From Brevibacillus laterosporus LMG 15441 (GTDB lineage Bacteria > Bacillota > Bacilli > Brevibacillales > Brevibacillaceae), in NCBI RefSeq assembly GCF_000219535.2, contig NZ_CP007806.1, positions 2,638,501 to 2,702,500 on the forward strand: DNA of 64,000 bases, written 5' to 3'. The stretch's first letter is position 1; each line of letters begins with the position of its first letter. Under the pieces are notes generated by a model. That model had not been told where the DNA came from and ran no database searches. It saw only the letters and a list, made by a program, of their open reading frames with translations. Below are positions 1 to 64,000 of the stretch, piece after piece. Position numbers and translations under genes: made by a program.

Positions 1-3000
1 CGTCCAGCCAGCTTCACCTGTTTGCGGGCAGGGTCGATCGCAACAGCGGCTTCAGCTACTGCGCTACCTGCTGTTTTTTTACTGCTTACGATTTGAAGCT
101 CATCGGCTAAGGCAAAGGGAAGCACTTGTTGCTGTAGCAGCACATGATCGAACCGAATCTTCCCAATAAATACACGACTGATCTTTTTGGACATCACCTT
201 CTGAAAAGCAGCAACAGCCAATGCAGTTGAAAGAGGGACAAAGATCCCGTTCTCATCATTACCAGCCTCAAATGCCATTCCCGTTTCCTTCCAAGCAGAC
301 CAATTAATCGTGATTACCGGTTTGTTCTGTTTTCTTCGATAATCCGCAAAAGAATCCAGATAGGCATTCGCAGCCGTGTAGTCAGCCTGCCCCGCGGAGC
401 CGAATAAGGAGGTTCCTGAAGAGAAAAGAACAAAAAAGTCTAGCTGATCCTGCTCTGTCAGCTTGTCTAACAGCCATGTTCCCTGAACCTTCGGGGCCAA
501 CACTGCCGAGAACTCCTCAGGTTCTTTGCGGATGATAAATCCGTCTCCTGGAAGGCCTGCGCTGTGGATGATTCCGTCAATTCGCCCAAAACGTGTCCGC
601 AGGTCTTCCAGTACATATTGCAAATCAGCTTCTTTGGATACGTCCGCCTGATAGTACAAAATCTTGCTACCCATCCGCTCTATTTCCTGAATAGCTGTGA
701 GCTTACGAATTGTTTTTTGGCAAACATCATTTCGAGTAAGCATACTGTCCCAGTCATCTTTTTCAGGTAAATCAGAACGACCGAGCAAAGCCAGCTTCAC
801 ACTTTGCTGTCCAGCCAAATACTTGGCAATCGCAAGCCCTAAGCCGCCGGTACCACCCGTGATCAGGTAAACACCGTTTTCACGAACTGTCACATCACAA
901 TCGGCAGAAGCGGAAAGAGCCTTTCTGCGAAACTCTTCTACATATCGTTTTCCTCTACGATAGGCGACAACTTTACTTGTCTGCTCTTTCGTAGCTTCAA
1001 GCAGAAGTTCCTTTACACCCACCATCTCGTCAGCATCCACACACGTACTTACCAACTGAGGATACTCTTGCTGGATTACTTTTGCTAAACCAAAGAGTGT
1101 TGCATATTCCGGATTGAGTGTACTTTCCGCTCCTGTCACCTCATGCACATTGTGGGCGACTACTGTAATGCCAAGCTTTCTGGCTGCATTAGAATGAGCA
1201 ACTAATTGTTTTGTTAACGAAAATAAACTATGAACGCCACGCATCTGTGCAAGCTCAAGCTCGGACAAAGCTTGTATACTCTTGTGATCCTTTACGCCAA
1301 ACATATGGAAGACATGGCCGATATCACGTGAGTCAAGCTCCTCTAGCAAACGGCGATAATCCTCTTCCTTGGCGCTTAAAACAAACTGGTGTTCTGTGCA
1401 TTTTTCAAAACATGTTCCAAATGAGACCTCAATGACATCATTTCCCATTTCACGAAGCTGTCGTGCCAACTGATCGCCTAATTCCCGTTCGTCCTTCAAG
1501 ATCAAAACCGCTCCAGCTATGGTCTGTTGACTCGCTTCGTCAACCATCGCTTCCTTCCAGCCTACTTCATAGAACAAGGAATCCTTTAGTTCCTCAGCTT
1601 CATCCTTGACCTCTGGTATCTCAATCCAGCAACGCTTCGGTTCAAATGGATAAACGGGTAGGCGAATCTTCTTATACTCTGCACTAGAATAAAGCACATC
1701 CCAGTCTATAGAAGCTCCTTGCATATAAAGGAGGGCTAGCTGTAGATAGATTTCTCCCCGCTCCGATTTATCCGCTTGTGAAAGCTTTCCGAGCAACTCG
1801 ACTGCTTTTCGCGTTGCCTCTTGATTTTCCTGTTTGGCATAGCCATACCCGGCAGTAGCGATATCTCCCTTTTGGACAGCATCCGCATCCAGTGAAGCAA
1901 GGGCCTCCTGAAATTCACCCGGATGGCTTAATACCAGTGCTATCCTGTATTCGTGGTGCCATCTTCCAGTATTGGCAGTGTAGCAGGCATCAGCTATCTC
2001 GTTTTCGTTTAACGTACGGCTAAAGCTCTGATGCCTCCTAATCAGTTCGGCCAAAGCAGCAGTAGATTTCGCAGATAATGTATAGAGGTGAGGCCATTCT
2101 AGAGCTGTTTCTATGGCTGAAGCAGTTGGGGCTTCCTCCAGCACCATGTGACAATTGGTTCCACTCATCCCAAACGAGCTAACGCCGCACCGTCTCGGCT
2201 GCCCATTTGTCTCCCAATCGCTAAGCATATCGTTTACATAAACAGGTGAGTTTTCAAACGCTATGTTTCGATTGGGCGTGGTAAAATGCAAGGATGGCGG
2301 TAGTTTTTTGTTATACAATGCCAATACCGCTTTTACAAAACCTGCTATACCCGCAGCATTGTCCAAATGACCCATGTTTGTCTTCAAGGAACCAATCGCA
2401 CAAAACTGACTTTTCTTTGTAAACCTGCGGAATGCTCTGGTTATTCCGTCAATTTCGATCGGGTCTCCTAGCTTGGTACCTGTTCCATGTGCTTCGATAT
2501 ATTCAATGCTCTCCGGCTCGATTTTTGCTTGCTTCCAAGCGCGGAGAATCACATCCTCCTGAGCAAGGACATTTGGGGCCGTAATTCCCACAGAGGCACC
2601 ATCCTGATTGACGGCACTACCTTTGATCACAGCATAAATATGATCGCCGTCACGCAGCGCCATTTTTAACGGCTTCAGCAAAACCGAGACAATCCCCTCG
2701 CCCGATCCAGTCCCATCTGAGCTGTCGTCAAAGCTTCGCGCTCGTCTATCTGAAGAGTCAATGTTTAAGTCAACACTTAGTGAGCTAAGCGGCAAAAGAT
2801 CAATCTTCACGGCCCCAGCTAATGCCATATCGCACTCCTGATTGCGTAGTGCCTGGCAAGCCTGATGAACAGCGATCAATGAAGAGGAGCATGCTGTGTC
2901 AATCGCCATACTAGGCCCTCTAAAATCTAGTAAATACGCAATTCTACTGGCAATCATGGCCGGAATATTTCCGACCATTGCCATCTGTGCCAGTTCAGGA

Positions 3001-3521
3001 TCAATTTCAGTGATCATTTGGTAATAATGATTAGCCTGAAAACTATTGATTCCAACAAACACACCCGTACGACTGCCTGTTATCCTACTTCCGCCATAAC
3101 CAGCGTCCTCAATCGCCTCCCATGCACTTTGCAAGAACAAACGCTGAGAAGGATCGATTGCACTTGCCTCTTTAGGCGATATACCGAAAAATGAGTAGTC
3201 TAAGGTGTCCACTCGATCTAAATAAGCCGCCTCCAAATACTCGCCATCCTGCATCCCTGCATGCCGGACAAACGCCTCTGCATCGTTTCTCCTCGACTTG
3301 GGGAACGGACCGATACAATCGATTCCGTTTGCTATGGTTTGCCAAAACATATCTTGATTTTCTGCCAGGGGAGCCTTCACGGAAATGCCAATGACAGCAA
3401 TCTCATCATGAGTGACGTTACTTTCTTCCTGCTTGATACGTTTCAACAGCTCAATAGCCGTCTGTTTTTCAATGCTACCTATCGTTGACTGCTCGATGAC
3501 GTATTTCAAGAGATTATTCAT
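1..3521 (-). CDS. trans-AT type I polyketide synthase, KS-KR, 3' end outside window
   Basis: Extends the NRPS-bound chain with one malonyl unit and reduces the beta-ketone. The frame is open from the ATG at 3521 to base 1, giving about 1,173 residues, and continues past the edge. The start has a GAGGTGATC ribosome site. Residues 1-35 form a short helical docking-like segment. The ketosynthase follows (about 38-430) with the full triad Cys211 (DTACSSS), His345 (HGTGT) and His385 (NMGH). A linker ending near LPVYPFEP comes next, with no acyltransferase domain. The ketoreductase occupies about 560-1110, with NADPH loop G889-G-T-G-G-L-G and catalytic Tyr1048 (ADYTAAN). No LDD motif is seen near HSAG, so an A-type ketoreductase is inferred. 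No dehydratase lies between KS and KR. The missing AT fits the free-standing AT encoded two genes upstream. A carrier protein and release domain are expected outside the window. Confidence 0.93.
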   Translation of the reverse strand, partial: MNNLLKYVIEQSTIGSIEKQTAIELLKRIKQEESNVTHDEIAVIGISVKAPLAENQDMFWQTIANGIDCIGPFPKSRRNDAEAFVRHAGMQDGEYLEAAYLDRVDTLDYSFFGISPKEASAIDPSQRLFLQSAWEAIEDAGYGGSRITGSRTGVFVGINSFQANHYYQMITEIDPELAQMAMVGNIPAMIASRIAYLLDFRGPSMAIDTACSSSLIAVHQACQALRNQECDMALAGAVKIDLLPLSSLSVDLNIDSSDRRARSFDDSSDGTGSGEGIVSVLLKPLKMALRDGDHIYAVIKGSAVNQDGASVGITAPNVLAQEDVILRAWKQAKIEPESIEYIEAHGTGTKLGDPIEIDGITRAFRRFTKKSQFCAIGSLKTNMGHLDNAAGIAGFVKAVLALYNKKLPPSLHFTTPNRNIAFENSPVYVNDMLSDWETNGQPRRCGVSSFGMSGTNCHMVLEEAPTASAIETALEWPHLYTLSAKSTAALAELIRRHQSFSRTLNENEIADACYTANTGRWHHEYRIALVLSHPGEFQEALASLDADAVQKGDIATAGYGYAKQENQEATRKAVELLGKLSQADKSERGEIYLQLALLYMQGASIDWDVLYSSAEYKKIRLPVYPFEPKRCWIEIPEVKDEAEELKDSLFYEVGWKEAMVDEASQQTIAGAVLILKDERELGDQLARQLREMGNDVIEVSFGTCFEKCTEHQFVLSAKEEDYRRLLEELDSRDIGHVFHMFGVKDHKSIQALSELELAQMRGVHSLFSLTKQLVAHSNAARKLGITVVAHNVHEVTGAESTLNPEYATLFGLAKVIQQEYPQLVSTCVDADEMVGVKELLLEATKEQTSKVVAYRRGKRYVEEFRRKALSASADCDVTVRENGVYLITGGTGGLGLAIAKYLAGQQSVKLALLGRSDLPEKDDWDSMLTRNDVCQKTIRKLTAIQEIERMGSKILYYQADVSKEADLQYVLEDLRTRFGRIDGIIHSAGLPGDGFIIRKEPEEFSAVLAPKVQGTWLLDKLTEQDQLDFFVLFSSGTSLFGSAGQADYTAANAYLDSFADYRRKQNKPVITINWSAWKETGMAFEAGNDENGIFVPLSTALAVAAFQKVMSKKISRVFIGKIRFDHVLLQQQVLPFALADELQIVSSKKTAGSAVAEAAVAIDPARKQVKLAG

Positions 3522-3581
3522 TTTCGTTTAGATCACCTCTTTATTCTCCGCATGCAATGTTTTTTGAAAAAATGATCTTGT

Positions 3582-5171
3582 TTACGCCTTTACATATCGC
3601 CAGGTATTCTGAAAAGTAAGCATCATACCTTCTTCTTCTTCCGTAAACTCCATTAATCCAAATTCATCTACATAGAACAGATTATCCTTAAGAGGAACAC
3701 AAACCGTCTCGGTGTCCTCATCAATTAAAACAGGGCCTCTATCATCCACTCGGAATGAAAAATTGAGAACGTTGTCCGTGTAATCCCCTTCAAACTTATA
3801 CCACAGGGATGAATCAGATTGATACAGACGTTCGGTCGTTCTTTGGCATGCGGAACTGTTGACCATGATGTACGGAGCAGCTTCCCCGTCTTTAGGAATA
3901 AAACCGATATGATCGAGCGGTTCCTGTTCGTCATCGTAGGTGATAAAAAAATGCTCTCTGACGTAACATAGTTGTCTTTCTTCGCCATTCAAATTCAAAT
4001 ACAGCTCATTATCAGACATTCGCACCTGAGCCGCGCCCTTGAGAAAACCGATATACGTTCCTTCATAGCTTGACCATTGCGATTTATCCACGGGCGGTTC
4101 CTGGAAGCTGGCTGCTGCAAAAACTTTCGGCATTTGCTTAGGTAGCTCAAGCATTTGGTCAAGAATCTCATGTGCCTCTGTCCAGCCATAATCCTGCGAG
4201 GAAAGAGTTATGACACCTACTTTTTGTTCCGGTACAAGAAGAATTGCACTGTTGTATGTGCTGATTGCCCCGGCGTGCCTTATCATCTGAACTCCCTTGT
4301 AAGTATCCCTAAAAAATGTAAGTCCGCTTGCCAATCCAGACAGGGTGAAGCGGTCCGCCTGTAGCGAATGCATCTCTTCGATGGATTCTGGCGAAAGAAT
4401 CTGTGTCTGACCAACACGCCCCCTATTCAGATGCATAAGGGCAAATCTAGCTAAATCATTTACCGTTGACATCGCAAAGTAGGACGGGTAATTCGCTGCG
4501 TTTTCTGGAAAGTTATGCTGAACGCGTAAAGAACCGTCAGGATGGCGGTCATGGGCAAGCGCCAATGAATAGGTGAAAGCTACCAAAGGATCATACAAAG
4601 TCCGGCTCATTTGAAGAGGATCAAATAACCATTCTTTCATGAATTCTGGAAAAAACTGACCCGTCACCCGTTCTGCTACATATCCCGCCAGATTCAAATG
4701 GTGATTGCTATAGGAATGCAAAAATCCTGGTGGTGCCATTAGGGTTAATTGAGAGATTTCTTCCCGGACATATTCCCCTAATGCCCCTAGATCACGCTTG
4801 CCAACCATATCACCACCGTCTGGAAATCCTGCCGTATGGTTGAGTAGCATACGCAATGTTACTTTCCTAGCGGCCTCTGGATCGCTAAGACGGAATTCAG
4901 GTATGTAATTTATAATCGGTATATCGAGCTCTACCTTCCCCGCTTCTACAAGCCGCATGATGGCACTTCCAGTAAGTGGCTTCCCCAAAGAGCCAATGCG
5001 GAAAATTGTATCGCAAGTTACAGGGGTCCCCCCTTCTTCCTTGTTAATACTGCCAAAGCCCTTAGCATAGACGACTTCCTCACCCTTGAGAACGGCTATT
5101 GTAAAACCTGGGATGCGTGTTTCGTCAAACGTTTGCTGAATAATTGCATCAATGCTTTCAATAGATAGCAT
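3582..5171 (-). CDS. serine beta-lactamase-fold hydrolase (CubicO/class C-like) inside the NRPS/PKS operon
   Basis: A penicillin-binding-protein/beta-lactamase superfamily serine hydrolase of about 529 residues. It has the nucleophile motif Ser61-Leu-Gly-Lys64 (S-x-x-K) and the second catalytic motif Tyr154-Ser-Asn156 (Y-x-N). A beta-rich C-terminal domain follows from about residue 350. No signal peptide or membrane segment is visible, so it should act in the cytosol. The reading frame also offers an ATG at 5192, but a GGAGG at 5184-5188 inside the end of the AT gene favours the ATG at 5171. The gene therefore begins just after, or overlaps by 14 bases, the AT gene and is probably translationally coupled to it. 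Such enzymes in natural-product operons can release, trim or inactivate the product; which applies here cannot be told from sequence. The third motif is less certain (a His-Ala-Gly near residue 310). Confidence 0.88.
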   Translation of the reverse strand: MLSIESIDAIIQQTFDETRIPGFTIAVLKGEEVVYAKGFGSINKEEGGTPVTCDTIFRIGSLGKPLTGSAIMRLVEAGKVELDIPIINYIPEFRLSDPEAARKVTLRMLLNHTAGFPDGGDMVGKRDLGALGEYVREEISQLTLMAPPGFLHSYSNHHLNLAGYVAERVTGQFFPEFMKEWLFDPLQMSRTLYDPLVAFTYSLALAHDRHPDGSLRVQHNFPENAANYPSYFAMSTVNDLARFALMHLNRGRVGQTQILSPESIEEMHSLQADRFTLSGLASGLTFFRDTYKGVQMIRHAGAISTYNSAILLVPEQKVGVITLSSQDYGWTEAHEILDQMLELPKQMPKVFAAASFQEPPVDKSQWSSYEGTYIGFLKGAAQVRMSDNELYLNLNGEERQLCYVREHFFITYDDEQEPLDHIGFIPKDGEAAPYIMVNSSACQRTTERLYQSDSSLWYKFEGDYTDNVLNFSFRVDDRGPVLIDEDTETVCVPLKDNLFYVDEFGLMEFTEEEEGMMLTFQNTWRYVKA

Positions 5172-5178
5172 TCTGACA

Positions 5179-6414
5179 TCAAACCTCCACATGTATAGAA
5201 TTAACGCATCCTTTTTGTTTGTATCCCGTGATCTGATACAATTGATCCATTCTTCTTTCCTGTTCCTCCAAAGGCGTCTGTTTTGCAGCTAGCATCATCT
5301 GCAAGCACTTCATCGCCTCGTCTATTTCCCCCAAATCAGGTCGTCTTCCACACTCCTTCAGCTTATGCCCAAGCTCTTGCAATCTATGATACGGCTGCAC
5401 AAATCCTTTTTGGTATGCTGCTTCGTCATTGTTACGATTCTTTGTGCAGATACCAATCCGGATGCACGTCTGCACCACAGTCGGAAATTCCTCTTCAAGC
5501 TTTTGACGATCTGATGGTTCATCAAAGGAAAAAGCCCTAAGTGTCGGAACGTTTTTCCTTGTCAGATTACGAAGCACCGTTTTTGGCCCGAACTCAATAG
5601 CAAGTTCTACTCCTTGGTCATGAGCATCCTGCATAATTTGCGCCCATTTGACTGGCTCAGTCATTTGTCTAGTCAGTAACTCGGCAATGCAAGCTTGATC
5701 ATCATACGGCTTTCCAGTCACATTGGAATAAACCGGCCATTTCAATGTATCAACATTGACCTTCACAAGCTCAGCATGTAATCGTTCGGCTGCTGGCTTC
5801 ATCAGCATGCAATGAAAGGGAGCACTTACCTGTAACGAGATAAGCTGCGCACCTTGTCGCTTTATCATCTCGCTCACCCTGCTGACTGCCTCCCGATGAC
5901 CGGCAATCACCACCTCATGCAAAGAATTGTAACAAGCGATCTCCACTGCCTTCTGTCCCTCAGATACGCTGTGGCACATGTCAGCTACTAGGGTAGCGGG
6001 GATATTACGTACAGCTACCATACTTCCTTCACCCGGCGAAACCGCTTCCTGCATGAACTGTCCTCTTTTGGAAACAAGTAGAACAGCATCCTGAAACGAA
6101 AGGGCTTCTGCGCAAACCAGAGCAGAATATTCACCCAGACTATGACCGGCTAGATAGGATGGCTCGATTCCAAACTCTTGCATGAACACCCGAAATGCCG
6201 ACACGCTTACGGTCAGAATGGCTGGCTGTGCTATTTCCGTACGTGTTAGTTCTTCCCGACTGCTTTGCTCACAGCACTTTTTTAGGTCAAATCCCAAGGT
6301 ATCACTTGCTTCTTCAAACGCCTGCCGAGCAATTTCAAAGTCTGTATACAAATCCAAGCCCATTCCTGCATATTGGGAGCCTTGTCCCGAGAACATCATG
6401 GCGAGCTTTTTCAC
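5179..6414 (-). CDS. free-standing malonyl-CoA:ACP acyltransferase (trans-AT)
   Basis: Loads malonyl units onto the carrier domain of the AT-less PKS in the same operon. The protein has 411 residues. It starts with the oxyanion motif GQGSQ near residue 10, has nucleophile Ser92 in GHSLGEYS, and has catalytic His201 in an APFHC segment, the position that typically marks malonyl specificity. The catalytic fold ends near residue 300. The last 90 residues are a helical, charged extension not needed for catalysis, which may serve for docking. The start codon is GTG, well placed after GAGGAGGAAGAA. The gene lies 78 bases after the NRPS stop, and that gap contains an imperfect hairpin (about 6449-6482) without a T-run. 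A housekeeping FabD is the alternative, but the location and the C-terminal extension argue for a dedicated trans-AT. Confidence 0.93.
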   Translation of the reverse strand: MKKLAMMFSGQGSQYAGMGLDLYTDFEIARQAFEEASDTLGFDLKKCCEQSSREELTRTEIAQPAILTVSVSAFRVFMQEFGIEPSYLAGHSLGEYSALVCAEALSFQDAVLLVSKRGQFMQEAVSPGEGSMVAVRNIPATLVADMCHSVSEGQKAVEIACYNSLHEVVIAGHREAVSRVSEMIKRQGAQLISLQVSAPFHCMLMKPAAERLHAELVKVNVDTLKWPVYSNVTGKPYDDQACIAELLTRQMTEPVKWAQIMQDAHDQGVELAIEFGPKTVLRNLTRKNVPTLRAFSFDEPSDRQKLEEEFPTVVQTCIRIGICTKNRNNDEAAYQKGFVQPYHRLQELGHKLKECGRRPDLGEIDEAMKCLQMMLAAKQTPLEEQERRMDQLYQITGYKQKGCVNSIHVEV

Positions 6415-6492
6415 TTCTTCCTCCTCACTCTCGTAGAAGCTTGAGAATCCTGAGGGCAGTCATTTTTCGATTGCCCATCAGGAAACTGACTC

Positions 6493-9400
6493 TTAGCGTT
6501 TGATTTCCATTTCTTCCAATAAGGCTAATGCATCCTCCATGCTCAAATCGCCTTCTTCTACCTTTTCTAGCATCGTCGCTAGTTTCTGGTCCATGCTTTC
6601 CTCCGCCTCTACTTCTTCTGCTACTGGTTCTAGCTGTTCTTGAATGTATGCTGCCAACTTACTCACAGTAGGGTAAGCAAACAAATCAGTGACACTGACC
6701 ACGTTAGGATAAATTTTTGCCAATTCCCCCTGCATCTGAACCAAAAGTAGAGAATGTCCTCCCAGATCGAAGAAATTATCATGTAAACCGATGCTAGGGT
6801 TTTGTAATAACTTCATCCAGATAGATAACACCTGTTCTTCTATATCATTTTCAGGTATCTGCAACTGAGCTTGATCACCATGCACTACTTCTGGCATCGG
6901 TAGCTTCTTATAATCTATTTTTCCATTAGGTGTAAGGACCAGTGCTTCCAGTTGAACAAAAAAGGATGGCAGCATGAAAGCTGGCAACGTCTGACTTAAA
7001 AACGTACGTAGCTTTACTTCGGCTATCGGCTCAGTTGATACGTAATAGGCACATATCGCTGGATAACCTACATGCTCAATCACCTTAACGACAGCTTCTT
7101 GTACCAAATGATGCTGTAATAACCGTGCTTCAATCTCTTCTAATTCAATTCTGTACCCTCGAATTTTGACCTGAGTATCCCTTCGCCCTAAGAACAGGAC
7201 GTTACCATCAGGCATCCATTTTGCAAGATCGCCTGTTTTGTACAGCCTTTGCCCCGGTTTAAACGGATGGGCTATGAATTTTTCAGCTTGAAGCTCCTGC
7301 CGTCCAATGTAGCCTCTTGCTAAACCTACCCCTCCTATGCATAACTCACCGGGCACACCGATCGGTTGAAGTCGGTTGTACAGTGGGTCCAAAATGAGTA
7401 TTTCTGCATTAGCGATCGGTTTCCCAATCGGAATCTCTGATGGGGTCGACTGATCAATCGGATAGACCATACTCGTGACTGTACACTCGGTCGGTCCATA
7501 AGAGTTGACTACCTGATAGCTCGTCGGCGAAATTTGCTTTAGCCTATCGCCACCCACTAGTAGCATCCGCAGAGAACGATTTGGCAGTTTCATAAATTGC
7601 TCTCCTATTGCAGTCGCCAAATAACTGATCGAAATTCCGTTTGCCTCGAAATACTCATGTAATTTTGGCAGGTCTAGTCTGATCTCTTCTGGAATGATAT
7701 GAATACAAGCACCACTTATAAGATATGGGAAAACCTCCCAGATAGAAGCATCAAACCCAAATCCTGCATACTTAGTGGTGGCGTCCTGCTTTGAAACCTT
7801 AAAATAGTCACGGTACCACAAAGATAGATTTAACAAGGAGCCATGCTCGATTAAAACACCCTTAGGCATACCAGTCGATCCTGATGTATAGATGACATAA
7901 GCCAAATCCCGTTGTTCGACAGGAAGCAGTAGATTGGAATCATCCTCCATATCAAGCGTAAGTGTAGTCATATCTAACCATGACTCGCTGTTGCCGTTAT
8001 ATGCCTCTTTTACCCCAGCAGAGGCCAAAACCGTCTTCACTTTACTATCTGCTAAAATATATTGAATCCGCTCTGCTGGATACGCTGGATCAATTGGGAG
8101 AAAAGCCGCTCCGGCCTTTAACACTGCGAGCATTCCCACTACCATTTCCAGAGAATGATGAGCGATGATACCAACGATTTCGTCACTTCTCACTCCCGAT
8201 CTGCTAATCACTCTGGCCAATTGGTTCGCCTTTCGATTGAGCTGGTCGTAGGTCAAGCTCTGATCCTTGAAAACGAGTGCTGGGCGCTGAGAAGCTATTT
8301 TTGCCTGTTCTTCTATACACGCATGAATGGATGGATATACTGGATAGTTCGTTTTTGTGTTGTTAAAAATTTCACTGATCTGCACTTTCTCCTCATCCTG
8401 CAAGATCTCTAATCCACAAATCTGGCCCATTGGCTGCTCTATTACCCGGGAAAGTAGCGTACGAAAATGTTGCAGCATTCGCTTGGCTGTCTCCTCAGAA
8501 AATAGCTGAAGATCGTAGGACAAGGTAATATGCAGGCCGCTCTTTGTCTGTTTGGCAAATAAAGTGAAGTCGAATTTTTCGATCGGATTTGGATCATGCA
8601 AGCTGACAAACTGTATATCTCCTGCACGGAAGCTATCCGTTTGATCCTCCTCGAAAACCAGAACGGTTTGGAAAAGCGGATGACGACTGGAGTCCCTAGG
8701 TAGCTGGAGGTTCTCAATCAGCTTTTCAAATGGATATTCCTGATATTCAAAGGCTTGGAGAGAAAGAGCTTTTACTTCTGTAAGAAAGTCTATGAAACGC
8801 TTGTGACCTGCTGGTTGGCTTCGCAAGCCGATCGTATTTACAAACATCCCTATCATTTCTTGCAAATCAGAATGGAACCTCCCAGCAACTGGCGACCCGA
8901 CGATGATATCCTCCTGCCCCGAATATCGTGAAAGAAAGACATGATATACCGCCATGAGTAACATGAACTTAGTCGTTTCTGTCTCCATCGTCAACCGTTC
9001 CAATGCGGCCATGTCATCTCCAATCAATGTAAAAGATACCTTGCCTCCTGCATGTCCCTTCATCGAGGGCCTTGGAAAATCAAGAGGAATCTCTAAAATT
9101 GGGATATCGTGCGCAAATGCATCCAACCAATATTGCTCATGCTTCTGGAAATGAGCCGATTGAAAACGCTCATTTTGCCAGGTGCTGAAGTCCTTATAAT
9201 GTACAGACAATGGAGATACCTTAATGCCCTGATAAAACGCCGCCATGTCCCTAATTAGGATTTGCATGGACAAACCATCAGAAATAATGTGGTGCATATC
9301 AAATAAAACCGTGTGTTCTGTATCGCTTTGACGGACGAGTCCGACACGAACCAGCGGAGCATCGGCAAGATCGAAAGGCCGAATAAAATGGGCAATGATC

Positions 9401-12400
9401 GTATCAAGCGTCTGTTTTTCCGAAACCTCGAACATCTCGATTTCTACTGGACAACTTTGGGAGATACGCTGAACAGGTTCACCATTTACCAGGTCAAATG
9501 AAGTTCGCAGAGCCTCATGACGATCCACTAGCTGCTGATATGCCTCCTGCAATCGCTGTTTATCCAGCTTGCCCGTTGCCCGTAAGATTCCTGACATATT
9601 GTATGAAGTGTTACTGCCCTGCATTCGATCCAGCAAAAACAAGCGTTTTTGTGCAGAGGAGACTGGATAGTGCTCGCTCTGGGTTACTTGCTGAATGGGG
9701 AATTCGATCTGTTTAGATTTTCCTTTGATCCGTGTAGCCATTGCTTGTAAAGTAGCGTGGCTAAATATCTCGGTCACTGAGATATCCGCGTCAAACGATT
9801 GCTTTATAGCTGTCGCAAGCTTAACGGCACGCAGGGAATCTCCCCCTATGGTGAAAAAGTGATCCGTCGCTCCAATTCGCTCTAAACCAAGAACATCAGA
9901 CCATACTGCTGCCAATCGCATTTCCCAATCCGTGGTAGGAGGCACATATCCCTTCGTCTGAAGGCGTTGCTCGCTCGGTTCTGGCAGTTGATTTTTTGCT
10001 ACCTTTCCATTCGGAGTAACAGGAATACTCTCAATTTGCACAAAGCTTGCAGGGATCATATAGATCGGAAGCCTCTCTGCCAAATACTCACGTAATTCCA
10101 TTAGGTCGCTCTCCTTCTGGAACACGATATACGCGCATAAGTAAGCTTCGTCCTCTGCATCCTCTCTTTTTATCACACAAGCATCAGCGATCGCCGGATG
10201 ATCTAGGAGGACAGCTTCAATGTCTCCTAGCTCCATTCGAAATCCCCGTATCTTCACCTGCTGGTCAATTCTGCCCAAAATCTCTATATTTCCATCAGGT
10301 AGCCATTTTGCCAAATCTCCTGTTCGATATAACCTCTCCCCTGAAACAAACGGGTTTTGAATAAATTTATCTGCTGTTAATTCTGGCCGATTGACATATC
10401 CTCTAGCTATGCCTGGTCCAGCAATGCATAGCTCCCCTGGAACGCCAATCGGCAGCAGTCTTCCTTCCTGATTAAGGATATACACGTGATAATTGCTTAT
10501 CGGTTTTCCAATAGGAATGCTTCGCTCTTCTCTACCCTGAACATGAAAATAGGTAGCGCACACCGTTGCCTCTGTTGGCCCGTATGTGTTGTAAATCGCT
10601 ACTCGGTCTGCGTAGCTGGTATAATATGCAGGCTTTAGCACATCTCCGCCACTGATGATCAATCGAAGACTCGGGATAACCGGGTATTTATTTAGTTCAT
10701 TTAGCAGTAGGGGTGAACAACTAATGACGGTTACCTGATGTTCGCGCAAAATGGAAGCCAAAGCAGACACATCCCTGATTTCCTCACGGTGAGGAATTAC
10801 CATGCAGCCACCATTCAAGAGAGTCGGATACATCTCCTCAACGAATGCATCAAACGAATACGATGCTTGCTGCAAAACCACGTCATCAGCGGTTATTTGG
10901 AACTCTTTATCAAAAGCATGCAGATACGCAAGCAGATTTCCGTGTTCCACCATTACCCCTTTTGGTTGTCCTGTAGAGCCTGATGTGTATATGGCATATG
11001 CCAAATCAGTTAGCTTATTAACACATGGTGGGTTAATGTCCTCCTCCTCTGCAAGCGAAGGGTCATCCAAAGAAAGTATGTCTTCAATAAAATCAAGTTG
11101 TTCCGCGATACGGGATTTGGTCACGAGCAATGGAAAACCACTGTCTTCCCAAATGGCTCGAATTCGGTTCATCGGTAGCTCTGGATCAATTGGCAAATAA
11201 GCTCCGCCCGCTTTCAGCACAGCCAAAATGACTGCTACCATGTCGGCAGAACGCTCTACGATCAAACCAACAACCGTGTCTGGGCCTACTCCCTTTTTCT
11301 TCAATCTGCTAGCCAAACGATTTGCATATTCATTTAGGAACCCATAGTTATACGACTTTCCGTCCGCGATGATAGCTGTTTTTTCTGGTTGTCGTTTTGC
11401 CTGTTCTTCAAATAGCTCTTGTACCAATTTCTCCGTGCTATATGTAGAAGTCGTCGTATTAAACTCGTCGAGTATCTGCTGTTGCTCCTGTTTGGACAAC
11501 AGACTGATTGCCGACAGTTGCTCATCTGGGGACGCAGCAATCTGCTTCAGCACGCTAATAAATTGCTTAGCTAGGCGGACAATTGTTTCATTTGTAAACA
11601 ATTTGGTAGCATACTCAAATTCAAAGCACAGGCCGTTTGCTTCCTCTCGTGCGGTGACTGACAAATCGAATTTAGCCACTTGCTGTTTACATTCAACCGA
11701 CTGGAATGATAGCTCTTCGCCAATCGAAAACGAATGGATAAGCGCAGATTCTAATGTGAACATCGTGTCAAACAGAGGGTTTCGACTGGAGTCACGCTCT
11801 ACGCATACCTTGTCGACCAGCAATTCGAATGGGTAGTCTTGATTTTCTAAAGCTAGAAGCATGTTTTGTTTCACTTCTGTCAGGAAATCTTTAAATAACT
11901 TCTCGCCCGACGGATAATTGCGCAACGCCAAAGTATTAACGAACATGCCGAGTAGATTGTCCAACTCCTCATTACGCCTTCCCGCCACAGGCGTTCCCAC
12001 CACAATATCGGTCTGTCCAGAGATATGCATAAGCCATACATAATAGCTAGCTAGCAATACCGTATACAAAGTCGTTCCATTTTGTAATGCAAGTCGGTTC
12101 AGTGTCTCAGCCTCCGATTGATCCAAAACCATCTTGACAAGCCCCCCGGCAAAGCTTTGAACGGCACTGCGCTGATAATCAATAGGCAATTGTAAAATCG
12201 GGATCTCACCAGCAAAGCTTTCCAGCCAAAACGTCTCCTGTTTTTTGCATTCTTCTGATAATAGCCATTCACTCTGCCAGACAGCATAATCCGTATATTG
12301 AACTGGCAGTGCTGGTGGCTCTATTCCTTGATATATCTTGACAACTTCCTGAATAAAATTAGAAATCGTTACACCGTCACCAATGATGTGGTGCATATCA

Positions 12401-15400
12401 AAGAAAAGCAGATGTCGATCTTCAGCCGCCTTTGCCAGTCCCAATCTCAGAAGGGGAGCTGTTGTCAAATCGAATGGTTGTATAAATCGGTCGGCTATCT
12501 CATCAACTGTTGTTAGGTCAAATGACGGATCAAGAGAAAGCGACTGGAGGGAGAGAGTGATAGTTGGTTCCACTCGCTGAACAGGTACCCCATCAACCCA
12601 TTCAAACGAGGTCCTTAATATATCATGGCGTTGTAAAATCTGTACAAAAGCCTTCTCCAAGCGCTCCTTGTCTAATTTTCCCTCGATTTGCATCACAGCC
12701 GAGATGTTGTAGTTGACGCTGGCTCCATCAATTTCGTGTAATAAAAACAATCGTTTCTGTGCTGATGAGACAGGATAATACGAACGCTTCTCTACCACTG
12801 GGATGAGCGATGAGTTAGCTGATTGCTGCGTGATAACATATTGTGCCAGCTTTTGTACCGTTGGGTTTTCAAAGAGTGCCGAAATCCTCAGTTTCATTTT
12901 CAGCATCCGGTGAACCCTGCCGACCAACTGCATTGCCTTTAACGAATGACCTCCCCTTTCAAAAAAATGATCTAGAACGCCGATGTTATTGATCTCTAAC
13001 ACTTCTTGGAAAAGCGCGAGCAACGTTTCCTCCGTCTCATTACTCGGTGGTTCATAAGAAACGGCTTGTTCAAAAATGATAGTAGGCTTAGGCAACAGAG
13101 CTTTATTGATTTTTCCGCTTGTGTTTAATGGCATCTTCTCTATTTGTTCAAACCAATCAGGAACCATATATGCCGGTAAACGTTGCGACAAGTAGTTTCG
13201 TAGAATGGAAGACTCCAGCAGTTGATTTGCCACATAATACGCGCACAAATATTTTTGCTGTTGCTCGTCTTCTCTTACGATTACACATACTTCCCGTACC
13301 GATTCGTACTGAAGTAATACATGTTCGACTTCAGTTAGCTCAATGCGGAATCCGCGAATTTTCACCTGATTGTCGATTCGCCCTAAATATTCAATGCTAC
13401 CGTCAGGCAACCATCTAGCCAAATCTCCTGTCCGGTACATCATTTCATGATCAGCAAAAGGACTAGCAACAAACACACTCTCTGTCAGCTCAGGCCGATT
13501 CAAATATCCACGAGATACACCATCTCCAGCCACACACAGCTCTCCAGGAAAGCCGATGGGAACTAGCTTGCAATTCTTATCTACAATATAGGCTTTCGTA
13601 TGACTAATAGGCTTGCCGATCGGAACATTCACCTCATAGTCCGAGGTGACGGGAAAAAAGGTAGAAAACACTGTGTTCTCTGTTGGACCATATCCATTCA
13701 CGATCAATAATTGTGGACATTGCTGACGAACTCGGTTGACGTGTATGGGAGAAACTGTGTCCCCACCCACAATCAATGTATGTACATCCGAGAAGAGGGA
13801 TGGATTCTCCATAGCAAACTGGTTGAACAGCGGACTAGTCAGCCATAGTAGTGTGACTTTATTTTGTTGTAACGTTTGTCTAAAATGATCGACGTCTAAA
13901 AGCTGTTCTTTTGTAAGTAAGCAAAGCGTAGCTCCATTTAACAGCGATCCAAAAATCTCAAATACAGAGACATCAAAGACAAGCGAGCTTGTTTTTAATA
14001 GACAATCCTGTGCTGAAATCCGAACCGTCTGTTGATTTTGCACCAAATGAATGACATTACGATGCTCCACCATGACCCCTTTTGGCAAACCACTAGAACC
14101 GGACGTGTAAATAATATAAGCCAAATCTTTTGGACTAACAGAATGAATCATGTTTTCCTTAGAATAGGAGCCCAATGCAGAATTCTGGATGTTGAATATG
14201 CAGCCGTTGTACTCCTGAAGCAAAGACGTAAAGCCGGTCTGTGTAATTACTACTTTGGCGCCACTATCATTGAGCATGTATTGAATTCGTTCTAATGGAA
14301 AACTAGGATCAATAGGCAGATACGCCCCGCCTGCCTTTAGGATGGCTAGAGTGGCGATAATAGATTGCATCGGCTCCTCCACGAGAACCGCAATCACACT
14401 CTCTCGTGATATACCCAATTCGATTAGCTTCCATGCTAGCTGATTTGCTTGTTCATTCAGTTTTTGATAGGTCAAACTTTGATCATCATGAATTAATGCA
14501 ACATGATTAGGGTGTTCCTTTACTTGTTGTTCAAACATGAGCGGTATGGATTGATAGAGGACGTATTCATCTTGTTTATCGTTAAATTCTTCTAATATCT
14601 GTTTCTCCTCTTGCAATGTCAGCAACGAAAGTTTTGATACCTTCTGTTCCACATCCTCTGTCATACACTCAATAATCCGTCCATATAGGGTAAGCAATCT
14701 ACCAATCGTCTCATTAGAGAAACGATCGGAACTGTATATAGCCTTTATCTCTACCTGTTCATATTCAGAAATGACCAAGGTGAGATCGTAGTTTGTCATT
14801 TCAAAAATAGAATACTCCTGAAGCGATAAAGCATCTGTGTTTCCTACTTGTTGATCCAGTGGATAATTCTCTACCACCACAATTGAGTCAAATAACGACG
14901 GGACATGGGCTATTTGACTGTAGCCTTTAATTTCTGCCAAGGAGGTAAACTCAGCGTCATCCCGTCCCATCATGGTCGTGTTCACTTGCTTTACTACATC
15001 AAGAATCGGAAGCTGTTCACTGGCTCTCACCCGCAACGGTAGCGTATTAATAAACAGTCCAACCATCTGCTCGATACCGGGAATTTTAGCGTTTCTCCCC
15101 GAAGAGGTGACGCCAAACAAGACATCCTCGCATCGGTTGAATTTTTGCAGCAATAACCCCCACGCGCTGTACATAAAAGCCGAGAATGTTACCCCATGCT
15201 GTTTGGCAAGCATCTCAATTTTCTCTTTCGTCCGTATAGGTAGCATCAACTGCCGGGTACTTACAACTGCGCTATCCACTTCGTCCCTATTGTAATCATG
15301 GGGTAACATTGTTTTTGAATCGAATCCATCCAGATACTCTTGCCAATAAGTAGCTTGTTTGTTTTTATTCTGCTTTTGTATCCATTGGATAAACTCTTTA

Positions 15401-15954
15401 TATTTCGTTTTTTCCTTATATTCCGTTAATTCATTATTCAGTAACGATTGATAAACATCCCAAAATGTCTGAAGCAAAATCCCTGTACTCCAGCCGTCAA
15501 ATAAGATGTGATGGTTCGTAATCATTAACACACATTCTTGTTCATTCAAGAGGACAAAGGTAATACGAAAAGGGGCTGAACTTAAATCAATCCCTTGGTC
15601 CAGATCATTGCTTTTGATGATTTCTAGCTCGTTTGCCTGTTCTTCCCTATCCCTGTTTTGAAGTGAAAAAACTCGAAAAGGAATGGGATGCTCCTTCAAA
15701 ATAATCTGTACAGGACTTCCTGTTTTTTCCCAGCGGTAAATCGTGTGAAGCATCTCATTTTGCTTGGCAACGATGTTCCACGCCTGTTCGAACAGCTCTG
15801 TCCGAATAATTCCACGGATCGTTAGCGAAAGTTGTTCTATGTATTGTCTGGAATCCTGATGTTCCAGATAATGAAACAACATGCCTTCCTGAAGCGGAGT
15901 CAGACCTAGAATATCCTCAACATTTTTCCGATCCAATGTGGCTACTCGACTCAT
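6493..15954 (-). CDS. three-module non-ribosomal peptide synthetase (C-A-PCP)x3
   Basis: Assembles three amino acids and passes the peptide to the downstream PKS. It has 3,153 residues. Order: C1 (HHILFDGW near 148), A1 (YTSGSSG near 621), PCP1 (GGHSL near 1001), C2 (HHIIGDG near 1186), A2 (YTSGSTG near 1658), PCP2 (GGDSL near 2040), C3 (HHIISDG near 2221), A3 (YTSGSTG near 2691), PCP3 (GGHSL near 3065). An acidic helical tail (about 3115-3153) looks like a docking domain. Aligning by eye to GrsA gives specificity residues DVFWIGGVF for A1 (close to the known Val code), DAESIGTVC for A2 (close to the Lys code of bacitracin synthetase) and DAWYLGSVT for A3 (nearest Leu, weaker). No epimerase, methyltransferase or thioesterase domain is present. 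C1 has the LTPLQEGML opening typical of domains that accept a D-residue donor. The ATG follows GAGGAGGG and lies 13 bases after the hydroxylase gene. Confidence 0.96.
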   Translation of the reverse strand: MSRVATLDRKNVEDILGLTPLQEGMLFHYLEHQDSRQYIEQLSLTIRGIIRTELFEQAWNIVAKQNEMLHTIYRWEKTGSPVQIILKEHPIPFRVFSLQNRDREEQANELEIIKSNDLDQGIDLSSAPFRITFVLLNEQECVLMITNHHILFDGWSTGILLQTFWDVYQSLLNNELTEYKEKTKYKEFIQWIQKQNKNKQATYWQEYLDGFDSKTMLPHDYNRDEVDSAVVSTRQLMLPIRTKEKIEMLAKQHGVTFSAFMYSAWGLLLQKFNRCEDVLFGVTSSGRNAKIPGIEQMVGLFINTLPLRVRASEQLPILDVVKQVNTTMMGRDDAEFTSLAEIKGYSQIAHVPSLFDSIVVVENYPLDQQVGNTDALSLQEYSIFEMTNYDLTLVISEYEQVEIKAIYSSDRFSNETIGRLLTLYGRIIECMTEDVEQKVSKLSLLTLQEEKQILEEFNDKQDEYVLYQSIPLMFEQQVKEHPNHVALIHDDQSLTYQKLNEQANQLAWKLIELGISRESVIAVLVEEPMQSIIATLAILKAGGAYLPIDPSFPLERIQYMLNDSGAKVVITQTGFTSLLQEYNGCIFNIQNSALGSYSKENMIHSVSPKDLAYIIYTSGSSGLPKGVMVEHRNVIHLVQNQQTVRISAQDCLLKTSSLVFDVSVFEIFGSLLNGATLCLLTKEQLLDVDHFRQTLQQNKVTLLWLTSPLFNQFAMENPSLFSDVHTLIVGGDTVSPIHVNRVRQQCPQLLIVNGYGPTENTVFSTFFPVTSDYEVNVPIGKPISHTKAYIVDKNCKLVPIGFPGELCVAGDGVSRGYLNRPELTESVFVASPFADHEMMYRTGDLARWLPDGSIEYLGRIDNQVKIRGFRIELTEVEHVLLQYESVREVCVIVREDEQQQKYLCAYYVANQLLESSILRNYLSQRLPAYMVPDWFEQIEKMPLNTSGKINKALLPKPTIIFEQAVSYEPPSNETEETLLALFQEVLEINNIGVLDHFFERGGHSLKAMQLVGRVHRMLKMKLRISALFENPTVQKLAQYVITQQSANSSLIPVVEKRSYYPVSSAQKRLFLLHEIDGASVNYNISAVMQIEGKLDKERLEKAFVQILQRHDILRTSFEWVDGVPVQRVEPTITLSLQSLSLDPSFDLTTVDEIADRFIQPFDLTTAPLLRLGLAKAAEDRHLLFFDMHHIIGDGVTISNFIQEVVKIYQGIEPPALPVQYTDYAVWQSEWLLSEECKKQETFWLESFAGEIPILQLPIDYQRSAVQSFAGGLVKMVLDQSEAETLNRLALQNGTTLYTVLLASYYVWLMHISGQTDIVVGTPVAGRRNEELDNLLGMFVNTLALRNYPSGEKLFKDFLTEVKQNMLLALENQDYPFELLVDKVCVERDSSRNPLFDTMFTLESALIHSFSIGEELSFQSVECKQQVAKFDLSVTAREEANGLCFEFEYATKLFTNETIVRLAKQFISVLKQIAASPDEQLSAISLLSKQEQQQILDEFNTTTSTYSTEKLVQELFEEQAKRQPEKTAIIADGKSYNYGFLNEYANRLASRLKKKGVGPDTVVGLIVERSADMVAVILAVLKAGGAYLPIDPELPMNRIRAIWEDSGFPLLVTKSRIAEQLDFIEDILSLDDPSLAEEEDINPPCVNKLTDLAYAIYTSGSTGQPKGVMVEHGNLLAYLHAFDKEFQITADDVVLQQASYSFDAFVEEMYPTLLNGGCMVIPHREEIRDVSALASILREHQVTVISCSPLLLNELNKYPVIPSLRLIISGGDVLKPAYYTSYADRVAIYNTYGPTEATVCATYFHVQGREERSIPIGKPISNYHVYILNQEGRLLPIGVPGELCIAGPGIARGYVNRPELTADKFIQNPFVSGERLYRTGDLAKWLPDGNIEILGRIDQQVKIRGFRMELGDIEAVLLDHPAIADACVIKREDAEDEAYLCAYIVFQKESDLMELREYLAERLPIYMIPASFVQIESIPVTPNGKVAKNQLPEPSEQRLQTKGYVPPTTDWEMRLAAVWSDVLGLERIGATDHFFTIGGDSLRAVKLATAIKQSFDADISVTEIFSHATLQAMATRIKGKSKQIEFPIQQVTQSEHYPVSSAQKRLFLLDRMQGSNTSYNMSGILRATGKLDKQRLQEAYQQLVDRHEALRTSFDLVNGEPVQRISQSCPVEIEMFEVSEKQTLDTIIAHFIRPFDLADAPLVRVGLVRQSDTEHTVLFDMHHIISDGLSMQILIRDMAAFYQGIKVSPLSVHYKDFSTWQNERFQSAHFQKHEQYWLDAFAHDIPILEIPLDFPRPSMKGHAGGKVSFTLIGDDMAALERLTMETETTKFMLLMAVYHVFLSRYSGQEDIIVGSPVAGRFHSDLQEMIGMFVNTIGLRSQPAGHKRFIDFLTEVKALSLQAFEYQEYPFEKLIENLQLPRDSSRHPLFQTVLVFEEDQTDSFRAGDIQFVSLHDPNPIEKFDFTLFAKQTKSGLHITLSYDLQLFSEETAKRMLQHFRTLLSRVIEQPMGQICGLEILQDEEKVQISEIFNNTKTNYPVYPSIHACIEEQAKIASQRPALVFKDQSLTYDQLNRKANQLARVISRSGVRSDEIVGIIAHHSLEMVVGMLAVLKAGAAFLPIDPAYPAERIQYILADSKVKTVLASAGVKEAYNGNSESWLDMTTLTLDMEDDSNLLLPVEQRDLAYVIYTSGSTGMPKGVLIEHGSLLNLSLWYRDYFKVSKQDATTKYAGFGFDASIWEVFPYLISGACIHIIPEEIRLDLPKLHEYFEANGISISYLATAIGEQFMKLPNRSLRMLLVGGDRLKQISPTSYQVVNSYGPTECTVTSMVYPIDQSTPSEIPIGKPIANAEILILDPLYNRLQPIGVPGELCIGGVGLARGYIGRQELQAEKFIAHPFKPGQRLYKTGDLAKWMPDGNVLFLGRRDTQVKIRGYRIELEEIEARLLQHHLVQEAVVKVIEHVGYPAICAYYVSTEPIAEVKLRTFLSQTLPAFMLPSFFVQLEALVLTPNGKIDYKKLPMPEVVHGDQAQLQIPENDIEEQVLSIWMKLLQNPSIGLHDNFFDLGGHSLLLVQMQGELAKIYPNVVSVTDLFAYPTVSKLAAYIQEQLEPVAEEVEAEESMDQKLATMLEKVEEGDLSMEDALALLEEMEIKR

Positions 15955-15967
15955 GGATACACCCTCC

Positions 15968-17002
15968 TCAGTTTAATGCTGAATCAAATTCAAATGTGTA
16001 GTTCGTCGATGGATCAGCCATCGCAACCACTACCTTCCGAGGGCCTACAAAAGGGGCACGGCCATGTGATACAAGCATATTATCTAGCATCAGAACGTCT
16101 CTCTTCTCCCAAGGAAAATAGACGGATGTGCGCTCGAAGACATTTCGGATTTCCTCAAGAATAGCTAGATCTATCGGCTGCCCATCACCAAAGTATGTAT
16201 TACGTGGGTAGTTCTCTTCTGGTACGGCCATCATGATGTAGTCGCGAATTTCCTCTGGCAGGTTGGTTACATGGAATAGGTGAGCTTGATTAAACCAAAC
16301 CCATTCGCCCGTTTTTGGGTGCTTCGCAACGGCTGGACGCAGGGAGCGAGTTCGTAGGCAATCGCCGTTTAGCCACTCATATTCCATCCCCATTTTCTTG
16401 CAGTACTGCTCCACTACTGTTTTATCCTCTGTTCGAAACACATCTTGCCATGGCAAGTCGAGCCCTCCGCCGTAATTACGAACATACATGACTTTCTTTT
16501 CCATAAAACGCCTTACGATAGCAGGATCAAGCAGCGATAAGACCTCTCGGCTGTCAGCAATCGGTGTCTCTCCTCCCTGTTGAGCCGGCTGTGCACAATA
16601 GAACCAAATTTTCATCGCCCATTGGTGGGCATATGAGTTTTCGTTATGCTGCGGAATGCTCTGGTCCGCTGGATATTCCGTCGAAGTGTACACTCTTCCC
16701 TGCACCTCTGTTCGTGGAGTAGAGCGTTCACCGTACTCTACAAGCTCAGGAGCGAATTGCTTCGTTAGGTTTTCGAAGCTCTCAATGGTCAGTACGTCAA
16801 AACCTCTGAAAAGAATACCACCGTATTTCAGCAAGCTTTTTTCGATTTTTTCAGCATGCTCCTTTACCCATGCATGCAAATCAAGCTGTTCATCTATTGG
16901 TCGAATAACGAGCGGAAGCGTCCCCTGTACATTTGGCAATAGCTCTACTCTTACCTTCTGATCAAACATCGTTTCCTGAATCGCTACCACTTCTTTTTGC
17001 AT
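15968..17002 (-). CDS. TauD/SyrP-like Fe(II)/2-oxoglutarate-dependent hydroxylase
   Basis: First gene of the biosynthetic operon, about 344 residues. It is probably a hydroxylase acting on an amino acid or a carrier-bound residue of the peptide. The double-stranded beta-helix iron triad can be read as His119-x-Glu121 (segment QHNEN, the H-x-E form seen in clavaminate synthase-like enzymes) and distal His313 (LVSHGRAPF). An Arg-Lys pair nine to ten residues later could bind 2-oxoglutarate. The frame also allows an ATG at 17023, but only the ATG at 17002 has a plausible Shine-Dalgarno (GTGGGG). The next gene starts 13 bases after the stop, so the NRPS is co-transcribed. Free-standing SyrP-type enzymes usually beta-hydroxylate aspartate; here the NRPS predicts Lys, Val and Leu, so the substrate is open. 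Confidence 0.9.
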   Translation of the reverse strand: MQKEVVAIQETMFDQKVRVELLPNVQGTLPLVIRPIDEQLDLHAWVKEHAEKIEKSLLKYGGILFRGFDVLTIESFENLTKQFAPELVEYGERSTPRTEVQGRVYTSTEYPADQSIPQHNENSYAHQWAMKIWFYCAQPAQQGGETPIADSREVLSLLDPAIVRRFMEKKVMYVRNYGGGLDLPWQDVFRTEDKTVVEQYCKKMGMEYEWLNGDCLRTRSLRPAVAKHPKTGEWVWFNQAHLFHVTNLPEEIRDYIMMAVPEENYPRNTYFGDGQPIDLAILEEIRNVFERTSVYFPWEKRDVLMLDNMLVSHGRAPFVGPRKVVVAMADPSTNYTFEFDSALN

Positions 17003-17394
17003 CTTAATCCCCACTTTCTTCATTCCTATTTATAAACTTTTTATTCCTATTTCTACTAATCAACGCTTTTTGATTCAAAGAGGTAGATTCAAATCAGATG
17101 GCGATACCTGCCTTGTCCTGTTCCTGACAGTATATAACCAAGTCGTGAAATTGCTCCCTGAAATTCCGCTAATTCTAGCATTGTAATAGCATAGAAAAGT
17201 CATTTTTCTAAAAAATTCAGTTATATCGAGATAATATCTAATAGTATATTCAATAAATGGAATAATTTCCATATATTTTCCAAATCCATAAACGAAAACA
17301 TAAAAGTTAAATCAGCAACACTAGCGTGCAAAATTTCTTGGGGTTTCCTACAACACGAATAAGACGGAGATGATGGTCGTATGGTTCGTGTTCA

Positions 17395-17440
17395 AAAAAA
17401 TGAACAAGGACTGTGTATCTCTGCATACTGTCCTTGTTTC
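17395..17440 (-). terminator. intrinsic terminator upstream of the NRPS operon
   Basis: Read on the minus strand, a perfect 9-bp stem (AACAAGGAC/GTCCTTGTT, extended imperfectly inward) is followed directly by seven T residues (plus-strand A-run 17395-17400). It lies about 390 bases before the hydroxylase start and about 480 bases after the lipoprotein gene, so it either ends the upstream unit or acts in the leader of the biosynthetic operon. Confidence 0.7.
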
Positions 17441-17837
17441 AAATGGCTCTACATTACACGTTTGTTAGATTGAACTAAGCATCTTGCAATAAACACTCCC
17501 CCCATGCATAGCCACCTATCAGAAAGATAGCCAAAAATGCTAGTAACAGCATAAGTAGATATAAAACAGCTAGACTAGTCACACATGAAAAGAAGCTTGC
17601 TTGCTCTAATGGAGCTGTGTTTACTTAATAAACATTATGTAAAGTATTAGTGTCACTAGATTGTATCTATACTATTCGTACATATGTAAAACTGAATCTT
17701 TTTTCCTACTTTCCGTGATATAGAGGTATTCTTCACAAAAAATATTGGATTTTTTGGGTTCGAGTCCTACGTCATTCTAGCGATTTCGCCCTTTCTTACT
17801 TTCAACTAGAGTTCACGTAATTGGAAGGCTTACATAT

Positions 17838-17871
17838 GTAAAGGGTGCTCCTATATAAGGGCACCCTTTAC
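17838..17871 (-). other. perfect inverted repeat after the lipoprotein gene
   Basis: Arms GTAAAGGGTGC and GCACCCTTTAC are perfect over 11 bp with a 12-base loop. They lie 52 bases past the lipoprotein stop. No T-run follows on either strand, so it is a stem-loop or weak terminator and not a textbook one. Confidence 0.55.
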
Positions 17872-17923
17872 GAATTCGGTCGATCATAATTTTACACATT
17901 TTATTTAAGAAAGCATTGTTCTG

Positions 17924-18412
17924 CTACTGAACAGTATCAGATTCCTTTGCTTGTAAGGTTACTACATCAATTTTTTGATTATCCCAAGAGGTTAAAAATG
18001 TTAGCATCTCATTTCCAAAGGTATAAACATAATTTTCACACGTAGCAGATTCATAACAAGCCTTTACTTCCATTTGATACTTTGTCCCATACGTTTTGAA
18101 GACCTCTTCCTTTGTTTTTGGCAACTTGTCTCCCTCAAGATACTCCATATAAAAGGTGCTTTTTATTACCTTCTCGTTTTGCAAAATCAGAGTATGTGAC
18201 AATCCCTTTTGACTTCGATATGCCAGTAATTTTGTTTCTCCCTTGTTATCCTCTGACTCTGGCTTTCCGTATTGCTGCAACACTTTATGATATGAATCTC
18301 CTACTGATACTCCATTATATTGTAATTTGTACTCCAGTTGAGCTGTTTTCGTATCCTGTGCACAGCCTGAAAGAAACATTACTACTGCCAGCAAATAAAA
18401 CAAATTCTTCAA
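17924..18412 (-). CDS. small secreted lipoprotein, possibly BamE/SmpA-like
   Basis: A 162-residue protein with a lipoprotein signal peptide: a hydrophobic stretch ends in the lipobox FLSGC, so Cys17 would be lipidated and the protein anchored outside the membrane. The mature part contains a segment reading GVSVGDSYHKVLQQYGKPE, resembling the repeat of BamE/SmpA-like folds (weak recognition). Two further Cys residues near 120-126 could form a disulfide. The start is a TTG after GGAGGCTTACAAA. It follows the autolysin gene by 34 bases on the same strand and is likely co-transcribed, which suggests an envelope role. Function unknown. Confidence 0.85.
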   Translation of the reverse strand: MKNLFYLLAVVMFLSGCAQDTKTAQLEYKLQYNGVSVGDSYHKVLQQYGKPESEDNKGETKLLAYRSQKGLSHTLILQNEKVIKSTFYMEYLEGDKLPKTKEEVFKTYGTKYQMEVKACYESATCENYVYTFGNEMLTFLTSWDNQKIDVVTLQAKESDTVQ

Positions 18413-18446
18413 TTTGTAAGCCTCCTTATTTAATGGCAGTTATATT

Positions 18447-19562
18447 TCATTTCCGGCCATCATTTACAAATTTATCATGATACACCTTTATATTTTTCAT
18501 ATAGTAATCCCAATCCCAATATCCCCCTGGATCCGTATGTGTTTGATTTGGATACTCGCTATGTCCCTTAATGTGTCTTCTGCTTATGGGGATATCATAA
18601 GTATAGGCTAATTTTGCTGCCAACTTTGCAGATTCTCTATACATAATATTGGTAAACCATTTTGGATCATCAATATATCCTTCATGTTCAATGCCAATTG
18701 TGTAGGGATTTGCACTTCTTGCATGATAAGCTACATTTCTGTCATCGACCATTTGGGTGATATCGCCATCATCACTCACATAATAATGAGCAGAAGAAGC
18801 ACCCATACTCCCATGATCTCTTTGTGCCCAATCAATGGAGCCAGCATATGTGCCTTGCATTACGTGAATCACTAGATGCGTAATATCTTTTGCAGATCGT
18901 CTTGTAGAATCATAATTAGATTCGTGGGCTGAAATCCATTTAATATCAAGTTGAGGCAGGACTTTTTTTCCTTTATATTCTTTTGAATTTTCTGATGGCA
19001 ACTTGATTAATTTTTCACTGGATAAATCAATGAAACCATTTTCAATTAAACTAAAAACATCTTCAGCATAATGCGTCCTTACCTCATCAGAATCAGCACC
19101 ACTATATAACTTTACTGCTTCAACCCAATCTTTATAATCCTTTGAATGATTCTTGTTCTTTGTAATATCTTGCTGATATTTTGCTAATATAGCGGCTCCG
19201 CCTTTAATATTTGATTGAGTTGATGTTTTTAATTCGTCTGTACTAATTCCAGTTATTTCTGAAGCCTCTTCAAGTGTTTTTCTTTTTGGATTTGACATTA
19301 AATTCATAAATCCATATCCATTCATATTATTAGGCTCTCCGTCGTGATCATCTAGCATCGATTCAATCCAGCCTATGGAAATAAGTAATGTAATAGGAAC
19401 ATTGTATTCATCTGCGGCTTCTTTAAACCACTTAACTAATTCCTGTTGGCTTTGTGGAGAAGCATATACTACCGTTGGATTTGTGATAAATGAAGGTATA
19501 CTCGATAATAACGTAGATAATAGGGTACATAAAATAATGAGATTAATAGCTTGCCTTTTCAA
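18447..19562 (-). CDS. secreted two-domain peptidoglycan hydrolase (transglycosylase-like + amidase_2)
   Basis: A 371-residue exported cell-wall enzyme. Residues 1-34 are a signal peptide. Residues about 40-190 resemble a lysozyme-like lytic transglycosylase domain (a Glu in the IGWIES segment is the candidate catalytic acid; GYGFMNLM follows). Residues about 225-360 form an N-acetylmuramoyl-L-alanine amidase_2 domain with zinc-ligand candidates in HLVIH and HTDPGG and the substrate-cleft segment IGIEHEG. It should cut both the glycan strand and the stem-peptide amide. The start is TTG after AGAAAGGATG. A lipoprotein gene follows 34 bases downstream. It could be a vegetative autolysin or a sporulation/germination hydrolase; no phage genes are adjacent, so an endolysin is less likely. 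Confidence 0.9.
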   Translation of the reverse strand: MKRQAINLIILCTLLSTLLSSIPSFITNPTVVYASPQSQQELVKWFKEAADEYNVPITLLISIGWIESMLDDHDGEPNNMNGYGFMNLMSNPKRKTLEEASEITGISTDELKTSTQSNIKGGAAILAKYQQDITKNKNHSKDYKDWVEAVKLYSGADSDEVRTHYAEDVFSLIENGFIDLSSEKLIKLPSENSKEYKGKKVLPQLDIKWISAHESNYDSTRRSAKDITHLVIHVMQGTYAGSIDWAQRDHGSMGASSAHYYVSDDGDITQMVDDRNVAYHARSANPYTIGIEHEGYIDDPKWFTNIMYRESAKLAAKLAYTYDIPISRRHIKGHSEYPNQTHTDPGGYWDWDYYMKNIKVYHDKFVNDGRK

Positions 19563-21016
19563 AAACGAAACATCCTTTCTCGTATTCCAAAGAAAAAAAC
19601 CTTCATCTTTTCAACGAGCAGACCTTCATTTTGGAGTTACACAGCCTTGATTTTCTTGTTATAGGTTGCACTATGACTCTTGAATTCGTAAAGCTCTCTG
19701 ATTTTGACATTTTTACTGTAAGCAGAGTGTGGGATGATTAACTTTTGGAATATTGCTAAAATACATGCGAATATTCCGTTTATAAAGCGAAGATAAACCT
19801 ATTTGCTCCCCTCAAAAACTAGTCTGGTAGCCATTAAAAACGATAGGAAATCTCATGTTTCCCATATAAATGGACAGTATCTTCTTATTTGGAAAAACGC
19901 AATCTTTTTTAATTTTTGGTTAACAACATCGTCATTGTCTACTTCAAAATATCCCATGGCTTTTCATTCAACAGATACAAACTTAGCAATGGGCTTAAAC
20001 CCCCGTCTATATCAAAAGCTTTTCAGGTTTTAGATTATGTCCTGATCGCTGTAACCTTGTTCTTGTACCTTTCATGATGATACGTCGATTACAGTTATAT
20101 CTCCTTGAATATCTGTTCTTTAATGATGGTTTTCACATTTGGACTTTGTATTACAATAGGAAACACAGAGTCGAACTCTTCCTCGTCACCGCTTTTCACT
20201 AGTAACTAGTGCTTGATAGAATTATTTTTATTCACTTACTACCCATCCAAAATTCCGTATGAAAGCTTTTCTTATTTATATATGCCTTCGTAAATCTTTG
20301 TAGCTCTTCGTAAATCTACATGTGTTTTTTATTTTTAGCATGAATTTTTCGCCAAGATCCATTATCACTTCACTTCTTTTTTCATCTTTTAGATGCTGAA
20401 TAATTACCGGTAATGTTTTAACCATAACTACTTAGAGTTAAGTTCTGAAGCTGTTTGTTTAGGGATGTCTAGATCATCGCCATCAAATGTAATATAGATT
20501 TCCAGAAATAGAAATATTAAATAATGCCGTTATCAACAGTAATTTTTAATATTTATACTGAGTACCATATAAATAAAAGCTTATTTCCATATAACCCCAT
20601 ACGGCCTGGATGCCACTTGTAACAAGGATGATTCCAACCTTGCTTTCTTCAAATGAGATTTTGTTACTAAGAATCCCATTACAAACAATTTCCAGTAAAG
20701 TATGCTGTATTTCATCTTTTCATGTAGCTTGTTCTACCAATACTTACTTGTTCATCTGACACAATGTAACAAATGTGGTTAAAGTTAGATACACGTAAAC
20801 CAAAAATTCTTCATTACAAGAGTCGCCACCATGGCTGAACATTTTGTTTTGCTCAAACGTGATAAGAAGATTTTACCTCCATAACGCAACGAAAGCCGCC
20901 TCATCATAAATCGGCGGCTTTCGTTAGAAGTTTTTCTGTTTACAGAAACCTTATTTAATCCAAACATGTTGGTTTAATATTGATTAATTTGTGCCAGCAC
21001 AGAACATTTTTTGCAC
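19563..21016. other. 1.45-kb gap with only short, coding-like fragments
   Basis: No intact gene is supported. Short minus-strand frames look weakly protein-like: a 34-codon ORF around 19,835-19,940 and a 49-codon ORF at 20276-20425. The 49-codon ORF is preceded, across a stop, by about 23 further coding-like codons. None has a good ribosome site, so they are more likely decayed remnants than genes. A strong terminator lies at 20888-20925. Confidence 0.5.
20888..20925. terminator. strong hairpin terminator
   Basis: Perfect 13-bp arms AACGAAAGCCGCC/GGCGGCTTTCGTT flank a 12-base loop. The plus-strand side continues into a T-rich tail (TTTTTCTG from 20931). It lies 92 bases past the thioredoxin stop on that gene's downstream side and may end its transcript. 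Confidence 0.75.
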
Positions 21017-21346
21017 TTAGGTCGTGCTATCTTTTTTATCTGCGATGAATTGTTTTAATCTTTCGACCGAAACAATTCCATCTATTTTGTCGATTGGCTC
21101 ACCATTTTTAAACAAGATAGTAGTAGGTATGCTCATAATTCCAAAATGACTGGCAGTATTGGTTTCTTCATCTACGTTGATTTTGAGGAGCCTCACTTCG
21201 TTGCAAGCTTCCTGATCAAACGCTTCAAGCACAGAACCAAAAAAGTCGCAGGGTCCGCACCAAGGTGCCCAAAAATTAACCAATGTAAAGCCCTCGCTCT
21301 TTATGTCTTCTTTAAAGGTAAGATCCATTGAATGACAAATGGTCAT
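21017..21346 (-). CDS. thioredoxin-family protein
   Basis: A 109-residue cytosolic thioredoxin with the classic WAPWCGPC active site (Cys30 and Cys33) and the cis-proline segment SIPTT near residue 77. It should reduce disulfides in protein substrates. The frame extends upstream to 21427, but GGAGG nine bases before the ATG at 21346 and the loss of sequence similarity upstream support the shorter start. The residue after the CGPC is Asp where the housekeeping TrxA has Lys or Arg, and no partner reductase is adjacent, so it may be an accessory thioredoxin. Confidence 0.92.
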   Translation of the reverse strand: MTICHSMDLTFKEDIKSEGFTLVNFWAPWCGPCDFFGSVLEAFDQEACNEVRLLKINVDEETNTASHFGIMSIPTTILFKNGEPIDKIDGIVSVERLKQFIADKKDSTT

Positions 21347-21484
21347 TTGCAGCTTCCTCCATTTCATAGTTTTTTTACAGATGTATAACACCTTAAACAA
21401 CGGATTGGTACAGTGGATAGCCTGCAATGTTTCAATGCCGCATGCTTCAAGTCTTCAAGCATTGCAACCGTACGATTTCTACCA

Positions 21485-21751
21485 TTACTTGTGCTTCATA
21501 CCCATCCGACAATGATGAACCGGCGTATATCTCATCACCTCCCTATAAGCAATGCAGGATACGAATAAGTAGCAAGCTTTCCCGGTAAACGTATAGCTAC
21601 AGCATCCAGTCTTCTCGCCCATAGGACTGATATGCACCTCTACTTCGGACAATGTCGAGACCCTCTCGTTTTCCCCCTTCATAGATGAAAGCACATCGAT
21701 TATACGTTTCGAATTATGCTGGTGAAAGTGATTCACTCCTGCTGACATCAT
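21485..21751 (-). CDS. possible small Cys/His-rich hypothetical protein
   Basis: An 88-codon frame not recognised as any family. It has four Cys and several His residues in its second half (GCCSYTFTG, YLFVSCIAY, HHCRM). The opening double ATG lacks a convincing ribosome site. It fills the space between the methyltransferase and thioredoxin genes on the same strand. It could be a spurious frame or a remnant. Confidence 0.25.
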   Translation of the reverse strand: MMSAGVNHFHQHNSKRIIDVLSSMKGENERVSTLSEVEVHISPMGEKTGCCSYTFTGKACYLFVSCIAYREVMRYTPVHHCRMGMKHK

Positions 21752-21850
21752 AATTCAAGTCATTTATCGAGAATCCCCCATTCATCTACTTTAGAGAGAC
21801 TTTTGCACCATAACATGTAGTTGGCAATAGGGCTATTTTGTTCCCCTCAT

Positions 21851-22450
21851 CTACTTTTTTCTTACTACAAGCTGAATGACATGGGCCAATCCGGTGTGCA
21901 ATTTTCCTTCCACTCTCTCTTGTTCTCCATAGAAGAAATGAATCACCTCATGACCTTCACACCAAGACAGAACTTCCTGTGGCTCATACAGCATAGCAAC
22001 GTCTGCGGGCCCACCTGTTCCATAATGTAATTGGTCCTTGGAGTACACCTCAAGCATAATAATTCCACCAGGCTTACTAGCATTTTTCATTTTATGAAAG
22101 ATCATTTCCTGCGCATCTTTATGAAAATGTCCAAATACCATGATTGCGGCATCATATTCCTCGTTTGGTACGTTATCTACCAGCAAGTCTACTTTTTTAG
22201 TCTGAACATCAACAGCATACTTCTGAGCTAGTTTTCTTGTTTTTTGCAGACCACTCTCTGCATAATCAATGGCGGTCACTTCATGACCTCTGCTTGCTAG
22301 AAAAACAGCATTCCTACCTTCTCCCTCTGCAAAGGCAATAACCCTTGGGCATTCTTTTAATCGAAAGGCTTGTTGATAAATAAACACGTTCGGTTCTTCT
22401 CCATAGATATATTCCTCTGAACGAAACCGCTCATTCCATGTACTTTCCAT
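21851..22450 (-). CDS. class I SAM-dependent methyltransferase, TehB-like
   Basis: A 199-residue cytosolic methyltransferase. The SAM-binding motif I is readable at about residues 37-50 (VIAFAEGEGRNAVFLA), followed by the acidic motif II (EVTAIDYAE) and the motif IV region (YDAAIMVFGHFH). The overall length and the N-terminal WNERF..EEYIYGEEPN segment match the tellurite-resistance/thiopurine-type small methyltransferases. The start follows AGGAGGCTAATTACT. It stands alone, so the substrate is unknown. Confidence 0.88.
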   Translation of the reverse strand: MESTWNERFRSEEYIYGEEPNVFIYQQAFRLKECPRVIAFAEGEGRNAVFLASRGHEVTAIDYAESGLQKTRKLAQKYAVDVQTKKVDLLVDNVPNEEYDAAIMVFGHFHKDAQEMIFHKMKNASKPGGIIMLEVYSKDQLHYGTGGPADVAMLYEPQEVLSWCEGHEVIHFFYGEQERVEGKLHTGLAHVIQLVVRKK

Positions 22451-22869
22451 AGTAATTAGCCTCCTGTGATTCCTTTATTTTAGCGATATATTTTTCGCTG
22501 CCTAAGACTTCTGTCAAGGGTTTCATGTAATGAAATATCCGCGGTAAGATGATCGGTATGTATCCAATGCCGAACAAGCATATCCTCCTTGCCGATCAGG
22601 TAGATTTTCTACCAGAACCCCTCTCATTCTCATTCATTGTTCTCCCTCTTGTTGCTATTTTTTTGCCGGAAAAGCCTTTAAGTCACAACAACGTTCTGCA
22701 TCTTAGTTATGTGGAAAAAATTCCACGCAAGTAATTGTGAAATTGTAAGGCAAAACGTTCATCTGCATATAACTAGATATTACAGACTCATAATGTCTAT
22801 AATCAAGTTAAAAAAAGCTCTTTTATAAGTGGCCAACTGTTCGCCTCCTTTCATTGTAAAGTGACTTGC
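22451..22869. other. intergenic, no gene seen
   Basis: About 420 bases between the methyltransferase start and the Rrf2 regulator stop. A 61-codon plus-strand frame here has no ribosome site and no recognisable product. Nothing else is supported. Confidence 0.5.
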
Positions 22870-23268
22870 TTACACCTGCGTTTGCTTTTTAGCTAGGTCT
22901 GACAATTTCATTTTTTTGAGGTGCGACTCCATTTTCTGTTCCGCTTCCATCATAACAGCTTGAATCAGGCATTCGTCACCGTGGAGAAAGTCACATTCAA
23001 ATAAAGAACTGGTGCCTTCAATAGCATGGATAATATCCAAAAAGGTAATATCGTCTTTTTTGCGAGATAACCGATATCCTCCATTGGCTCCCGAAACTGA
23101 TTCGATCATCCCTGCTTTCACGAGCCTTGTTAAAATTTTGGAAAGATAGGTTGGTGAGACGCCTTGGGCTTCCGCCAACTGCTGAACTCCTACCGGCTTT
23201 ACCGGAGAATCGGAAACGAGCGCAAGCATCGTGTGCAGAGCATAGTTTGTTGCTTTCGTGAATCTCAT
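22870..23268 (-). CDS. Rrf2-family transcriptional regulator
   Basis: A 132-residue DNA-binding repressor. An N-terminal winged helix-turn-helix (about residues 10-65, with GVSPTYLSKIL as recognition helix and NGGYRLSR as wing) is followed by a dimerisation helix. Only two cysteines sit in the sensor loop (FECDFLHGDEC), whereas the iron-sulfur sensors IscR and NsrR carry three. So it may sense through a thiol pair or ligate a cluster with a non-Cys residue. The start follows TTGAGGTGCG. It lies about 370 bases after a metallo-hydrolase gene in the same direction; regulation of that gene is possible but not shown. Confidence 0.92.
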   Translation of the reverse strand: MRFTKATNYALHTMLALVSDSPVKPVGVQQLAEAQGVSPTYLSKILTRLVKAGMIESVSGANGGYRLSRKKDDITFLDIIHAIEGTSSLFECDFLHGDECLIQAVMMEAEQKMESHLKKMKLSDLAKKQTQV

Positions 23269-23639
23269 GAACGCACCTCAATTACGGATTTATTGTATCC
23301 ATAATATCCTTGAAATCAATGGTGTGTCAAGCTGTACCTTTTCATCAATTCATATTGTCTAGCATTGATGGCTTGGAGGCACTACAGTACTCTGTTTAGC
23401 TAATAAGCTCGTAATTATAGGGACTAATTCGTTGAAGCCACCTATTACTGCAATGAGAGTACAAGCCTGCGACACCTCCCGTGTGGGCTACGTCCTCCAA
23501 AATGCCTAGCTCCCACGAAAGGGGCATCTGAACCACGTGTTCGTTGAGAAAAAAAGTTGATTGTCTACCACTATTCAAGTATTGAACCCGTTAGCGTAAC
23601 AACATCGTTTCACCAAAGATCATCGCTGAAACCTTATCC
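23269..23639. other. intergenic, no supported gene
   Basis: This 370-base stretch contains the promoter of the Rrf2 gene and a GC-richer block (about 23,400-23,570). A 60-codon minus-strand frame in that block lacks a ribosome site and is not recognised. It could be a remnant of a mobile element, but no terminal repeats were seen. Confidence 0.4.
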
Positions 23640-24305
23640 TTAGAATCCTTGGCTAAGTCCTACTATCTGATCTTTAACATTTACATTACTTAATCCCCCG
23701 TGGTAACAAACCACGGATGCAATGTCGAGGTCTACATACTTTTTTAAAGAGAGACGAGCTGCATTCATATCCGGTGTGGTCGGGACATGAATGCCTGCGA
23801 GAATCCCATTTACACTGTACATCGAATCCCCGGCGATGAGAGTCTTACTTTGCCTTAAATAAAGGCTGATATGACCGGGAGTATGCCCAGGAGTATGAAT
23901 GACGCGAATCCTGCCACAAAACGGCAGTTCCTGACCGTCAATCAAGATATCGTCCACTCTGCCTTTCGGGGGATTATCAAGGTGCCCGTCTTTTAAAAGT
24001 GGTATTTCCCCCTGAATATACGGCTTATCCAGTTCGTGTGCATAAACTTTAACATTAGTACCACACTCCTGCAAAATCTCAGGAAGACAGCCTATATGAT
24101 CCACATCCTGATGCGTCAAAATCACAACTTTTAGTTTGCCGAACGACACTCCTACCTTTTCCATAGCCACGCGTAAATCTTCAATTTGCCCAGGGAATCC
24201 TGTGTCTATTAAAACAGCCATTTCTCGATCCCACAAAAGAATTGGATGAATAATATTCCCATGAAAATCTAGATGAAGCATTTCTACTCCCTTTGAAATT
24301 TCCAT
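23640..24305 (-). CDS. metallo-beta-lactamase-fold hydrolase
   Basis: A 221-residue cytosolic metallo-hydrolase. The metal motif reads T-His65-Gln-Asp67-Val-Asp69-His70: the second His of the usual H-x-H-x-D-H is replaced by Asp, as in many lactonase-like relatives. A further His ligand is in HTPGHTPGH and the bridging Asp in AGDSMYS. The frame extends to 24341, but GGAGGTCCGATATT precedes the ATG at 24305. Substrate unknown; glyoxalase II-like thioesterase and lactone-hydrolase roles are both possible. A downstream Rrf2 regulator is the nearest neighbour. Confidence 0.9.
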   Translation of the reverse strand: MEISKGVEMLHLDFHGNIIHPILLWDREMAVLIDTGFPGQIEDLRVAMEKVGVSFGKLKVVILTHQDVDHIGCLPEILQECGTNVKVYAHELDKPYIQGEIPLLKDGHLDNPPKGRVDDILIDGQELPFCGRIRVIHTPGHTPGHISLYLRQSKTLIAGDSMYSVNGILAGIHVPTTPDMNAARLSLKKYVDLDIASVVCYHGGLSNVNVKDQIVGLSQGF

Positions 24306-24790
24306 AATATCGGACCTCCGTAAAATTAAACTTTTACGCAAAAAAGCAATACTATTTTGTAGGTTTAGTTGTTGTCAACATCTTCTCTATAAATCACTCG
24401 ACATAACAGAACGGTTCCCTGCCGCTTACTTGATGTCTATTGATTTGCACGATACTGCCCGTTAGTTGAATAACTTACCTTTTTTCAACGAACACCATGT
24501 ATGAATGACCTTACGCGTATAGCATGTAGTCTATTAATTGAAAGACAGAATGAATCAAAGCCTTACAGTAATAATTAATATGTAAGTATAATGGTTTCGC
24601 TGACTATTTTTACTAATTTTCCTAATCAAGATTCTATTCTTAGAACCTTTATTCATTTCCCTAATTGAATTGATTCTTTAGAAAACGCCCGAATCCAAAA
24701 ATTCAGGCGTTTCGTTCTATATTAGAAATATAGACAATCTGGGACACTATTTATATACCTATCCTCCCTAAATAAGGGATTTTGCATGAA
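24306..24790. other. intergenic, no gene seen
   Basis: About 485 AT-rich bases between a lipoprotein stop and the metallo-hydrolase start. Apart from the terminator at 24682-24712 nothing is supported. Confidence 0.5.
24682..24712 (-). terminator. terminator after the 218-residue lipoprotein gene
   Basis: Arms AAACGCCCGAAT and ATTCAGGCGTTT pair with one mismatch around a 6-base loop. Read on the minus strand the stem ends in a short T-run (GCGTTTTCT). Confidence 0.65.
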
Positions 24791-25447
24791 TCAGTGGTGT
24801 TCAATTCCAGTAATTAAAAAGTGATTATCCTTTTCAACTAAACTAAATTCTACATCCACCTTATTTTTCTGTTTCGATTTGGGATCAAGGTAATCATATT
24901 CTGTGCCGGTTATCCTTACAATCATTTTAGAGTCCTTTTTGTCCAATATAACTTTTAAATCTTCATCGATGCTACCTGTCCCACTTCCGAATCTTTCTGT
25001 GGGGATTGAAGCATAGGTCCCATCAGACTCCTTGCTAAAGAAGGTTGCAAAAATAGCCTCCGATTCTTCTGGTACAAAGTATTTATTGAGTCGGGCAATA
25101 ATGATTTCCTTCGCTGTTTCGTCCAGCTTGGTGTTCGAGCTAAGCAGTCTAGTAAGATCATCTGTCCATGTTTGTAATTTATTAAACCAGATCCACTTGG
25201 AGATATCATCCTTCGTTTTAAGCACATGATCATCTAGTATTGGTGGGGAATACGGTTCTAATAAGGATATGACTAAGCTAACATTGTCCTTTGTTAAAAA
25301 TCCCTCTTTAGACTCAGGGGTAGGATTTGTTGCGGAACGGACAGGCTGTGCGTCCTTCCCTTCTGGCTTGGCAGCAGGTTGACTAGAACCGCATCCACTA
25401 ATTGGTATTGATAGGCAAAGGAAAAGCGTCAAAAACATTTTTTTCAC
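24791..25447 (-). CDS. secreted lipoprotein, unknown function
   Basis: A 218-residue lipoprotein: a signal peptide ends in the lipobox PISGC, so Cys19 should carry the lipid. A low-complexity linker rich in Ala, Pro and Ser (about 20-50) precedes a folded region with no family I recognise. The start is GTG, nine bases after GGAGG. A perfect terminator separates it from the M23 peptidase gene upstream, so it has its own promoter. Confidence 0.85.
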   Translation of the reverse strand: MKKMFLTLFLCLSIPISGCGSSQPAAKPEGKDAQPVRSATNPTPESKEGFLTKDNVSLVISLLEPYSPPILDDHVLKTKDDISKWIWFNKLQTWTDDLTRLLSSNTKLDETAKEIIIARLNKYFVPEESEAIFATFFSKESDGTYASIPTERFGSGTGSIDEDLKVILDKKDSKMIVRITGTEYDYLDPKSKQKNKVDVEFSLVEKDNHFLITGIEHH

Positions 25448-25478
25448 AAAAGTTATCCTCCTTACTTCTTGTTATGGA

Positions 25479-25508
25479 AAAACTCAGGTTAATCCTAACC
25501 TGAGTTTT
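25479..25508 (-). terminator. terminator of the M23 peptidase gene
   Basis: Perfect 13-bp arms AAAACTCAGGTTA/TAACCTGAGTTTT around a 4-base loop, with A- and T-runs on both sides, so it can work in either direction. It sits between two minus-strand genes. Confidence 0.85.
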
Positions 25509-25555
25509 ATACACCACTTATTATATTACAAAAATTCAAAAAATACATTTTTTAA

Positions 25556-26191
25556 CTATTCAAGAGGAATCCCTAGTTCTTCCCGTTGTTCAGGGGTCAT
25601 TTCTCTAATCTCCTCAATGCTGTAAAAAGTTCCTTCACTTAAATCAAGTTCACCATGATCTTCTATTTCTTCAAAATCTCCAATAAGGCTTTTCTTTACT
25701 TTATATTCTGGGAAATAATCAGATGGGTTCAAACGCTCATTTGAATGATTAAAACCAGAACCACTTCTCACTTCAAAATGTAAATGAACGCCTGTTGAAT
25801 CACCAGTAGTCCCCATTACTCCAATTTGATCACCTTCTTTAAGCTTGTCGTTAGTAGAAACTAGTGGTTCTTTATCTAGATGAGCATACCATGTTTGGAT
25901 TTTCTTTTTGTCAACAGTATGATCAATGACAACTAGATATCCATAGCTTGCACCCTTTGTCTTACTACTATGGAAGCCTGCTTGAACTACTTTTCCATCA
26001 TAGGCTGCCATAATTTTATCTCCAGCCTTTGTACCACTCTTAGGAATAATATCGAGTGCTTTATGCTTGTCACTATAGCCCCGGGATAGTGTTTTTGATT
26101 CTGTTGGCAACGTTTTGGCATATGCAGAACTTACTCCAACTACTAGTGATAGAATTGTAACCAGTGCTATTGCTTGCTTTTTCAAATTCAT
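25556..26191 (-). CDS. secreted M23-family (LytM) peptidase
   Basis: A 211-residue exported zinc endopeptidase-like protein for peptidoglycan cross-bridges. A signal peptide ends near Ala-Tyr-Ala (residue 25). The M23 core shows the ligand motif H-x-x-x-D (KHKALD near residue 43), a catalytic His (WYAHL) and the C-terminal HLHFE (near 139). The last 45 residues form an acidic Glu-rich tail, which is unusual for this family and may bind cations or a partner. The start follows AAGGAGAGTAG. Confidence 0.93.
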   Translation of the reverse strand: MNLKKQAIALVTILSLVVGVSSAYAKTLPTESKTLSRGYSDKHKALDIIPKSGTKAGDKIMAAYDGKVVQAGFHSSKTKGASYGYLVVIDHTVDKKKIQTWYAHLDKEPLVSTNDKLKEGDQIGVMGTTGDSTGVHLHFEVRSGSGFNHSNERLNPSDYFPEYKVKKSLIGDFEEIEDHGELDLSEGTFYSIEEIREMTPEQREELGIPLE

Positions 26192-26593
26192 CTACTCTCC
26201 TTAACTCTATTTTTAAAATCATAAGTTCATTATATATTAAATTACCAATATATCAATAATTTTCCAATAAACTATTTATTTAATTTAGATTATTTAAAAT
26301 ATTATAAATTTAAATACTTTATCTTAATTATGTCATAAACAACAACAAGATATTCTATGATGCGTGCATATTTATACTCCACAAAAAACAAAAATTCTCT
26401 ACTTTACTTGTCTTTAGTACGATCCTCGTATCCATAAACTTTTCATATAAGAAATGGGACTGAAAAATTATGATTAGAAAGTATACTCTGACAGAAGGGC
26501 ACCCTTTAAGAACCAGGACGGTAATATTACTTCGCTACATACTCAATCTTACAATCAACTCTTGTCCTTTATCATTTACACTCATCCATGCAT
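26192..26593. other. AT-rich intergenic, no gene seen
   Basis: Promoter region of the M23 peptidase followed by about 300 very AT-rich bases. A 14-base copy of one arm of the hairpin near 17860 (AAGGGCACCCTTTA) occurs at 26495-26508. No gene is supported. Confidence 0.5.
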
Positions 26594-27045
26594 TTATCTT
26601 GTAATCGAATCGTGTGAACCTTTTAAACCCATCCATTCATCTATCTTGTAGTACGTGCCATTAATAGTGACAGACTTGATTTTCCAAGCTGGCTTCCATT
26701 CGTCTTTCTCCCAAGATAATCCATACCCCTTTCCATCCATTGGTTTCTCTGTAAATAGATAAAACGTTTCCTTATCTCCCGCTTCGAAAATACCTTGAAG
26801 TGCTATAGCATCGGTACGATATTTATACCCGTACAGTGCGATACTAATATTGGCATCAGTGTCAGAATCCGCTTCTGAATCGGTTTCTATAATGACAGTA
26901 TTTTTATACCCATCATCGTATGAAATACCAATTTTTTCAGGAAAGGCTGCCACTTTTTCTTGAACTTCGATAGGTGCAGCAAGTGATGCCATGGGGAAGC
27001 AGAGTGTAAAAACAGATAGACAAACTACTGAGACTAATTTTTCAT
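26594..27045 (-). pseudogene. small secreted protein with a one-base frameshift in its signal peptide
   Basis: The mature part (132 codons from the ATG at 26992) is open and acidic and matches no family I recognise. Upstream, AAAGGAAG and an ATG at 27045 are correctly placed, but that ATG runs into a stop after three codons (M-K-N-stop). Restoring one A in the run of five (plus-strand T-run 27038-27042) would give M-K-K-L-V-S followed by a perfect hydrophobic signal peptide that joins in frame through the ATG at 26992 to a signal-peptidase-like A-S-L-A-A. So the gene is either disabled, switched by slippage in the A-tract, or carries a sequencing error. Translation from 26992 alone would give a cytosolic product. 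Confidence 0.7.
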
Positions 27046-27560
27046 TTTTTATCTTCCTTTCATATGGAATGAATTAGTTCGATACCAAAATATCACATAT
27101 TTGTAAAATGATCTATGAATTATTTACTATTTTCAATATTTTTTCATTTTTGTAAAAACATTTCACGCATTAGTTATCTACTAGTGAAATGAAAATTTAG
27201 AATAATACAAAATTCATTAGGGTTACAATCATCAATCGTCTTGAATGTTACTCTTTCTGCTCATGAGAGGTGCTAAAACAATCCATAACGTATCTACCTT
27301 TATTCAATAGGCAATCACCCTAGTCACTCACTTAAAAGGATAAAAAAAGAAGCCCTCTTCAAAAAAAGAGCTTCTTTTTCTTTATAGTAGCTAGTCTGGA
27401 CTCTTCCATTTTCATAGACATTGATTAGCTCAGCGGTTTATTGTTCCACTCCAACTTATAGGAGCAAATTCCCGCTTGTCCCCCTGCCATTACATACGGC
27501 CCCCTAATAGTATTCAAACGAATCATCGACAGTACGATTATTTATAGAATCTAGCGTTGC
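27046..27560. other. intergenic, one terminator
   Basis: About 515 bases between the germination operon end and the promoter of the secreted protein. It holds the terminator at 27342-27379. No coding region is supported. Confidence 0.5.
27342..27379. terminator. A/T-flanked hairpin terminator
   Basis: AAAAAAAGAAGC and GCTTCTTTTT flank a CCTCTT...AAGAG inner segment, giving a U-run in both directions. It lies about 180 bases past the GerC-like gene and may end the germination operon. Confidence 0.65.
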
Positions 27561-28682
27561 TCATTTGACAGACCCCATACCAATGATTTTTACATTCACC
27601 TTAATATTTACTCTTGATTTCTGGAAGTTGTCCAGCCAGTTCTCTTTCACCTTTCTCCATTGGGGATAGGTATACGCTCGTGCGTACATACCGAATCCGG
27701 CTGGATCAATTTTCGCTTTTTGCAGTTTGCGAATCATTTTAGAGAATTTTTGTTCCAGATTTTCTTCAATCATTTTCTCCAATTCCTCTGGTGATTCCAT
27801 CACATTGAATGGGAATAGACGCTCTGAAATAGTAGCAGTGGAATGAACATTCACATCAAATATGAAGCGGTCCCTTTCATATCGAGCTTGCGTTGTTGTC
27901 TTGATGCTTTGGAGATTGACGCTAATTCGTTTCGTGTCCACTTTATCAACGGCTTGTCCTGGAGCATTCGGTAGGTGTAACGAAAAAGGAAATTCTCCCC
28001 TTGTTTTTTTTCGCAAGATATAGATCAGCTTGCCTTCATCTGAATCAACCAACATTTTGACGCGGGAATCTTTGTCCAATAACGCCGTACCGGCCAAGGC
28101 AAGCTCCTCCTCCTTGCGAATTACCGTAATGCTTGGTGTAATGCCATCGTCCTTCAATTGGCGATGGAATTCCTGTAAGGTGGTTTTGGTCGTCTCATTT
28201 CGAAACAGACCTGTCTCCACAAGGTTTGACAAATACAATGGTAAACGAGGCTTGTCTTTTGGTGTATAGTGTATTATTTCGTCAATGGAACCGTCATAAT
28301 AGACGACACGCGCCGTGGCCGAGCTTTTCGTATCTCGATAGAATGGATCAAGCAATATCGACCAATCCTTCTGCTTGGCCAGTTTTTTTCCAATAATCAC
28401 GATCTGTGTTTTGCCTGCCGTAGTCAAGCCCAAAGCCCGCTTATCGAAGCCTTCGCGTGCATGTCGCAAGGTAGTTGCACGAACCTCAAACTCTTCTTCC
28501 TTATCTTTCGCTTCTTTCGAGAAGACCGGACTTGAGATCCCGAATACCAAATTCCCGTCATCATCCAGATCAATCCCAATAACCAGTGTCAATGTCATAT
28601 TCTCGATCGTCGTATAGCCACAGCCCGAGATGGGAGAAAGGGCGAACAGCATCATTACGATTATCAATATCTGGCGCATCAT
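27561..28682 (-). CDS. spore germination lipoprotein, Ger(x)C family
   Basis: The C subunit of a germinant receptor, about 373 residues, anchored on the outer face of the spore inner membrane. It has a signal peptide with lipobox ISGC (Cys21). The family pattern is visible in the segments IGIDLDDDG near the N terminus and the K-x-Y/W-rich C-terminal domain. The frame extends to 28784 but the double ATG at 28682 starts the signal peptide and overlaps the GerB stop by four bases (ATGA), so translation is coupled. It is the third gene of an A-B-C operon, as in gerA, gerB and gerK. Confidence 0.93.
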   Translation of the reverse strand: MMRQILIIVMMLFALSPISGCGYTTIENMTLTLVIGIDLDDDGNLVFGISSPVFSKEAKDKEEEFEVRATTLRHAREGFDKRALGLTTAGKTQIVIIGKKLAKQKDWSILLDPFYRDTKSSATARVVYYDGSIDEIIHYTPKDKPRLPLYLSNLVETGLFRNETTKTTLQEFHRQLKDDGITPSITVIRKEEELALAGTALLDKDSRVKMLVDSDEGKLIYILRKKTRGEFPFSLHLPNAPGQAVDKVDTKRISVNLQSIKTTTQARYERDRFIFDVNVHSTATISERLFPFNVMESPEELEKMIEENLEQKFSKMIRKLQKAKIDPAGFGMYARAYTYPQWRKVKENWLDNFQKSRVNIKVNVKIIGMGSVK

Positions 28683-29782
28683 CGACTCGCCTCCCTCGGT
28701 GTCCACTTCTGGTAAACCTTGATGTATAGATAAAGTAGAACGGGCAGGAGATAAGAAACGATCAGGCCGAGATAGCTTGCCCACTGATTCCAGCGCAACG
28801 ATTCAATCCAAGATGGCTTCAGCCACGAGGCAATCAAAACTGTTCCGATGCAGATCGCAAGTGCATACGGGCCGTGGTTTTTTGTACCAAATAGACTTGC
28901 TCCGCTGACGGAGGCGCAATAGATAAATGGAATTAACGATGTCGAAATAACAAATAGATAGATCGCCAGGAAAATGATGTCAAATCTCTCCAAGAAGCGG
29001 AATTCGATGAGCTTCAGCAGGTTCAAAACAGGTTGATTGTAATCCAGAATCTCCTCTGGACTGAAAAAAATAAAGCAAACAAGTGTACTGAACACATAAA
29101 TAAGCATTGTCAAGGTATTGCCCAGCACGATCCCGTGAACTGCCAGATCCTTGCGGCGAAGATACGGATAGATGATGAATAAAATCTCAAATCCAAGATA
29201 GGCTTTCGTCGTTGTCGGCATCGCCTGCAGGATCGGTTCCCAGCCTTCCTTGATAACAGGAAGCAGATGAATGAAATATCCCTCACGCAGTGGTATCAGC
29301 AATACAGGAGCCATCCATATTGTTAGGAAGAACACAACCTCACAATATCTAGCAATAGCAAGAATATGCTTCCTCGCTGTTATGTAGGCAGGAATAACGA
29401 TCACGAGCATAATAAACGGGATCGGCGTCATGGGCAAGAACCATGCCTTTATATACAGCAAAGTTGAGACAAATGTTGACCATGCCGAAAATGCGAAATG
29501 TAAAGTAATCAGCGCAATAAGTAGCTTGCTGATGATTTTGCCAAAGAGTCGTTCCAACAATTGAAAAAAAGTATCTTCCGGGTATTGCGCCATTACAGCC
29601 ACCATAATGATGCTTAATATCAGATTAACCAGCCAAGACAGCACCAGCGCAATCCAGCCATCCGTGGAGGCTATCTCCGCAAGCTGACGTGGCAAGGACA
29701 GGACGCTGGTTGCCACTTGAATACCGTGAATCAACAAGGTGTACTGCATAAAGCTGATGCGGTATTTCCTATGTCCACTCAA
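28679..29782 (-). CDS. spore germination permease, Ger(x)B family
   Basis: The B subunit of a germinant receptor, 367 residues with about ten predicted transmembrane helices and an APC-permease-like fold that binds the germinant. Family segments include an N-terminal Q-x-G/L-x-L-P type start (the region after IHGIQVA with LPRQLA) and a C-terminal basic tail. It overlaps both neighbours by four bases (ATGA junctions), a layout of tightly coupled Ger operons. Which germinant it binds cannot be read from sequence. Confidence 0.94.
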   Translation of the reverse strand: MSGHRKYRISFMQYTLLIHGIQVATSVLSLPRQLAEIASTDGWIALVLSWLVNLILSIIMVAVMAQYPEDTFFQLLERLFGKIISKLLIALITLHFAFSAWSTFVSTLLYIKAWFLPMTPIPFIMLVIVIPAYITARKHILAIARYCEVVFFLTIWMAPVLLIPLREGYFIHLLPVIKEGWEPILQAMPTTTKAYLGFEILFIIYPYLRRKDLAVHGIVLGNTLTMLIYVFSTLVCFIFFSPEEILDYNQPVLNLLKLIEFRFLERFDIIFLAIYLFVISTSLIPFIYCASVSGASLFGTKNHGPYALAICIGTVLIASWLKPSWIESLRWNQWASYLGLIVSYLLPVLLYLYIKVYQKWTPREASR

Positions 29783-31254
29783 GATGAATTGCCTCCTCCC
29801 GGCTTATTATTAGCTTGCCGTCGAAGCTGTTTAGGGTGAGATCCAGCTGGACGTCTTCTCATCAACCACAATGGAAAGCGTACGAATGTATCCTTCAGAT
29901 CGGGAAAACGGATAGGAGCTAACGGGCTACCATATGAGACTCCAAGTGATGTTAGCGAAGTCAAATGAGAGACAAGAAGCATGCCACCGCTTACAATGCC
30001 AATAAAGCCATATAAAAAAGCAGTCAGCATCATCGGAAAACGCAGGAAGCGAATCGCAGTTCCCATATCATAATTAGGCATAATGAAGGATGCAATTGCC
30101 GTAGAGGCAACAACGATAACCATGATGTTGCTGACAATTCCCGCCTGTACGGCTGTCTGCCCGATAATTATACCGCCAACAAGTCCGACGGTCTGTCCGA
30201 TCGGAGCCGGTAGCCGAATTCCTGCCTCTCGCATCATTTCCAGTGTTACTTCCATAATGAATGCCTCTAGAAGCGGATGGAACGGAACTCTTTCTCTGGA
30301 TTCTGCGACTGACAGGATTAACTTAATAGGAATGACCTCATAATTAAAAGTAATGAAAGATATGTAGATCGCAGGTAAAAATAGGGCGACAAAAAAAGCA
30401 AAGAAACGGAGCAAGCGAATGAAGGAAGCATAGATCCACCGCATGTTATAATCATCTACGCTTTGAAAGAATGATACAAACGACACCGGTCCGACAAGCA
30501 CACTCGGCGAACGGTCAACAATGACGACATATCGGCCTTGCAAAATATGAGAAGCAGCAGAGTCAGCTCGCTCTGTCACCAATAGCTGAGGGAACGGAGA
30601 AAATGCACTATCCTCGATCAGCTCTATCAGTTCGCCTGTATTGATAATGCAGTCGATATCCAGTCCTTCGATGCGTTGAACAAGCTCCTGTAAAACCTCT
30701 GGAGCAGCCACATCCTGTAGATACATAATAGATAGGTTAACCGGGCAACGCGCCCCTGCTTTAACCTGCTTAATTTTAAGTTCACGGTTAGGAATATAAC
30801 GCCGAATTAGGGCGATATTCTGTGAGCCCGTTTCGACGAATCCCTGATGTGAGCCTAGAATAGACGTTTCGATCGATGGGTCGGCAATCGATCGCTGTGG
30901 CCATCCGCTTGTATCAAGGATGTAAGCTTCCGTAGAACCAGAAAGAAACAGCACACTCTTGCCATCAAGGAGTAGCTTTTCAATTTGTTCCATATCGGAC
31001 TCTGTTTCGATTTTGCCCACGCTAATAGGAAGGGAGCCCTCCGTCATTGACAGTGATTCGATAAGCGGACGAAGGACATCATTATTGATTGAGTTCATAT
31101 CGATTAAGCCTTCGAAATAGACGAGCATAGTTTCATCTGCGTGCGGCGACTCGATACTCCGGTAGACCAGATCAGGAGCGTCAGAGAAAATGGATTTCAG
31201 CCGTTGAGTATTATCTGACAGCTGTTCACTTACTTTACCGTACTGTTCTGGCAT
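29779..31254 (-). CDS. spore germination protein, Ger(x)A family
   Basis: The A subunit of a germinant receptor, about 491 residues. A soluble N-terminal domain (about 1-270) precedes four to five membrane helices and a short basic tail. The family signature appears around the membrane entry (a PF-Hxx-EAxxxE-type segment reading PFHPLLEAFIMEVTLEM, then R-L-P-A-P-I-G-Q). The frame starts with GTG at 31269, but a GAGGGTG Shine-Dalgarno seven bases before the ATG at 31254 makes the latter likelier. It is the first gene of the A-B-C operon. Forespore (SigG) control is expected from the family; I could not assign a promoter confidently. Confidence 0.94.
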   Translation of the reverse strand: MPEQYGKVSEQLSDNTQRLKSIFSDAPDLVYRSIESPHADETMLVYFEGLIDMNSINNDVLRPLIESLSMTEGSLPISVGKIETESDMEQIEKLLLDGKSVLFLSGSTEAYILDTSGWPQRSIADPSIETSILGSHQGFVETGSQNIALIRRYIPNRELKIKQVKAGARCPVNLSIMYLQDVAAPEVLQELVQRIEGLDIDCIINTGELIELIEDSAFSPFPQLLVTERADSAASHILQGRYVVIVDRSPSVLVGPVSFVSFFQSVDDYNMRWIYASFIRLLRFFAFFVALFLPAIYISFITFNYEVIPIKLILSVAESRERVPFHPLLEAFIMEVTLEMMREAGIRLPAPIGQTVGLVGGIIIGQTAVQAGIVSNIMVIVVASTAIASFIMPNYDMGTAIRFLRFPMMLTAFLYGFIGIVSGGMLLVSHLTSLTSLGVSYGSPLAPIRFPDLKDTFVRFPLWLMRRRPAGSHPKQLRRQANNKPGGGNSS

Positions 31255-31323
31255 TCTGTTCACCCTCACGATTGTTCATATGAGTGAAGTCTGCCTCACA
31301 AGTTTCCATTTTATTCTTTATAA

Positions 31324-31671
31324 ATGGGAATGTATGATGTAGATGGAGTGATTCCCGAGCGGGTACTTAAAAAGGAAATGATGGGAACTGAGGGAATAAG
31401 CTCCTTCCTTCATGTTGAAGATGCGGCTAGAGCGGCTTTCCTAGCACTTGATTGTCCATCTGGTCCAGTTAATATAGTGGATGACGAACCAGCTGCAGGA
31501 TCTGTGTGGCTCCCCGCTTATGCCTCTATAATAGGCGCACCTCAGCCCACAATCCTAGAAGAGAGCAATCGCGGCGAACGCGGTGCATCAAATGCTAAAG
31601 CACGTACGCATTATGACTGGACACCTCTTCATCCAACTTGGCATGAGGGTTTCAAAAAAGCTTTAAAATAA
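31324..31671 (+). pseudogene. C-terminal fragment of an NAD-dependent epimerase/dehydratase
   Basis: A 115-codon frame corresponds only to the C-terminal third of a sugar-epimerase-like short-chain dehydrogenase. It contains the conserved SFLHVEDAARAA segment, NIVDDEPA and RGASNAKAR followed by a W-x-P tail. The roughly 190-residue Rossmann half with the cofactor loop is absent, and the sequence before the ATG belongs to the neighbouring germination promoter. No ribosome site precedes it. ECF41 sigma factors usually sit next to carboxymuconolactone decarboxylase, oxidoreductase or epimerase genes, so this is best read as the decayed partner of the sigma gene that follows. Confidence 0.82.
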
Positions 31672-31692
31672 ATACCTTTATGTATAAAGAGG

Positions 31693-31722
31693 TACCCTGG
31701 ATCATGTATCTAGGGTATTTTT
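31693..31722 (+). terminator. terminator between epimerase remnant and sigma gene
   Basis: Arms TACCCTGGA and TCTAGGGTA (one G-T pair) followed by TTTTT, 22 bases past the epimerase stop and 20 bases before the sigma-factor start. Confidence 0.6.
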
Positions 31723-31741
31723 CAGCATAGGAGGGGTTTTT

Positions 31742-32338
31742 GTGGAGTATCATTCACACTTACATAACGGAATGGTAGAAGAATTTTATTTATCCTTTAA
31801 GCCCTATTTACTTTCTATCGCGTATCGGATGCTTGGTTCTTTAACTGATGCTGAGGATATTGTTCAAGATACCTTTCTTCAATTACAACGAACCGACATT
31901 TCATATATTACCAATGCAAAATCTTATTTAAGCAAAATGGTGACAAATCGTTGCATAAATGAAATGAAATCAGCTAGAAAAAAAAGAGAAGCTTACCAAG
32001 GTGCTTGGTTACCTGAGCCCATTATCCATGGACAAATCCTAGACCCTTCTGAAAAAGTGATCCAAGATGATTCTCTCAGTTATGCCCTTCTTAGGTTAAT
32101 GGAAGAATTGTCTGCAATGGAGCGAGCAGTCTATGTCCTAAAAACAGCACACGTCGTACATGTAAATAATCAAAAAGGCATTCTGATTGTAAAGGATGAC
32201 AAGCCAATCGGGGTATTTAGTTTTGTTTGGCATCCAAGTACGCATAAAATCCGCCAGTTGTTTTATGTGGTAAACCCTGATAAACTCCAAAAGATCGATC
32301 TATCTCTCCCCCTCTCTTCACCATCAATTGAAAAATAA
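31742..32338 (+). pseudogene. ECF41-type sigma factor with a large in-frame internal deletion
   Basis: A 198-codon open frame begins with GTG after AGGAGGGG. Residues about 15-70 are a good sigma region 2 (AYRMLGSLTDAEDIVQDTFLQL). Region 4 begins normally (LSAMERAVYVLK, about residue 125) and then jumps directly to the last 50 residues of the ECF41 C-terminal SnoaL-like domain, ending in the family's NPDKL motif. The DNA-recognition helix-turn-helix of region 4 and most of the regulatory domain are missing, about 90 residues compared with the usual length near 290. The frame is preserved across the junction. It should not be able to bind -35 elements, so the product is probably inactive or acts only on core polymerase. 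Confidence 0.82.
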
Positions 32339-32344
32339 CAAAAA

Positions 32345-32385
32345 AAGAGCCTGATCGATCCTTTTTGAGGTAACAATCGGCTCTT
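32345..32385. terminator. bidirectional terminator between sigma remnant and transporter
   Basis: AAGAGCC/GGCTCTT stem with extra pairing inward, A-run before and T-rich tail after. It separates two convergent genes. Confidence 0.65.
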
Positions 32386-32393
32386 CTTTTCTC

Positions 32394-33353
32394 TTATGTC
32401 ATTTGGTCCATATCCTCTTCATACTTTTCTCTCATTCTACTAAAAATAGACGCCAATACGGACCCTGAAATATTATGCCAAACACTAAAAATAGCACTTG
32501 GTACTGCTGCTAAAGGAGAAAAATGTGCGGTTGCAATTGCGACTCCCAGCCCAGAGTTCTGCATACCTACCTCCATAGCGACAGCCTTTTGTTTGGCTAG
32601 ATCCATTCCGCAAAGACGGGCAAACAGGAAGCCCAGCAGAAAACCAAGTACATTATGAAGGACGACAACAGCAAAAATCATCAATCCCGCTGAAGCTAGT
32701 TTCTCCTGATTCCCAGCTACTACACCGCAGATAATCATCACTATGGCAACTACCGATACTAGCGGTAATGCTTTCACGCTTGCGGCTGCCTGTCTTGCAA
32801 AACACTTTTTCACCAAGAGCCCTAGAATGAGTGGAATGATAACCACCTGAATGATGGAATAAAATAAGGACCAGATATTTATATCGACCCATTTACTTGC
32901 AAGTAGCAAAATTAAAAACGGTGTAACAATAGGTGCAAGTAGCGTAGATACAGAAGCGATCGCTACAGCAAGAGCTACATCTCCTTTTGATAAAAATACC
33001 ATCACATTAGAAGCAGTACCGCTTGGACAGCACCCTACCAGAATAACACCAACTGCAATTTCTGGTGGCAAATCTAAGACATAAGCTAAGATAAATGCCA
33101 ATAGCGGCATCACAAGATAATGGCCAATGACACCTAACGTCACATCTTTTGGACGGCGAAATACCTCTTTAAAATCTGACGCTGAAATCGTTAAGCCCAT
33201 ACCGAACATCACGATGCCAAGCAATGGTATTATATAAGCCCCAATCCATGTAAAATGCTTAGGAAATATATAAGCAATTACAGAAAATAACAGAACCCAC
33301 ACGGTAAATGTCTTGCCTGCAAACGAACTGACTCTCTCCACAAATCCCATCAT
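32394..33353 (-). CDS. BASS-family (bile acid:sodium symporter-like) transporter
   Basis: A 319-residue membrane protein with about ten predicted helices. The family pattern is clear: MFGMGLT near residue 50, GxxxxGCCPSGTASN near 105-120 and the GMQNSGLG crossover motif near 265. It probably imports an organic anion with sodium; the substrate is unknown. The gene starts 33 bases after the GntR regulator gene on the same strand, so the pair forms an operon. Confidence 0.92.
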   Translation of the reverse strand: MMGFVERVSSFAGKTFTVWVLLFSVIAYIFPKHFTWIGAYIIPLLGIVMFGMGLTISASDFKEVFRRPKDVTLGVIGHYLVMPLLAFILAYVLDLPPEIAVGVILVGCCPSGTASNVMVFLSKGDVALAVAIASVSTLLAPIVTPFLILLLASKWVDINIWSLFYSIIQVVIIPLILGLLVKKCFARQAAASVKALPLVSVVAIVMIICGVVAGNQEKLASAGLMIFAVVVLHNVLGFLLGFLFARLCGMDLAKQKAVAMEVGMQNSGLGVAIATAHFSPLAAVPSAIFSVWHNISGSVLASIFSRMREKYEEDMDQMT

Positions 33354-33386
33354 AAAGCCCCCCTGTGATTTCTCTATCTATATTTG

Positions 33387-34052
33387 CTACATAAGTGCAT
33401 ATATTTCTCGCATAGGCCTGAGTATATTTTGCTTAATACTTGTTTCAAGCTTTTCTTTATCCCCAGTTTGTATCGCAAGAATAATGTCCTCATGTTCATG
33501 AATGGAAGCCTGATTCATTTCACACGGCTGCTTCAAAAATACATATTTAAAACGACGAATATGATTTTGCAAAGAAACATGAAACTTGCTCAAATACGGA
33601 TTATCGGCAACATCTGTTATTAGATTATGGAATTGCTCGTCATACTCCATCGCTTGGAAAGGCTGTTCTCTGGCAATCGCTCCTGCAAATTTTTCGTTCC
33701 ATTCTTGCAATTGTTCGATATGCTGAGGCAAGATGTGCACAGAAGCAAATTCGGCTGCCAGTGCATGTAATGTTGCAAGTGTGGGATAAATTTTTAAGAT
33801 ATCTTCCTTCTCAAGACTGGTCACTCTCGTCTCTTTCCCTGGTTGCATATGGACCAATCCCTGTACTTCAAGTAATTGAAGAGCTTCTCTTACAGGTGTT
33901 CTACTCACGTTTAATGCTTCCGCCAGTTGATTGTCCACCAATTTTTCTCCTGGCTCTAGTGTCCCATCTATGATCCATCTTTGAATGTGAGAGAAGGCAT
34001 GGTCTTTGGCTGACACTCGAATAGGTGCTACGTAATTACTAGGAATTGGCAT
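33387..34052 (-). CDS. GntR-family transcriptional regulator, FadR/FCD subfamily
   Basis: A 221-residue regulator. The N-terminal winged helix-turn-helix (about 15-75) shows the GntR signature LAEALNVSRTPVREALQLLE. The all-helical FCD effector domain follows (about 90-215) with metal or ligand residues in the DEQFHNLI and HEDIILAI segments. It starts after AAGGAGGGAAGAC and is first in an operon with the BASS transporter, so it most likely controls that transporter in response to its substrate. Confidence 0.93.
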   Translation of the reverse strand: MPIPSNYVAPIRVSAKDHAFSHIQRWIIDGTLEPGEKLVDNQLAEALNVSRTPVREALQLLEVQGLVHMQPGKETRVTSLEKEDILKIYPTLATLHALAAEFASVHILPQHIEQLQEWNEKFAGAIAREQPFQAMEYDEQFHNLITDVADNPYLSKFHVSLQNHIRRFKYVFLKQPCEMNQASIHEHEDIILAIQTGDKEKLETSIKQNILRPMREIYALM

Positions 34053-34142
34053 GTCTTCCCTCCTTATTCAATATGTAATATATCGCATACAGCTTGTACA
34101 TTCAACCGAATTTTCAATCTATTTACACTTCCAAATTATACA

Positions 34143-34183
34143 AAAGGACCGTAGCTGGGCTTTATCCCAACCACGGTCCTTTT
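34143..34183 (-). terminator. terminator of the nrdIEF operon
   Basis: AAAGGACCGT/ACGGTCCTTT arms with a second inner pairing (TGGG/CCCA). On the minus strand it ends in CCTTTTGT. It lies about 80 bases past the nrdF stop. Confidence 0.75.
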
Positions 34184-34263
34184 CGTTAGCTTTCCTTTTA
34201 CAAACTACATAATTTGGTTGTCGCTTGTATGCAAGGCTCGCTGGCCGCTATTAGCATCTCTTA

Positions 34264-35256
34264 TTAGAATGAGGTATCCTTTACGCGCTCGTTCAAGAAA
34301 TCAAAGTCTTGATCATGGAGCGGCTCCACTTTCCCTTTTTGATAACCGCTTCCTTTTGTGGAAAAGAAGTCATGTGTACTCGTTTCTGTACGAATCCCGT
34401 TTAATACAACAGGGTGAACTTCTTCCTCATCAAAAATCGGTTCGAGCCCTAGGTTCATTAGCGCTTTATTTGCATTATAACGAATATACTTTTTCACTTC
34501 ATGTGTTAAACCAATGGAATCATAGAGTGTCTCGGTATATTCTAATTCATTTTTGTATAGAGCTTGGAGAAGTTCATCAACAAACACTGTTGCTTGCTCC
34601 TGCTCAGCCTCTGTTAATCTAGCAAAAACCTCTTGGGCTAGTAAGCCGACAAATACACCATGCACACTTTCATCACGGATAATTAGCTTGATAATTTCAC
34701 CGCTTGCTACCATTTTCCCTTGACCTGCTAAAAATAGTGGATAGAAGAATCCGGAATAAAACAGGAAGCTCTCCAAAAATACGGAAGCTACCATCGCTTT
34801 ATATAGGCTCATATCGTCGCCATCTTTGATACCTCTGTAGATTTCATCAATAACTTCTGTTTTATACTGCAGATGTTTATCTTCTTTTACCCACTGGAAA
34901 ATTTCATGAATCCGCTCAGAACTTGCTACTGTTGTAAAAATAGTGCTGTAGCTCTTCGCATGGATCTCTTCCATCGCTGCCTGGAAAATTAGAATTGCTT
35001 TCTTTTGCTTCTCTTTAACATGCTGGGCAATCATGGGCATGCCAACATTTCCTTGTTCTGTATCAAGCAAGGTTAGCCCACCTAATACCTTCATGTACGT
35101 ATCTCGTTCATTGTCCGTTAGATTCGTCCATGACTTTAAATCCTTCGAAATTGGAATCTCTGTATCTAGCCAGAACTGAGATGTATTTTGCGTCCATAGC
35201 ATCTCGGTATACTGGGTTTCCGGTTCATTCCAGTTGACTGCTTCAAATTTAGACAT
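34264..35256 (-). CDS. nrdF: class Ib ribonucleotide reductase, beta subunit
   Basis: The radical-generating subunit of the aerobic class Ib reductase that makes deoxyribonucleotides, 330 residues. The dimetal ligands fit the segments LLDTEQ (Asp/Glu), EEIHAKSYS (Glu and His) and the later IIRDESVHG (Glu and His). The radical Tyr candidate is in the KSYSTIF region. The C-terminal tail needed to dock on NrdE is intact (DFDFLN). The start follows AGAGAGGAGCATCGCA. It comes 15 bases after nrdE, third in an nrdI-nrdE-nrdF operon that is controlled by a cobalamin riboswitch. Confidence 0.97.
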   Translation of the reverse strand: MSKFEAVNWNEPETQYTEMLWTQNTSQFWLDTEIPISKDLKSWTNLTDNERDTYMKVLGGLTLLDTEQGNVGMPMIAQHVKEKQKKAILIFQAAMEEIHAKSYSTIFTTVASSERIHEIFQWVKEDKHLQYKTEVIDEIYRGIKDGDDMSLYKAMVASVFLESFLFYSGFFYPLFLAGQGKMVASGEIIKLIIRDESVHGVFVGLLAQEVFARLTEAEQEQATVFVDELLQALYKNELEYTETLYDSIGLTHEVKKYIRYNANKALMNLGLEPIFDEEEVHPVVLNGIRTETSTHDFFSTKGSGYQKGKVEPLHDQDFDFLNERVKDTSF

Positions 35257-35271
35257 TGCGATGCTCCTCTC

Positions 35272-37371
35272 TTATACGCTGCAACTAACGCATTCCTCAA
35301 TGGTTTTTTTCTTTGTACGGGTATAATACAGCGTCTTTAAGCCCTTTTTCTGAGCATAGATATAATACATAGCCAAATCCCGTGTGGTTGCGTCATCTTT
35401 TACATATAGAATAGTAGAAATCGCCTGGTCGATATGCACCTGAACTTCTGCTACCAGATCAATCACATTAAACATGTTCATGTCATATGCTTCTTTGTAG
35501 TAGAAGAAATTGTCATCATCTAAGAACGGCATCGGATAAATCGTTTTGGAATCACCATATTCGCGTTCCTCGATACGCTGTGTAATAGGTGCAATAGATG
35601 CCGTAGAGGACTGTAGATAAGAGATCGAGCCCGTTGGAGCAATCGCCAAACGATAGGCATGGTAAAGTCCGTGGGTTTGTACCTCATCCTGCAAGCGAGC
35701 CCAATCTTCCTTCGTAGGAATATGGTGACCTTCGAACAATTGCTGAACCTTTTCGGTTTTTGGTGAATAATCGTGCTGCTGATAACGTTCGAAATAGCTA
35801 CCGGATGCATATTCACTGTGCTCAAAATCTTGGAAAGTAATTCCTCGCTCTTTTGCAATTAGCATAGAACGTTCTAATGAATAAAAATTTAAGATCATAA
35901 AGAATGTACGCGAGAAGTCAATCGCTTCTTTTGACTCATAAGGAATCTTATTTTTAGCCAAGTATCCGTGTAGATTCATAGCTCCCAAGCCAACAGAATG
36001 AAGCTCTCGGTTTGCCTTTGCCACAGATGGAACGATCGAAATATTTGTACGGTCACTCACCTCTGTCAGAGCATCCATTGCTAGATGAATCGTGTCTCGC
36101 ATTCTCTTATTCGCCATTACATTTACAATGTTAAGCGAGCCAAGGTTGCACGAGATATCGCGGTTAATAACATCTTCCACCCCATAATCATTAATGGTGG
36201 AAACTTCACTAAGCTGAGCGATTTCACTGCAGAGATTAGAAAATTTAACTCGGCCAATCTCTTTTAATGCGTGATATTCATTAACATTATCAACATACAT
36301 AATATATGGGTAACCAGATTCCATCTGGATTTGAGCTAATTTCATGATCAGATCACGTGCGCCGATTTTTTTCTTACGTACACGCGGGTTATTGACCAGC
36401 TCGTCATACATGCTGGTGATGTCCATATCGTCTAAGTGCTGCCCGTACTCTTTGAACACAGTATGAGGATAGAATAAGTACATGTCTTTATCTTTTTCTA
36501 CTAGCTCAAAGAATTTATTAGGTGTAACAACGCCAAGTGATAAGGTTTTAATTCTGATTTTCTCATCGCTGTTTATTTTTTTGGTATCTAAGAATTCTTG
36601 AATGTCGGCATGGAAAATATTGAGATAAACAACCCCACTACCATCGCGTTGACCGAGCTGATTTGCATATGAGAACGCATCCTCAAACAGCTTCATTACA
36701 GGAAGAACCCCACTAGCTTTACCATCTAGTCCTTTGATTTGCTCGCCAGCGGCACGGATTTTGCTCAGGTTCAAGCTTACACCGCCGCCAATTTTACTTA
36801 GTTGCAAAGCGGAATTAATAGAGAACCCAATCGAATTCATTGAATCATCTACCTCAAGCAAGAAACAGCTAACTAGCTCCCCGCGACGTTTTTTACCTGC
36901 ATTCAAAAAGGTAGGAGTAGCAGGCTGATATTCTTGTGAGATTAACAGGTCTGCATATTGCAATGCTTTTTCGCTATCCCCTTTTGCTAGGAACAAGGAA
37001 ACAACAGCAATTCGATCCTCATAACGTTCAAGGAATTTGCTTCCATCGTTCGTTTTCATCGCATAATTATTATAAAACTTGAATGCACTCATGAAGGATG
37101 GGAAGCGGAATTTTTTATCATAGACATAGCGATAGACCCGTTCAATATCGGCAAATTCATAGCCTTCAAACACTTCAGCTTCGTAGTAGTCATTTTCAAT
37201 TAAATAGTTAATCTTCTCACGTAAGTTATGGAAAAAGACCGTATTCTGATTTACGAAATCAACGAAATAGCTCTTCGCTGCCTCTAAATCTTTATGAAAC
37301 TGAAATTTCCCGTCTTTCTTCACCATAATTTCGTTGTTCAACGTGATCCATTGTGGTAGTTGCGTGGACAA
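35272..37371 (-). CDS. nrdE: class Ib ribonucleotide reductase, alpha (catalytic) subunit
   Basis: The catalytic subunit that reduces ribonucleoside diphosphates, 699 residues. Active-site cysteines are readable in GELVSCFL (near 170), SNLCSE and DISCNLGSLN (near 380-410), and the redox-active pair CVSC at the extreme C terminus. The length and the QWITLNNEIM start match the family. The first 80 bases overlap the end of nrdI in another frame, a junction also known from other Bacillales, so the start at 37371 is credible. Confidence 0.97.
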   Translation of the reverse strand: MSTQLPQWITLNNEIMVKKDGKFQFHKDLEAAKSYFVDFVNQNTVFFHNLREKINYLIENDYYEAEVFEGYEFADIERVYRYVYDKKFRFPSFMSAFKFYNNYAMKTNDGSKFLERYEDRIAVVSLFLAKGDSEKALQYADLLISQEYQPATPTFLNAGKKRRGELVSCFLLEVDDSMNSIGFSINSALQLSKIGGGVSLNLSKIRAAGEQIKGLDGKASGVLPVMKLFEDAFSYANQLGQRDGSGVVYLNIFHADIQEFLDTKKINSDEKIRIKTLSLGVVTPNKFFELVEKDKDMYLFYPHTVFKEYGQHLDDMDITSMYDELVNNPRVRKKKIGARDLIMKLAQIQMESGYPYIMYVDNVNEYHALKEIGRVKFSNLCSEIAQLSEVSTINDYGVEDVINRDISCNLGSLNIVNVMANKRMRDTIHLAMDALTEVSDRTNISIVPSVAKANRELHSVGLGAMNLHGYLAKNKIPYESKEAIDFSRTFFMILNFYSLERSMLIAKERGITFQDFEHSEYASGSYFERYQQHDYSPKTEKVQQLFEGHHIPTKEDWARLQDEVQTHGLYHAYRLAIAPTGSISYLQSSTASIAPITQRIEEREYGDSKTIYPMPFLDDDNFFYYKEAYDMNMFNVIDLVAEVQVHIDQAISTILYVKDDATTRDLAMYYIYAQKKGLKTLYYTRTKKKTIEECVSCSV

Positions 37372-37717
37372 AGTGAAATACCTCCTGCTTAAAAGTTTCT
37401 ACATCTCGTTTGGTACCGCTCAATTCAAATTTCATGACCAATGGTACATTGTATTGTTCGGCTATCTGGTCAGCTGCAAGTCCGTAGCGAGTCCCCCAAT
37501 TCATGTTCCCGCTAGTTGCAACTCCCTTCATCCATTGAGAGTGTTGCGTTAGAAATTGTCGTGTCGTTTCAGGAACTTGTCCAAATCCCGTTGTATATGT
37601 AATCAGAATGAAAGGTTCGTTTATGACGATATCATCGGAAATTTGTATACAGCGAAAATCTAGTTTTTGGACAAAGCGTTTCACATTTCCTGTTTTGGAA
37701 TCATATACGATCAGCAT
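37292..37717 (-). CDS. nrdI: NrdI flavodoxin-like activator
   Basis: A 141-residue flavoprotein that supplies the oxidant for assembling the manganese-tyrosyl cofactor of NrdF. FMN-loop segments YDSKTGNV (residues 5-12), TYTTGFGQVPE and SGNMNWG are readable. The start has a GGGGGGTG ribosome site. It is the first gene behind the cobalamin riboswitch. Confidence 0.95.
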   Translation of the reverse strand: MLIVYDSKTGNVKRFVQKLDFRCIQISDDIVINEPFILITYTTGFGQVPETTRQFLTQHSQWMKGVATSGNMNWGTRYGLAADQIAEQYNVPLVMKFELSGTKRDVETFKQEVFHFVHATTTMDHVEQRNYGEERREISVS

Positions 37718-37795
37718 CGATACACCCCCCTTTCATGTATAAAGGACATAAGATGGTAGCCAAGCTGACTGCTGATAAATGCCGCTTTTTGCCAA

Positions 37796-37828
37796 CATAA
37801 AAAGCTCATCCCTTCATGGGTGAGCTTT
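37796..37828 (-). terminator. expression-platform terminator of the cobalamin riboswitch
   Basis: Minus-strand AAAGCTCACCC...GGGATGAGCTTTTT hairpin (one bulge) with a T5 tail. It lies between the aptamer and nrdI and would stop transcription when cobalamin is bound. Confidence 0.85.
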
Positions 37829-37909
37829 AAAACGGCACAACAAAGAAAAAATAGCAAAGCAAATAGCCGCTACTATTTAATCCCCGTACCGTTTCAACTT
37901 CCCACTCCC

Positions 37910-38112
37910 CGAAGATGCGAAACTAAGAGAATGGGCAGGTCTACTGACTTGTGTTTCACTTTACTTTGAGCCCTTCCCATATAAGTCGCCTGAGACATGC
38001 TTATACAGTGGTTTTGCTCATTTCATCCACACTTACAGTTGCGGGGACAGCTCTGGAATTTCACCAGATTCCCTATTAAGTCGCAAAATGACACCTAATT
38101 CTCGGCGGTAAA
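37910..38112 (-). ncRNA. cobalamin (B12) riboswitch upstream of nrdIEF
   Basis: On the minus strand the hallmark elements appear in order: AATAGGGAA, then GGTGAAATTCC with CAGAGCTGTCCCCGCAACTGT (the B12 box and adjoining core), then a helix region ending in AGTCAGTAGACCTGCC. A terminator follows about 80 bases later, then nrdI. Cobalamin binding should reduce nrdIEF expression; this is logical if the genome also has a B12-dependent class II reductase, which is not in the window. Confidence 0.92.
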
Positions 38113-38132
38113 GTAACTTTTTATCAGTATGT

Positions 38133-38167
38133 AGTATATAACATTCATATGAGACACTAAATGTAGT
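38133..38167 (-). promoter_or_regulatory. candidate promoter and NrdR-like box of nrdIEF
   Basis: On the minus strand TATACT (38138-38133) is preceded at 17 bases by TTTAGT (38161-38156). The -35 overlaps ACTACATTTAGTGT, an imperfect palindrome that resembles the NrdR repressor box. It lies just before the riboswitch. Assignment by eye only. Confidence 0.35.
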
Positions 38168-38602
38168 CTTGTCACCTAGCATACAATGTTTCTATCAAAA
38201 GAGCAAGATACAAAATGCCTACGAGTTAAATTAAAACTCGACTCATAAATTGGCAGAAAAACAACCTAGATTTCATGCAAAACTGCCTCTTTTATATGTT
38301 TTTCCCTCTCATAATTACACTCCTATTCTTGTATAACAGAGCATCAGCTCAGACTGTTACCGCATTCCTAGTAACGTAACTATTACTGGGAAACTCATAA
38401 CTAGACCTCGACAACCAGGCGTAGCGGCTAACACAATTAACCATATTTAGCTTGTTTCATAAGAACGAATGTTCTATACTTAAGTAAGCTATCTACATCC
38501 CTTACAGATATATCATTGTACCAGTATAAAGTCATTTTGATAACATGTTTATATGTATTTATTTTAATAGACGAAGTTGAGCAAAGGATGGTGGTCATTC
38601 TC

Positions 38603-39724
38603 ATGTCTATTACAAAACAACGGGATTCCTTGCAACTCCTTGAGAAAATCCCTTCTTTTCCTTGGTTTGTTGAAAAATATGTGGATCACAAAAGATCAAA
38701 GCGCGCTTCGGTCTCCACTTTACTCGGCTACCTACGTGATTTTGAGTTCTTTTTTCGTTGGCTAATGGCAGAGGGCCTTTCCACCGCCCAGGAAATGAGC
38801 GAAATTACACTCGATGAATTAGAGGGACTACGCAAAGAAACCGTCGAAGCCTATCTTCTCTACTTACAGGACTCTCACTTATTTGAGCGTTCGCTGCTAT
38901 TAACAAAACCCACTAAAAGTGCAAAAAAAGAATACAGTGATTTGACAATATCTCGCAAGCTGTCTAGTTTAAAATCCCTGTTTTACTATTTATCTGCCCT
39001 CTCAGAGGATGAACACGGCGAATCTTACTTGAAGCGAAACGTCATGGCAAAAATTGAGTTACATGTAGAAGAGGTTACACCGCTTGCACGTGCAAACGCT
39101 ATCCGCTCTAAGATTTTAATAGATGACCAAATCCAAAAGTTTGTCGATTTTGTATATTATGGCTACTTAGATTTTTGTGATACTAAGAAAAAGCTACATT
39201 TTCACTATCGAAATCGGGATCGCGATGTAGCCATTATCGCACTAATCCTTTCTGGCGGATTTCGTGTCTCTGAAATTGTTAATTTGAACCTTCAAAATGT
39301 GGTCTTGGAAAAAAATCAGGTCTTAATGATTCGAAAAGGCAAAAAAGAGGATGCTCCATTCTTCAGTGATTGGGGTAAGGAATATTTGCTTCGTTATTTG
39401 AATACACGCCAAAAGTATCAGCCGCCTGCTCATGAGGACGCTTTATTTCTCACGGTATCGCCTACGAACCCAATCGGACACCGCATCGATCTACGTTCCG
39501 TTCAAAAATTAGTAAAAAAATATGGAAGTGCATTCGGAATGCCAGACATCTCTGTACATAAATTACGTCATAGCTTTGCTACCCAATTTTTGCGCTTAAA
39601 CCCTGATCCTCATCAGCTTCAAGCTCAATTAGGACATTCCAAAATAGATACGACGATGCAATACGCCCATGTACTCGATGATGCATTGAGTCAAGCAGTC
39701 AATCGCACAACCAGTAAATTGTAA
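38603..39724 (+). CDS. xerS: XerS-like tyrosine recombinase
   Basis: A 373-residue site-specific recombinase. The N-terminal SAM-like core-binding domain (about 15-165) is of the XerS type (WFVEKYVDHKR, then FFFRWLMAEGL). The catalytic domain carries Arg in GGFRVSE, His-x-x-Arg in HKLRH, His in LGHSK and the nucleophile Tyr in MQYAHV. The frame opens at 38516, but alignment to the MS-x-x-KQ start of B. cereus XerS and the GGTGG seven bases upstream favour the ATG at 38603. It probably resolves chromosome dimers; no phage or integron context is present. It is divergent from the nrd operon. Confidence 0.9.
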   Translation: MSITKQRDSLQLLEKIPSFPWFVEKYVDHKRSKRASVSTLLGYLRDFEFFFRWLMAEGLSTAQEMSEITLDELEGLRKETVEAYLLYLQDSHLFERSLLLTKPTKSAKKEYSDLTISRKLSSLKSLFYYLSALSEDEHGESYLKRNVMAKIELHVEEVTPLARANAIRSKILIDDQIQKFVDFVYYGYLDFCDTKKKLHFHYRNRDRDVAIIALILSGGFRVSEIVNLNLQNVVLEKNQVLMIRKGKKEDAPFFSDWGKEYLLRYLNTRQKYQPPAHEDALFLTVSPTNPIGHRIDLRSVQKLVKKYGSAFGMPDISVHKLRHSFATQFLRLNPDPHQLQAQLGHSKIDTTMQYAHVLDDALSQAVNRTTSKL

Positions 39725-39826
39725 GGAAATGCCCTTCTTCGTTACATGGAAATACCTACAACGTCAAAGCTACACCTAATCTTATTCGTTACACGATCCC
39801 CCCGTTATGCTAAGACATACAAAAAA

Positions 39827-39862
39827 CAGGCAGCATCCTTCTTTTTGAAAGATAGCTGCCTG
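39827..39862. terminator. bidirectional terminator between xerS and the ABC-F gene
   Basis: CAGGCAGC/GCTGCCTG stem with partial inner pairing; A-run (AAAAAA) on the left and T-rich sequence on the right. It serves two convergent genes. Confidence 0.75.
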
Positions 39863-39892
39863 CTCCTATTTACGTACTATGCTGGGTCCAAT

Positions 39893-41944
39893 CTATTCTT
39901 CCCCTTGCATGGCGTACCACGTTTCATAGAGCTGTTTGATCTCTTGTTCTTGTGCTTCTAGTTGATTCTGGTAGTGAACTAACTGAACATAGTCATCCTT
40001 CGCTTGCTCCATTTCTCGCTGCCACTCCATACATTGCTCCTCTTTTCGAGCGATCTCTGCTTCCAATTGCTGAAGCTTATATGCATTCACTTTAGAAACT
40101 TTCTCTTTAGGAAGAGAATTGCATTGTACCAACTTCTCATTCACTGTTTGATTTGTTTGAAGTACAAAATCTACCGTTTCAGTCTGGTCACATCGTCCCT
40201 TTTGTTCCCGATCAGTATGACTCTGCGTTTTGTCTTGTATCCCTTTTACAATCCTGTCTTTTTGCTTATCCACTCCTATTGTATGATTGTGAACGAATTG
40301 GTGCTTTCTGCGCTTTTCTCTCGCTTCCTCATAAGTTCCTTCATAATGGATTAGACGCTGATTATCAATCCAGTAGACGCCACCTACCATTTTTTGCAAG
40401 AAATACCGATCATGAGATACGACGAGAAGTGAACCTTGATAATGAAGTAGGGCCGCCTCTACTGTTTCTCTCGCTTCAATATCTAAATGGTTTGTAGGCT
40501 CATCTAGTATAAATAGATTGATGTCTTGTTGCATTAACTGTGCCAGCCGTAGTCGCATCCGCTCCCCACCACTGAGCTGACCCACTTTTTTAAAAACTTG
40601 CTCTCCATAAAACAAAAAACCTGCCAGAATATGCCGTGCTTGTGCTTCTGTTACAATGGCGATCTCTCGAAACGCATCAATCACACGCCGATTGGGATCT
40701 CCTTCTAAAGCCTGTTGTGATAAATAACCGATCTTTACTTGGCTTCCAAGTGCTATCGTACCTGCATCCGGTTCTAGCTCCCCTAGAATCATTTTAAGGA
40801 GCGTAGATTTTCCGCTGCCATTGGAACCAAGCAAAGCTTTCCGCTCCCCATATCGCAAAGTAAAATCCGCTTCTTGCAAGAGACACACATTCCCAAAGGA
40901 TTTCGTCACATCATTTATTCTTATTACGTCTTGACCGCTTCTATCTGCCCTGCGAAAAAACAAATCCATTTTGTCAGCTTCAAGACGCGGACGTTCGATT
41001 TTTTCCATACGTTCCAAAGCCTTCTCCATACTTTTGGCTCGGCGATGAAAGGAATCGTTAGGAGGATTCGCTTGGTTTCCCCATTCTCTTAGCCGCTTAA
41101 TTGCTTCCTTCATTTTCTTGATTTTCTTTTGCTGTTCTTGATAATCCGCGAATTGCCGTAGGAGACGCTCCTCCTTTTCCTGTACATATTGACTATAATT
41201 CCCTTGATATGTTTGCAACTCTCCACTATCCACTTCCCATATACTTTTAGCCACTGCATCCAAGAAATAACGATCATGAGAAATGAGTAAAATAGTCCCA
41301 GGATATTCACGTAAGAATTGCTCTAACCATTCCATTGATTCTACATCCAAATGGTTCGTAGGTTCATCTAGTAGGAGAACATCACTTTTTTCGCATAACA
41401 TTTTTGCCAAGCCAATCTTGGTTTTTTCTCCCCCACTAAGCAAAGAAAAAGGAGTCTCAAGTAGCGACGAGGACAATCGCAGACCATCTACTACCTTTTG
41501 AATCCTCGCTTCCACCATATAACCGTCTAATTGCTCAAAGCTATCCTGCAATTGTTGATAACGAAATAATACCTTTTCCTGTTCCTCAGTTGATAATTTT
41601 TGATATTCATCGATATTCGACATTAGCTCTTGGCACGCTTGTATAGATATTTCTATTTCCTGCACCTTAGCAAAGGCACTTTCAATAACATGACGCCCCG
41701 TCCACTCCAGCGGATACACAGGTTGTTGTGGTAAATAGGCAAATGTAGCATCCTTCGCTCGAAAAACAGTTCCTGAATCTGGAGAATCCAAGCCCAGTAA
41801 TAAGTTGCAAAGTGTGCTTTTTCCAGCACCATTTGGGCCTACAATCCCTATTCTTGACATACGGTTCACTTCGCAAGTAATCTCGGTTATTACCATAGTA
41901 GCTCCGAATGATTTTGAAAGAGAGTTAGCAGCAAGAACGATCAT
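39893..41944 (-). CDS. ABC-F ATPase, probable ribosome-protection (antibiotic-resistance-like) type
   Basis: A cytosolic ABC-F protein of 683 residues with two ATPase domains and no membrane segment. Domain 1 has GPNGAGKST, LSGGE and LLLDEPTNHLD; domain 2 has GSNGSGKST, LSGGERMRLRL and LFILDEPTNHLD. A charged inter-domain linker (about 235-310) would reach into the ribosomal E/P site. A 140-residue C-terminal extension ends in a coiled coil. ABC-F proteins act on the ribosome; some protect it from antibiotics (VmlR, MsrE, VgaA), others are housekeeping (Uup-like, with a similar coiled coil). The frame extends to 41980 but AAGGAGG precedes the ATG at 41944. The leader has a promoter, an upstream ORF and a terminator, as in drug-inducible resistance ABC-Fs. 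Which drug class is unknown. Confidence 0.92.
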   Translation of the reverse strand: MIVLAANSLSKSFGATMVITEITCEVNRMSRIGIVGPNGAGKSTLCNLLLGLDSPDSGTVFRAKDATFAYLPQQPVYPLEWTGRHVIESAFAKVQEIEISIQACQELMSNIDEYQKLSTEEQEKVLFRYQQLQDSFEQLDGYMVEARIQKVVDGLRLSSSLLETPFSLLSGGEKTKIGLAKMLCEKSDVLLLDEPTNHLDVESMEWLEQFLREYPGTILLISHDRYFLDAVAKSIWEVDSGELQTYQGNYSQYVQEKEERLLRQFADYQEQQKKIKKMKEAIKRLREWGNQANPPNDSFHRRAKSMEKALERMEKIERPRLEADKMDLFFRRADRSGQDVIRINDVTKSFGNVCLLQEADFTLRYGERKALLGSNGSGKSTLLKMILGELEPDAGTIALGSQVKIGYLSQQALEGDPNRRVIDAFREIAIVTEAQARHILAGFLFYGEQVFKKVGQLSGGERMRLRLAQLMQQDINLFILDEPTNHLDIEARETVEAALLHYQGSLLVVSHDRYFLQKMVGGVYWIDNQRLIHYEGTYEEAREKRRKHQFVHNHTIGVDKQKDRIVKGIQDKTQSHTDREQKGRCDQTETVDFVLQTNQTVNEKLVQCNSLPKEKVSKVNAYKLQQLEAEIARKEEQCMEWQREMEQAKDDYVQLVHYQNQLEAQEQEIKQLYETWYAMQGEE

Positions 41945-42051
41945 GATCTCATTTCCTCCTTGGAAATCAGTCCCTCTCATGCGTTACACAAGCGATAACA
42001 TACCCCGTGAATCATTTCATGCCATTTGGCCCCTACACATTTTTTTGAAAA

Positions 42052-42084
42052 CACAAAAAGCCACAGGCACCTACCACCTGTAGC
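42052..42084 (-). terminator. leader terminator (attenuator) of the ABC-F gene
   Basis: On the minus strand GCTACAGG...CCTGTGGC (one G-T pair, 9-base loop) is followed by TTTTTGTGTTTT. It sits 55 bases after the upstream ORF and 108 bases before the ABC-F start, within the transcript expected from the promoter at 42315-42343. Confidence 0.75.
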
Positions 42085-42138
42085 ATCGTTTTTCCTTCTA
42101 CTAAATCCAATCAGGATTATGAAAAAGTGAAAGAGAGG

Positions 42139-42282
42139 TTATGTATGCATGGTACGCGTTAAAGGAAACTGTTCGGTTTTATTAGTAGATTGAAAAATGG
42201 ACAGACTTCTCCCGTTGTTAACGAAATCATGTGTTTGACTGGACATTTCTACCACAAACCACGCTTGAACAGCTCCTGACAT
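42139..42282 (-). CDS. 47-residue leader ORF upstream of the ABC-F gene
   Basis: Starts with ATG eleven bases after a near-perfect Shine-Dalgarno (AAAGGAGGTG) and ends with TAA at 42141-42139. The peptide begins MSGAVQAWFVVEMSS and ends TRTMHT; it resembles no known protein. Its start lies about 30 bases after the predicted transcription start and its end precedes the leader terminator. This arrangement fits a regulatory leader peptide whose translation state controls read-through to the ABC-F gene. A real small protein cannot be excluded. Confidence 0.65.
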   Translation of the reverse strand: MSGAVQAWFVVEMSSQTHDFVNNGRSLSIFQSTNKTEQFPLTRTMHT

Positions 42283-42314
42283 GTACCTGCACCTCCTTTA
42301 GTAAACTTTTCCAT

Positions 42315-42343
42315 AGTATAACGAACGTTTTATCACTTGTAAA
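42315..42343 (-). promoter_or_regulatory. SigA-type promoter of the ABC-F leader
   Basis: Minus strand TTTACA (42343-42338), 17-base spacer, TATACT (42320-42315). This is close to consensus with optimal spacing, located between the EcsC-family stop and the leader ORF. Confidence 0.75.
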
Positions 42344-42391
42344 GCTGATTTTCGACGAATCCCTGCTGCTTGATATCATTCTTTCATTGAT

Positions 42392-43189
42392 TTATAGCTT
42401 CTCGCCGTTTTGTTCTGCTAGTCTCTGTAGGATTCTTCTTTTCTTGTAGAGCATCTGCCCCGTCATTGCTATGTCCGCAATCTGTGTACGATTCGTAAAT
42501 GCACCAAAAAACATGCCTACGATCGGGATTAGCTGAAATAGCTTCTTCCACGCCATACTATCCATGTATGTCAAGCTCACCTCACGCCAGCCTTGTAGCT
42601 GAGCAATGATTTCTTGATGTTTTTCTCCCTCATCAAAGGCGGATAGCTCTGCTAAAATAGCCTTTTTGCCAACAACATCTGCCGAGGTAAATTGCAAACA
42701 TTTGATGATAAAAATACGCTCCACCTTATCATGCGGATCAAAACCATATGTAAGTGCCATCTCCTGCAATACTTTTAAGGAGAGACCTATGATAACTGGT
42801 ATATCTATCGCAAGTGTAAACATACCGCCAAAGCCTGTGGTAGCCCCTTGAACCATTGCAACATTCGTACGCGATTCCGCTAATTGAAGCCCTACCTGAT
42901 CCATCTCCTGCAACGATCTCATTTGCACTTGTTCAAGTGTATGTGGTGGGTTGCTAAAACGGCTCCAAACATCTTGATTCCTGATTAGATATTTCCCGCC
43001 TGTCTGGATATAGGCCCCCAATTCGTTTAACAAATCACCCACCTTTTCTTTTAATGACTTCGGGACAGCTCGATCTAAGTATACAAACGGAAGGCGACCT
43101 ATTTTTTCCCAGAACCATAAATCTTTCTGCTCTTGTTCCCATATCTCAATGCTACGAAACTGCTGTTGCAATTCCTCTACGCTTTCCAT
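42392..43189 (-). CDS. EcsC-family protein
   Basis: A 265-residue protein of the EcsC family, named after the third gene of the B. subtilis ecs operon; function unknown. The conserved glycine-rich, hydrophobic central segment is readable (VQGATTGFGGMFTLAIDIP, about residues 113-131), flanked by amphipathic helices, so membrane association is likely. The start follows AAAGGGGC. It is 46 bases downstream of the carbamoylase gene and may be in the same transcript. Confidence 0.87.
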   Translation of the reverse strand: MESVEELQQQFRSIEIWEQEQKDLWFWEKIGRLPFVYLDRAVPKSLKEKVGDLLNELGAYIQTGGKYLIRNQDVWSRFSNPPHTLEQVQMRSLQEMDQVGLQLAESRTNVAMVQGATTGFGGMFTLAIDIPVIIGLSLKVLQEMALTYGFDPHDKVERIFIIKCLQFTSADVVGKKAILAELSAFDEGEKHQEIIAQLQGWREVSLTYMDSMAWKKLFQLIPIVGMFFGAFTNRTQIADIAMTGQMLYKKRRILQRLAEQNGEKL

Positions 43190-43235
43190 GAATTATGCCC
43201 CTTTCACCACTACACCTCTTGTCTCGCACTCACGA

Positions 43236-44510
43236 TTAGGTAGCTAATCGACAAACCGCCTCATACAGATACTCTACGCCAATACAAATATCTGAAGCAT
43301 GGGACCACTCGTCAGGATGATGACTAATCCCATCCGTACAACGAACAAATAGCATCCCCATTTGCGTTACCTCAGACAAAATCATCGCATCATGACCTGC
43401 CCCACTGTGCATCAGTGGCAATTCGTTCTGTCTTCTCAGGCCGATCTGACGAAACATCTGTACAAGTTCAGTCGCGGCATCTGCCTTTTTGATCGCCAGC
43501 GTATTCTCTAGCTGATACGTTAGCCCGCGTCGCAAGGATATTTCTGAGAGAAGGGCATCTATATCTGTTAAGATATGCAACAACCGTGTTTCATCTATAT
43601 CTCGAATATCAACTGTAAATGAAACAGAACCCGGAATAACATTGCAAGCACCAGGTTCTACCTCAAAAGTACCCACAGTACCCACCGTAGGCTTGCTACG
43701 ATCAGAGCCACATATTTTTTCTATTCCTAAAATGGCATCGGCCGCTGCCATGATCGGGTCGTTGCGCATGCTCATCGGTACTGTACCTGCATGACCTGAC
43801 TTCCCTATTAATTTGATAGTCAATAATTTCACACCCATGATACTGGTAACAATTCCAACCGGCTCGTTCACTGCTTGTAAATATGGACCCTGTTCAATAT
43901 GTAGCTCTAAATATGCCTTGATCTCCCCAGAATTCCGTATATTTGATGCATCTGTTAGAGGAGGAAAGCCACACTGCTGTAGAGCTTCTATTCTAGTTAC
44001 ACCCTGATTGTCGCGTCTCTTCATATCCTCTGGGGTAAGCTTACCACACATCCCTCTACTCCCAAAAAAACCATCTGAAAACCGAACTCCTTCTTCGTCG
44101 CAAAAAGCAACTACTTCAATCGGGTGTTCATGCAAAATATTATTTTCATGTAAAACCTGGACAACCTCTATTCCCCCAATGACTCCAACTGTACCATCGA
44201 ATCTACCACCATTAGGAACCGAATCGATATGAGAACCAAGCATTACGACAGGCGCATATGGATTATTTCCTTCTTTCCTTCCAATTACATTCCCGAAGCA
44301 ATCCTTGCGAACACACATTCCCGCTTCTTTCATCCAGCCGGAAACCATACGTTGTGCCACCATATCCTCAGTCGTCAATGCTAATCTAGTAACACCCTGT
44401 TCCTGTGTCATACCAATCTCACCTAATTGTCGCAACCTACTGTCAATTCTTTGCTCTTTTATCTGTACGTGTAAGTCAGCAACCTGTTTCTGTTTTTTAT
44501 AACTGTCCAT
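43236..44510 (-). CDS. M20-family amidohydrolase (N-carbamoyl-amino acid hydrolase / allantoate amidohydrolase)
   Basis: A 424-residue zinc hydrolase that releases ammonia and CO2 from N-carbamoyl amino acids or a similar ureido substrate. Metal ligands fit the segments GSHIDSVPNGGRFDG (His and Asp, about 97-110), CDEEGVRF (Glu-Glu) and HIEQG (His), with a late His in SGAGHDA. The substrate Arg region is not separable by eye, so L-carbamoylase and allantoate amidohydrolase remain equally possible. No hydantoinase or allantoin genes are adjacent. The start follows AGGAGATTTGGTGTT. Confidence 0.92.
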   Translation of the reverse strand: MDSYKKQKQVADLHVQIKEQRIDSRLRQLGEIGMTQEQGVTRLALTTEDMVAQRMVSGWMKEAGMCVRKDCFGNVIGRKEGNNPYAPVVMLGSHIDSVPNGGRFDGTVGVIGGIEVVQVLHENNILHEHPIEVVAFCDEEGVRFSDGFFGSRGMCGKLTPEDMKRRDNQGVTRIEALQQCGFPPLTDASNIRNSGEIKAYLELHIEQGPYLQAVNEPVGIVTSIMGVKLLTIKLIGKSGHAGTVPMSMRNDPIMAAADAILGIEKICGSDRSKPTVGTVGTFEVEPGACNVIPGSVSFTVDIRDIDETRLLHILTDIDALLSEISLRRGLTYQLENTLAIKKADAATELVQMFRQIGLRRQNELPLMHSGAGHDAMILSEVTQMGMLFVRCTDGISHHPDEWSHASDICIGVEYLYEAVCRLAT

Positions 44511-44605
44511 AACACCAAATCTCCTCTATCTAGATGAAATCGTATGCAGTAGTTAGTAATCTATTATTTCATGGAATTGATTTTTTTACTATCCAGAAAA
44601 AGGCG

Positions 44606-44645
44606 AAAAGCCGATTCCCCTTATAGAACAGGAAAACGGCTTTTT
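44606..44645 (-). terminator. terminator after the DUF523/remnant unit
   Basis: AAAAGCCG and CGGCTTTT arms with A/T runs on both sides, about 30 bases past the frameshifted small gene. Confidence 0.7.
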
Positions 44646-44673
44646 GCATTGATCTCTTGTTTATTCTCTGTAC

Positions 44674-44851
44674 CTACAAAGGCAGGCATGCTATGTTTGC
44701 TTGTTCATATGTAATTTCAATAGCAAGACCTTCCTTGACAGTCTTGGCGGCAGCTTCATTACTTTCATCAAACACCATGACATATCCTGGGTTTGCTTTG
44801 AAATTTTACATCCTCTGGCTTTACCACCTGTTTTGCGCCTTGCAAAAGCAT
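44674..44851 (-). pseudogene. frameshifted small gene (about 60 residues), family unknown
   Basis: An ATG at 44851 follows AGGAAGA and overlaps the end of the DUF523 gene. The first frame reads MLLQGAKQVVKPEDVKF and then degenerates. Shifting by one base in an AAAATTT run continues it sensibly as KANPGYVMVFDESN... through ANIACLPL to a stop at 44676-44674. Both halves look like ordinary protein and together would make one compact 60-residue product. So a single-base insertion in the A/T run is inferred (mutation, slippage site or sequencing error). I do not recognise the family. Confidence 0.5.
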
Positions 44852-44856
44852 TCTTC

Positions 44857-45825
44857 CTAATAATCTCGTCCCTTCCCGGAATCCCCCAAATCAATTAATT
44901 CCTCAGGATAAGGCTCAAAAAAGCGTTGCTGTAACAAATATTCTTGTTCATATCGAAATACCCACGATTTCAACAGACTGGTCATACTACTCAGCGGCAA
45001 TTTTCGTTCTCGATACCGATGCAATAAATGCTTAAAGTGATCCTTTTCCCTTGTAGAAAGCCTTGTACTGAAATGGCCCATAATATGTTCACAAACATTA
45101 ATATTGGAAGTATATCGGGCTGCACGCTTAAACATGTTAGGTAAAAGGGCAGCATACTCGTTCCAGACCTGTTGCTTCTCTTTTTTCTCATGATTTGCAA
45201 CAATCTTACCTAATTCTTTTGTAAGCTTTTGATTGTATGCCATAAATAAATATTTATTCTCAGCATGAAATTGAATTAGATTTCGGATAGTAGGGTCCAA
45301 GCTCAATTGGCGAAAATACGCTAGTGTGAACAGCTTTGTAAAGAAATGCTCTCGAATGGTAAAGTTCTTTAGCCTGCCCTCTTCTTCTATAGCCGCATAA
45401 GGAAAATACGTGTTTACCTTCGCACCAAAGAAACCAGGAGCGCTTTCTACAACGGGTGCTTTTTCCCATCCACTATATACTTTGACATCTTTTACACTGC
45501 AGCTTGGAGAGCGACTTTTCAGAATAAAACCATCCACTTCTCCTACATTTTGTAAAAAAGCATCGGCAAAACTAGTCATCTGCTGACTAAGATCTGCTCG
45601 TGTTGAAGGCTGAACGAGCAGATGCTGTCCGCCTTCTTTGATGATTCGAATCGTTTCACGGGGGATACCCAGGCCAATCTCTATTTCGGGACATACAGGT
45701 ATAAAGGTTACAAAGGGAGCCAAGCTTCGAACGGTTTGATCTGAAAGCACATCTCCATTGTACCGGCACTCTGCAAACTCTAAACATTTACTTACAACAA
45801 CAATAGGCTTGGTTGTTATCTCCAC
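44857..45825 (-). CDS. DUF523 and DUF1722 domain protein (YbgA-like)
   Basis: A 322-residue cytosolic protein. Residues about 8-160 form a DUF523 domain with its conserved cysteines (SKCLEF...CRYNG, VCPE and the SPSCSVKD motif), which may bind metal. Residues about 175-300 form a helical DUF1722 (YbgA) domain (FHAENKYLFMAYN, then HIMGHF). The start is GTG after GGAGGGGCAAGT. The biochemical role of the family is unknown. A broken small ORF follows on the same transcript. Confidence 0.9.
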   Translation of the reverse strand: MEITTKPIVVVSKCLEFAECRYNGDVLSDQTVRSLAPFVTFIPVCPEIEIGLGIPRETIRIIKEGGQHLLVQPSTRADLSQQMTSFADAFLQNVGEVDGFILKSRSPSCSVKDVKVYSGWEKAPVVESAPGFFGAKVNTYFPYAAIEEEGRLKNFTIREHFFTKLFTLAYFRQLSLDPTIRNLIQFHAENKYLFMAYNQKLTKELGKIVANHEKKEKQQVWNEYAALLPNMFKRAARYTSNINVCEHIMGHFSTRLSTREKDHFKHLLHRYRERKLPLSSMTSLLKSWVFRYEQEYLLQQRFFEPYPEELIDLGDSGKGRDY

Positions 45826-46000
45826 ACTTGCCCCTCCACTTATTGGAAATCTTCTTTATTTTATCCATTTACTTCTACACTATACGAACAGCTCTTTCTT
45901 ACAGAAGTGTAAGATGCTTGTAAGCTTGATGCATTTTGTTATATTCATTAACCTAGTAGACTTGTACGCAACACTACTAGAAAAGCTTAGGAGGTATTTT

Positions 46001-46372
46001 GTGTCTATCAACAAATTTGCAATCATTCTAGCATCCATTGTAGCTGGTATACTCTTCGTTCTATTTGCCTTGAAAGGTCAATCGGTTATGCTTGATCGCC
46101 TCAACCCTATTATTCCAGTCAAGCCTTACTATACGATAGTGCAAACGGACGGTAAAAAACTAAGCGATACACAGTGGGAATATCAATTTGTTGGGTATGA
46201 TGATGAAGGTCAGCAAAATACGTTTATTATGATTGCTTCTAAAAACCTGCGTAAAGGGGCATATTTAGAGGTTTATGCGAAGGGGTTAAATGGAAAAGGC
46301 TGGACGGAGATAACTCCAGCAGGCATTCCTGAAAAAGCACAGATAAAATTAAGTTCCCCTCAAGAGTCTTAA
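46001..46372 (+). CDS. YxeA-family (DUF1093) exported protein
   Basis: A 123-residue protein with an N-terminal hydrophobic helix (residues 5-25) acting as a signal or anchor. The YxeA family pattern is clear: KLSDTQWEYQF near 53-63, YDDEG, SKNLRKGAYLEVYAKG near 80-94 and an IPEKAQ end. The frame is open from 45758, but the GTG at 46001 is preceded by AGGAGG six bases upstream and yields exactly the family length. Function of the family is unknown. Confidence 0.9.
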   Translation: MSINKFAIILASIVAGILFVLFALKGQSVMLDRLNPIIPVKPYYTIVQTDGKKLSDTQWEYQFVGYDDEGQQNTFIMIASKNLRKGAYLEVYAKGLNGKGWTEITPAGIPEKAQIKLSSPQES

Positions 46373-46450
46373 GCATATCGTTCACACAATGTAGAAAACT
46401 CTTAGAAGCATTTGCTCTATCCGTAATTTTGGTCTCTATCCTAATGATAT

Positions 46451-46502
46451 AAAAACAGGCTGCTTCCTGCCGGGTTCTTCCTAGCACGAAACAGCCTATT
46501 TT
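46451..46502 (+). terminator. terminator of the YxeA-family gene
   Basis: AAAAACAGGCTG pairs with CAGCCTATTTT (one G-T pair) around a 28-base internal segment; T-run follows on the plus strand. Confidence 0.6.
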
Positions 46503-46661
46503 CGTCATATTCTGTACTGCTTATGGTTCTACACGAATCTATCCTCTATCGGTATTCACCACATCCTTTTACCGTTCTTCCACTTTAGTGGTTTATGGGA
46601 TAAATCAAACTTCTCTACCCTAAATGTTACTTATGACATACACCTCCTTGCAAAACGAAAA

Positions 46662-46684
46662 AGATCGCGTTACTTTCGCGCTCT
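46662..46684 (-). terminator. terminator of the 189-residue secreted protein gene
   Basis: Minus strand AGAGCGCG...CGCGATCT with one mismatch, followed by TTTTTCG, 27 bases past the stop. Confidence 0.6.
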
Positions 46685-46710
46685 TAATCAATATTATTAT
46701 TAGTTTCATT

Positions 46711-47277
46711 CTACTCGTTAGGAGATGCGGCAATAAGAACAAACTTTTTAAGGTCCTTGTTCCATCCATAAACTTTTGTGGCTATCCATGCCCCCTTTAA
46801 TTCTTGCAGATAGACAGTATATCCGCCATCATCACTAAATAAAAACTCTGTGAGCAATTCTCGGTCATTTGCGGGTGGATTATTTTTAATCGAATCTAAT
46901 TTGGTAAATTTCCCCTTCTCATACTTATACGCTGTAAGATAAACTAATGAATAGTTTTTCGTATCCCTTTCTACAACAAGAATATCTTGCTGGGAGGGAT
47001 AGGGGGCCGTAAGGGATAAGAATGGGCTGACCGAGTCGATTATCGTGTTTCCTGTAAACGGAAATCTGACCTGTTTTCCATGATCGATTAAATAAAATCC
47101 ATCTGGGTTAGCTGATCCTCTCGGGCATTTTTTAAGAAAAAAATTGGATTTTTCTAGAGATGAGGAGTAACATTGATCATCATCTTTTGACCCCTTACTT
47201 GCGGCAAAACCTGTCGTACCACCAAAAATGAGTATTGCCATTCCTATACCTGCTAACATCCAACTCCATTTTTTCAT
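46711..47277 (-). CDS. small exported protein, unknown function
   Basis: A 188-residue secreted or membrane-anchored protein: residues 1-27 form a signal peptide ending in GFAAS. The mature part has two Cys (about 36 and 52) that may form a disulfide and a beta-rich pattern with many Tyr and Lys residues. I recognise no family. The frame opens at 47298, but GGAGGTTATATCAA before the ATG at 47277 sets the start. Confidence 0.82.
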   Translation of the reverse strand: MKKWSWMLAGIGMAILIFGGTTGFAASKGSKDDDQCYSSSLEKSNFFLKKCPRGSANPDGFYLIDHGKQVRFPFTGNTIIDSVSPFLSLTAPYPSQQDILVVERDTKNYSLVYLTAYKYEKGKFTKLDSIKNNPPANDRELLTEFLFSDDGGYTVYLQELKGAWIATKVYGWNKDLKKFVLIAASPNE

Positions 47278-47470
47278 TTGATATAACCTCCAGATCATTC
47301 TATCAACACCAGTCCTTTTTATCTATTTCGAAACGTCAATAATTTTTGAAACTACCATTTCATGAATACTTTCCTTTATTTCATGAGAGTTCCAATTCCA
47401 CTAATTCAAAACAACAGGATTTACACCTGCAATAGAGAACAGAATGATTTTTAAACGTTTCCTTTATTGA

Positions 47471-48709
47471 TTATATTCGATCTCTAAGACTGCCGTATAA
47501 CGGGCGATCATAACATACATAACAAAACAGAGGTAACACACAAATAGCAATCATCACGTACAGCATAAAGACTGGTGAAAAGCTTTCGTATAAAAGCCCC
47601 CCGATGAATGGACCAATCATCCGCCCGGCAGTCGCAGCACCACTCACAGCCCCTTGGAATAATCCCTCTTTACCGGTTATCGAAAGCTCTGCCGCAGCGG
47701 CTGGCACTGCTGGCCATAAAAGCATTTCTCCTAAAGTCACAATTATCATACCGCATACAAAATGACTATACGCCTGATCAAATGCTAAAACACCCATTCC
47801 ACAAACAAAGATAAACAATCCACCGATCATTTGAGAACGAAGATTAGATAAATAATGACGTGTGACGTAAGCGCACAACGGCTGGGCTAAAATGATCAAT
47901 GCTCCGTTAATCGTCCACAATAAACTATATTGAGATAATGAGTATCCTAATTTTGTCATGTAAGAGGATAGATTGGTTGACCATTGCACATAAGGAATCC
48001 AGGTTATCGCAAAGCCTAAACACAGAATTAATAAGGATAGACCTGAGGGTGTTTTCCAGATAGAGGTCTCATTCTTGGAAGCTTTATTAGTAGCTTTCTC
48101 AGTCTTTCTTTGCAGATTTCTAGCAGCAGTCTCTGCCGCAATCTTCTTTAAATCTAGGCCGAACCCAATAACAGCTAAAAAGATCAAATTAGTTGCACCA
48201 TTTACTAAAAAAACAAACATAAACGATACACTAGCAACCACTCCACCCAGTGCAGAGCCAACCGCTACACCTAAATTTTGCGACAAATATAACAAGTTAA
48301 ATGCGCGTCGTCCCCCCTCAGGCCAAATACTTCCGGCCATTGCATTGAGGACCGGGAACACCATGCTATTGCTAAAGCCAAGTACGCCCATCATACAAAC
48401 ATAAAATGGCCATACGCGAAAAAAAGCGAGTGAGGTAACACAGGCAGCCGAAATAAGCACCCCAGCAAAAATGGTTTTTATGCCGCCTATCTTGTCATGC
48501 AGAATGCCACCTGCCATACTCCCGATAATTCCCATGCCAGCATGGAGCATCAGGACGAGTCCAGCTACCGTTGCTGGTTTCCCCAATATTTGAGTGATAT
48601 AAATATTATTTAGCGGCCATATAAAAGACATCCCCGTTACATTAATAATGGCCCCAATCGCCAAAATCCACAAGGTTCGAGGATAGGTGGATAACATTTT
48701 GGATAACAC
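47471..48709 (-). CDS. major facilitator superfamily transporter
   Basis: A 412-residue permease with twelve predicted membrane helices and a basic cytoplasmic loop (about 195-225) between the two halves. The loop 2-3 motif reads GGILHDKIGGIKT, the MFS signature. Family-level resemblance is to drug-efflux (DHA1) transporters, but the substrate is not readable. The start is GTG after AGAGGGGAG. It is monocistronic between a secreted-protein gene and fni. Confidence 0.9.
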   Translation of the reverse strand: MLSKMLSTYPRTLWILAIGAIINVTGMSFIWPLNNIYITQILGKPATVAGLVLMLHAGMGIIGSMAGGILHDKIGGIKTIFAGVLISAACVTSLAFFRVWPFYVCMMGVLGFSNSMVFPVLNAMAGSIWPEGGRRAFNLLYLSQNLGVAVGSALGGVVASVSFMFVFLVNGATNLIFLAVIGFGLDLKKIAAETAARNLQRKTEKATNKASKNETSIWKTPSGLSLLILCLGFAITWIPYVQWSTNLSSYMTKLGYSLSQYSLLWTINGALIILAQPLCAYVTRHYLSNLRSQMIGGLFIFVCGMGVLAFDQAYSHFVCGMIIVTLGEMLLWPAVPAAAAELSITGKEGLFQGAVSGAATAGRMIGPFIGGLLYESFSPVFMLYVMIAICVLPLFCYVCYDRPLYGSLRDRI

Positions 48710-48808
48710 GGTCGTACTCCCCTCTCATGCTGTCACAATCTGCCGAAACAAGTTAATGAATACAACCAAATAAAATAACAGAAGACCTCGTCTTGGTCAA
48801 TTCATTTT

Positions 48809-49870
48809 TCAGCGTTTACTTCGATTTATTTTTGCTTCAGCCTTTGACAAGAGGCGATCTGTAGCTGACAGACCTTCAATTGTTGCTACACCTATTCCAA
48901 ACATCGCTGCACGGCACTCAAACTCTACTCGCTCCATAAGTGCTACAACCTCCTCAACTGATGTTGTAGCCGCTTCAAGTAACGCACGACCCAATCCAAC
49001 CAAATCTGCTCCCAAAGCAATCGCTTTCGCCGCTTCGACTCCGTTATAAATTCCTCCACTTCCGATTAAAGGGAAGAAAGGAAGCTCTTCTCGAATGGTT
49101 TGTAAAGAAATAGATGTTGGAATCCCCCAATCTCGAAATGCTTCTGCGGCCATTTGCTTCATGGGTTCATGAGATCGATGCTTTTCCACCTCAATCCAAG
49201 AGGTTCCACCTGCTCCTGCTACATCAATAAAGGAAACTCCAGCATCCACAAGCCGTCTAGCTGTTTGTGAATCGATCCCAAAGCCTACCTCTTTTACTCC
49301 GACGGGAATTTGACTTGCCTTACAAACCTGCTCAATTTTGGGCAAAAGATGCCTAAAATCCTGATCACCTTCAGGTTGAAAAATCTCCTGCATACTATTT
49401 ACGTGTAATACCAGTGCATCAGCTTCAACAAGCTCTACACAGCGAAGACATTCCTTTACGGTATAGCCATAATTTAATTGAACAGCCCCTAGATTTGCGA
49501 TGATTGGAATAGACGGGGCATATTCTCTGACTTTAAAAGTTCGAGCAAGCTCTTCGCTCTCTAATGCTGCACGTACGGAGCCAAGCCCCATAGCCCAGCC
49601 TCTAGCCTCTGCCGCAATCGCAAGCTTGGTATTTATTTGCTGAGCATTCTTCGTCCCACCTGTCATGGAGCTTACAAGGAAAGGGGTTCCCATATGTTTT
49701 CCTAAGAAAGTCGTATGTAACGAAACATCAGCAAAATGAATCTCTGGAAGGGCCGCATGTAAAAAATGATATTGCTCTAGACCTGTGGTCAGTCGATTAG
49801 ATACCTCTTTATGTAAACAAATCTCAATATGCTCTGATTTACGTTTTTCAATCTCTGACGGATGCGTCAC
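48809..49870 (-). CDS. fni: type 2 isopentenyl-diphosphate isomerase
   Basis: FMN-dependent isomerase that interconverts IPP and DMAPP for isoprenoid synthesis, about 353 residues. The TIM-barrel is recognised by RKSEHI at the start, SSMTGG and NLGAVQL, the His-Gln region [34 protein letters not shown] and IGSGGI...GADLVGLGR. The frame begins with TTG at 49876, but the AAGGTGA ribosome site fits the GTG at 49870 better. It stands alone. Confidence 0.96.
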
Positions 49871-50113
49871 TAACAATCACCTTCCTGCATGTCATTCTAT
49901 GTCTAATCCTGCATTGCCATACTCCATTCTACTACTCTAATTCTATCTTGTAAAAAAATAAGCTTCCTGTCAGAAAAAACGTTTTGCCTTGTTGCCTAAC
50001 TTTTCAACGTAGTAAGACTTGTACTTCTTTCTTCATTTCTGAATAAAAAGACCTCTGGAAGGTTTAGGATAAACAGCATAGAGTTTCGAAATGAAGCTTG
50101 GAGGTGTTTTGCA

Positions 50114-50296
50114 ATGTACTATTCTCGCAAACAAGAAGAGCCGGTAGAAGATGTGGAAACCTCAATCTGGGCATGTACCAAAGATGATTGCATCTGCTGG
50201 ATGAGAGAAAATTTATCCTTTGACGAAATACCGGTTTGTCCGATCTGCAGCTCCTCTATGGTTAAGGATTCTAAAATGCTCCCCCCTATTGCTTAA
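50114..50296 (+). CDS. ydjO: YdjO-family small zinc-ribbon protein
   Basis: A 60-residue protein like the cold-inducible YdjO of B. subtilis. It has four metal-binding cysteines in two pairs (WACTKDDCICW and CPIC) and the typical family spacing. It starts after GGAGGTGTTTTGCA. The function of the family is unknown; RNA or DNA binding is a guess. Confidence 0.9.
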   Translation: MYYSRKQEEPVEDVETSIWACTKDDCICWMRENLSFDEIPVCPICSSSMVKDSKMLPPIA

Positions 50297-50308
50297 GCGT
50301 TGTTCATG

Positions 50309-50346
50309 GGAAGCGTGTCTCATCAAAGAGAGGCAGGCTTCCTTTT
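50309..50346 (+). terminator. terminator of the YdjO-family gene
   Basis: GGAAGC...GCTTCC outer stem with inner TCTC/GAGA pairing, followed by TTTTCTC. Confidence 0.65.
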
Positions 50347-50435
50347 CTCTATGATTTCATCCACAGGAAGCTTATGGTATAATTTTTCTTGATATGTATA
50401 GTATATCTTGAAGATATAGAACCACGGAGGATTGC

Positions 50436-50915
50436 ATGCTAACTTTTGAACAAAAAAAAGCGATTATTGAATCGTTCCCAGAACTAACAAAAAAAGAGGT
50501 CTCATTAGGACGCTTAAACTATCATTTTGAGGGAAGTCTACATGACAAAAAGATTGTGGTAAATCACCTTCACCCAAATGGAAATGGCTTTGTCTATGCG
50601 GGTCACCTGCCTAAAAAAAAGACTGGCCCAAAAGGTATGGTCAATATCCGCGATTATTCCGAGGAGCAGCTGCGTAGCTTGATCGCTGACTCCATCGCGT
50701 ATCTATCAACAGAACAGGAAGCAAACGACAACACCTTGGATTCAGTTGATCCTATTGAAGAGATTTGGGTAAACCAAAAAGGCGATACGCTACGATTGGT
50801 ACAGGAGGATGAATTGTTTAACATCTATACAGGTAACAATCTAGAGGATTCCTATAACTCCTATAAAGGTGCAGTAACGTACTTGCAAAGTGAAGACTTT
50901 ACACGCCAAGAATAG
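50436..50915 (+). CDS. conserved hypothetical protein
   Basis: A 159-residue soluble protein. The first half is basic with a PKKKTGPKGMVNIRDYSEEQLRSLI segment (about 69-93); the second half is acidic. No signal peptide, membrane segment or known motif is visible. A perfect ribosome site (GGAGGATTGC) supports the start. A strong terminator follows. Function unknown. Confidence 0.85.
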   Translation: MLTFEQKKAIIESFPELTKKEVSLGRLNYHFEGSLHDKKIVVNHLHPNGNGFVYAGHLPKKKTGPKGMVNIRDYSEEQLRSLIADSIAYLSTEQEANDNTLDSVDPIEEIWVNQKGDTLRLVQEDELFNIYTGNNLEDSYNSYKGAVTYLQSEDFTRQE

Positions 50916-50981
50916 GGTTGAAGACTCTTAATGAAGGACTTGTTCTTCCATTCAACGTCTTGATCAGATTCGATTTTTTTA

Positions 50982-51030
50982 AGAGCAAAAAAGCTTTCCT
51001 TGAAAGAAATCTGGAAAGCCTTTTTGCTCT
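50982..51030 (+). terminator. strong terminator
   Basis: GAGCAAAAAAGCTTTCC pairs almost perfectly with GGAAAGCCTTTTTGCTC around a 13-base loop; T-rich tail on the plus strand and A-rich start for the other direction. Confidence 0.8.
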
Positions 51031-51168
51031 TTACTCTTTACTGTCTTCGCATTTCGTTACATTCATAGCTACGGACATTAATTAACCTGTTTATTCGGCA
51101 AACGCCTCTTCAATTGCTTCTATTCGTAAGTACTACCTCAGCATTGGTATCAATGGTGGTGCGAATGA

Positions 51169-51684
51169 TCATGCTGATCTTGATTTCCCTGCTGTCCCTT
51201 TTCTTAAGGCTTGTAGCTCTTCTTTTGACAGGCTACCCACAAGGACACGCGTGGTAGGAAGTAAATCTACCCCATGTGCTTTGACATAGGCTTGTACGTA
51301 ATATACGCCGTCCTCTTGAAAGATTACGTTACTTTCATAGACACCATTCGAATCTTCTTGATGATCTACCTTTCCTTCTCTATGGTTATGGTCTGTTTTT
51401 TCTCCCTTTAATACCGCTTTATATTGCTTGCTCCCTTACTCTTGATTCGCCTTCCAGATTTTTAAATGTACATCTTCTGCATCCGATATGGACTGGTTAT
51501 TTTGTGTTAGCTTCACTTGTAGCAAGCTTACTTGCTCTGATTTCACATGTTCAGGAATGGCAACGTCTACATTGATGTTCGCTGGTTTTAGTGTGTTTTC
51601 CGCTTGGGTAATCGTTGTAGCAGAACATGCAGGTAATAAAAGGAAGCCACTACTAATGATGCAGATGGTAATCATATTGCGCAC
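51169..51684 (-). pseudogene. YtkA-like lipoprotein gene interrupted by an in-frame TAA
   Basis: The first 82 codons encode a lipoprotein signal (lipobox LPAC) and the start of a YtkA/FixH-like beta-sandwich (VKLTQNNQSISDAEDVHLKIWK). A TAA stops it at 51438-51436. The same frame then continues open for 88 codons with the rest of the domain (GVYESNVIFQEDGVYYVQAYVKAH, then a charged tail) to a TGA at 51171-51169. A single nonsense mutation in one codon explains it; no frame change is needed. Without it the protein would be about 171 residues. It is upstream-neighboured by a truncated PepSY gene, so the pair looks like a decayed redox or metal-handling locus. Confidence 0.75.
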
Positions 51685-51745
51685 GCTTAAACTCTCCTCT
51701 CTGCTTGCTGTCAGCTATTCGGAATGCAGATTCTTTGCTATTCCC

Positions 51746-52405
51746 TTAGCCTACTAGTGGCATGCAAAGTCCCATAATGACTATCAGGAAGAATATCATT
51801 TTTGTTACTTTTGCTTGTTTAGGCTTCGAGGGTGCCGCCCATTTCCCTTCAGGCTTACGTTTCCACCACATGATAAAGGAACTAACCACAATTCCGATCA
51901 ATCCTAGACAGCCCACTAAACCAATGAATTGATTTGCCACACCAAATAATCGCCCTTCATGTAATGCAATACCTAACGTAATTCCTTTGGCCAACAAGCC
52001 ATAGTCACTATAACGAACCTCGCTTAAAACCATTCCCGTATATTGATCAATATGCAGGGTTGCTTCCTGCCCTGGTATTGAATGTGCTGTTGTTAACGTG
52101 TATACACCCTTTTCACCTTGAGGCAATGAAATGGTGAATGGTTTTGTTATCTTCTGTTGCTCGGCCACCCACACAATATCCTCTAGTGACAACGGTATAT
52201 ATTGATTATGCAAGGATTGCGGTACTGGTAAATTTTCTGTAGCCCAAGGGACATCCTTTGCTACGTCCTTTGTTTTCACTGTAGATTCAGGCTTCTCCCC
52301 AAAGCTGAATGCATAGGAAGGATAACCAGTCTTCGTAGAGGTAGCAAGCTGATTGATCCTTTCCCCCATTACACCTGACCAAGGAAGTCCAGTAACAATG
52401 AGCAT
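51746..52405 (-). pseudogene. C-terminal part of a PepSY-associated membrane protein
   Basis: A 219-codon frame that matches only the second half of the roughly 450-residue PepSY-TM family. It begins inside a membrane segment (LIVTGLPWSGVMG), continues with a PepSY beta domain, a membrane helix pair with LHEGRLFG and WWKRKPEGKW, and a final helix. The two N-terminal helices and first PepSY domain are missing. A stop codon lies directly upstream in frame (TAA then I-L-M) and no ribosome site is present. Full-length relatives act in iron or heme-related membrane reduction, but this copy should be inactive. Confidence 0.75.
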
Positions 52406-52753
52406 AAGAATTTAATGAAATCCCACCATTCGATAGTATAGGGATTGCTTTCATATCCTATGTTGAACGGTGTCGACAAGGAATATTTGATATAAAATGT
52501 GAAAAAATGTTGAAAAAAACAGGGTTGCCATTGCTTGTTGTATTTCATCTTTTTATTACGTTTTTATTCCATCGCCCCTTGTATGATCGCTTTACCAGAA
52601 GCCAAAACAGTCTGGCCTCGAATCTATAAAGAAATATGTTTATTAAAAATGAACAAAAGTTCAAAAATTCATAAAATAGTTTACACAATTATTGTAAAAT
52701 GTTAGGTTAAATACTGGTAGCATATTACATAAATAGAAAGGTTGAGTTAGTCT
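52406..52753. other. intergenic, promoter of the RCC1-repeat gene
   Basis: About 350 bases where the lost 5' half of the PepSY gene would have been. It is AT-rich towards 52,750 and carries the start region of the propeller gene. No gene is supported. Confidence 0.5.
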
Positions 52754-53932
52754 ATGCAAAAAAAATTTAGCGCCCTCATACTTTCCTCGGTTTTATTTGC
52801 AAGTTTGTTTAGCCCTGTTGCATCTCATGCTCAAGATTCATTTAATTATGATCATTTACTTTCAGCAGACAATAATAGAACCTTTATGGTGAAAAAAGAT
52901 GGTTCTGTCATATACGGAACAGGAAGTGATGCTAATGGCGTATTAGGCAGCTCTTCTGTAAAAGGAAAAACTACGAGCCCCGTTCCTGTTGATGATCTAT
53001 CAGATGTTTTGATGGTTGATACTGGGACATCTCATACTGTCGCTCTACAAAAAGACGGGACTGTTTGGACTTGGGGATGGAGTGCTTATGGTGAACTAGG
53101 AAATGAAAAAGCAAAGTCTACTGAAAAGACTCCTCACCATGTGAAATGGCTTTCTGATGTAAAACAAGTACGTGCTGGAGAAAACTTTACATTAGCATTA
53201 AAAGAAGATGGGACTGTCTGGGCTTTCGGTAAAAACCGCTCTGGACAACTTGGGGATGGCACTACTGAGACCAGAGTAAAGCCTGTTCAGGTTTCAGGGT
53301 TAACGGATATCGTAGCTATTGATGCTGGTGAAGAATTTTCTTTAGCACTTTCAGAAGATGGCACTGTTTGGGCTTGGGGTAATAACAGCGTAGGTCAATT
53401 GGGAAATGGGACAAGAGAAAAAGCTTTACAACCCGTTCAGGTCTCTGAACTAACAGATGTAATAGCTATTTCTACTGGTGAAAAACAAGGTTACGCAGTT
53501 ACATCAAATGGAGATGTATATGGATGGGGTTACAATCAGGGTAAACTTGGGGATGGAACAAATAAAAGCAGAAATTCACCAGTATTAATCGACGGAATCT
53601 ATGATGTAATTGCGGTGGATTCAGGAAAACAACATACCTTAGCATTAAAAGAAGATGGGACTGTTTGGGCTTGGGGAACTAATACACATGGTCAGTTAGG
53701 ATATGGTACTCCTGTCAATTATTCAATGACACCGAATCAAGTATTTTTAGAGTCAACAGAACCACTCAACCAAATTGTTGCTATTGATGCAGGTGGATTT
53801 CACTCACATGCAATCAAAAAAGATGGGACAGTCTGGTCTTGGGGCTTTAATTCAAATGGTGAACTAGGTCTAGGTCATTCCAAAAAACAAATGTATCCTG
53901 CTAAAATAGAAACTATTAATCTCTTCGATTAA
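52754..53932 (+). CDS. secreted RCC1-repeat beta-propeller protein
   Basis: A 392-residue exported protein: signal peptide ending at SHAQ (residue 27), then about seven repeats of roughly 50 residues, each with the RCC1 core pattern (L-x-x-DGTVW-x-W/F-G-x-N-x-x-GQLG). They fold as a seven-bladed propeller. Bacterial homologues are extracellular and of unknown role; protein or carbohydrate binding is likely. The gene has a plain ribosome site (AAAGG) and a perfect terminator after it. The repeats are diverged at the DNA level, so they are not recent duplications. Confidence 0.93.
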   Translation: MQKKFSALILSSVLFASLFSPVASHAQDSFNYDHLLSADNNRTFMVKKDGSVIYGTGSDANGVLGSSSVKGKTTSPVPVDDLSDVLMVDTGTSHTVALQKDGTVWTWGWSAYGELGNEKAKSTEKTPHHVKWLSDVKQVRAGENFTLALKEDGTVWAFGKNRSGQLGDGTTETRVKPVQVSGLTDIVAIDAGEEFSLALSEDGTVWAWGNNSVGQLGNGTREKALQPVQVSELTDVIAISTGEKQGYAVTSNGDVYGWGYNQGKLGDGTNKSRNSPVLIDGIYDVIAVDSGKQHTLALKEDGTVWAWGTNTHGQLGYGTPVNYSMTPNQVFLESTEPLNQIVAIDAGGFHSHAIKKDGTVWSWGFNSNGELGLGHSKKQMYPAKIETINLFD

Positions 53933-53965
53933 TCCTCGTGTTATCCAAGACTATAGGTGAAATAT

Positions 53966-54003
53966 AAAACGAACCAGTTCTCATTAGCTAACTGGTTCGT
54001 TTT
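53966..54003. terminator. bidirectional terminator
   Basis: Perfect 14-bp stem AAAACGAACCAGTT/AACTGGTTCGTTTT with a 10-base loop between two convergent genes. Confidence 0.85.
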
Positions 54004-54015
54004 CTTCATCAAACG

Positions 54016-54555
54016 TTAAAAGCATCTAAGACTTACACTCGTATCCATTGGCGGAAATAGGCTTAATAGAGTATTATCCCCATGATCAAAGAAGTAAAAT
54101 GGCATCGGCGCCTCATCTCCCACCTTTTTCCAGATTTCATAATTGGGAAAACCATCGTGAAGGCCACTAATACACACTTTTCCGTCCTTTTTATAGGCTG
54201 TAATTTTAAACTCATAATCGATCGCTGGAGCATTACTACTAAGGGGATTACTGACTCCGCAACTTGCAGTGAATTTAACACTGTCTTTTTTCCAAGTAGG
54301 CTCGGACATTTTCAATTCACTATCACTTGCTCGTTTACAAACTGGGTCTTCATCAGGATTAATTCGACAAGTTTTACCTACACGTTTCGTATGCTTGACT
54401 GTTTTCTTTTTAAAATCAATTGCAAATTCCTGTAATGTTCTGTAATTACCTGAAAAATGAAATTTTCGATTATCGCCCTCATAAACATCTCCATAAGGAT
54501 CTTTTACATTCTCTTCAGGAATAAACGTTTTAATCTTTACTAGTATATCTGACAT
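54016..54555 (-). CDS. DUF3238-domain protein
   Basis: A 179-residue protein with the DUF3238 pattern: a start like VKIKTFIPEENV, then GDNRKFHF and YRTLQEF, and the DFDHGDNT-type C-terminal end (FFDHGDNTLLS). It contains five Cys residues; no signal peptide is seen. Role of the family unknown. It lies just downstream of the split-sigma pair on the same strand, so it is a candidate target of it. Confidence 0.82.
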   Translation of the reverse strand: MSDILVKIKTFIPEENVKDPYGDVYEGDNRKFHFSGNYRTLQEFAIDFKKKTVKHTKRVGKTCRINPDEDPVCKRASDSELKMSEPTWKKDSVKFTASCGVSNPLSSNAPAIDYEFKITAYKKDGKVCISGLHDGFPNYEIWKKVGDEAPMPFYFFDHGDNTLLSLFPPMDTSVSLRCF

Positions 54556-54681
54556 ATATATCCTTCTTTCTTTACTTTTTTCGAAACGAAAATGTAGAAT
54601 TCTCTCCCGTTTTCACGCTTGATTTTCGCTTCATAAAGTAAAGTGATGAAGGGCTTAATAAATACAACCTGCCTTTTCATT

Positions 54682-54918
54682 TTATTTTTGTAAAGGGTCA
54701 CCTTTTGAAAAAATATATTTATTTGCTAGTTTCTCAGAATCATAGTCTTTTATCACCTTTATTACTCGTAGTGCTATCTCCTGACGTACATCATCTCGAA
54801 AGGCTTTATCTGTACATCTCAGAGATTTTCTAATTTTCGGTTCAAACCTTTGGATAATTTCTTGCATAGCGTCTGCATCGTTATTTTTTGCTTTTCTTAC
54901 AAGAGCGAGCAGGCTCAT
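54682..54918 (-). CDS. rsoA: RsoA-like sigma region 2 co-factor
   Basis: A 78-residue protein resembling RsoA (YvrHa) of B. subtilis, which supplies sigma region 2 functions to the partial sigma factor SigO. The segment FRDDVRQEIALRVIKVIKDYD (about 40-60) matches sigma region 2.1-2.2, which contacts core polymerase. A Tyr-Phe-rich end would help promoter melting. The start follows AGGGGGGATTCC and overlaps the sigma gene by 38 bases in another frame, so the two are co-translated. Confidence 0.75.
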   Translation of the reverse strand: MSLLALVRKAKNNDADAMQEIIQRFEPKIRKSLRCTDKAFRDDVRQEIALRVIKVIKDYDSEKLANKYIFSKGDPLQK

Positions 54919-55429
54919 GGAATCCCCCCTGTGACAACTCTTTTTTTAATTTTTCTAATGCTTTTCTTTTCGTTTTAGAAACAGCCTGTTGAGTGATATC
55001 TAAGAGACGAGCTATCTCTTTTTCCTTCCATTCATGCAAATAATAATATGTAATAATTCCCCTTTCATTTTCTGTCAATTTCATAATGGAATGCAGTAAT
55101 TTCTCATCACTAATGGCCTCTTTCCAATCCTTGTCATGAAAATTAGTGATATTTTCTGCTACACCTTCACTCTCATACTTGAATGGCTGGATAACCTTGT
55201 CTAGCTTTTTTTTTCGAATAGAAAGTTCAATAGCCGTGTAGTGTATCGTTGAAGAAATATATTTGATAAGTAGAACCTCTTCATAGAAGTCATTAAATTG
55301 TTTTTTTAGTTTCTGGGATATCCCTCTATCTTCCGGATGAGCTATCACTTTCTGATAAAGGTTATAGTTGTCTTCTTGTTTGAGAAAAGCTTTGAATAAT
55401 TTTGTACCTGCTAGATCAATAGAATTCAC
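54881..55429 (-). CDS. sigO: SigO-like partial sigma factor
   Basis: A 182-residue protein resembling SigO (YvrI), a sigma factor that lacks region 2 and works with RsoA. The C terminus holds a region 4 helix-turn-helix (KEIARLLDITQQAVSKTKRKALEKL, about 138-162). The N-terminal 120 residues are helical and not a canonical region 2. The frame extends to 55459, but GGGGAGG eight bases before the GTG at 55429 marks the start. The adjacent rsoA-like ORF overlaps its end. In B. subtilis the pair activates oxdC and yvrJ under acid stress; here the targets are unknown. Confidence 0.78.
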   Translation of the reverse strand: MNSIDLAGTKLFKAFLKQEDNYNLYQKVIAHPEDRGISQKLKKQFNDFYEEVLLIKYISSTIHYTAIELSIRKKKLDKVIQPFKYESEGVAENITNFHDKDWKEAISDEKLLHSIMKLTENERGIITYYYLHEWKEKEIARLLDITQQAVSKTKRKALEKLKKELSQGGFHEPARSCKKSKK

Positions 55430-55749
55430 TAAAGATGCCTCCCCTTCAAGCAGGATCATACATTTTTACTTCCAAATAGCAACATCATCTGCCAGCTACG
55501 AGCTGATACACTCTTAGGAAAAATATTTATTTTGAGACTCCATTAAAGGCATCTGTATCTCGGAATTTAACCTGAACAATGGTGAAAAATGTAGGTTACC
55601 TTTCTTTCTACATGCCAGCTACAGCACGAGTTGAATCTTACCTATAAAATCATGTGATCCATCTACACACCCTCCCTTCTAAAATTTTTTACTCCTGATT
55701 ACATCAAAAAAAAGCCGTTTTCTCCTCAATAAATATGATCTTCTGCTTG

Positions 55750-55890
55750 TTATAGTTCGCCTTCGTTCAGGAAGGCGGTAATTGCATTATAGGCTACTAT
55801 CATTACAGCGATAGCGAGTGGAATGTAATTTGAAGAAACGATACCATTGTTTTTCAAACAGGCTGCTTACGCCATTCCTACTGCATCACT
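55750..55890 (-). pseudogene. possible remnant of a small holin-like membrane protein
   Basis: A minus-strand frame ending at a TAA (55752-55750) reads as a compact hydrophobic protein end (NNGIVSSNYIPLAIAV, then a tail ending NEGEL), with an in-frame TAA about 42 codons earlier and coding-like sequence before it. It resembles the ends of short phage-type holins but is too short to assign. Confidence 0.25.
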
Positions 55891-56315
55891 GAACCCAGTT
55901 TTTTATCTTCAATTACCTACTTTTTCTTTTCGTACTTAAATATCATTCACTAGGCGATATAAAATACACTCAATCTGTTGCTGAGTAGCTACATGACTTT
56001 CCACTTACATTATCTTTCGCTCTTTTTGTTCTATATGAGCTTCTCTTCACGTGCCGGATCTACTCAACCATTTGGATCTCTCAGTCTTTTCCCTCTTTTT
56101 TGATGAAAATAATGAAGGCCGTTTCTGAATTTATGAAAAATTGTGAGACACGTAGATTTTGGAAACCACCAATAAAGGTAACCTTGTCTTGCTTATTCGT
56201 TTTATTTCCCCTCCTTTTCGTTAGCCATATTCTTTTAAATCCAAGCCATAGCTCCTCATCAATAACAACTGATAACTTGAAGAAAATAGAGTGAACATTT
56301 TATTTGCTACATAAC

Positions 56316-56345
56316 AAAAAAAGTGACTCCACACCGCGAAGTCAC
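56316..56345 (-). terminator. terminator of the two-component operon
   Basis: GTGACT/AGTCAC stem (minus strand) followed by seven T residues, 18 bases past the small membrane-protein stop. Confidence 0.7.
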
Positions 56346-56362
56346 CCTTTCATTCCTTTCCC

Positions 56363-56554
56363 TTATTTGAAGCGAACAAACCGATATATGAGGTAAATGA
56401 TAATACCCATTATGGCCATCCAAATACACGCTGAGTTGGAAATACTGAATACACTCGAAAACGAGTCAGTTCGATAATAAGAAGCTGAAATAAATAAACA
56501 CATTAACCCCATTACCATAAAAAACAAAGCAATGAGCCAGTCCGATTTTTTCAT
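56363..56554 (-). CDS. small membrane protein at the end of the two-component operon
   Basis: A 63-residue protein with two membrane helices and a short basic tail. GGAGGAATAGAC precedes the ATG at 56554, three bases after the histidine-kinase stop, so it is third in the operon. It may modulate the kinase; family unknown. Confidence 0.75.
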   Translation of the reverse strand: MKKSDWLIALFFMVMGLMCLFISASYYRTDSFSSVFSISNSACIWMAIMGIIIYLIYRFVRFK

Positions 56555-56556
56555 GT

Positions 56557-57957
56557 CTATTCCTCCTGCATCGTCGGAAGAACGAATTGAACCGTAAAAC
56601 AAGTACCAATGTCCCTCGTACTGCTAACCTCAATAGATCCACCATGCAGTTCGACTAATTTCTTCACGATTGACAAACCGAGTCCAGTACCGCCCGTTGT
56701 CCGTGATCTTGATTTCTCTATCCGATAAAAACGGTCAAAGATATAAGGTAGCTCATCCTCTGGTATCCCAATGCCTGTGTCCTTAATCGAAAGAGAGAGA
56801 GTACTAGATGTACAATGAAGATGAACATCAATGTGACCATTCTCGGTATAGCGGATCGCATTCTCCAACAGATTGAGAATAATTTGTTCCATGCGCTTTC
56901 CATCCGCACGAATCAACGGTATATCTTCAGAGAAATGAACAATCAACTCTAAACCTTTTTCCTTCGCTTTTAGCGAAACCTTCTGTACTGCTTGATTTAC
57001 AACATCCTTCAAGTCCACCCATTCCATGGACAGACTAACCTTACCTTCTTCCATCTTGGCAAGTTCAAATAAATCATCCACCAGGTGCTGAATTCGTACA
57101 CCTTCTTGATAAATAATGTCCAGATAGCGATCCTTCTCTTCCTCGGTCGTATACAAACGATTCTTCACGACCTTCGCATAACCTTCCAAGTATGTGATTG
57201 GCGTTCGTAGCTCATGAGAGATATTTGCGAAAAACTCTTGTCGTGTATCTCGATACCGCTTTAGGTCAGCGGCTAAATTATTGATCGCTGCTGCCAAATC
57301 ACCAATTTCATCTTTACTGCGGATGTCTAGTCGGGTTTCTAACTCTCCTCTAGCAATTTTCTTCGTCGCTAGTTGCATCATGATAAGCGGTCGAGATAAA
57401 AGTAATGCTATAATCCAGGTGATCCCCATTGCAAGCAAAAAAGCTCCTACTCCAGAGAGAATCAACAGATTTCGCACTGCAGCAAGGGACTTATCCATGC
57501 TTTGCGTAGATGCCATCACATAAATGGCAGAAGATATCTGATTATCTTGGTAGATCGGTTGACCAATCACCATATAGCGATTACCTAATGGATCTTCATG
57601 TTCTAAGTGAATGGTCTTTCCAGAAAAGATCTGTTTTAGATCTTCTGGCCGGATAAACGACTGATCCGTAGCGTTGTGCCTACCTGAATGAAGCGTAATC
57701 TCACCTGTCGCATTGATATAAAACATGCTTACATTTGAAAAATCTGCGAAAGTCAGGATCATTTCCTCCGAAGATGTCTTGGCAGTCTCTGCCATGGTAG
57801 TAAAATGAGAGGTCATCTCTTCAACCTCGGTTTCCATTTCCGCATGATAAAAGCTTGAAAACATCTGATAAAGGCCTACACCAAGAAAGAGGAGGACGAT
57901 AAAAAAAATCGCAGCGATGACTAATCCTAATTTCATCCCAATCCGATTGTGTCTCAT
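56557..57957 (-). CDS. two-component sensor histidine kinase
   Basis: A 466-residue membrane kinase: helix 1 (about 12-30), an extracellular sensor of about 130 residues, helix 2 (about 163-185), a HAMP linker, a HisKA domain with phosphoacceptor His248 (ISHELRTP), and an ATPase domain with the N box (LLENAIRY), DTGIGIP, FDRFYR and GGTGLGL. The start overlaps the regulator stop (ATGA). It is the partner of the upstream response regulator; context beside a multicopper oxidase suggests a copper or envelope-stress signal. Confidence 0.95.
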   Translation of the reverse strand: MRHNRIGMKLGLVIAAIFFIVLLFLGVGLYQMFSSFYHAEMETEVEEMTSHFTTMAETAKTSSEEMILTFADFSNVSMFYINATGEITLHSGRHNATDQSFIRPEDLKQIFSGKTIHLEHEDPLGNRYMVIGQPIYQDNQISSAIYVMASTQSMDKSLAAVRNLLILSGVGAFLLAMGITWIIALLLSRPLIMMQLATKKIARGELETRLDIRSKDEIGDLAAAINNLAADLKRYRDTRQEFFANISHELRTPITYLEGYAKVVKNRLYTTEEEKDRYLDIIYQEGVRIQHLVDDLFELAKMEEGKVSLSMEWVDLKDVVNQAVQKVSLKAKEKGLELIVHFSEDIPLIRADGKRMEQIILNLLENAIRYTENGHIDVHLHCTSSTLSLSIKDTGIGIPEDELPYIFDRFYRIEKSRSRTTGGTGLGLSIVKKLVELHGGSIEVSSTRDIGTCFTVQFVLPTMQEE

Positions 57958-58715
57958 TCTCCTCCTCCTGGTGCTGAAAATTTATACCCTACTCCCCAAA
58001 CGGTTTGAATCGGATCATAGCCAAGTCTTGCGCGGTGTAATTTTTCGCGAATATTCTTGATGTGGGTATCCACGACACGGGCATCACCCATATACTCATA
58101 TCCCCATAATCGTTCAACCAATTCCTCTCGAGTAAACGTGCGCTGACTATTTTTTGCTAGATGGAGAAACAAATCAAACTCTTTCGGTGTAAAATCAATG
58201 CTTACTTCATGGATATGAACTTCACGAGCGTCTGCATGTATTTTAAGGTGTTGAAATACCATGATCGTTTCTTGAAGCTTTTGTGCTTGATTGATCATGG
58301 AGCGTCTTAGCAACGAAAATACACGTGCCAGCAATTCTTCAGGTTCAAAAGGTTTCGTCAAGTAATCATCGGCTCCAATGCCAAGCCCGTGTACTTTATC
58401 CTTGGTTTCCGAACGGGCTGTAAGCATAAGGATCGGCATGGTTTCTGTTTTTCGAATGGTCTTACAAGCCTGCCAACCATCCATCCCTGGCATCATTACA
58501 TCTAATATCAGGAGATCAAACGTATGCTGTTTTATCATCGATAACGCCTCATAACCAGACGAAGCCTCCTTGACGTTAAATCCTTCTTTCATCAGATAAA
58601 TGCGAAGCAAATTCCGCATATTCCATTCATCATCAACCACAAGCACCTGAATATTCGCTATCGTAATCACCTTCTTTATGTGTAAATCTACCCCAAATCT
58701 AAAAGCTACAACCAT
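57954..58715 (-). CDS. OmpR/PhoB-family response regulator
   Basis: A 235-253-residue regulator with a receiver domain (acidic Asp28-Asp29, phospho-acceptor Asp72 in LDVMMPGMDG, Lys in TKPFEP; numbered from 58715) and a winged-helix DNA-binding domain (FTPKEFDLF... to GVGYKF). The frame opens at an ATG at 58715 without a ribosome site. A typical MANIQVLVVDDE start would require a codon that is ATA here (58661-58659), seven bases after AAGGTGAT, or one of the nearby GTG codons. The true start is uncertain. Confidence 0.92.
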   Translation of the reverse strand: MVVAFRFGVDLHIKKVITIANIQVLVVDDEWNMRNLLRIYLMKEGFNVKEASSGYEALSMIKQHTFDLLILDVMMPGMDGWQACKTIRKTETMPILMLTARSETKDKVHGLGIGADDYLTKPFEPEELLARVFSLLRRSMINQAQKLQETIMVFQHLKIHADAREVHIHEVSIDFTPKEFDLFLHLAKNSQRTFTREELVERLWGYEYMGDARVVDTHIKNIREKLHRARLGYDPIQTVWGVGYKFSAPGGGE

Positions 58716-59043
58716 TTCATTTAAGGTTTCGCGTTTATACTTTCGATAACTCTCTTTTACCTGACCTGATTTAAGAGTTACTCATGGTATAAGTTCGATA
58801 TTTTAAACATTTTGAGTTGCATTTTCATTTTTGCCTGAAACTCATCCTGCGGACATAAGAGGGCAATCCAATAATATTAACCATGTCTAATCCATTTCCA
58901 ACAACGTTTGTTTATTTGTATTGTAGATCAAAAATGTGTGGAAACCATGTAGGAACTATGTGTCTTGATCAGATTACAACACAAACAAGATTTCCTAGAA
59001 TTGAGGCTATCAATTACTACGCCCTTAAATAGTTTCTAAAAGG
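58716..59043. other. leader of the two-component operon
   Basis: About 330 bases between the response-regulator gene and the terminator of the multicopper-oxidase gene. It contains the shared motif at 58929-58956. No gene is supported. Confidence 0.55.
58929..58956. promoter_or_regulatory. shared operator-like motif, copy 1 (two-component operon)
   Basis: CAAAAATGTGTGGAAACC followed by ATGTAGGAAC. On the minus strand it holds a direct repeat, GTTCCTACA and GTTTCCACA, with 11-base periodicity, as OmpR-type regulators often recognise. It lies about 215 bases upstream of the response-regulator ORF start. Confidence 0.5.
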
Positions 59044-59084
59044 ATAAACTCCTGAAGGCTTATGAAACACCCACAGGAGTTTAT
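59044..59084 (-). terminator. terminator of the multicopper-oxidase gene
   Basis: ATAAACTCCTG/CAGGAGTTTAT perfect 11-bp arms around a 19-base loop, ending six bases before the oxidase stop codon. Confidence 0.7.
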
Positions 59085-59089
59085 TCATG

Positions 59090-60700
59090 TTATTCTGGTT
59101 TATTGTCAACGCTCGGGTCAGGGGTATAATTGGTTTTATAATCATTATACATAACCTCGGTAACCATACCAGCAGACGCATGGTGCAGATCGTGACAATG
59201 GAACATCCAATCTCCTGGATTATCCGCTTCAAATGCAACCACATATTCTTCTCCTGGCTTCACGTTGAGGGTATCCTTAATAACAGGCGCTCCATCCAGC
59301 GGCTGTCCATTTTTGCTTAAAACTTGGAAAAAGTGTCCATGTAGGTGCATCGGGTGATCATCGGTTTTCGATTGGTTCACAAAGGTGACCTTTACCTTTT
59401 CCCCTTTATCAACCTTAATAGAATCAGTATTTGGGAATACCTTTCCGTTTATAGTATAAACCATCTCTCCGTCCTTCATTTCGGTATTCAGATTTAGCTG
59501 AACATCCTGATCAAAGGATTGATTCAAAGAAAATTTAGTATCAACTTGTTTCCCGTATTTCAAGAGATTGAATTGTGGTAATTGCTCAGATGCATTGGAT
59601 GAGTCAGTCTGTAGGGTAGACCCTTCGTATGAAATAACAACTCTCATGTTTTTCACTCTGTCTTCACGTCCATGCTCTTCAAGCAACCATGAACCAGGAT
59701 TGTTTGCTGTAAACTCTATGTCATAACGTTCGCCTGGAGCGATGGCAATCCCTTGATCTGTAATAACAGCAGGGCTATTTACAGATTGCCCATCGGAGGC
59801 AACCACTTTAAATTCATGTCCGTGCAAATGCATTGTATGCGTTAGATAACCCGCATTAATCAAGCGAATTCGAACCTTTTCCCCTTCTTTAACTACTAGC
59901 TTATCAATAGCATCTCCCGTCTTTCCGTTAATGGTATATAGATCATACATGCTCATATCATGATCTTTCATACCACTCATGCTCATTTGACTGTGATCCA
60001 TTCCCTTCATGTTCATCTTGCTATGATCCATGCCTTGCATACTTTTATTCGATTGGCTGGAATCACTCGTATTTGTTTCCATATCCCTGCTGCCAGAGCT
60101 CATCCATTCGTCTAGTACAAGCGTGTAATCTCGATCATAACTATCTTTTGGATTTTCCACAATCAATGAACCATAGAGCCCTTTATCGAGTTGATTAACA
60201 CTATCTTGATGAGAATGATACCAGTACGTCCCTGGAACCGTTGCCTTAAACTGGTACGTAAACATTTTGCCTGGAACGACAGCATCTTGTGTGACCCCTG
60301 GGATACCATCCATATCGTTGGGGACTGGGTAACCATGCCAATGAATCGAGACAGGTTCTTCGAGTTCATTCTTTAAGTTAATCTTGACCGTATCTCCAAC
60401 TTTGACACGAATCTCTGGACCGGGTACAGAATTGTTAAATGTCCATACGGGCAAAGTCAAGTCATTAGACACCTTCAAATTACTCGCTTTTGCCGTGATG
60501 GTAAATTCTTTTCCATCCACTCTTTGTGTTTCTTCTGTGAGAACAATATTATTACTTGATTGATTGGTTTTAGAAGACATCTCTGTGGTCTTCTGGGTGT
60601 TATCCATATTCAACTCGTCTTTACCACTGGAATTAGAACAACCTACTACTATGATTCCTAACACACCAATCGCAAGCAATAGCTTGATTTTTCCTTTCAT
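59090..60700 (-). CDS. multicopper oxidase lipoprotein with Met/His-rich insertion
   Basis: A 536-residue laccase/copper-oxidase-type enzyme anchored outside the membrane (lipobox VVGC, Cys21). Three cupredoxin domains: copper ligands HWHG (His120, His122) and YHSH (His162, His164) in domain 1; HPMHLHGH and HCHDLHHASAGM (T1/T2/T3 ligands) at the C terminus. Between the domains, residues 221-251 are a Met/His-rich loop with two GMDHS repeats, typical of copper-binding insertions in CueO-like oxidases. It probably detoxifies Cu(I). The start follows GGGGGATAGTAA. Its promoter region shares a motif with that of the neighbouring two-component operon. Confidence 0.95.
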   Translation of the reverse strand: MKGKIKLLLAIGVLGIIVVGCSNSSGKDELNMDNTQKTTEMSSKTNQSSNNIVLTEETQRVDGKEFTITAKASNLKVSNDLTLPVWTFNNSVPGPEIRVKVGDTVKINLKNELEEPVSIHWHGYPVPNDMDGIPGVTQDAVVPGKMFTYQFKATVPGTYWYHSHQDSVNQLDKGLYGSLIVENPKDSYDRDYTLVLDEWMSSGSRDMETNTSDSSQSNKSMQGMDHSKMNMKGMDHSQMSMSGMKDHDMSMYDLYTINGKTGDAIDKLVVKEGEKVRIRLINAGYLTHTMHLHGHEFKVVASDGQSVNSPAVITDQGIAIAPGERYDIEFTANNPGSWLLEEHGREDRVKNMRVVISYEGSTLQTDSSNASEQLPQFNLLKYGKQVDTKFSLNQSFDQDVQLNLNTEMKDGEMVYTINGKVFPNTDSIKVDKGEKVKVTFVNQSKTDDHPMHLHGHFFQVLSKNGQPLDGAPVIKDTLNVKPGEEYVVAFEADNPGDWMFHCHDLHHASAGMVTEVMYNDYKTNYTPDPSVDNKPE

Positions 60701-60742
60701 TTACTATCCCCCACTTCATTTTCTGATGCCTATAAGATTAAA

Positions 60743-60770
60743 CAAAAAATGTGTGGAAACGATGAAGAAA
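60743..60770. promoter_or_regulatory. shared operator-like motif, copy 2 (multicopper oxidase)
   Basis: CAAAAAATGTGTGGAAACG followed by ATGAAGAAA, matching copy 1 at about 22 of 27 aligned positions. It lies 43-70 bases upstream of the oxidase start, a position suited to activation. Confidence 0.55.
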
Positions 60771-60927
60771 TTTAAATTTTCAACTATTTACATCTGAAAA
60801 TTTCATTTCAACACACTTAGTCACTGTCTTTCTTCATCCTTAGTAATTTTCGCATCTAATTATTAATTCTTCGTTTTAGTACTTAAAAATCATAATGTAA
60901 TGGCAATCAAGAACTATCAATTGAGGC

Positions 60928-60976
60928 AAAAAAAAGTCCGTTTTCAAACCTTTTCGGATTTTGAACGGACTTTTTT
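60928..60976 (-). terminator. terminator of the amino-acid permease gene
   Basis: AAAAAAAGTCCGTT...TTTGAACGGACTTTTTT with a long perfect stem and A/T runs on both sides; about 60 bases past the permease stop. Confidence 0.85.
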
Positions 60977-61036
60977 GTAGGAAATGGAAATGTAATGATC
61001 GTAAGAGATACAACCGTATATTCTATTATGAATTAT

Positions 61037-62425
61037 TTACTCCCGATGCTTTAGTACACTTTTATTACGGGAATAACCAAAATAAATACTGAAACCTACT
61101 GCTGAATAAGAAAGATAATACATCCATATTTTTGCTGATAAATTAAAAGCTAAAAATAAGCAAAAAATGATTGCCAGGATTGGAAGAATAGGTACAAGAG
61201 GCATTTTGAAATTACGTTTTAAATTTGGCTGCGTTTTTCTTAAAACAATGAGTGACAGTGATACGAGTGCAAAGTTCAAAATGGCAGACATATTCGCAAT
61301 ATCTGCTAATTCTTTTAAATCAATTAATCCAGCCACGATAGCCCCTACTATACAAATGATCCATGTAGAGAACGTCGGAACGTGAGTTTTACTATTAACT
61401 GTCGAGAATAATTTAGGTAATAATCCATCACGACTCATTGACAGTAGAATACGTGGCACTGCAAACATGTAAGCAAATAAAACAGCTATAATTCCAATTA
61501 CTGCGCCAACAGATAAAATAACTGCCGCCCATCCTTGCCCTACACTTTCAAGTGCATAAGCCAAAGCGTCTCCAACATTTAATTCTTTATAGGATACCAT
61601 TCCTGTTAAAATAGTTCCTAAAATAACGTAAATAGTAGTGCAAGCTAGTAAAGATCCTAAAATACCCCGAGGCAAGTTTCTCTGAGGGTCTTTCACTTCC
61701 TCAGCAGATGTTGAAATAGCGTCAAAACCAGTGAATGCGAAAAATACTGAGGCTGCTCCAGCAAATACACCACTTATTCCAAATGGCATAAAAGGTTGCC
61801 AATTTTCAGGTTCGATGAAAAATGCACCTATAATAATAAACAGTAAAACAATAGAAATTTTGATAGCCACTGTGATATTATTGACTTTTTTACTTTGCGT
61901 TAGACCTCTTGTTAATAAATAAGACATACAAATTACGATAAATACTGCGGGTAAATTTATAATCCCACCTTGGCTAGGAATAGTGACTAGACTACTCGGA
62001 AGGTGAATTCCAACCAGTGATAATGCACTATTAAAATATGCTGACCATCCCCCGGCAACAGATGCTATCGAAACTGTATATCCTCCTACAATAGACCATC
62101 CTACCAAGAAAGCTACTATCTCTCCTAATGCTACATAGGTATAGGCGTAGGCACTTCCCGAACTTGGAATCGCTGATGAAAACTCCGCATAACATAAAGC
62201 TACCAGACCACATACAATTGCAGAAAGAATAAAAGAAAGAGATATAGCGGGACCTGAGTTTCTTGCAGCTACTAACCCTGTAATAACTAAGACACCTGTT
62301 CCAATGGTTGCTCCCATCCCCATTAGTATTAAATCCAAGGCGCCAAGTGACCTTTTTAATTTTTTTGATTGGTTTGAATCTGAGATATCCTTAATATCTT
62401 TTTTTCTAAATAAATAGCTCATCAT
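61037..62425 (-). CDS. APC-superfamily amino acid permease (cationic amino acid transporter-like)
   Basis: A 462-residue permease with twelve predicted helices. The first helix shows the APC unwound segment GATIGTGVLVITG; helix 6 region reads FFAFTGFDAISTSAEE, and the cytosolic loop has DPQRNLPRGI. It resembles the YfnA/CAT-type group. Substrate probably a branched or cationic amino acid. The gene is monocistronic with a long AT-rich upstream region. Confidence 0.93.
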   Translation of the reverse strand: MMSYLFRKKDIKDISDSNQSKKLKRSLGALDLILMGMGATIGTGVLVITGLVAARNSGPAISLSFILSAIVCGLVALCYAEFSSAIPSSGSAYAYTYVALGEIVAFLVGWSIVGGYTVSIASVAGGWSAYFNSALSLVGIHLPSSLVTIPSQGGIINLPAVFIVICMSYLLTRGLTQSKKVNNITVAIKISIVLLFIIIGAFFIEPENWQPFMPFGISGVFAGAASVFFAFTGFDAISTSAEEVKDPQRNLPRGILGSLLACTTIYVILGTILTGMVSYKELNVGDALAYALESVGQGWAAVILSVGAVIGIIAVLFAYMFAVPRILLSMSRDGLLPKLFSTVNSKTHVPTFSTWIICIVGAIVAGLIDLKELADIANMSAILNFALVSLSLIVLRKTQPNLKRNFKMPLVPILPILAIIFCLFLAFNLSAKIWMYYLSYSAVGFSIYFGYSRNKSVLKHRE

Positions 62426-62961
62426 TTGTCTCTCTTTCTTTTAATAGGTACGATTTGAGTAATGGTGTTGAAATGAACTTCATTTTATCTTTAAAGATCC
62501 CCCATCTTACTTTCTGGCAAAAAAACTGAATATTGTATTAAGTTTTTTAACTTATGTTAACAATAATACTAGTTTTTAATTATATATTATATATTATTTT
62601 TTGGACTGTAGCAAAAATAACATTAGGTCAATAAAAACGTAGAATTATATCTGTATCATCGCTGTAACAGGATATCTCTCCTAATAATGAAATAATCGGG
62701 TATGAATCTTACAATTATTTCTACTAAAATAGGCCACTTTTAGATCTACTCTAAGTGTTCACAGGGTTTGTGCCATGAGTTGGTATAGTTGTGAAATCTT
62801 ACTATTTCATTTTTGTATATAATAATATCAACTTAATAAAATTTTCTAAATATCAGTAAAAACAATAAGCTTTTTTGTTCAAATCGAGAAATAAAAAACA
62901 CCTATTTTCTTCCTTTTCAAGAAAATAGGTGTTTGGTTATTGTGTCAATCCAATAATCTCA
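62426..62961. other. AT-rich intergenic region
   Basis: About 535 bases, including long AT-rich tracts and the terminator of the acetyltransferase gene (62896-62934). It holds the permease promoter. No gene or T-box-like leader was recognised. Confidence 0.5.
62896..62934 (-). terminator. terminator of the acetyltransferase remnant
   Basis: Perfect 16-bp arms AAACACCTATTTTCTT/AAGAAAATAGGTGTTT around a 7-base loop. Confidence 0.85.
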
Positions 62962-63336
62962 CTATACGTCAGACTTCATAATCGTTTTTACCAAGTACTC
63001 ATTGAATTGGCTATATTCCAATTTCGAAATTCTTCTTGGAAAACTCATGATGACAAGTTCATGTGGTACATTCTGTTTTCGATACGCAGGATGTTTATGT
63101 TGGTAATGATTTTCCATAAAGCCAAGCCTCATATAAAAGTTCTTACGTCTAATAGAAATAGACTCTACTGGTGGATCAATTTCTAAAATAACATCACAAT
63201 GATATTCCGAATGATTTAAAGCTACTATTTGATCTTCAAATAATCTTTGTTCATGCTCGGGAAAGCTAGCATTATATAGATCAAAAGCTTTGTTACATAA
63301 AACATCATTTGTGCTAGTTAAACGATAAAAATCCAT
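62962..63336 (-). pseudogene. GNAT acetyltransferase with an in-frame internal deletion
   Basis: A 124-codon frame with a good start (GAGAGGAAAACG). Residues 1-48 match the N-terminal part of a small GNAT enzyme (FPEHEQRLFEDQ, then NHSEYHCD). The sequence then jumps to the C-terminal part (VILEIDPPVESISIRRKNFYMRLGF, about 49-73, then the end). The middle strands with the acetyl-CoA pyrophosphate loop (R-G-x-x-G), about 50-55 residues, are absent. The product should not bind acetyl-CoA. The frame is preserved across the junction. Confidence 0.75.
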
Positions 63337-63453
63337 AATTCGTTTTCCTCTCTTTCTTGATGTTTACTTTCTCTTTATAGTTGTATGTCTTCTATATGAA
63401 TATGACTAGAACTACAATGCTGCTAATCGATTGTCTTTCTTCGACATGAATAC

Positions 63454-63490
63454 AAAAAAAACGACTCCCTTCATCCAGAGCCGTCTTTTT
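63454..63490 (-). terminator. terminator of the membrane-protein gene
   Basis: AAAAAACGACTC/GAGCCGTCTTTTT (one G-T pair) with A- and T-runs, 40 bases past the stop. Confidence 0.65.
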
Positions 63491-63529
63491 GTTGTCTGCC
63501 TATGTCTGTTCCTGCTGTTTCCCAGGCAA

Positions 63530-64000
63530 TTACATATTCGTGTTTTCTTTATTGTGTTGCTCTTGGAGCTTTTCCATCCTTGAACGAATAGCTTGGGCAA
63601 AAGACTCTGGTTCGTCTACTTTGAACATGATGCGTTTAAACTCCTTTTTCATCCCAAAGACACCATAATAAATGGCTGATTCTTTTACTTTGATCTCGAA
63701 TGATGGAGAGTCCATCATTAGTGTCGTATTGACCACATCAGAATCTCCTTTTTCAAACGGATTGAGTGCAACATTGCTCATGTTTGGAGATTGAATTGCT
63801 TCAATATTAGCAATGTCGATTACAGCAATACTCTGATAACCGGCATAGAGTGTGACTTTATCCTCAGTCACGGTGCAAGGCAGGTATTTAACAGAGTTAT
63901 AGAAGGCGACGATGTACAAAGCTGCGTAGATACTGATCGCTGTTGCAATCCACGCGGCGATGATACTCCACTTTGCGAGTAGCCAGTGAAGCAATACGGT
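63530..64000 (-). CDS. membrane protein with PH-like C-terminal part, 5' end outside window
   Basis: The frame is open to the right edge (a TTG at 63994 is only the first possible internal start), so the N terminus is missing. The visible 156 residues have two membrane helices or one hairpin (about 5-35), then a beta-rich soluble part with a repeated ITV/IDIANIE pattern reminiscent of bacterial PH-like domains, and a charged C-terminal helix. Family not recognised. Confidence 0.7.
   Translation of the reverse strand, partial: TVLLHWLLAKWSIIAAWIATAISIYAALYIVAFYNSVKYLPCTVTEDKVTLYAGYQSIAVIDIANIEAIQSPNMSNVALNPFEKGDSDVVNTTLMMDSPSFEIKVKESAIYYGVFGMKKEFKRIMFKVDEPESFAQAIRSRMEKLQEQHNKENTNM

What the first reader, a model, noticed from the sequence alone, without database searches (positions are those of the whole stretch)
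1..17002. NRPS/trans-AT-PKS operon predicted to build a Val-Lys-statine-type peptide
A Leu-like A3/PCP3 feeding a KS-KR module without dehydratase would yield 4-amino-3-hydroxy-6-methylheptanoic acid (statine) or a close analogue, preceded by Val-like and Lys-like residues. Pepstatin-type aspartic-protease inhibitors carry such units; a cationic Lys at the P2-like position would be unusual. Specificity codes were read by eye against GrsA (A1 DVFWIGGVF, A2 DAESIGTVC, A3 DAWYLGSVT). A later dehydratase outside the window would instead give a vinylogous amino acid as in syrbactins. I know of no described Brevibacillus product with this exact order.
Basis: partly seen in the sequence, partly recalled or inferred. 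Interest (0 to 1): 0.75.

Follow-up and report, generated by a model that had tools for sequence, protein, structure and literature searches.

The report
Prodrug peptide factory missing its starter
A soil bacterium carries a seven-gene factory for a new peptide that probably contains a statine-like unit and is kept inactive by a removable tail; the part that should attach the tail is not in the cluster and seems to sit far away on the chromosome.

Summary
The operon runs about 19 kb beyond base 1 (G000:C1:2619636-2655523). It adds Gly, Asn-E, Thr and Glu-like modules, a terminal condensation domain and a transporter-peptidase. No DH or ER was found, so the beta-hydroxy unit should survive, but it is internal: this is not a pepstatin-like Val-Lys-statine. 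The last gene is a ClbP/EdeA-type D-asparagine prodrug peptidase fused to an ABC half-transporter, 78-80% identical to those of 9 of 39 family genomes, with the D-Asn-pocket residues E92 and N331 kept. The first condensation domain of the line falls with domains that follow N-acyl-D-Asn starter modules in such clusters. Yet no such starter lies in the locus. The only one found in the genome is 0.7 Mb away, and its docking tail is of the matching type. Best reading: a new edeine-like prodrug line, probably started in trans. Docking, product and A3 specificity are untested.

The parts
15968..17023 (-). TauD/TfdA-family Fe/2OG dioxygenase (P0005), first gene of the operon; substrate unknown
   Evidence: PF02668 E=7e-45; PDB 1y0z E=1e-40; 13 bp before the NRPS gene
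6493..15954 (-). NRPS P0004, (C-A-PCP)x3: Val-like, Lys-like, Leu-like(?)
   Evidence: Pfam; codes
14578..15912 (-). First C domain and COM-acceptor N-terminus of P0004; clade of condensation domains that follow N-acyl-D-Asn starters
   Evidence: trees (0.96; 0.95); N-terminus score +25.3, second of the 12 own N-termini scored, the first being 2994789
13063..14547 (-). A1, code DVFWIGGVF (Val-like)
9955..11424 (-). A2, code DAESIGTVC (Lys-like)
6856..8328 (-). A3, code DAWYLGSVT (Leu-like, uncertain)
6496..6612 (-). C-terminal docking tail of P0004, resembles the NRPS tail that precedes the KS protein in edeine-like clusters
   Evidence: compared by eye
5179..6414 (-). Discrete malonyl-type acyltransferase (P0003)
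   Evidence: TIGR00128 fabD 300 bits, above its cut-off of 260.9
3582..5192 (-). S12 serine hydrolase, no signal peptide seen by eye (P0002); function unresolved
   Evidence: PF00144 E=6e-60; 37% paralogue in the sister cluster; relic in B. laterosporus
1..3521 (-). First part of P0009 (3802 aa, G000:C1:2630613-2642021): KS-KR-ACP-C-A(Gly)-PCP-C-A(Asn)-PCP-E; KS and KR lie in the window
2100..3407 (-). KS domain of P0009 (Cys in DTACSSS and two His present, by eye)
285..875 (-). KR domain of P0009 (Ser/Tyr/Asn motif SSGTS...ADYTAAN present, by eye); no DH/ER found

Best explanation
This is an N-acyl-D-asparagine prodrug assembly line of the edeine kind. An N-acyl-D-Asn leader is put on the first C domain of P0004, most likely in trans by the only Asn starter module found in the genome (C1:1932058-1936566, 0.72 Mb away). 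P0004 adds Val-, Lys- and Leu-like residues; P0009 extends the third with malonate from the discrete AT and reduces it to a statine-type 4-amino-3-hydroxy acid, then adds Gly and D-Asn. P0006 adds Thr (perhaps dehydrated to Dhb) and a Glu-like residue, and its terminal C domain releases or hands on the chain. P0007 exports the precursor and cuts the acyl-D-Asn leader outside the membrane. Shown: gene content, domains, codes, peptidase residues, clade of the first C domain, absence of a starter in the locus. Inferred: substrate loading, in-trans docking, leader cleavage, hydroxyl retention, release.
For: (1) P0007 aligns to full-length ClbP including its membrane helices (E=5e-65) and keeps E92, S95, K98, Y186, K240, F243, N331, D381, D387, P451, W460, F462, W466, P468 (ClbP numbering); PMC9889268 (passages, sections 6 and 9) gives N331 and E92 as D-Asn specificity residues and W460/W466 as strictly conserved. 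(2) P0007 is 78-80% identical to peptidases in 9 of 39 family genomes. I fetched 6 of those 9 loci: all 6 have a C-A-E gene of 1501-1531 aa with the starter-type layout and tail, and an edeine-like gene order; its Asn code was read in the 2 of 6 I coded. Precursors with N-myristoyl-D-Asn are reported for edeine of Brevibacillus formosus (PMC9889270, passages). (3) P0004 C1 joins the acceptor C domains of those clusters (support 0.96; 0.95; same grouping in an unfinished IQ-TREE search without support values). (4) N-terminal docking segments: P0004 (+25.3) and the sister line 2994789 (+26.8) stand apart from the other 10 own N-termini scored (next +11.2, then all negative); C-terminal donor tails: 1932058 (+31.9) stands apart from the other 11 own TPSD tails (next +6.7); the internal D-Asn donor of P0009 scores -15.8. 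(5) Of 39 genomes 14 have acceptors and all 14 also have a starter and a peptidase; of the 25 others one (G005) has a starter and none a peptidase, at the cut-offs used. (6) The P0004 tail and P0009 head resemble the NRPS-to-KS junction of edeine-like clusters (by eye), which supports the order P0004 then P0009.
Against: No starter module lies in the locus, although 18 of 19 family peptidases have one within 43 kb; P0007 is the one exception, so the line could be an orphan. The distant starter has its own peptidase 4.6 kb away and is present in two relatives (83-93% identity) where no intact copy of this cluster was found, so it did not evolve for this line alone. The internal D-Asn could itself be the cleavage site. 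In P0007 the positions of ClbP S188, K235 and H257 are Thr, Met and Asn. The close relative B. laterosporus MSSRFCCT15 carries only a scar of the cluster. Docking similarity is not binding; three own N-termini (939901, 976668, 2725774) were missed by the segment finder and not scored. No product is known.
Confidence: 0.55

Rival explanations
1. The D-Asn for the peptidase is the internal one. P0007 cuts after the Gly-D-Asn of the chain, so the long N-terminal half (Val-Lys-statine-Gly-D-Asn) is itself the leader or the product, and no remote starter is needed.
For: A5 is Asn (DLTKIGEVG, identical to the Asn code of the loloatin-type cluster and of the starter modules coded) followed by an E domain in the same protein; ClbP is reported tolerant of the acyl part but strict for D-Asn (PMC9889268 passage).
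Against: P0004 C1 is of the type that follows acyl-D-Asn starters and would have no partner. In the 15 other peptidase loci I read with neighbouring genes (of 19 in the family, own second one included), a stand-alone C-A-E starter gene is present; its Asn code was read in 11 of the 15.
Confidence: 0.2
2. Orphan or decaying line: the starter module was lost, and the cluster makes nothing or a shunt product. The scar in B. laterosporus shows the locus can be lost in the genus.
For: No starter; P0006 ends in a C domain with no TE and no acidic-aromatic tail; relic with internal deletions in L008/G004; intact in only 1 of 39 family genomes by the P0002 marker.
Against: All seven own genes are open full-length reading frames with catalytic motifs present by eye. 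The upstream flank is collinear in the relative up to the dioxygenase, giving no trace of a lost upstream starter.
Confidence: 0.17
3. Pepstatin-like secreted aspartic-protease inhibitor with a cationic P2 residue.
For: Val-Lys-(statine-type) order and no DH/ER.
Against: Four more modules and a D-Asn prodrug peptidase; statines of pepstatin are made differently (PMC12081711); A3=Leu uncertain.
Confidence: 0.06

Closest known systems
Edeine biosynthesis (Brevibacillus), N-acyl-D-Asn prodrug NRPS-PKS with EdeA-type peptidase-transporter
   Same: Peptidase-ABC fusion 78-80% identical; same kind of first C domain after the starter; discrete AT; NRPS-to-KS docking; KS...C-A(Gly) module
   Different: No starter module in the locus; best-hit identity of the NRPS/PKS proteins only about 31-49%; different residues (Val, Lys, Leu-like, Gly, D-Asn, Thr, Glu-like); internal D-Asn. 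That the clusters of the second genus make edeine is my assignment, not tested.
Colibactin/ClbP, zwittermicin/ZmaM, paenilamicin/PamJ prodrug systems
   Same: S12 peptidase with three membrane helices and D-Asn pocket residues; ZmaM/PamJ type has the fused ABC half-transporter (PMC9889268 passages and sections, PMC9054821 passages)
   Different: Their leader module is encoded in the cluster (recalled for colibactin and zwittermicin); the assembled molecules are unrelated
Pepstatin biosynthesis
   Same: A statine-type unit is predicted
   Different: Pepstatin uses discrete iterative enzymes and F420H2-dependent PepI, not a modular KR (PMC12081711)
Bogorol biosynthesis (B. laterosporus)
   Same: P0006 C2 pairs with the C domain after the Thr module of the genome's bogorol-type cluster (support 1.00), hence a possible Thr-to-Dhb step
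   Different: Otherwise a different peptide; dehydration is inferred from position only

Membership tests
N-acyl-D-Asn prodrug NRPS systems (ClbP/ZmaM/EdeA type) | S12 peptidase with SxxK/Y catalytic residues, D-Asn-pocket E92/N331 and three-helix membrane domain | tested here: met
   (positions of S188, K235, H257 differ: Thr, Met, Asn)
N-acyl-D-Asn prodrug NRPS systems (ClbP/ZmaM/EdeA type) | Starter module C-A(Asn)-PCP-E encoded in the same cluster | tested here: not met
   None in G000:C1:2598501-2746000; the only one found in the genome at E<=1e-85 is at C1:1932058
N-acyl-D-Asn prodrug NRPS systems (ClbP/ZmaM/EdeA type) | First elongation C domain of the clade that follows acyl-D-Asn starters | tested here: met
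N-acyl-D-Asn prodrug NRPS systems (ClbP/ZmaM/EdeA type) | Precursor carries N-acyl-D-Asn that the peptidase removes | not testable with these tools
   needs LC-MS
Edeine cluster | Edeine residue order (beta-Tyr, isoSer, DAPA, DAHAA, Gly; recalled) | tested here: not met
   codes differ from those of the edeine-like clusters of G009 and G006, apart from the Gly code and the Asn code
Pepstatin cluster | PepI-type F420H2 reductase and discrete iterative NRPS/PKS genes | tested here: not met
   operon gene list against PMC12081711
Syrbactin-type vinylogous amino acid | DH domain after the KS-KR | tested here: not met
   no DH in P0009 or P0006
AT-less (trans-AT) PKS | PKS module without inline AT plus discrete AT | tested here: met

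The most novel reading that the evidence does not exclude
One remote locus (C1:1925395-1939676: half-C-A-PCP-C-A-PCP-TE protein, N-acyl-D-Asn starter, prodrug peptidase) acts as a shared head and tail in trans for two separate middle assembly lines: this operon and the sister line at 2966321-3024014. Neither line has a starter of its own or a detected TE; each has a protein beginning with the acceptor-type C domain and ends in a terminal C domain. One set of start, finish and activation enzymes would thus serve two different peptides.
Probability: 0.25. Interest if true: 0.75.

Novelty: new variant of a known kind. Interest (0 to 1): 0.57.

Why it matters
It would be a prodrug antibiotic-type line whose leader is supplied from another place on the chromosome. 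Cluster-based mining would then predict a wrong N-terminus and miss the activation logic. In Brevibacillus the docking tails of starter and acceptor look distinctive enough to suggest which distant modules belong together, and a single knock-out 0.7 Mb away would test it. No description of the predicted peptide (Val, Lys, statine-type unit, Gly, D-Asn, Thr/Dhb, Glu-like) or of an acyl-D-Asn starter acting from another locus turned up in the listings of my paper searches, which cover only open-licence papers and of which I opened ten papers.

Tried and rejected
Pepstatin-like product: rejected because the line goes on for four residues and the reductase type differs. Vinylogous (syrbactin-type) unit: rejected, no DH. 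Chain starting at the KS protein P0009 and feeding P0004: disfavoured, because the P0009 donor tail scores -15.8 against prodrug donors and the P0004-to-P0009 docking pair resembles edeine-like clusters. P0002 as a PBP-type cyclase: weak hit to 6ksu, which I recall as SurE (E=5e-15), behind 23 other PDB sequences, and P0006 does not end in a PCP, so left open. A single-sequence fold of P0002 was useless (mean pLDDT 33), so no fold search was made. A hunt for the cluster with P0002 found no second intact copy in 39 family genomes (the order search, reached the same 39), and one genome-contig scan gave 5 relatives of which only L008 belongs here. The P0002 homologue of G017 (72%) stands outside an NRPS cluster in the 58 kb read. 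A viral-contig scan with P0005 gave nothing. Specificity codes in print: only DAESIGSV found, of six strings searched. A first donor regex was miscounted and gave no hits; corrected (15 of 15 C-A-E starter tails, 0 of 11 others). Both regexes were written after looking at the sequences; the BLOSUM comparison and the trees are the less biased tests. IQ-TREE failed once (threads) and was then cut off by time; only its best topology was read.
Full report
WHAT IS THERE. The window is G000:C1:2638501-2702500. Fetching the chromosome beyond base 1 shows that the operon goes on: P0009 is 3802 aa (KS-KR-ACP-C-A-PCP-C-A-PCP-E), P0006 is 2592 aa (C-A-PCP-C-A-PCP-C) and P0007 is 1027 aa (S12 peptidase + membrane part + ABC ATPase). 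The seven genes span about 36 kb, 2619636-2655523, with gaps of at most 99 bases (ORF coordinates). G+C is 44.5% against 39.7% on the right flank (the left flank was not computed); six other NRPS loci of the genome range from 39.7 to 45.5%, so this alone does not show transfer.

CODES. I extracted nine-residue codes by aligning the complete A domains found in the loci I had fetched of this genome. A4 DILQLGVVW (Gly, recalled), A5 DLTKIGEVG (Asn, recalled; the same code sits at the Asn position of the genome's loloatin/tyrocidine-type cluster), A6 DFWNIGMVH (Thr; DFWNIGMV is PvdD-Thr in PMC3207962 Table 2, passage), A7 DMKDVGVVD (Glu-like, recalled). A2 differs from the printed BacB-M1-Lys code DAESIGSV at one place. 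A3 DAWYLGSVT shares 6 of 9 with DAWFLGNVV (Leu, recalled; present in the bogorol- and auriporcine-type clusters) and has no printed match in the six-string search. So Leu is the best guess, not a result.

THE STATINE-TYPE UNIT. KS and KR motifs are intact by eye, no DH, ER or inline AT was found in P0009 or P0006, and a malonyl-type AT is encoded alongside. A 4-amino-3-hydroxy acid is therefore the expected unit, followed by Gly. Pepstatin makes its statines by another route (PMC12081711, abstract and passages).

THE PRODRUG PEPTIDASE. P0007 residues 39-485 match full-length ClbP, E=5e-65. Mapping residue by residue, 14 of 17 ClbP side-chain positions named in the paper are kept (E92, S95, K98, Y186, K240, F243, N331, D381, D387, P451, W460, F462, W466, P468); S188 is Thr, K235 is Met and H257 is Asn. 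L447, also mapped, is Val, but only its backbone is used in ClbP. PMC9889268 (passages, sections 6 and 9) gives N331 and E92 as D-Asn specificity residues. In the family, 14 of 39 genomes have such a peptidase-transporter at E<=1e-150, 19 genes in all: P0007, nine of the second genus at 78-80% identity, and nine at 44-48%, one of them in this genome. I fetched the loci of 6 of the nine close ones. All 6 have a C-A-E gene of 1501-1531 aa, an acceptor NRPS, a discrete AT and KS proteins; Asn and Gly codes were read in G009 and G006, the two I coded. I read these as edeine-like clusters; the name is my assignment. That edeine is made with an N-myristoyl-D-Asn leader is proposed from precursor masses in PMC9889270 (passages).

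THE MISSING STARTER. P0004 begins with a C domain that falls with the first acceptor C domains of these clusters and with the first C domain of a protein of a second line in the same genome, 2994789 (support 0.96; 0.95 with more sequences; same grouping in an unfinished ML search). This clade lies beside the ordinary D-residue-accepting C domains, not with the lipid-starter or L-L types. Yet the locus has no Asn starter. Searching 39 genomes with the starter C domain gave 20 starters in 15 genomes at E<=1e-85. With the P0004 first C domain (E<=1e-70) I picked 21 acceptors in 14 genomes; I read the N-terminus of the 30 rows that came with a locus and of the proteins already fetched, so an unread row could hide another. 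Of the 21, 17 carry the strict motif; two (G003:118103, G009:2854889) miss it by one residue and were kept for their scores; two (G016 C23:171473, G027 C1:3114432) were taken from position and frame length only. Of 20 starters, 16 have an acceptor within 51 kb. The four exceptions are this genome, G003 and G004 (same genus) and G005, which has neither acceptor nor peptidase. All 5 acceptors without a starter within 60 kb are in this genus (2 here, 2 in G003, 1 in G004). Of 19 peptidases, only P0007 lacks a starter within 43 kb. In G027 one of two starters has no peptidase within 170 kb at the cut-off. All 14 genomes with an acceptor have a starter and a peptidase; G001, of the same genus, has none of the three.

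DOCKING. I scored segments around the docking helices against prodrug acceptors and donors of other genomes (four non-redundant acceptors, six non-redundant donors; G003 and G004 left out of the donors). P0004 and 2994789 lead the 12 own N-termini scored (+25.3 and +26.8; next +11.2); three further own N-termini (939901, 976668, 2725774) were missed by the segment finder. 1932058 leads the 12 own tails with a TPSD signature (+31.9; next +6.7), while P0009's tail is at -15.8. The P0004 tail and P0009 head look like the NRPS-to-KS junction of the edeine-like clusters (by eye). COM domains bridging E and C domains of separate proteins are an established concept (PMC12402864, abstract). Binding itself is untested.

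HEAD-AND-TAIL LOCUS. Next to the remote starter lie a second peptidase-transporter (48% to P0007) and a protein half-C-A(Asp code)-PCP-C-A-PCP-TE. The three genes are conserved at 83-95% in G003 and G004, whose acceptor lines are also elsewhere. No TE was found in P0004, P0006, P0009 or in the eight NRPS/PKS proteins of the sister line (two of the eight only in part). The terminal C domain of P0006 is nearest to that of the sister protein 2966321 in one tree (0.87) but not in the smaller tree, so this is weak. In this lineage, proteins that end in a full C domain are often followed by one that starts with a C-lobe only. P0006 lacks the short acidic-aromatic tail of those donors. Hence the shared head-and-tail idea is a hypothesis (the section on the most novel reading), stronger for the sister line than for this one.

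HISTORY. L008 (B. laterosporus MSSRFCCT15) and the G004 pieces give identical alignment rows, so I take them as one genome. It keeps the flanks at 88.5-93.4% but only pieces of the cluster: the upstream region with about the first 130 bases of the dioxygenase gene (82%), a broken P0002 (two pieces, 92%) and two short PKS pieces (86-87%); nothing of P0007. The relic has at least 19 stops in each of three frames. Elsewhere in the family the only other close homologue of P0002 is in G017 (72%), outside any NRPS cluster in the 58 kb read. The simplest inference is that the cluster was present before the two species split and was lost in one; transfer is not excluded.

OTHER STEPS. P0006 C2 pairs with the C domain after Thr of the bogorol-type cluster (1.00); a bogorol-like peptide with Dhb as first residue is reported (PMC8589628 passage), so Dhb in place of Thr is possible. 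Release by a condensation domain with a free amine has precedent in glidonin (PMC10587159, abstract and passages).

VERDICT. Ordinary as NRPS chemistry, but an unusual arrangement of a known prodrug system: an EdeA-type peptidase and an acceptor-type line without a local starter. I put about 0.75 on the line being a D-Asn prodrug system at all and about 0.5 on the remote starter serving it.

Noticed in passing
G000:C1:1925395-1939676: Three-gene locus: half-C-A(Asp code)-PCP-C-A-PCP-TE, starter C-A(Asn)-PCP-E, second D-Asn peptidase-transporter; no acceptor NRPS beside it in the 20 kb read, conserved in G003 and G004.
   Followed up: partly
G000:C1:2966321-3024014: Sister NRPS-PKS cluster with an acceptor-type C domain at the start of 2994789, a P0002 paralogue, a luciferase-like monooxygenase and a methyltransferase inserted in A domains, and an aminotransferase inside a KS protein; no Asn starter, TE or D-Asn peptidase found.
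   Followed up: partly
L008:9525-11416: Scar of the cluster in Brevibacillus laterosporus MSSRFCCT15: broken P0002 remnant and PKS pieces between conserved flanks.
   Followed up: yes
G000:C1 (whole chromosome): 112 condensation-domain matches in one 5.15-Mb genome, with clusters of loloatin/tyrocidine, bogorol and auriporcine type judged from the codes; the last starts just right of the window at 2703662.
   Followed up: partly
G017:C10:12221-13816: 72% homologue of P0002 standing outside any NRPS cluster in the 58 kb read, which suggests P0002-type hydrolases were recruited.
   Followed up: partly
G005:C1:2983892: Asn-type starter module in a genome with no acceptor or peptidase found; the frame is shorter (1310 aa), possibly a remnant.
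   Followed up: no
   Followed up: partly
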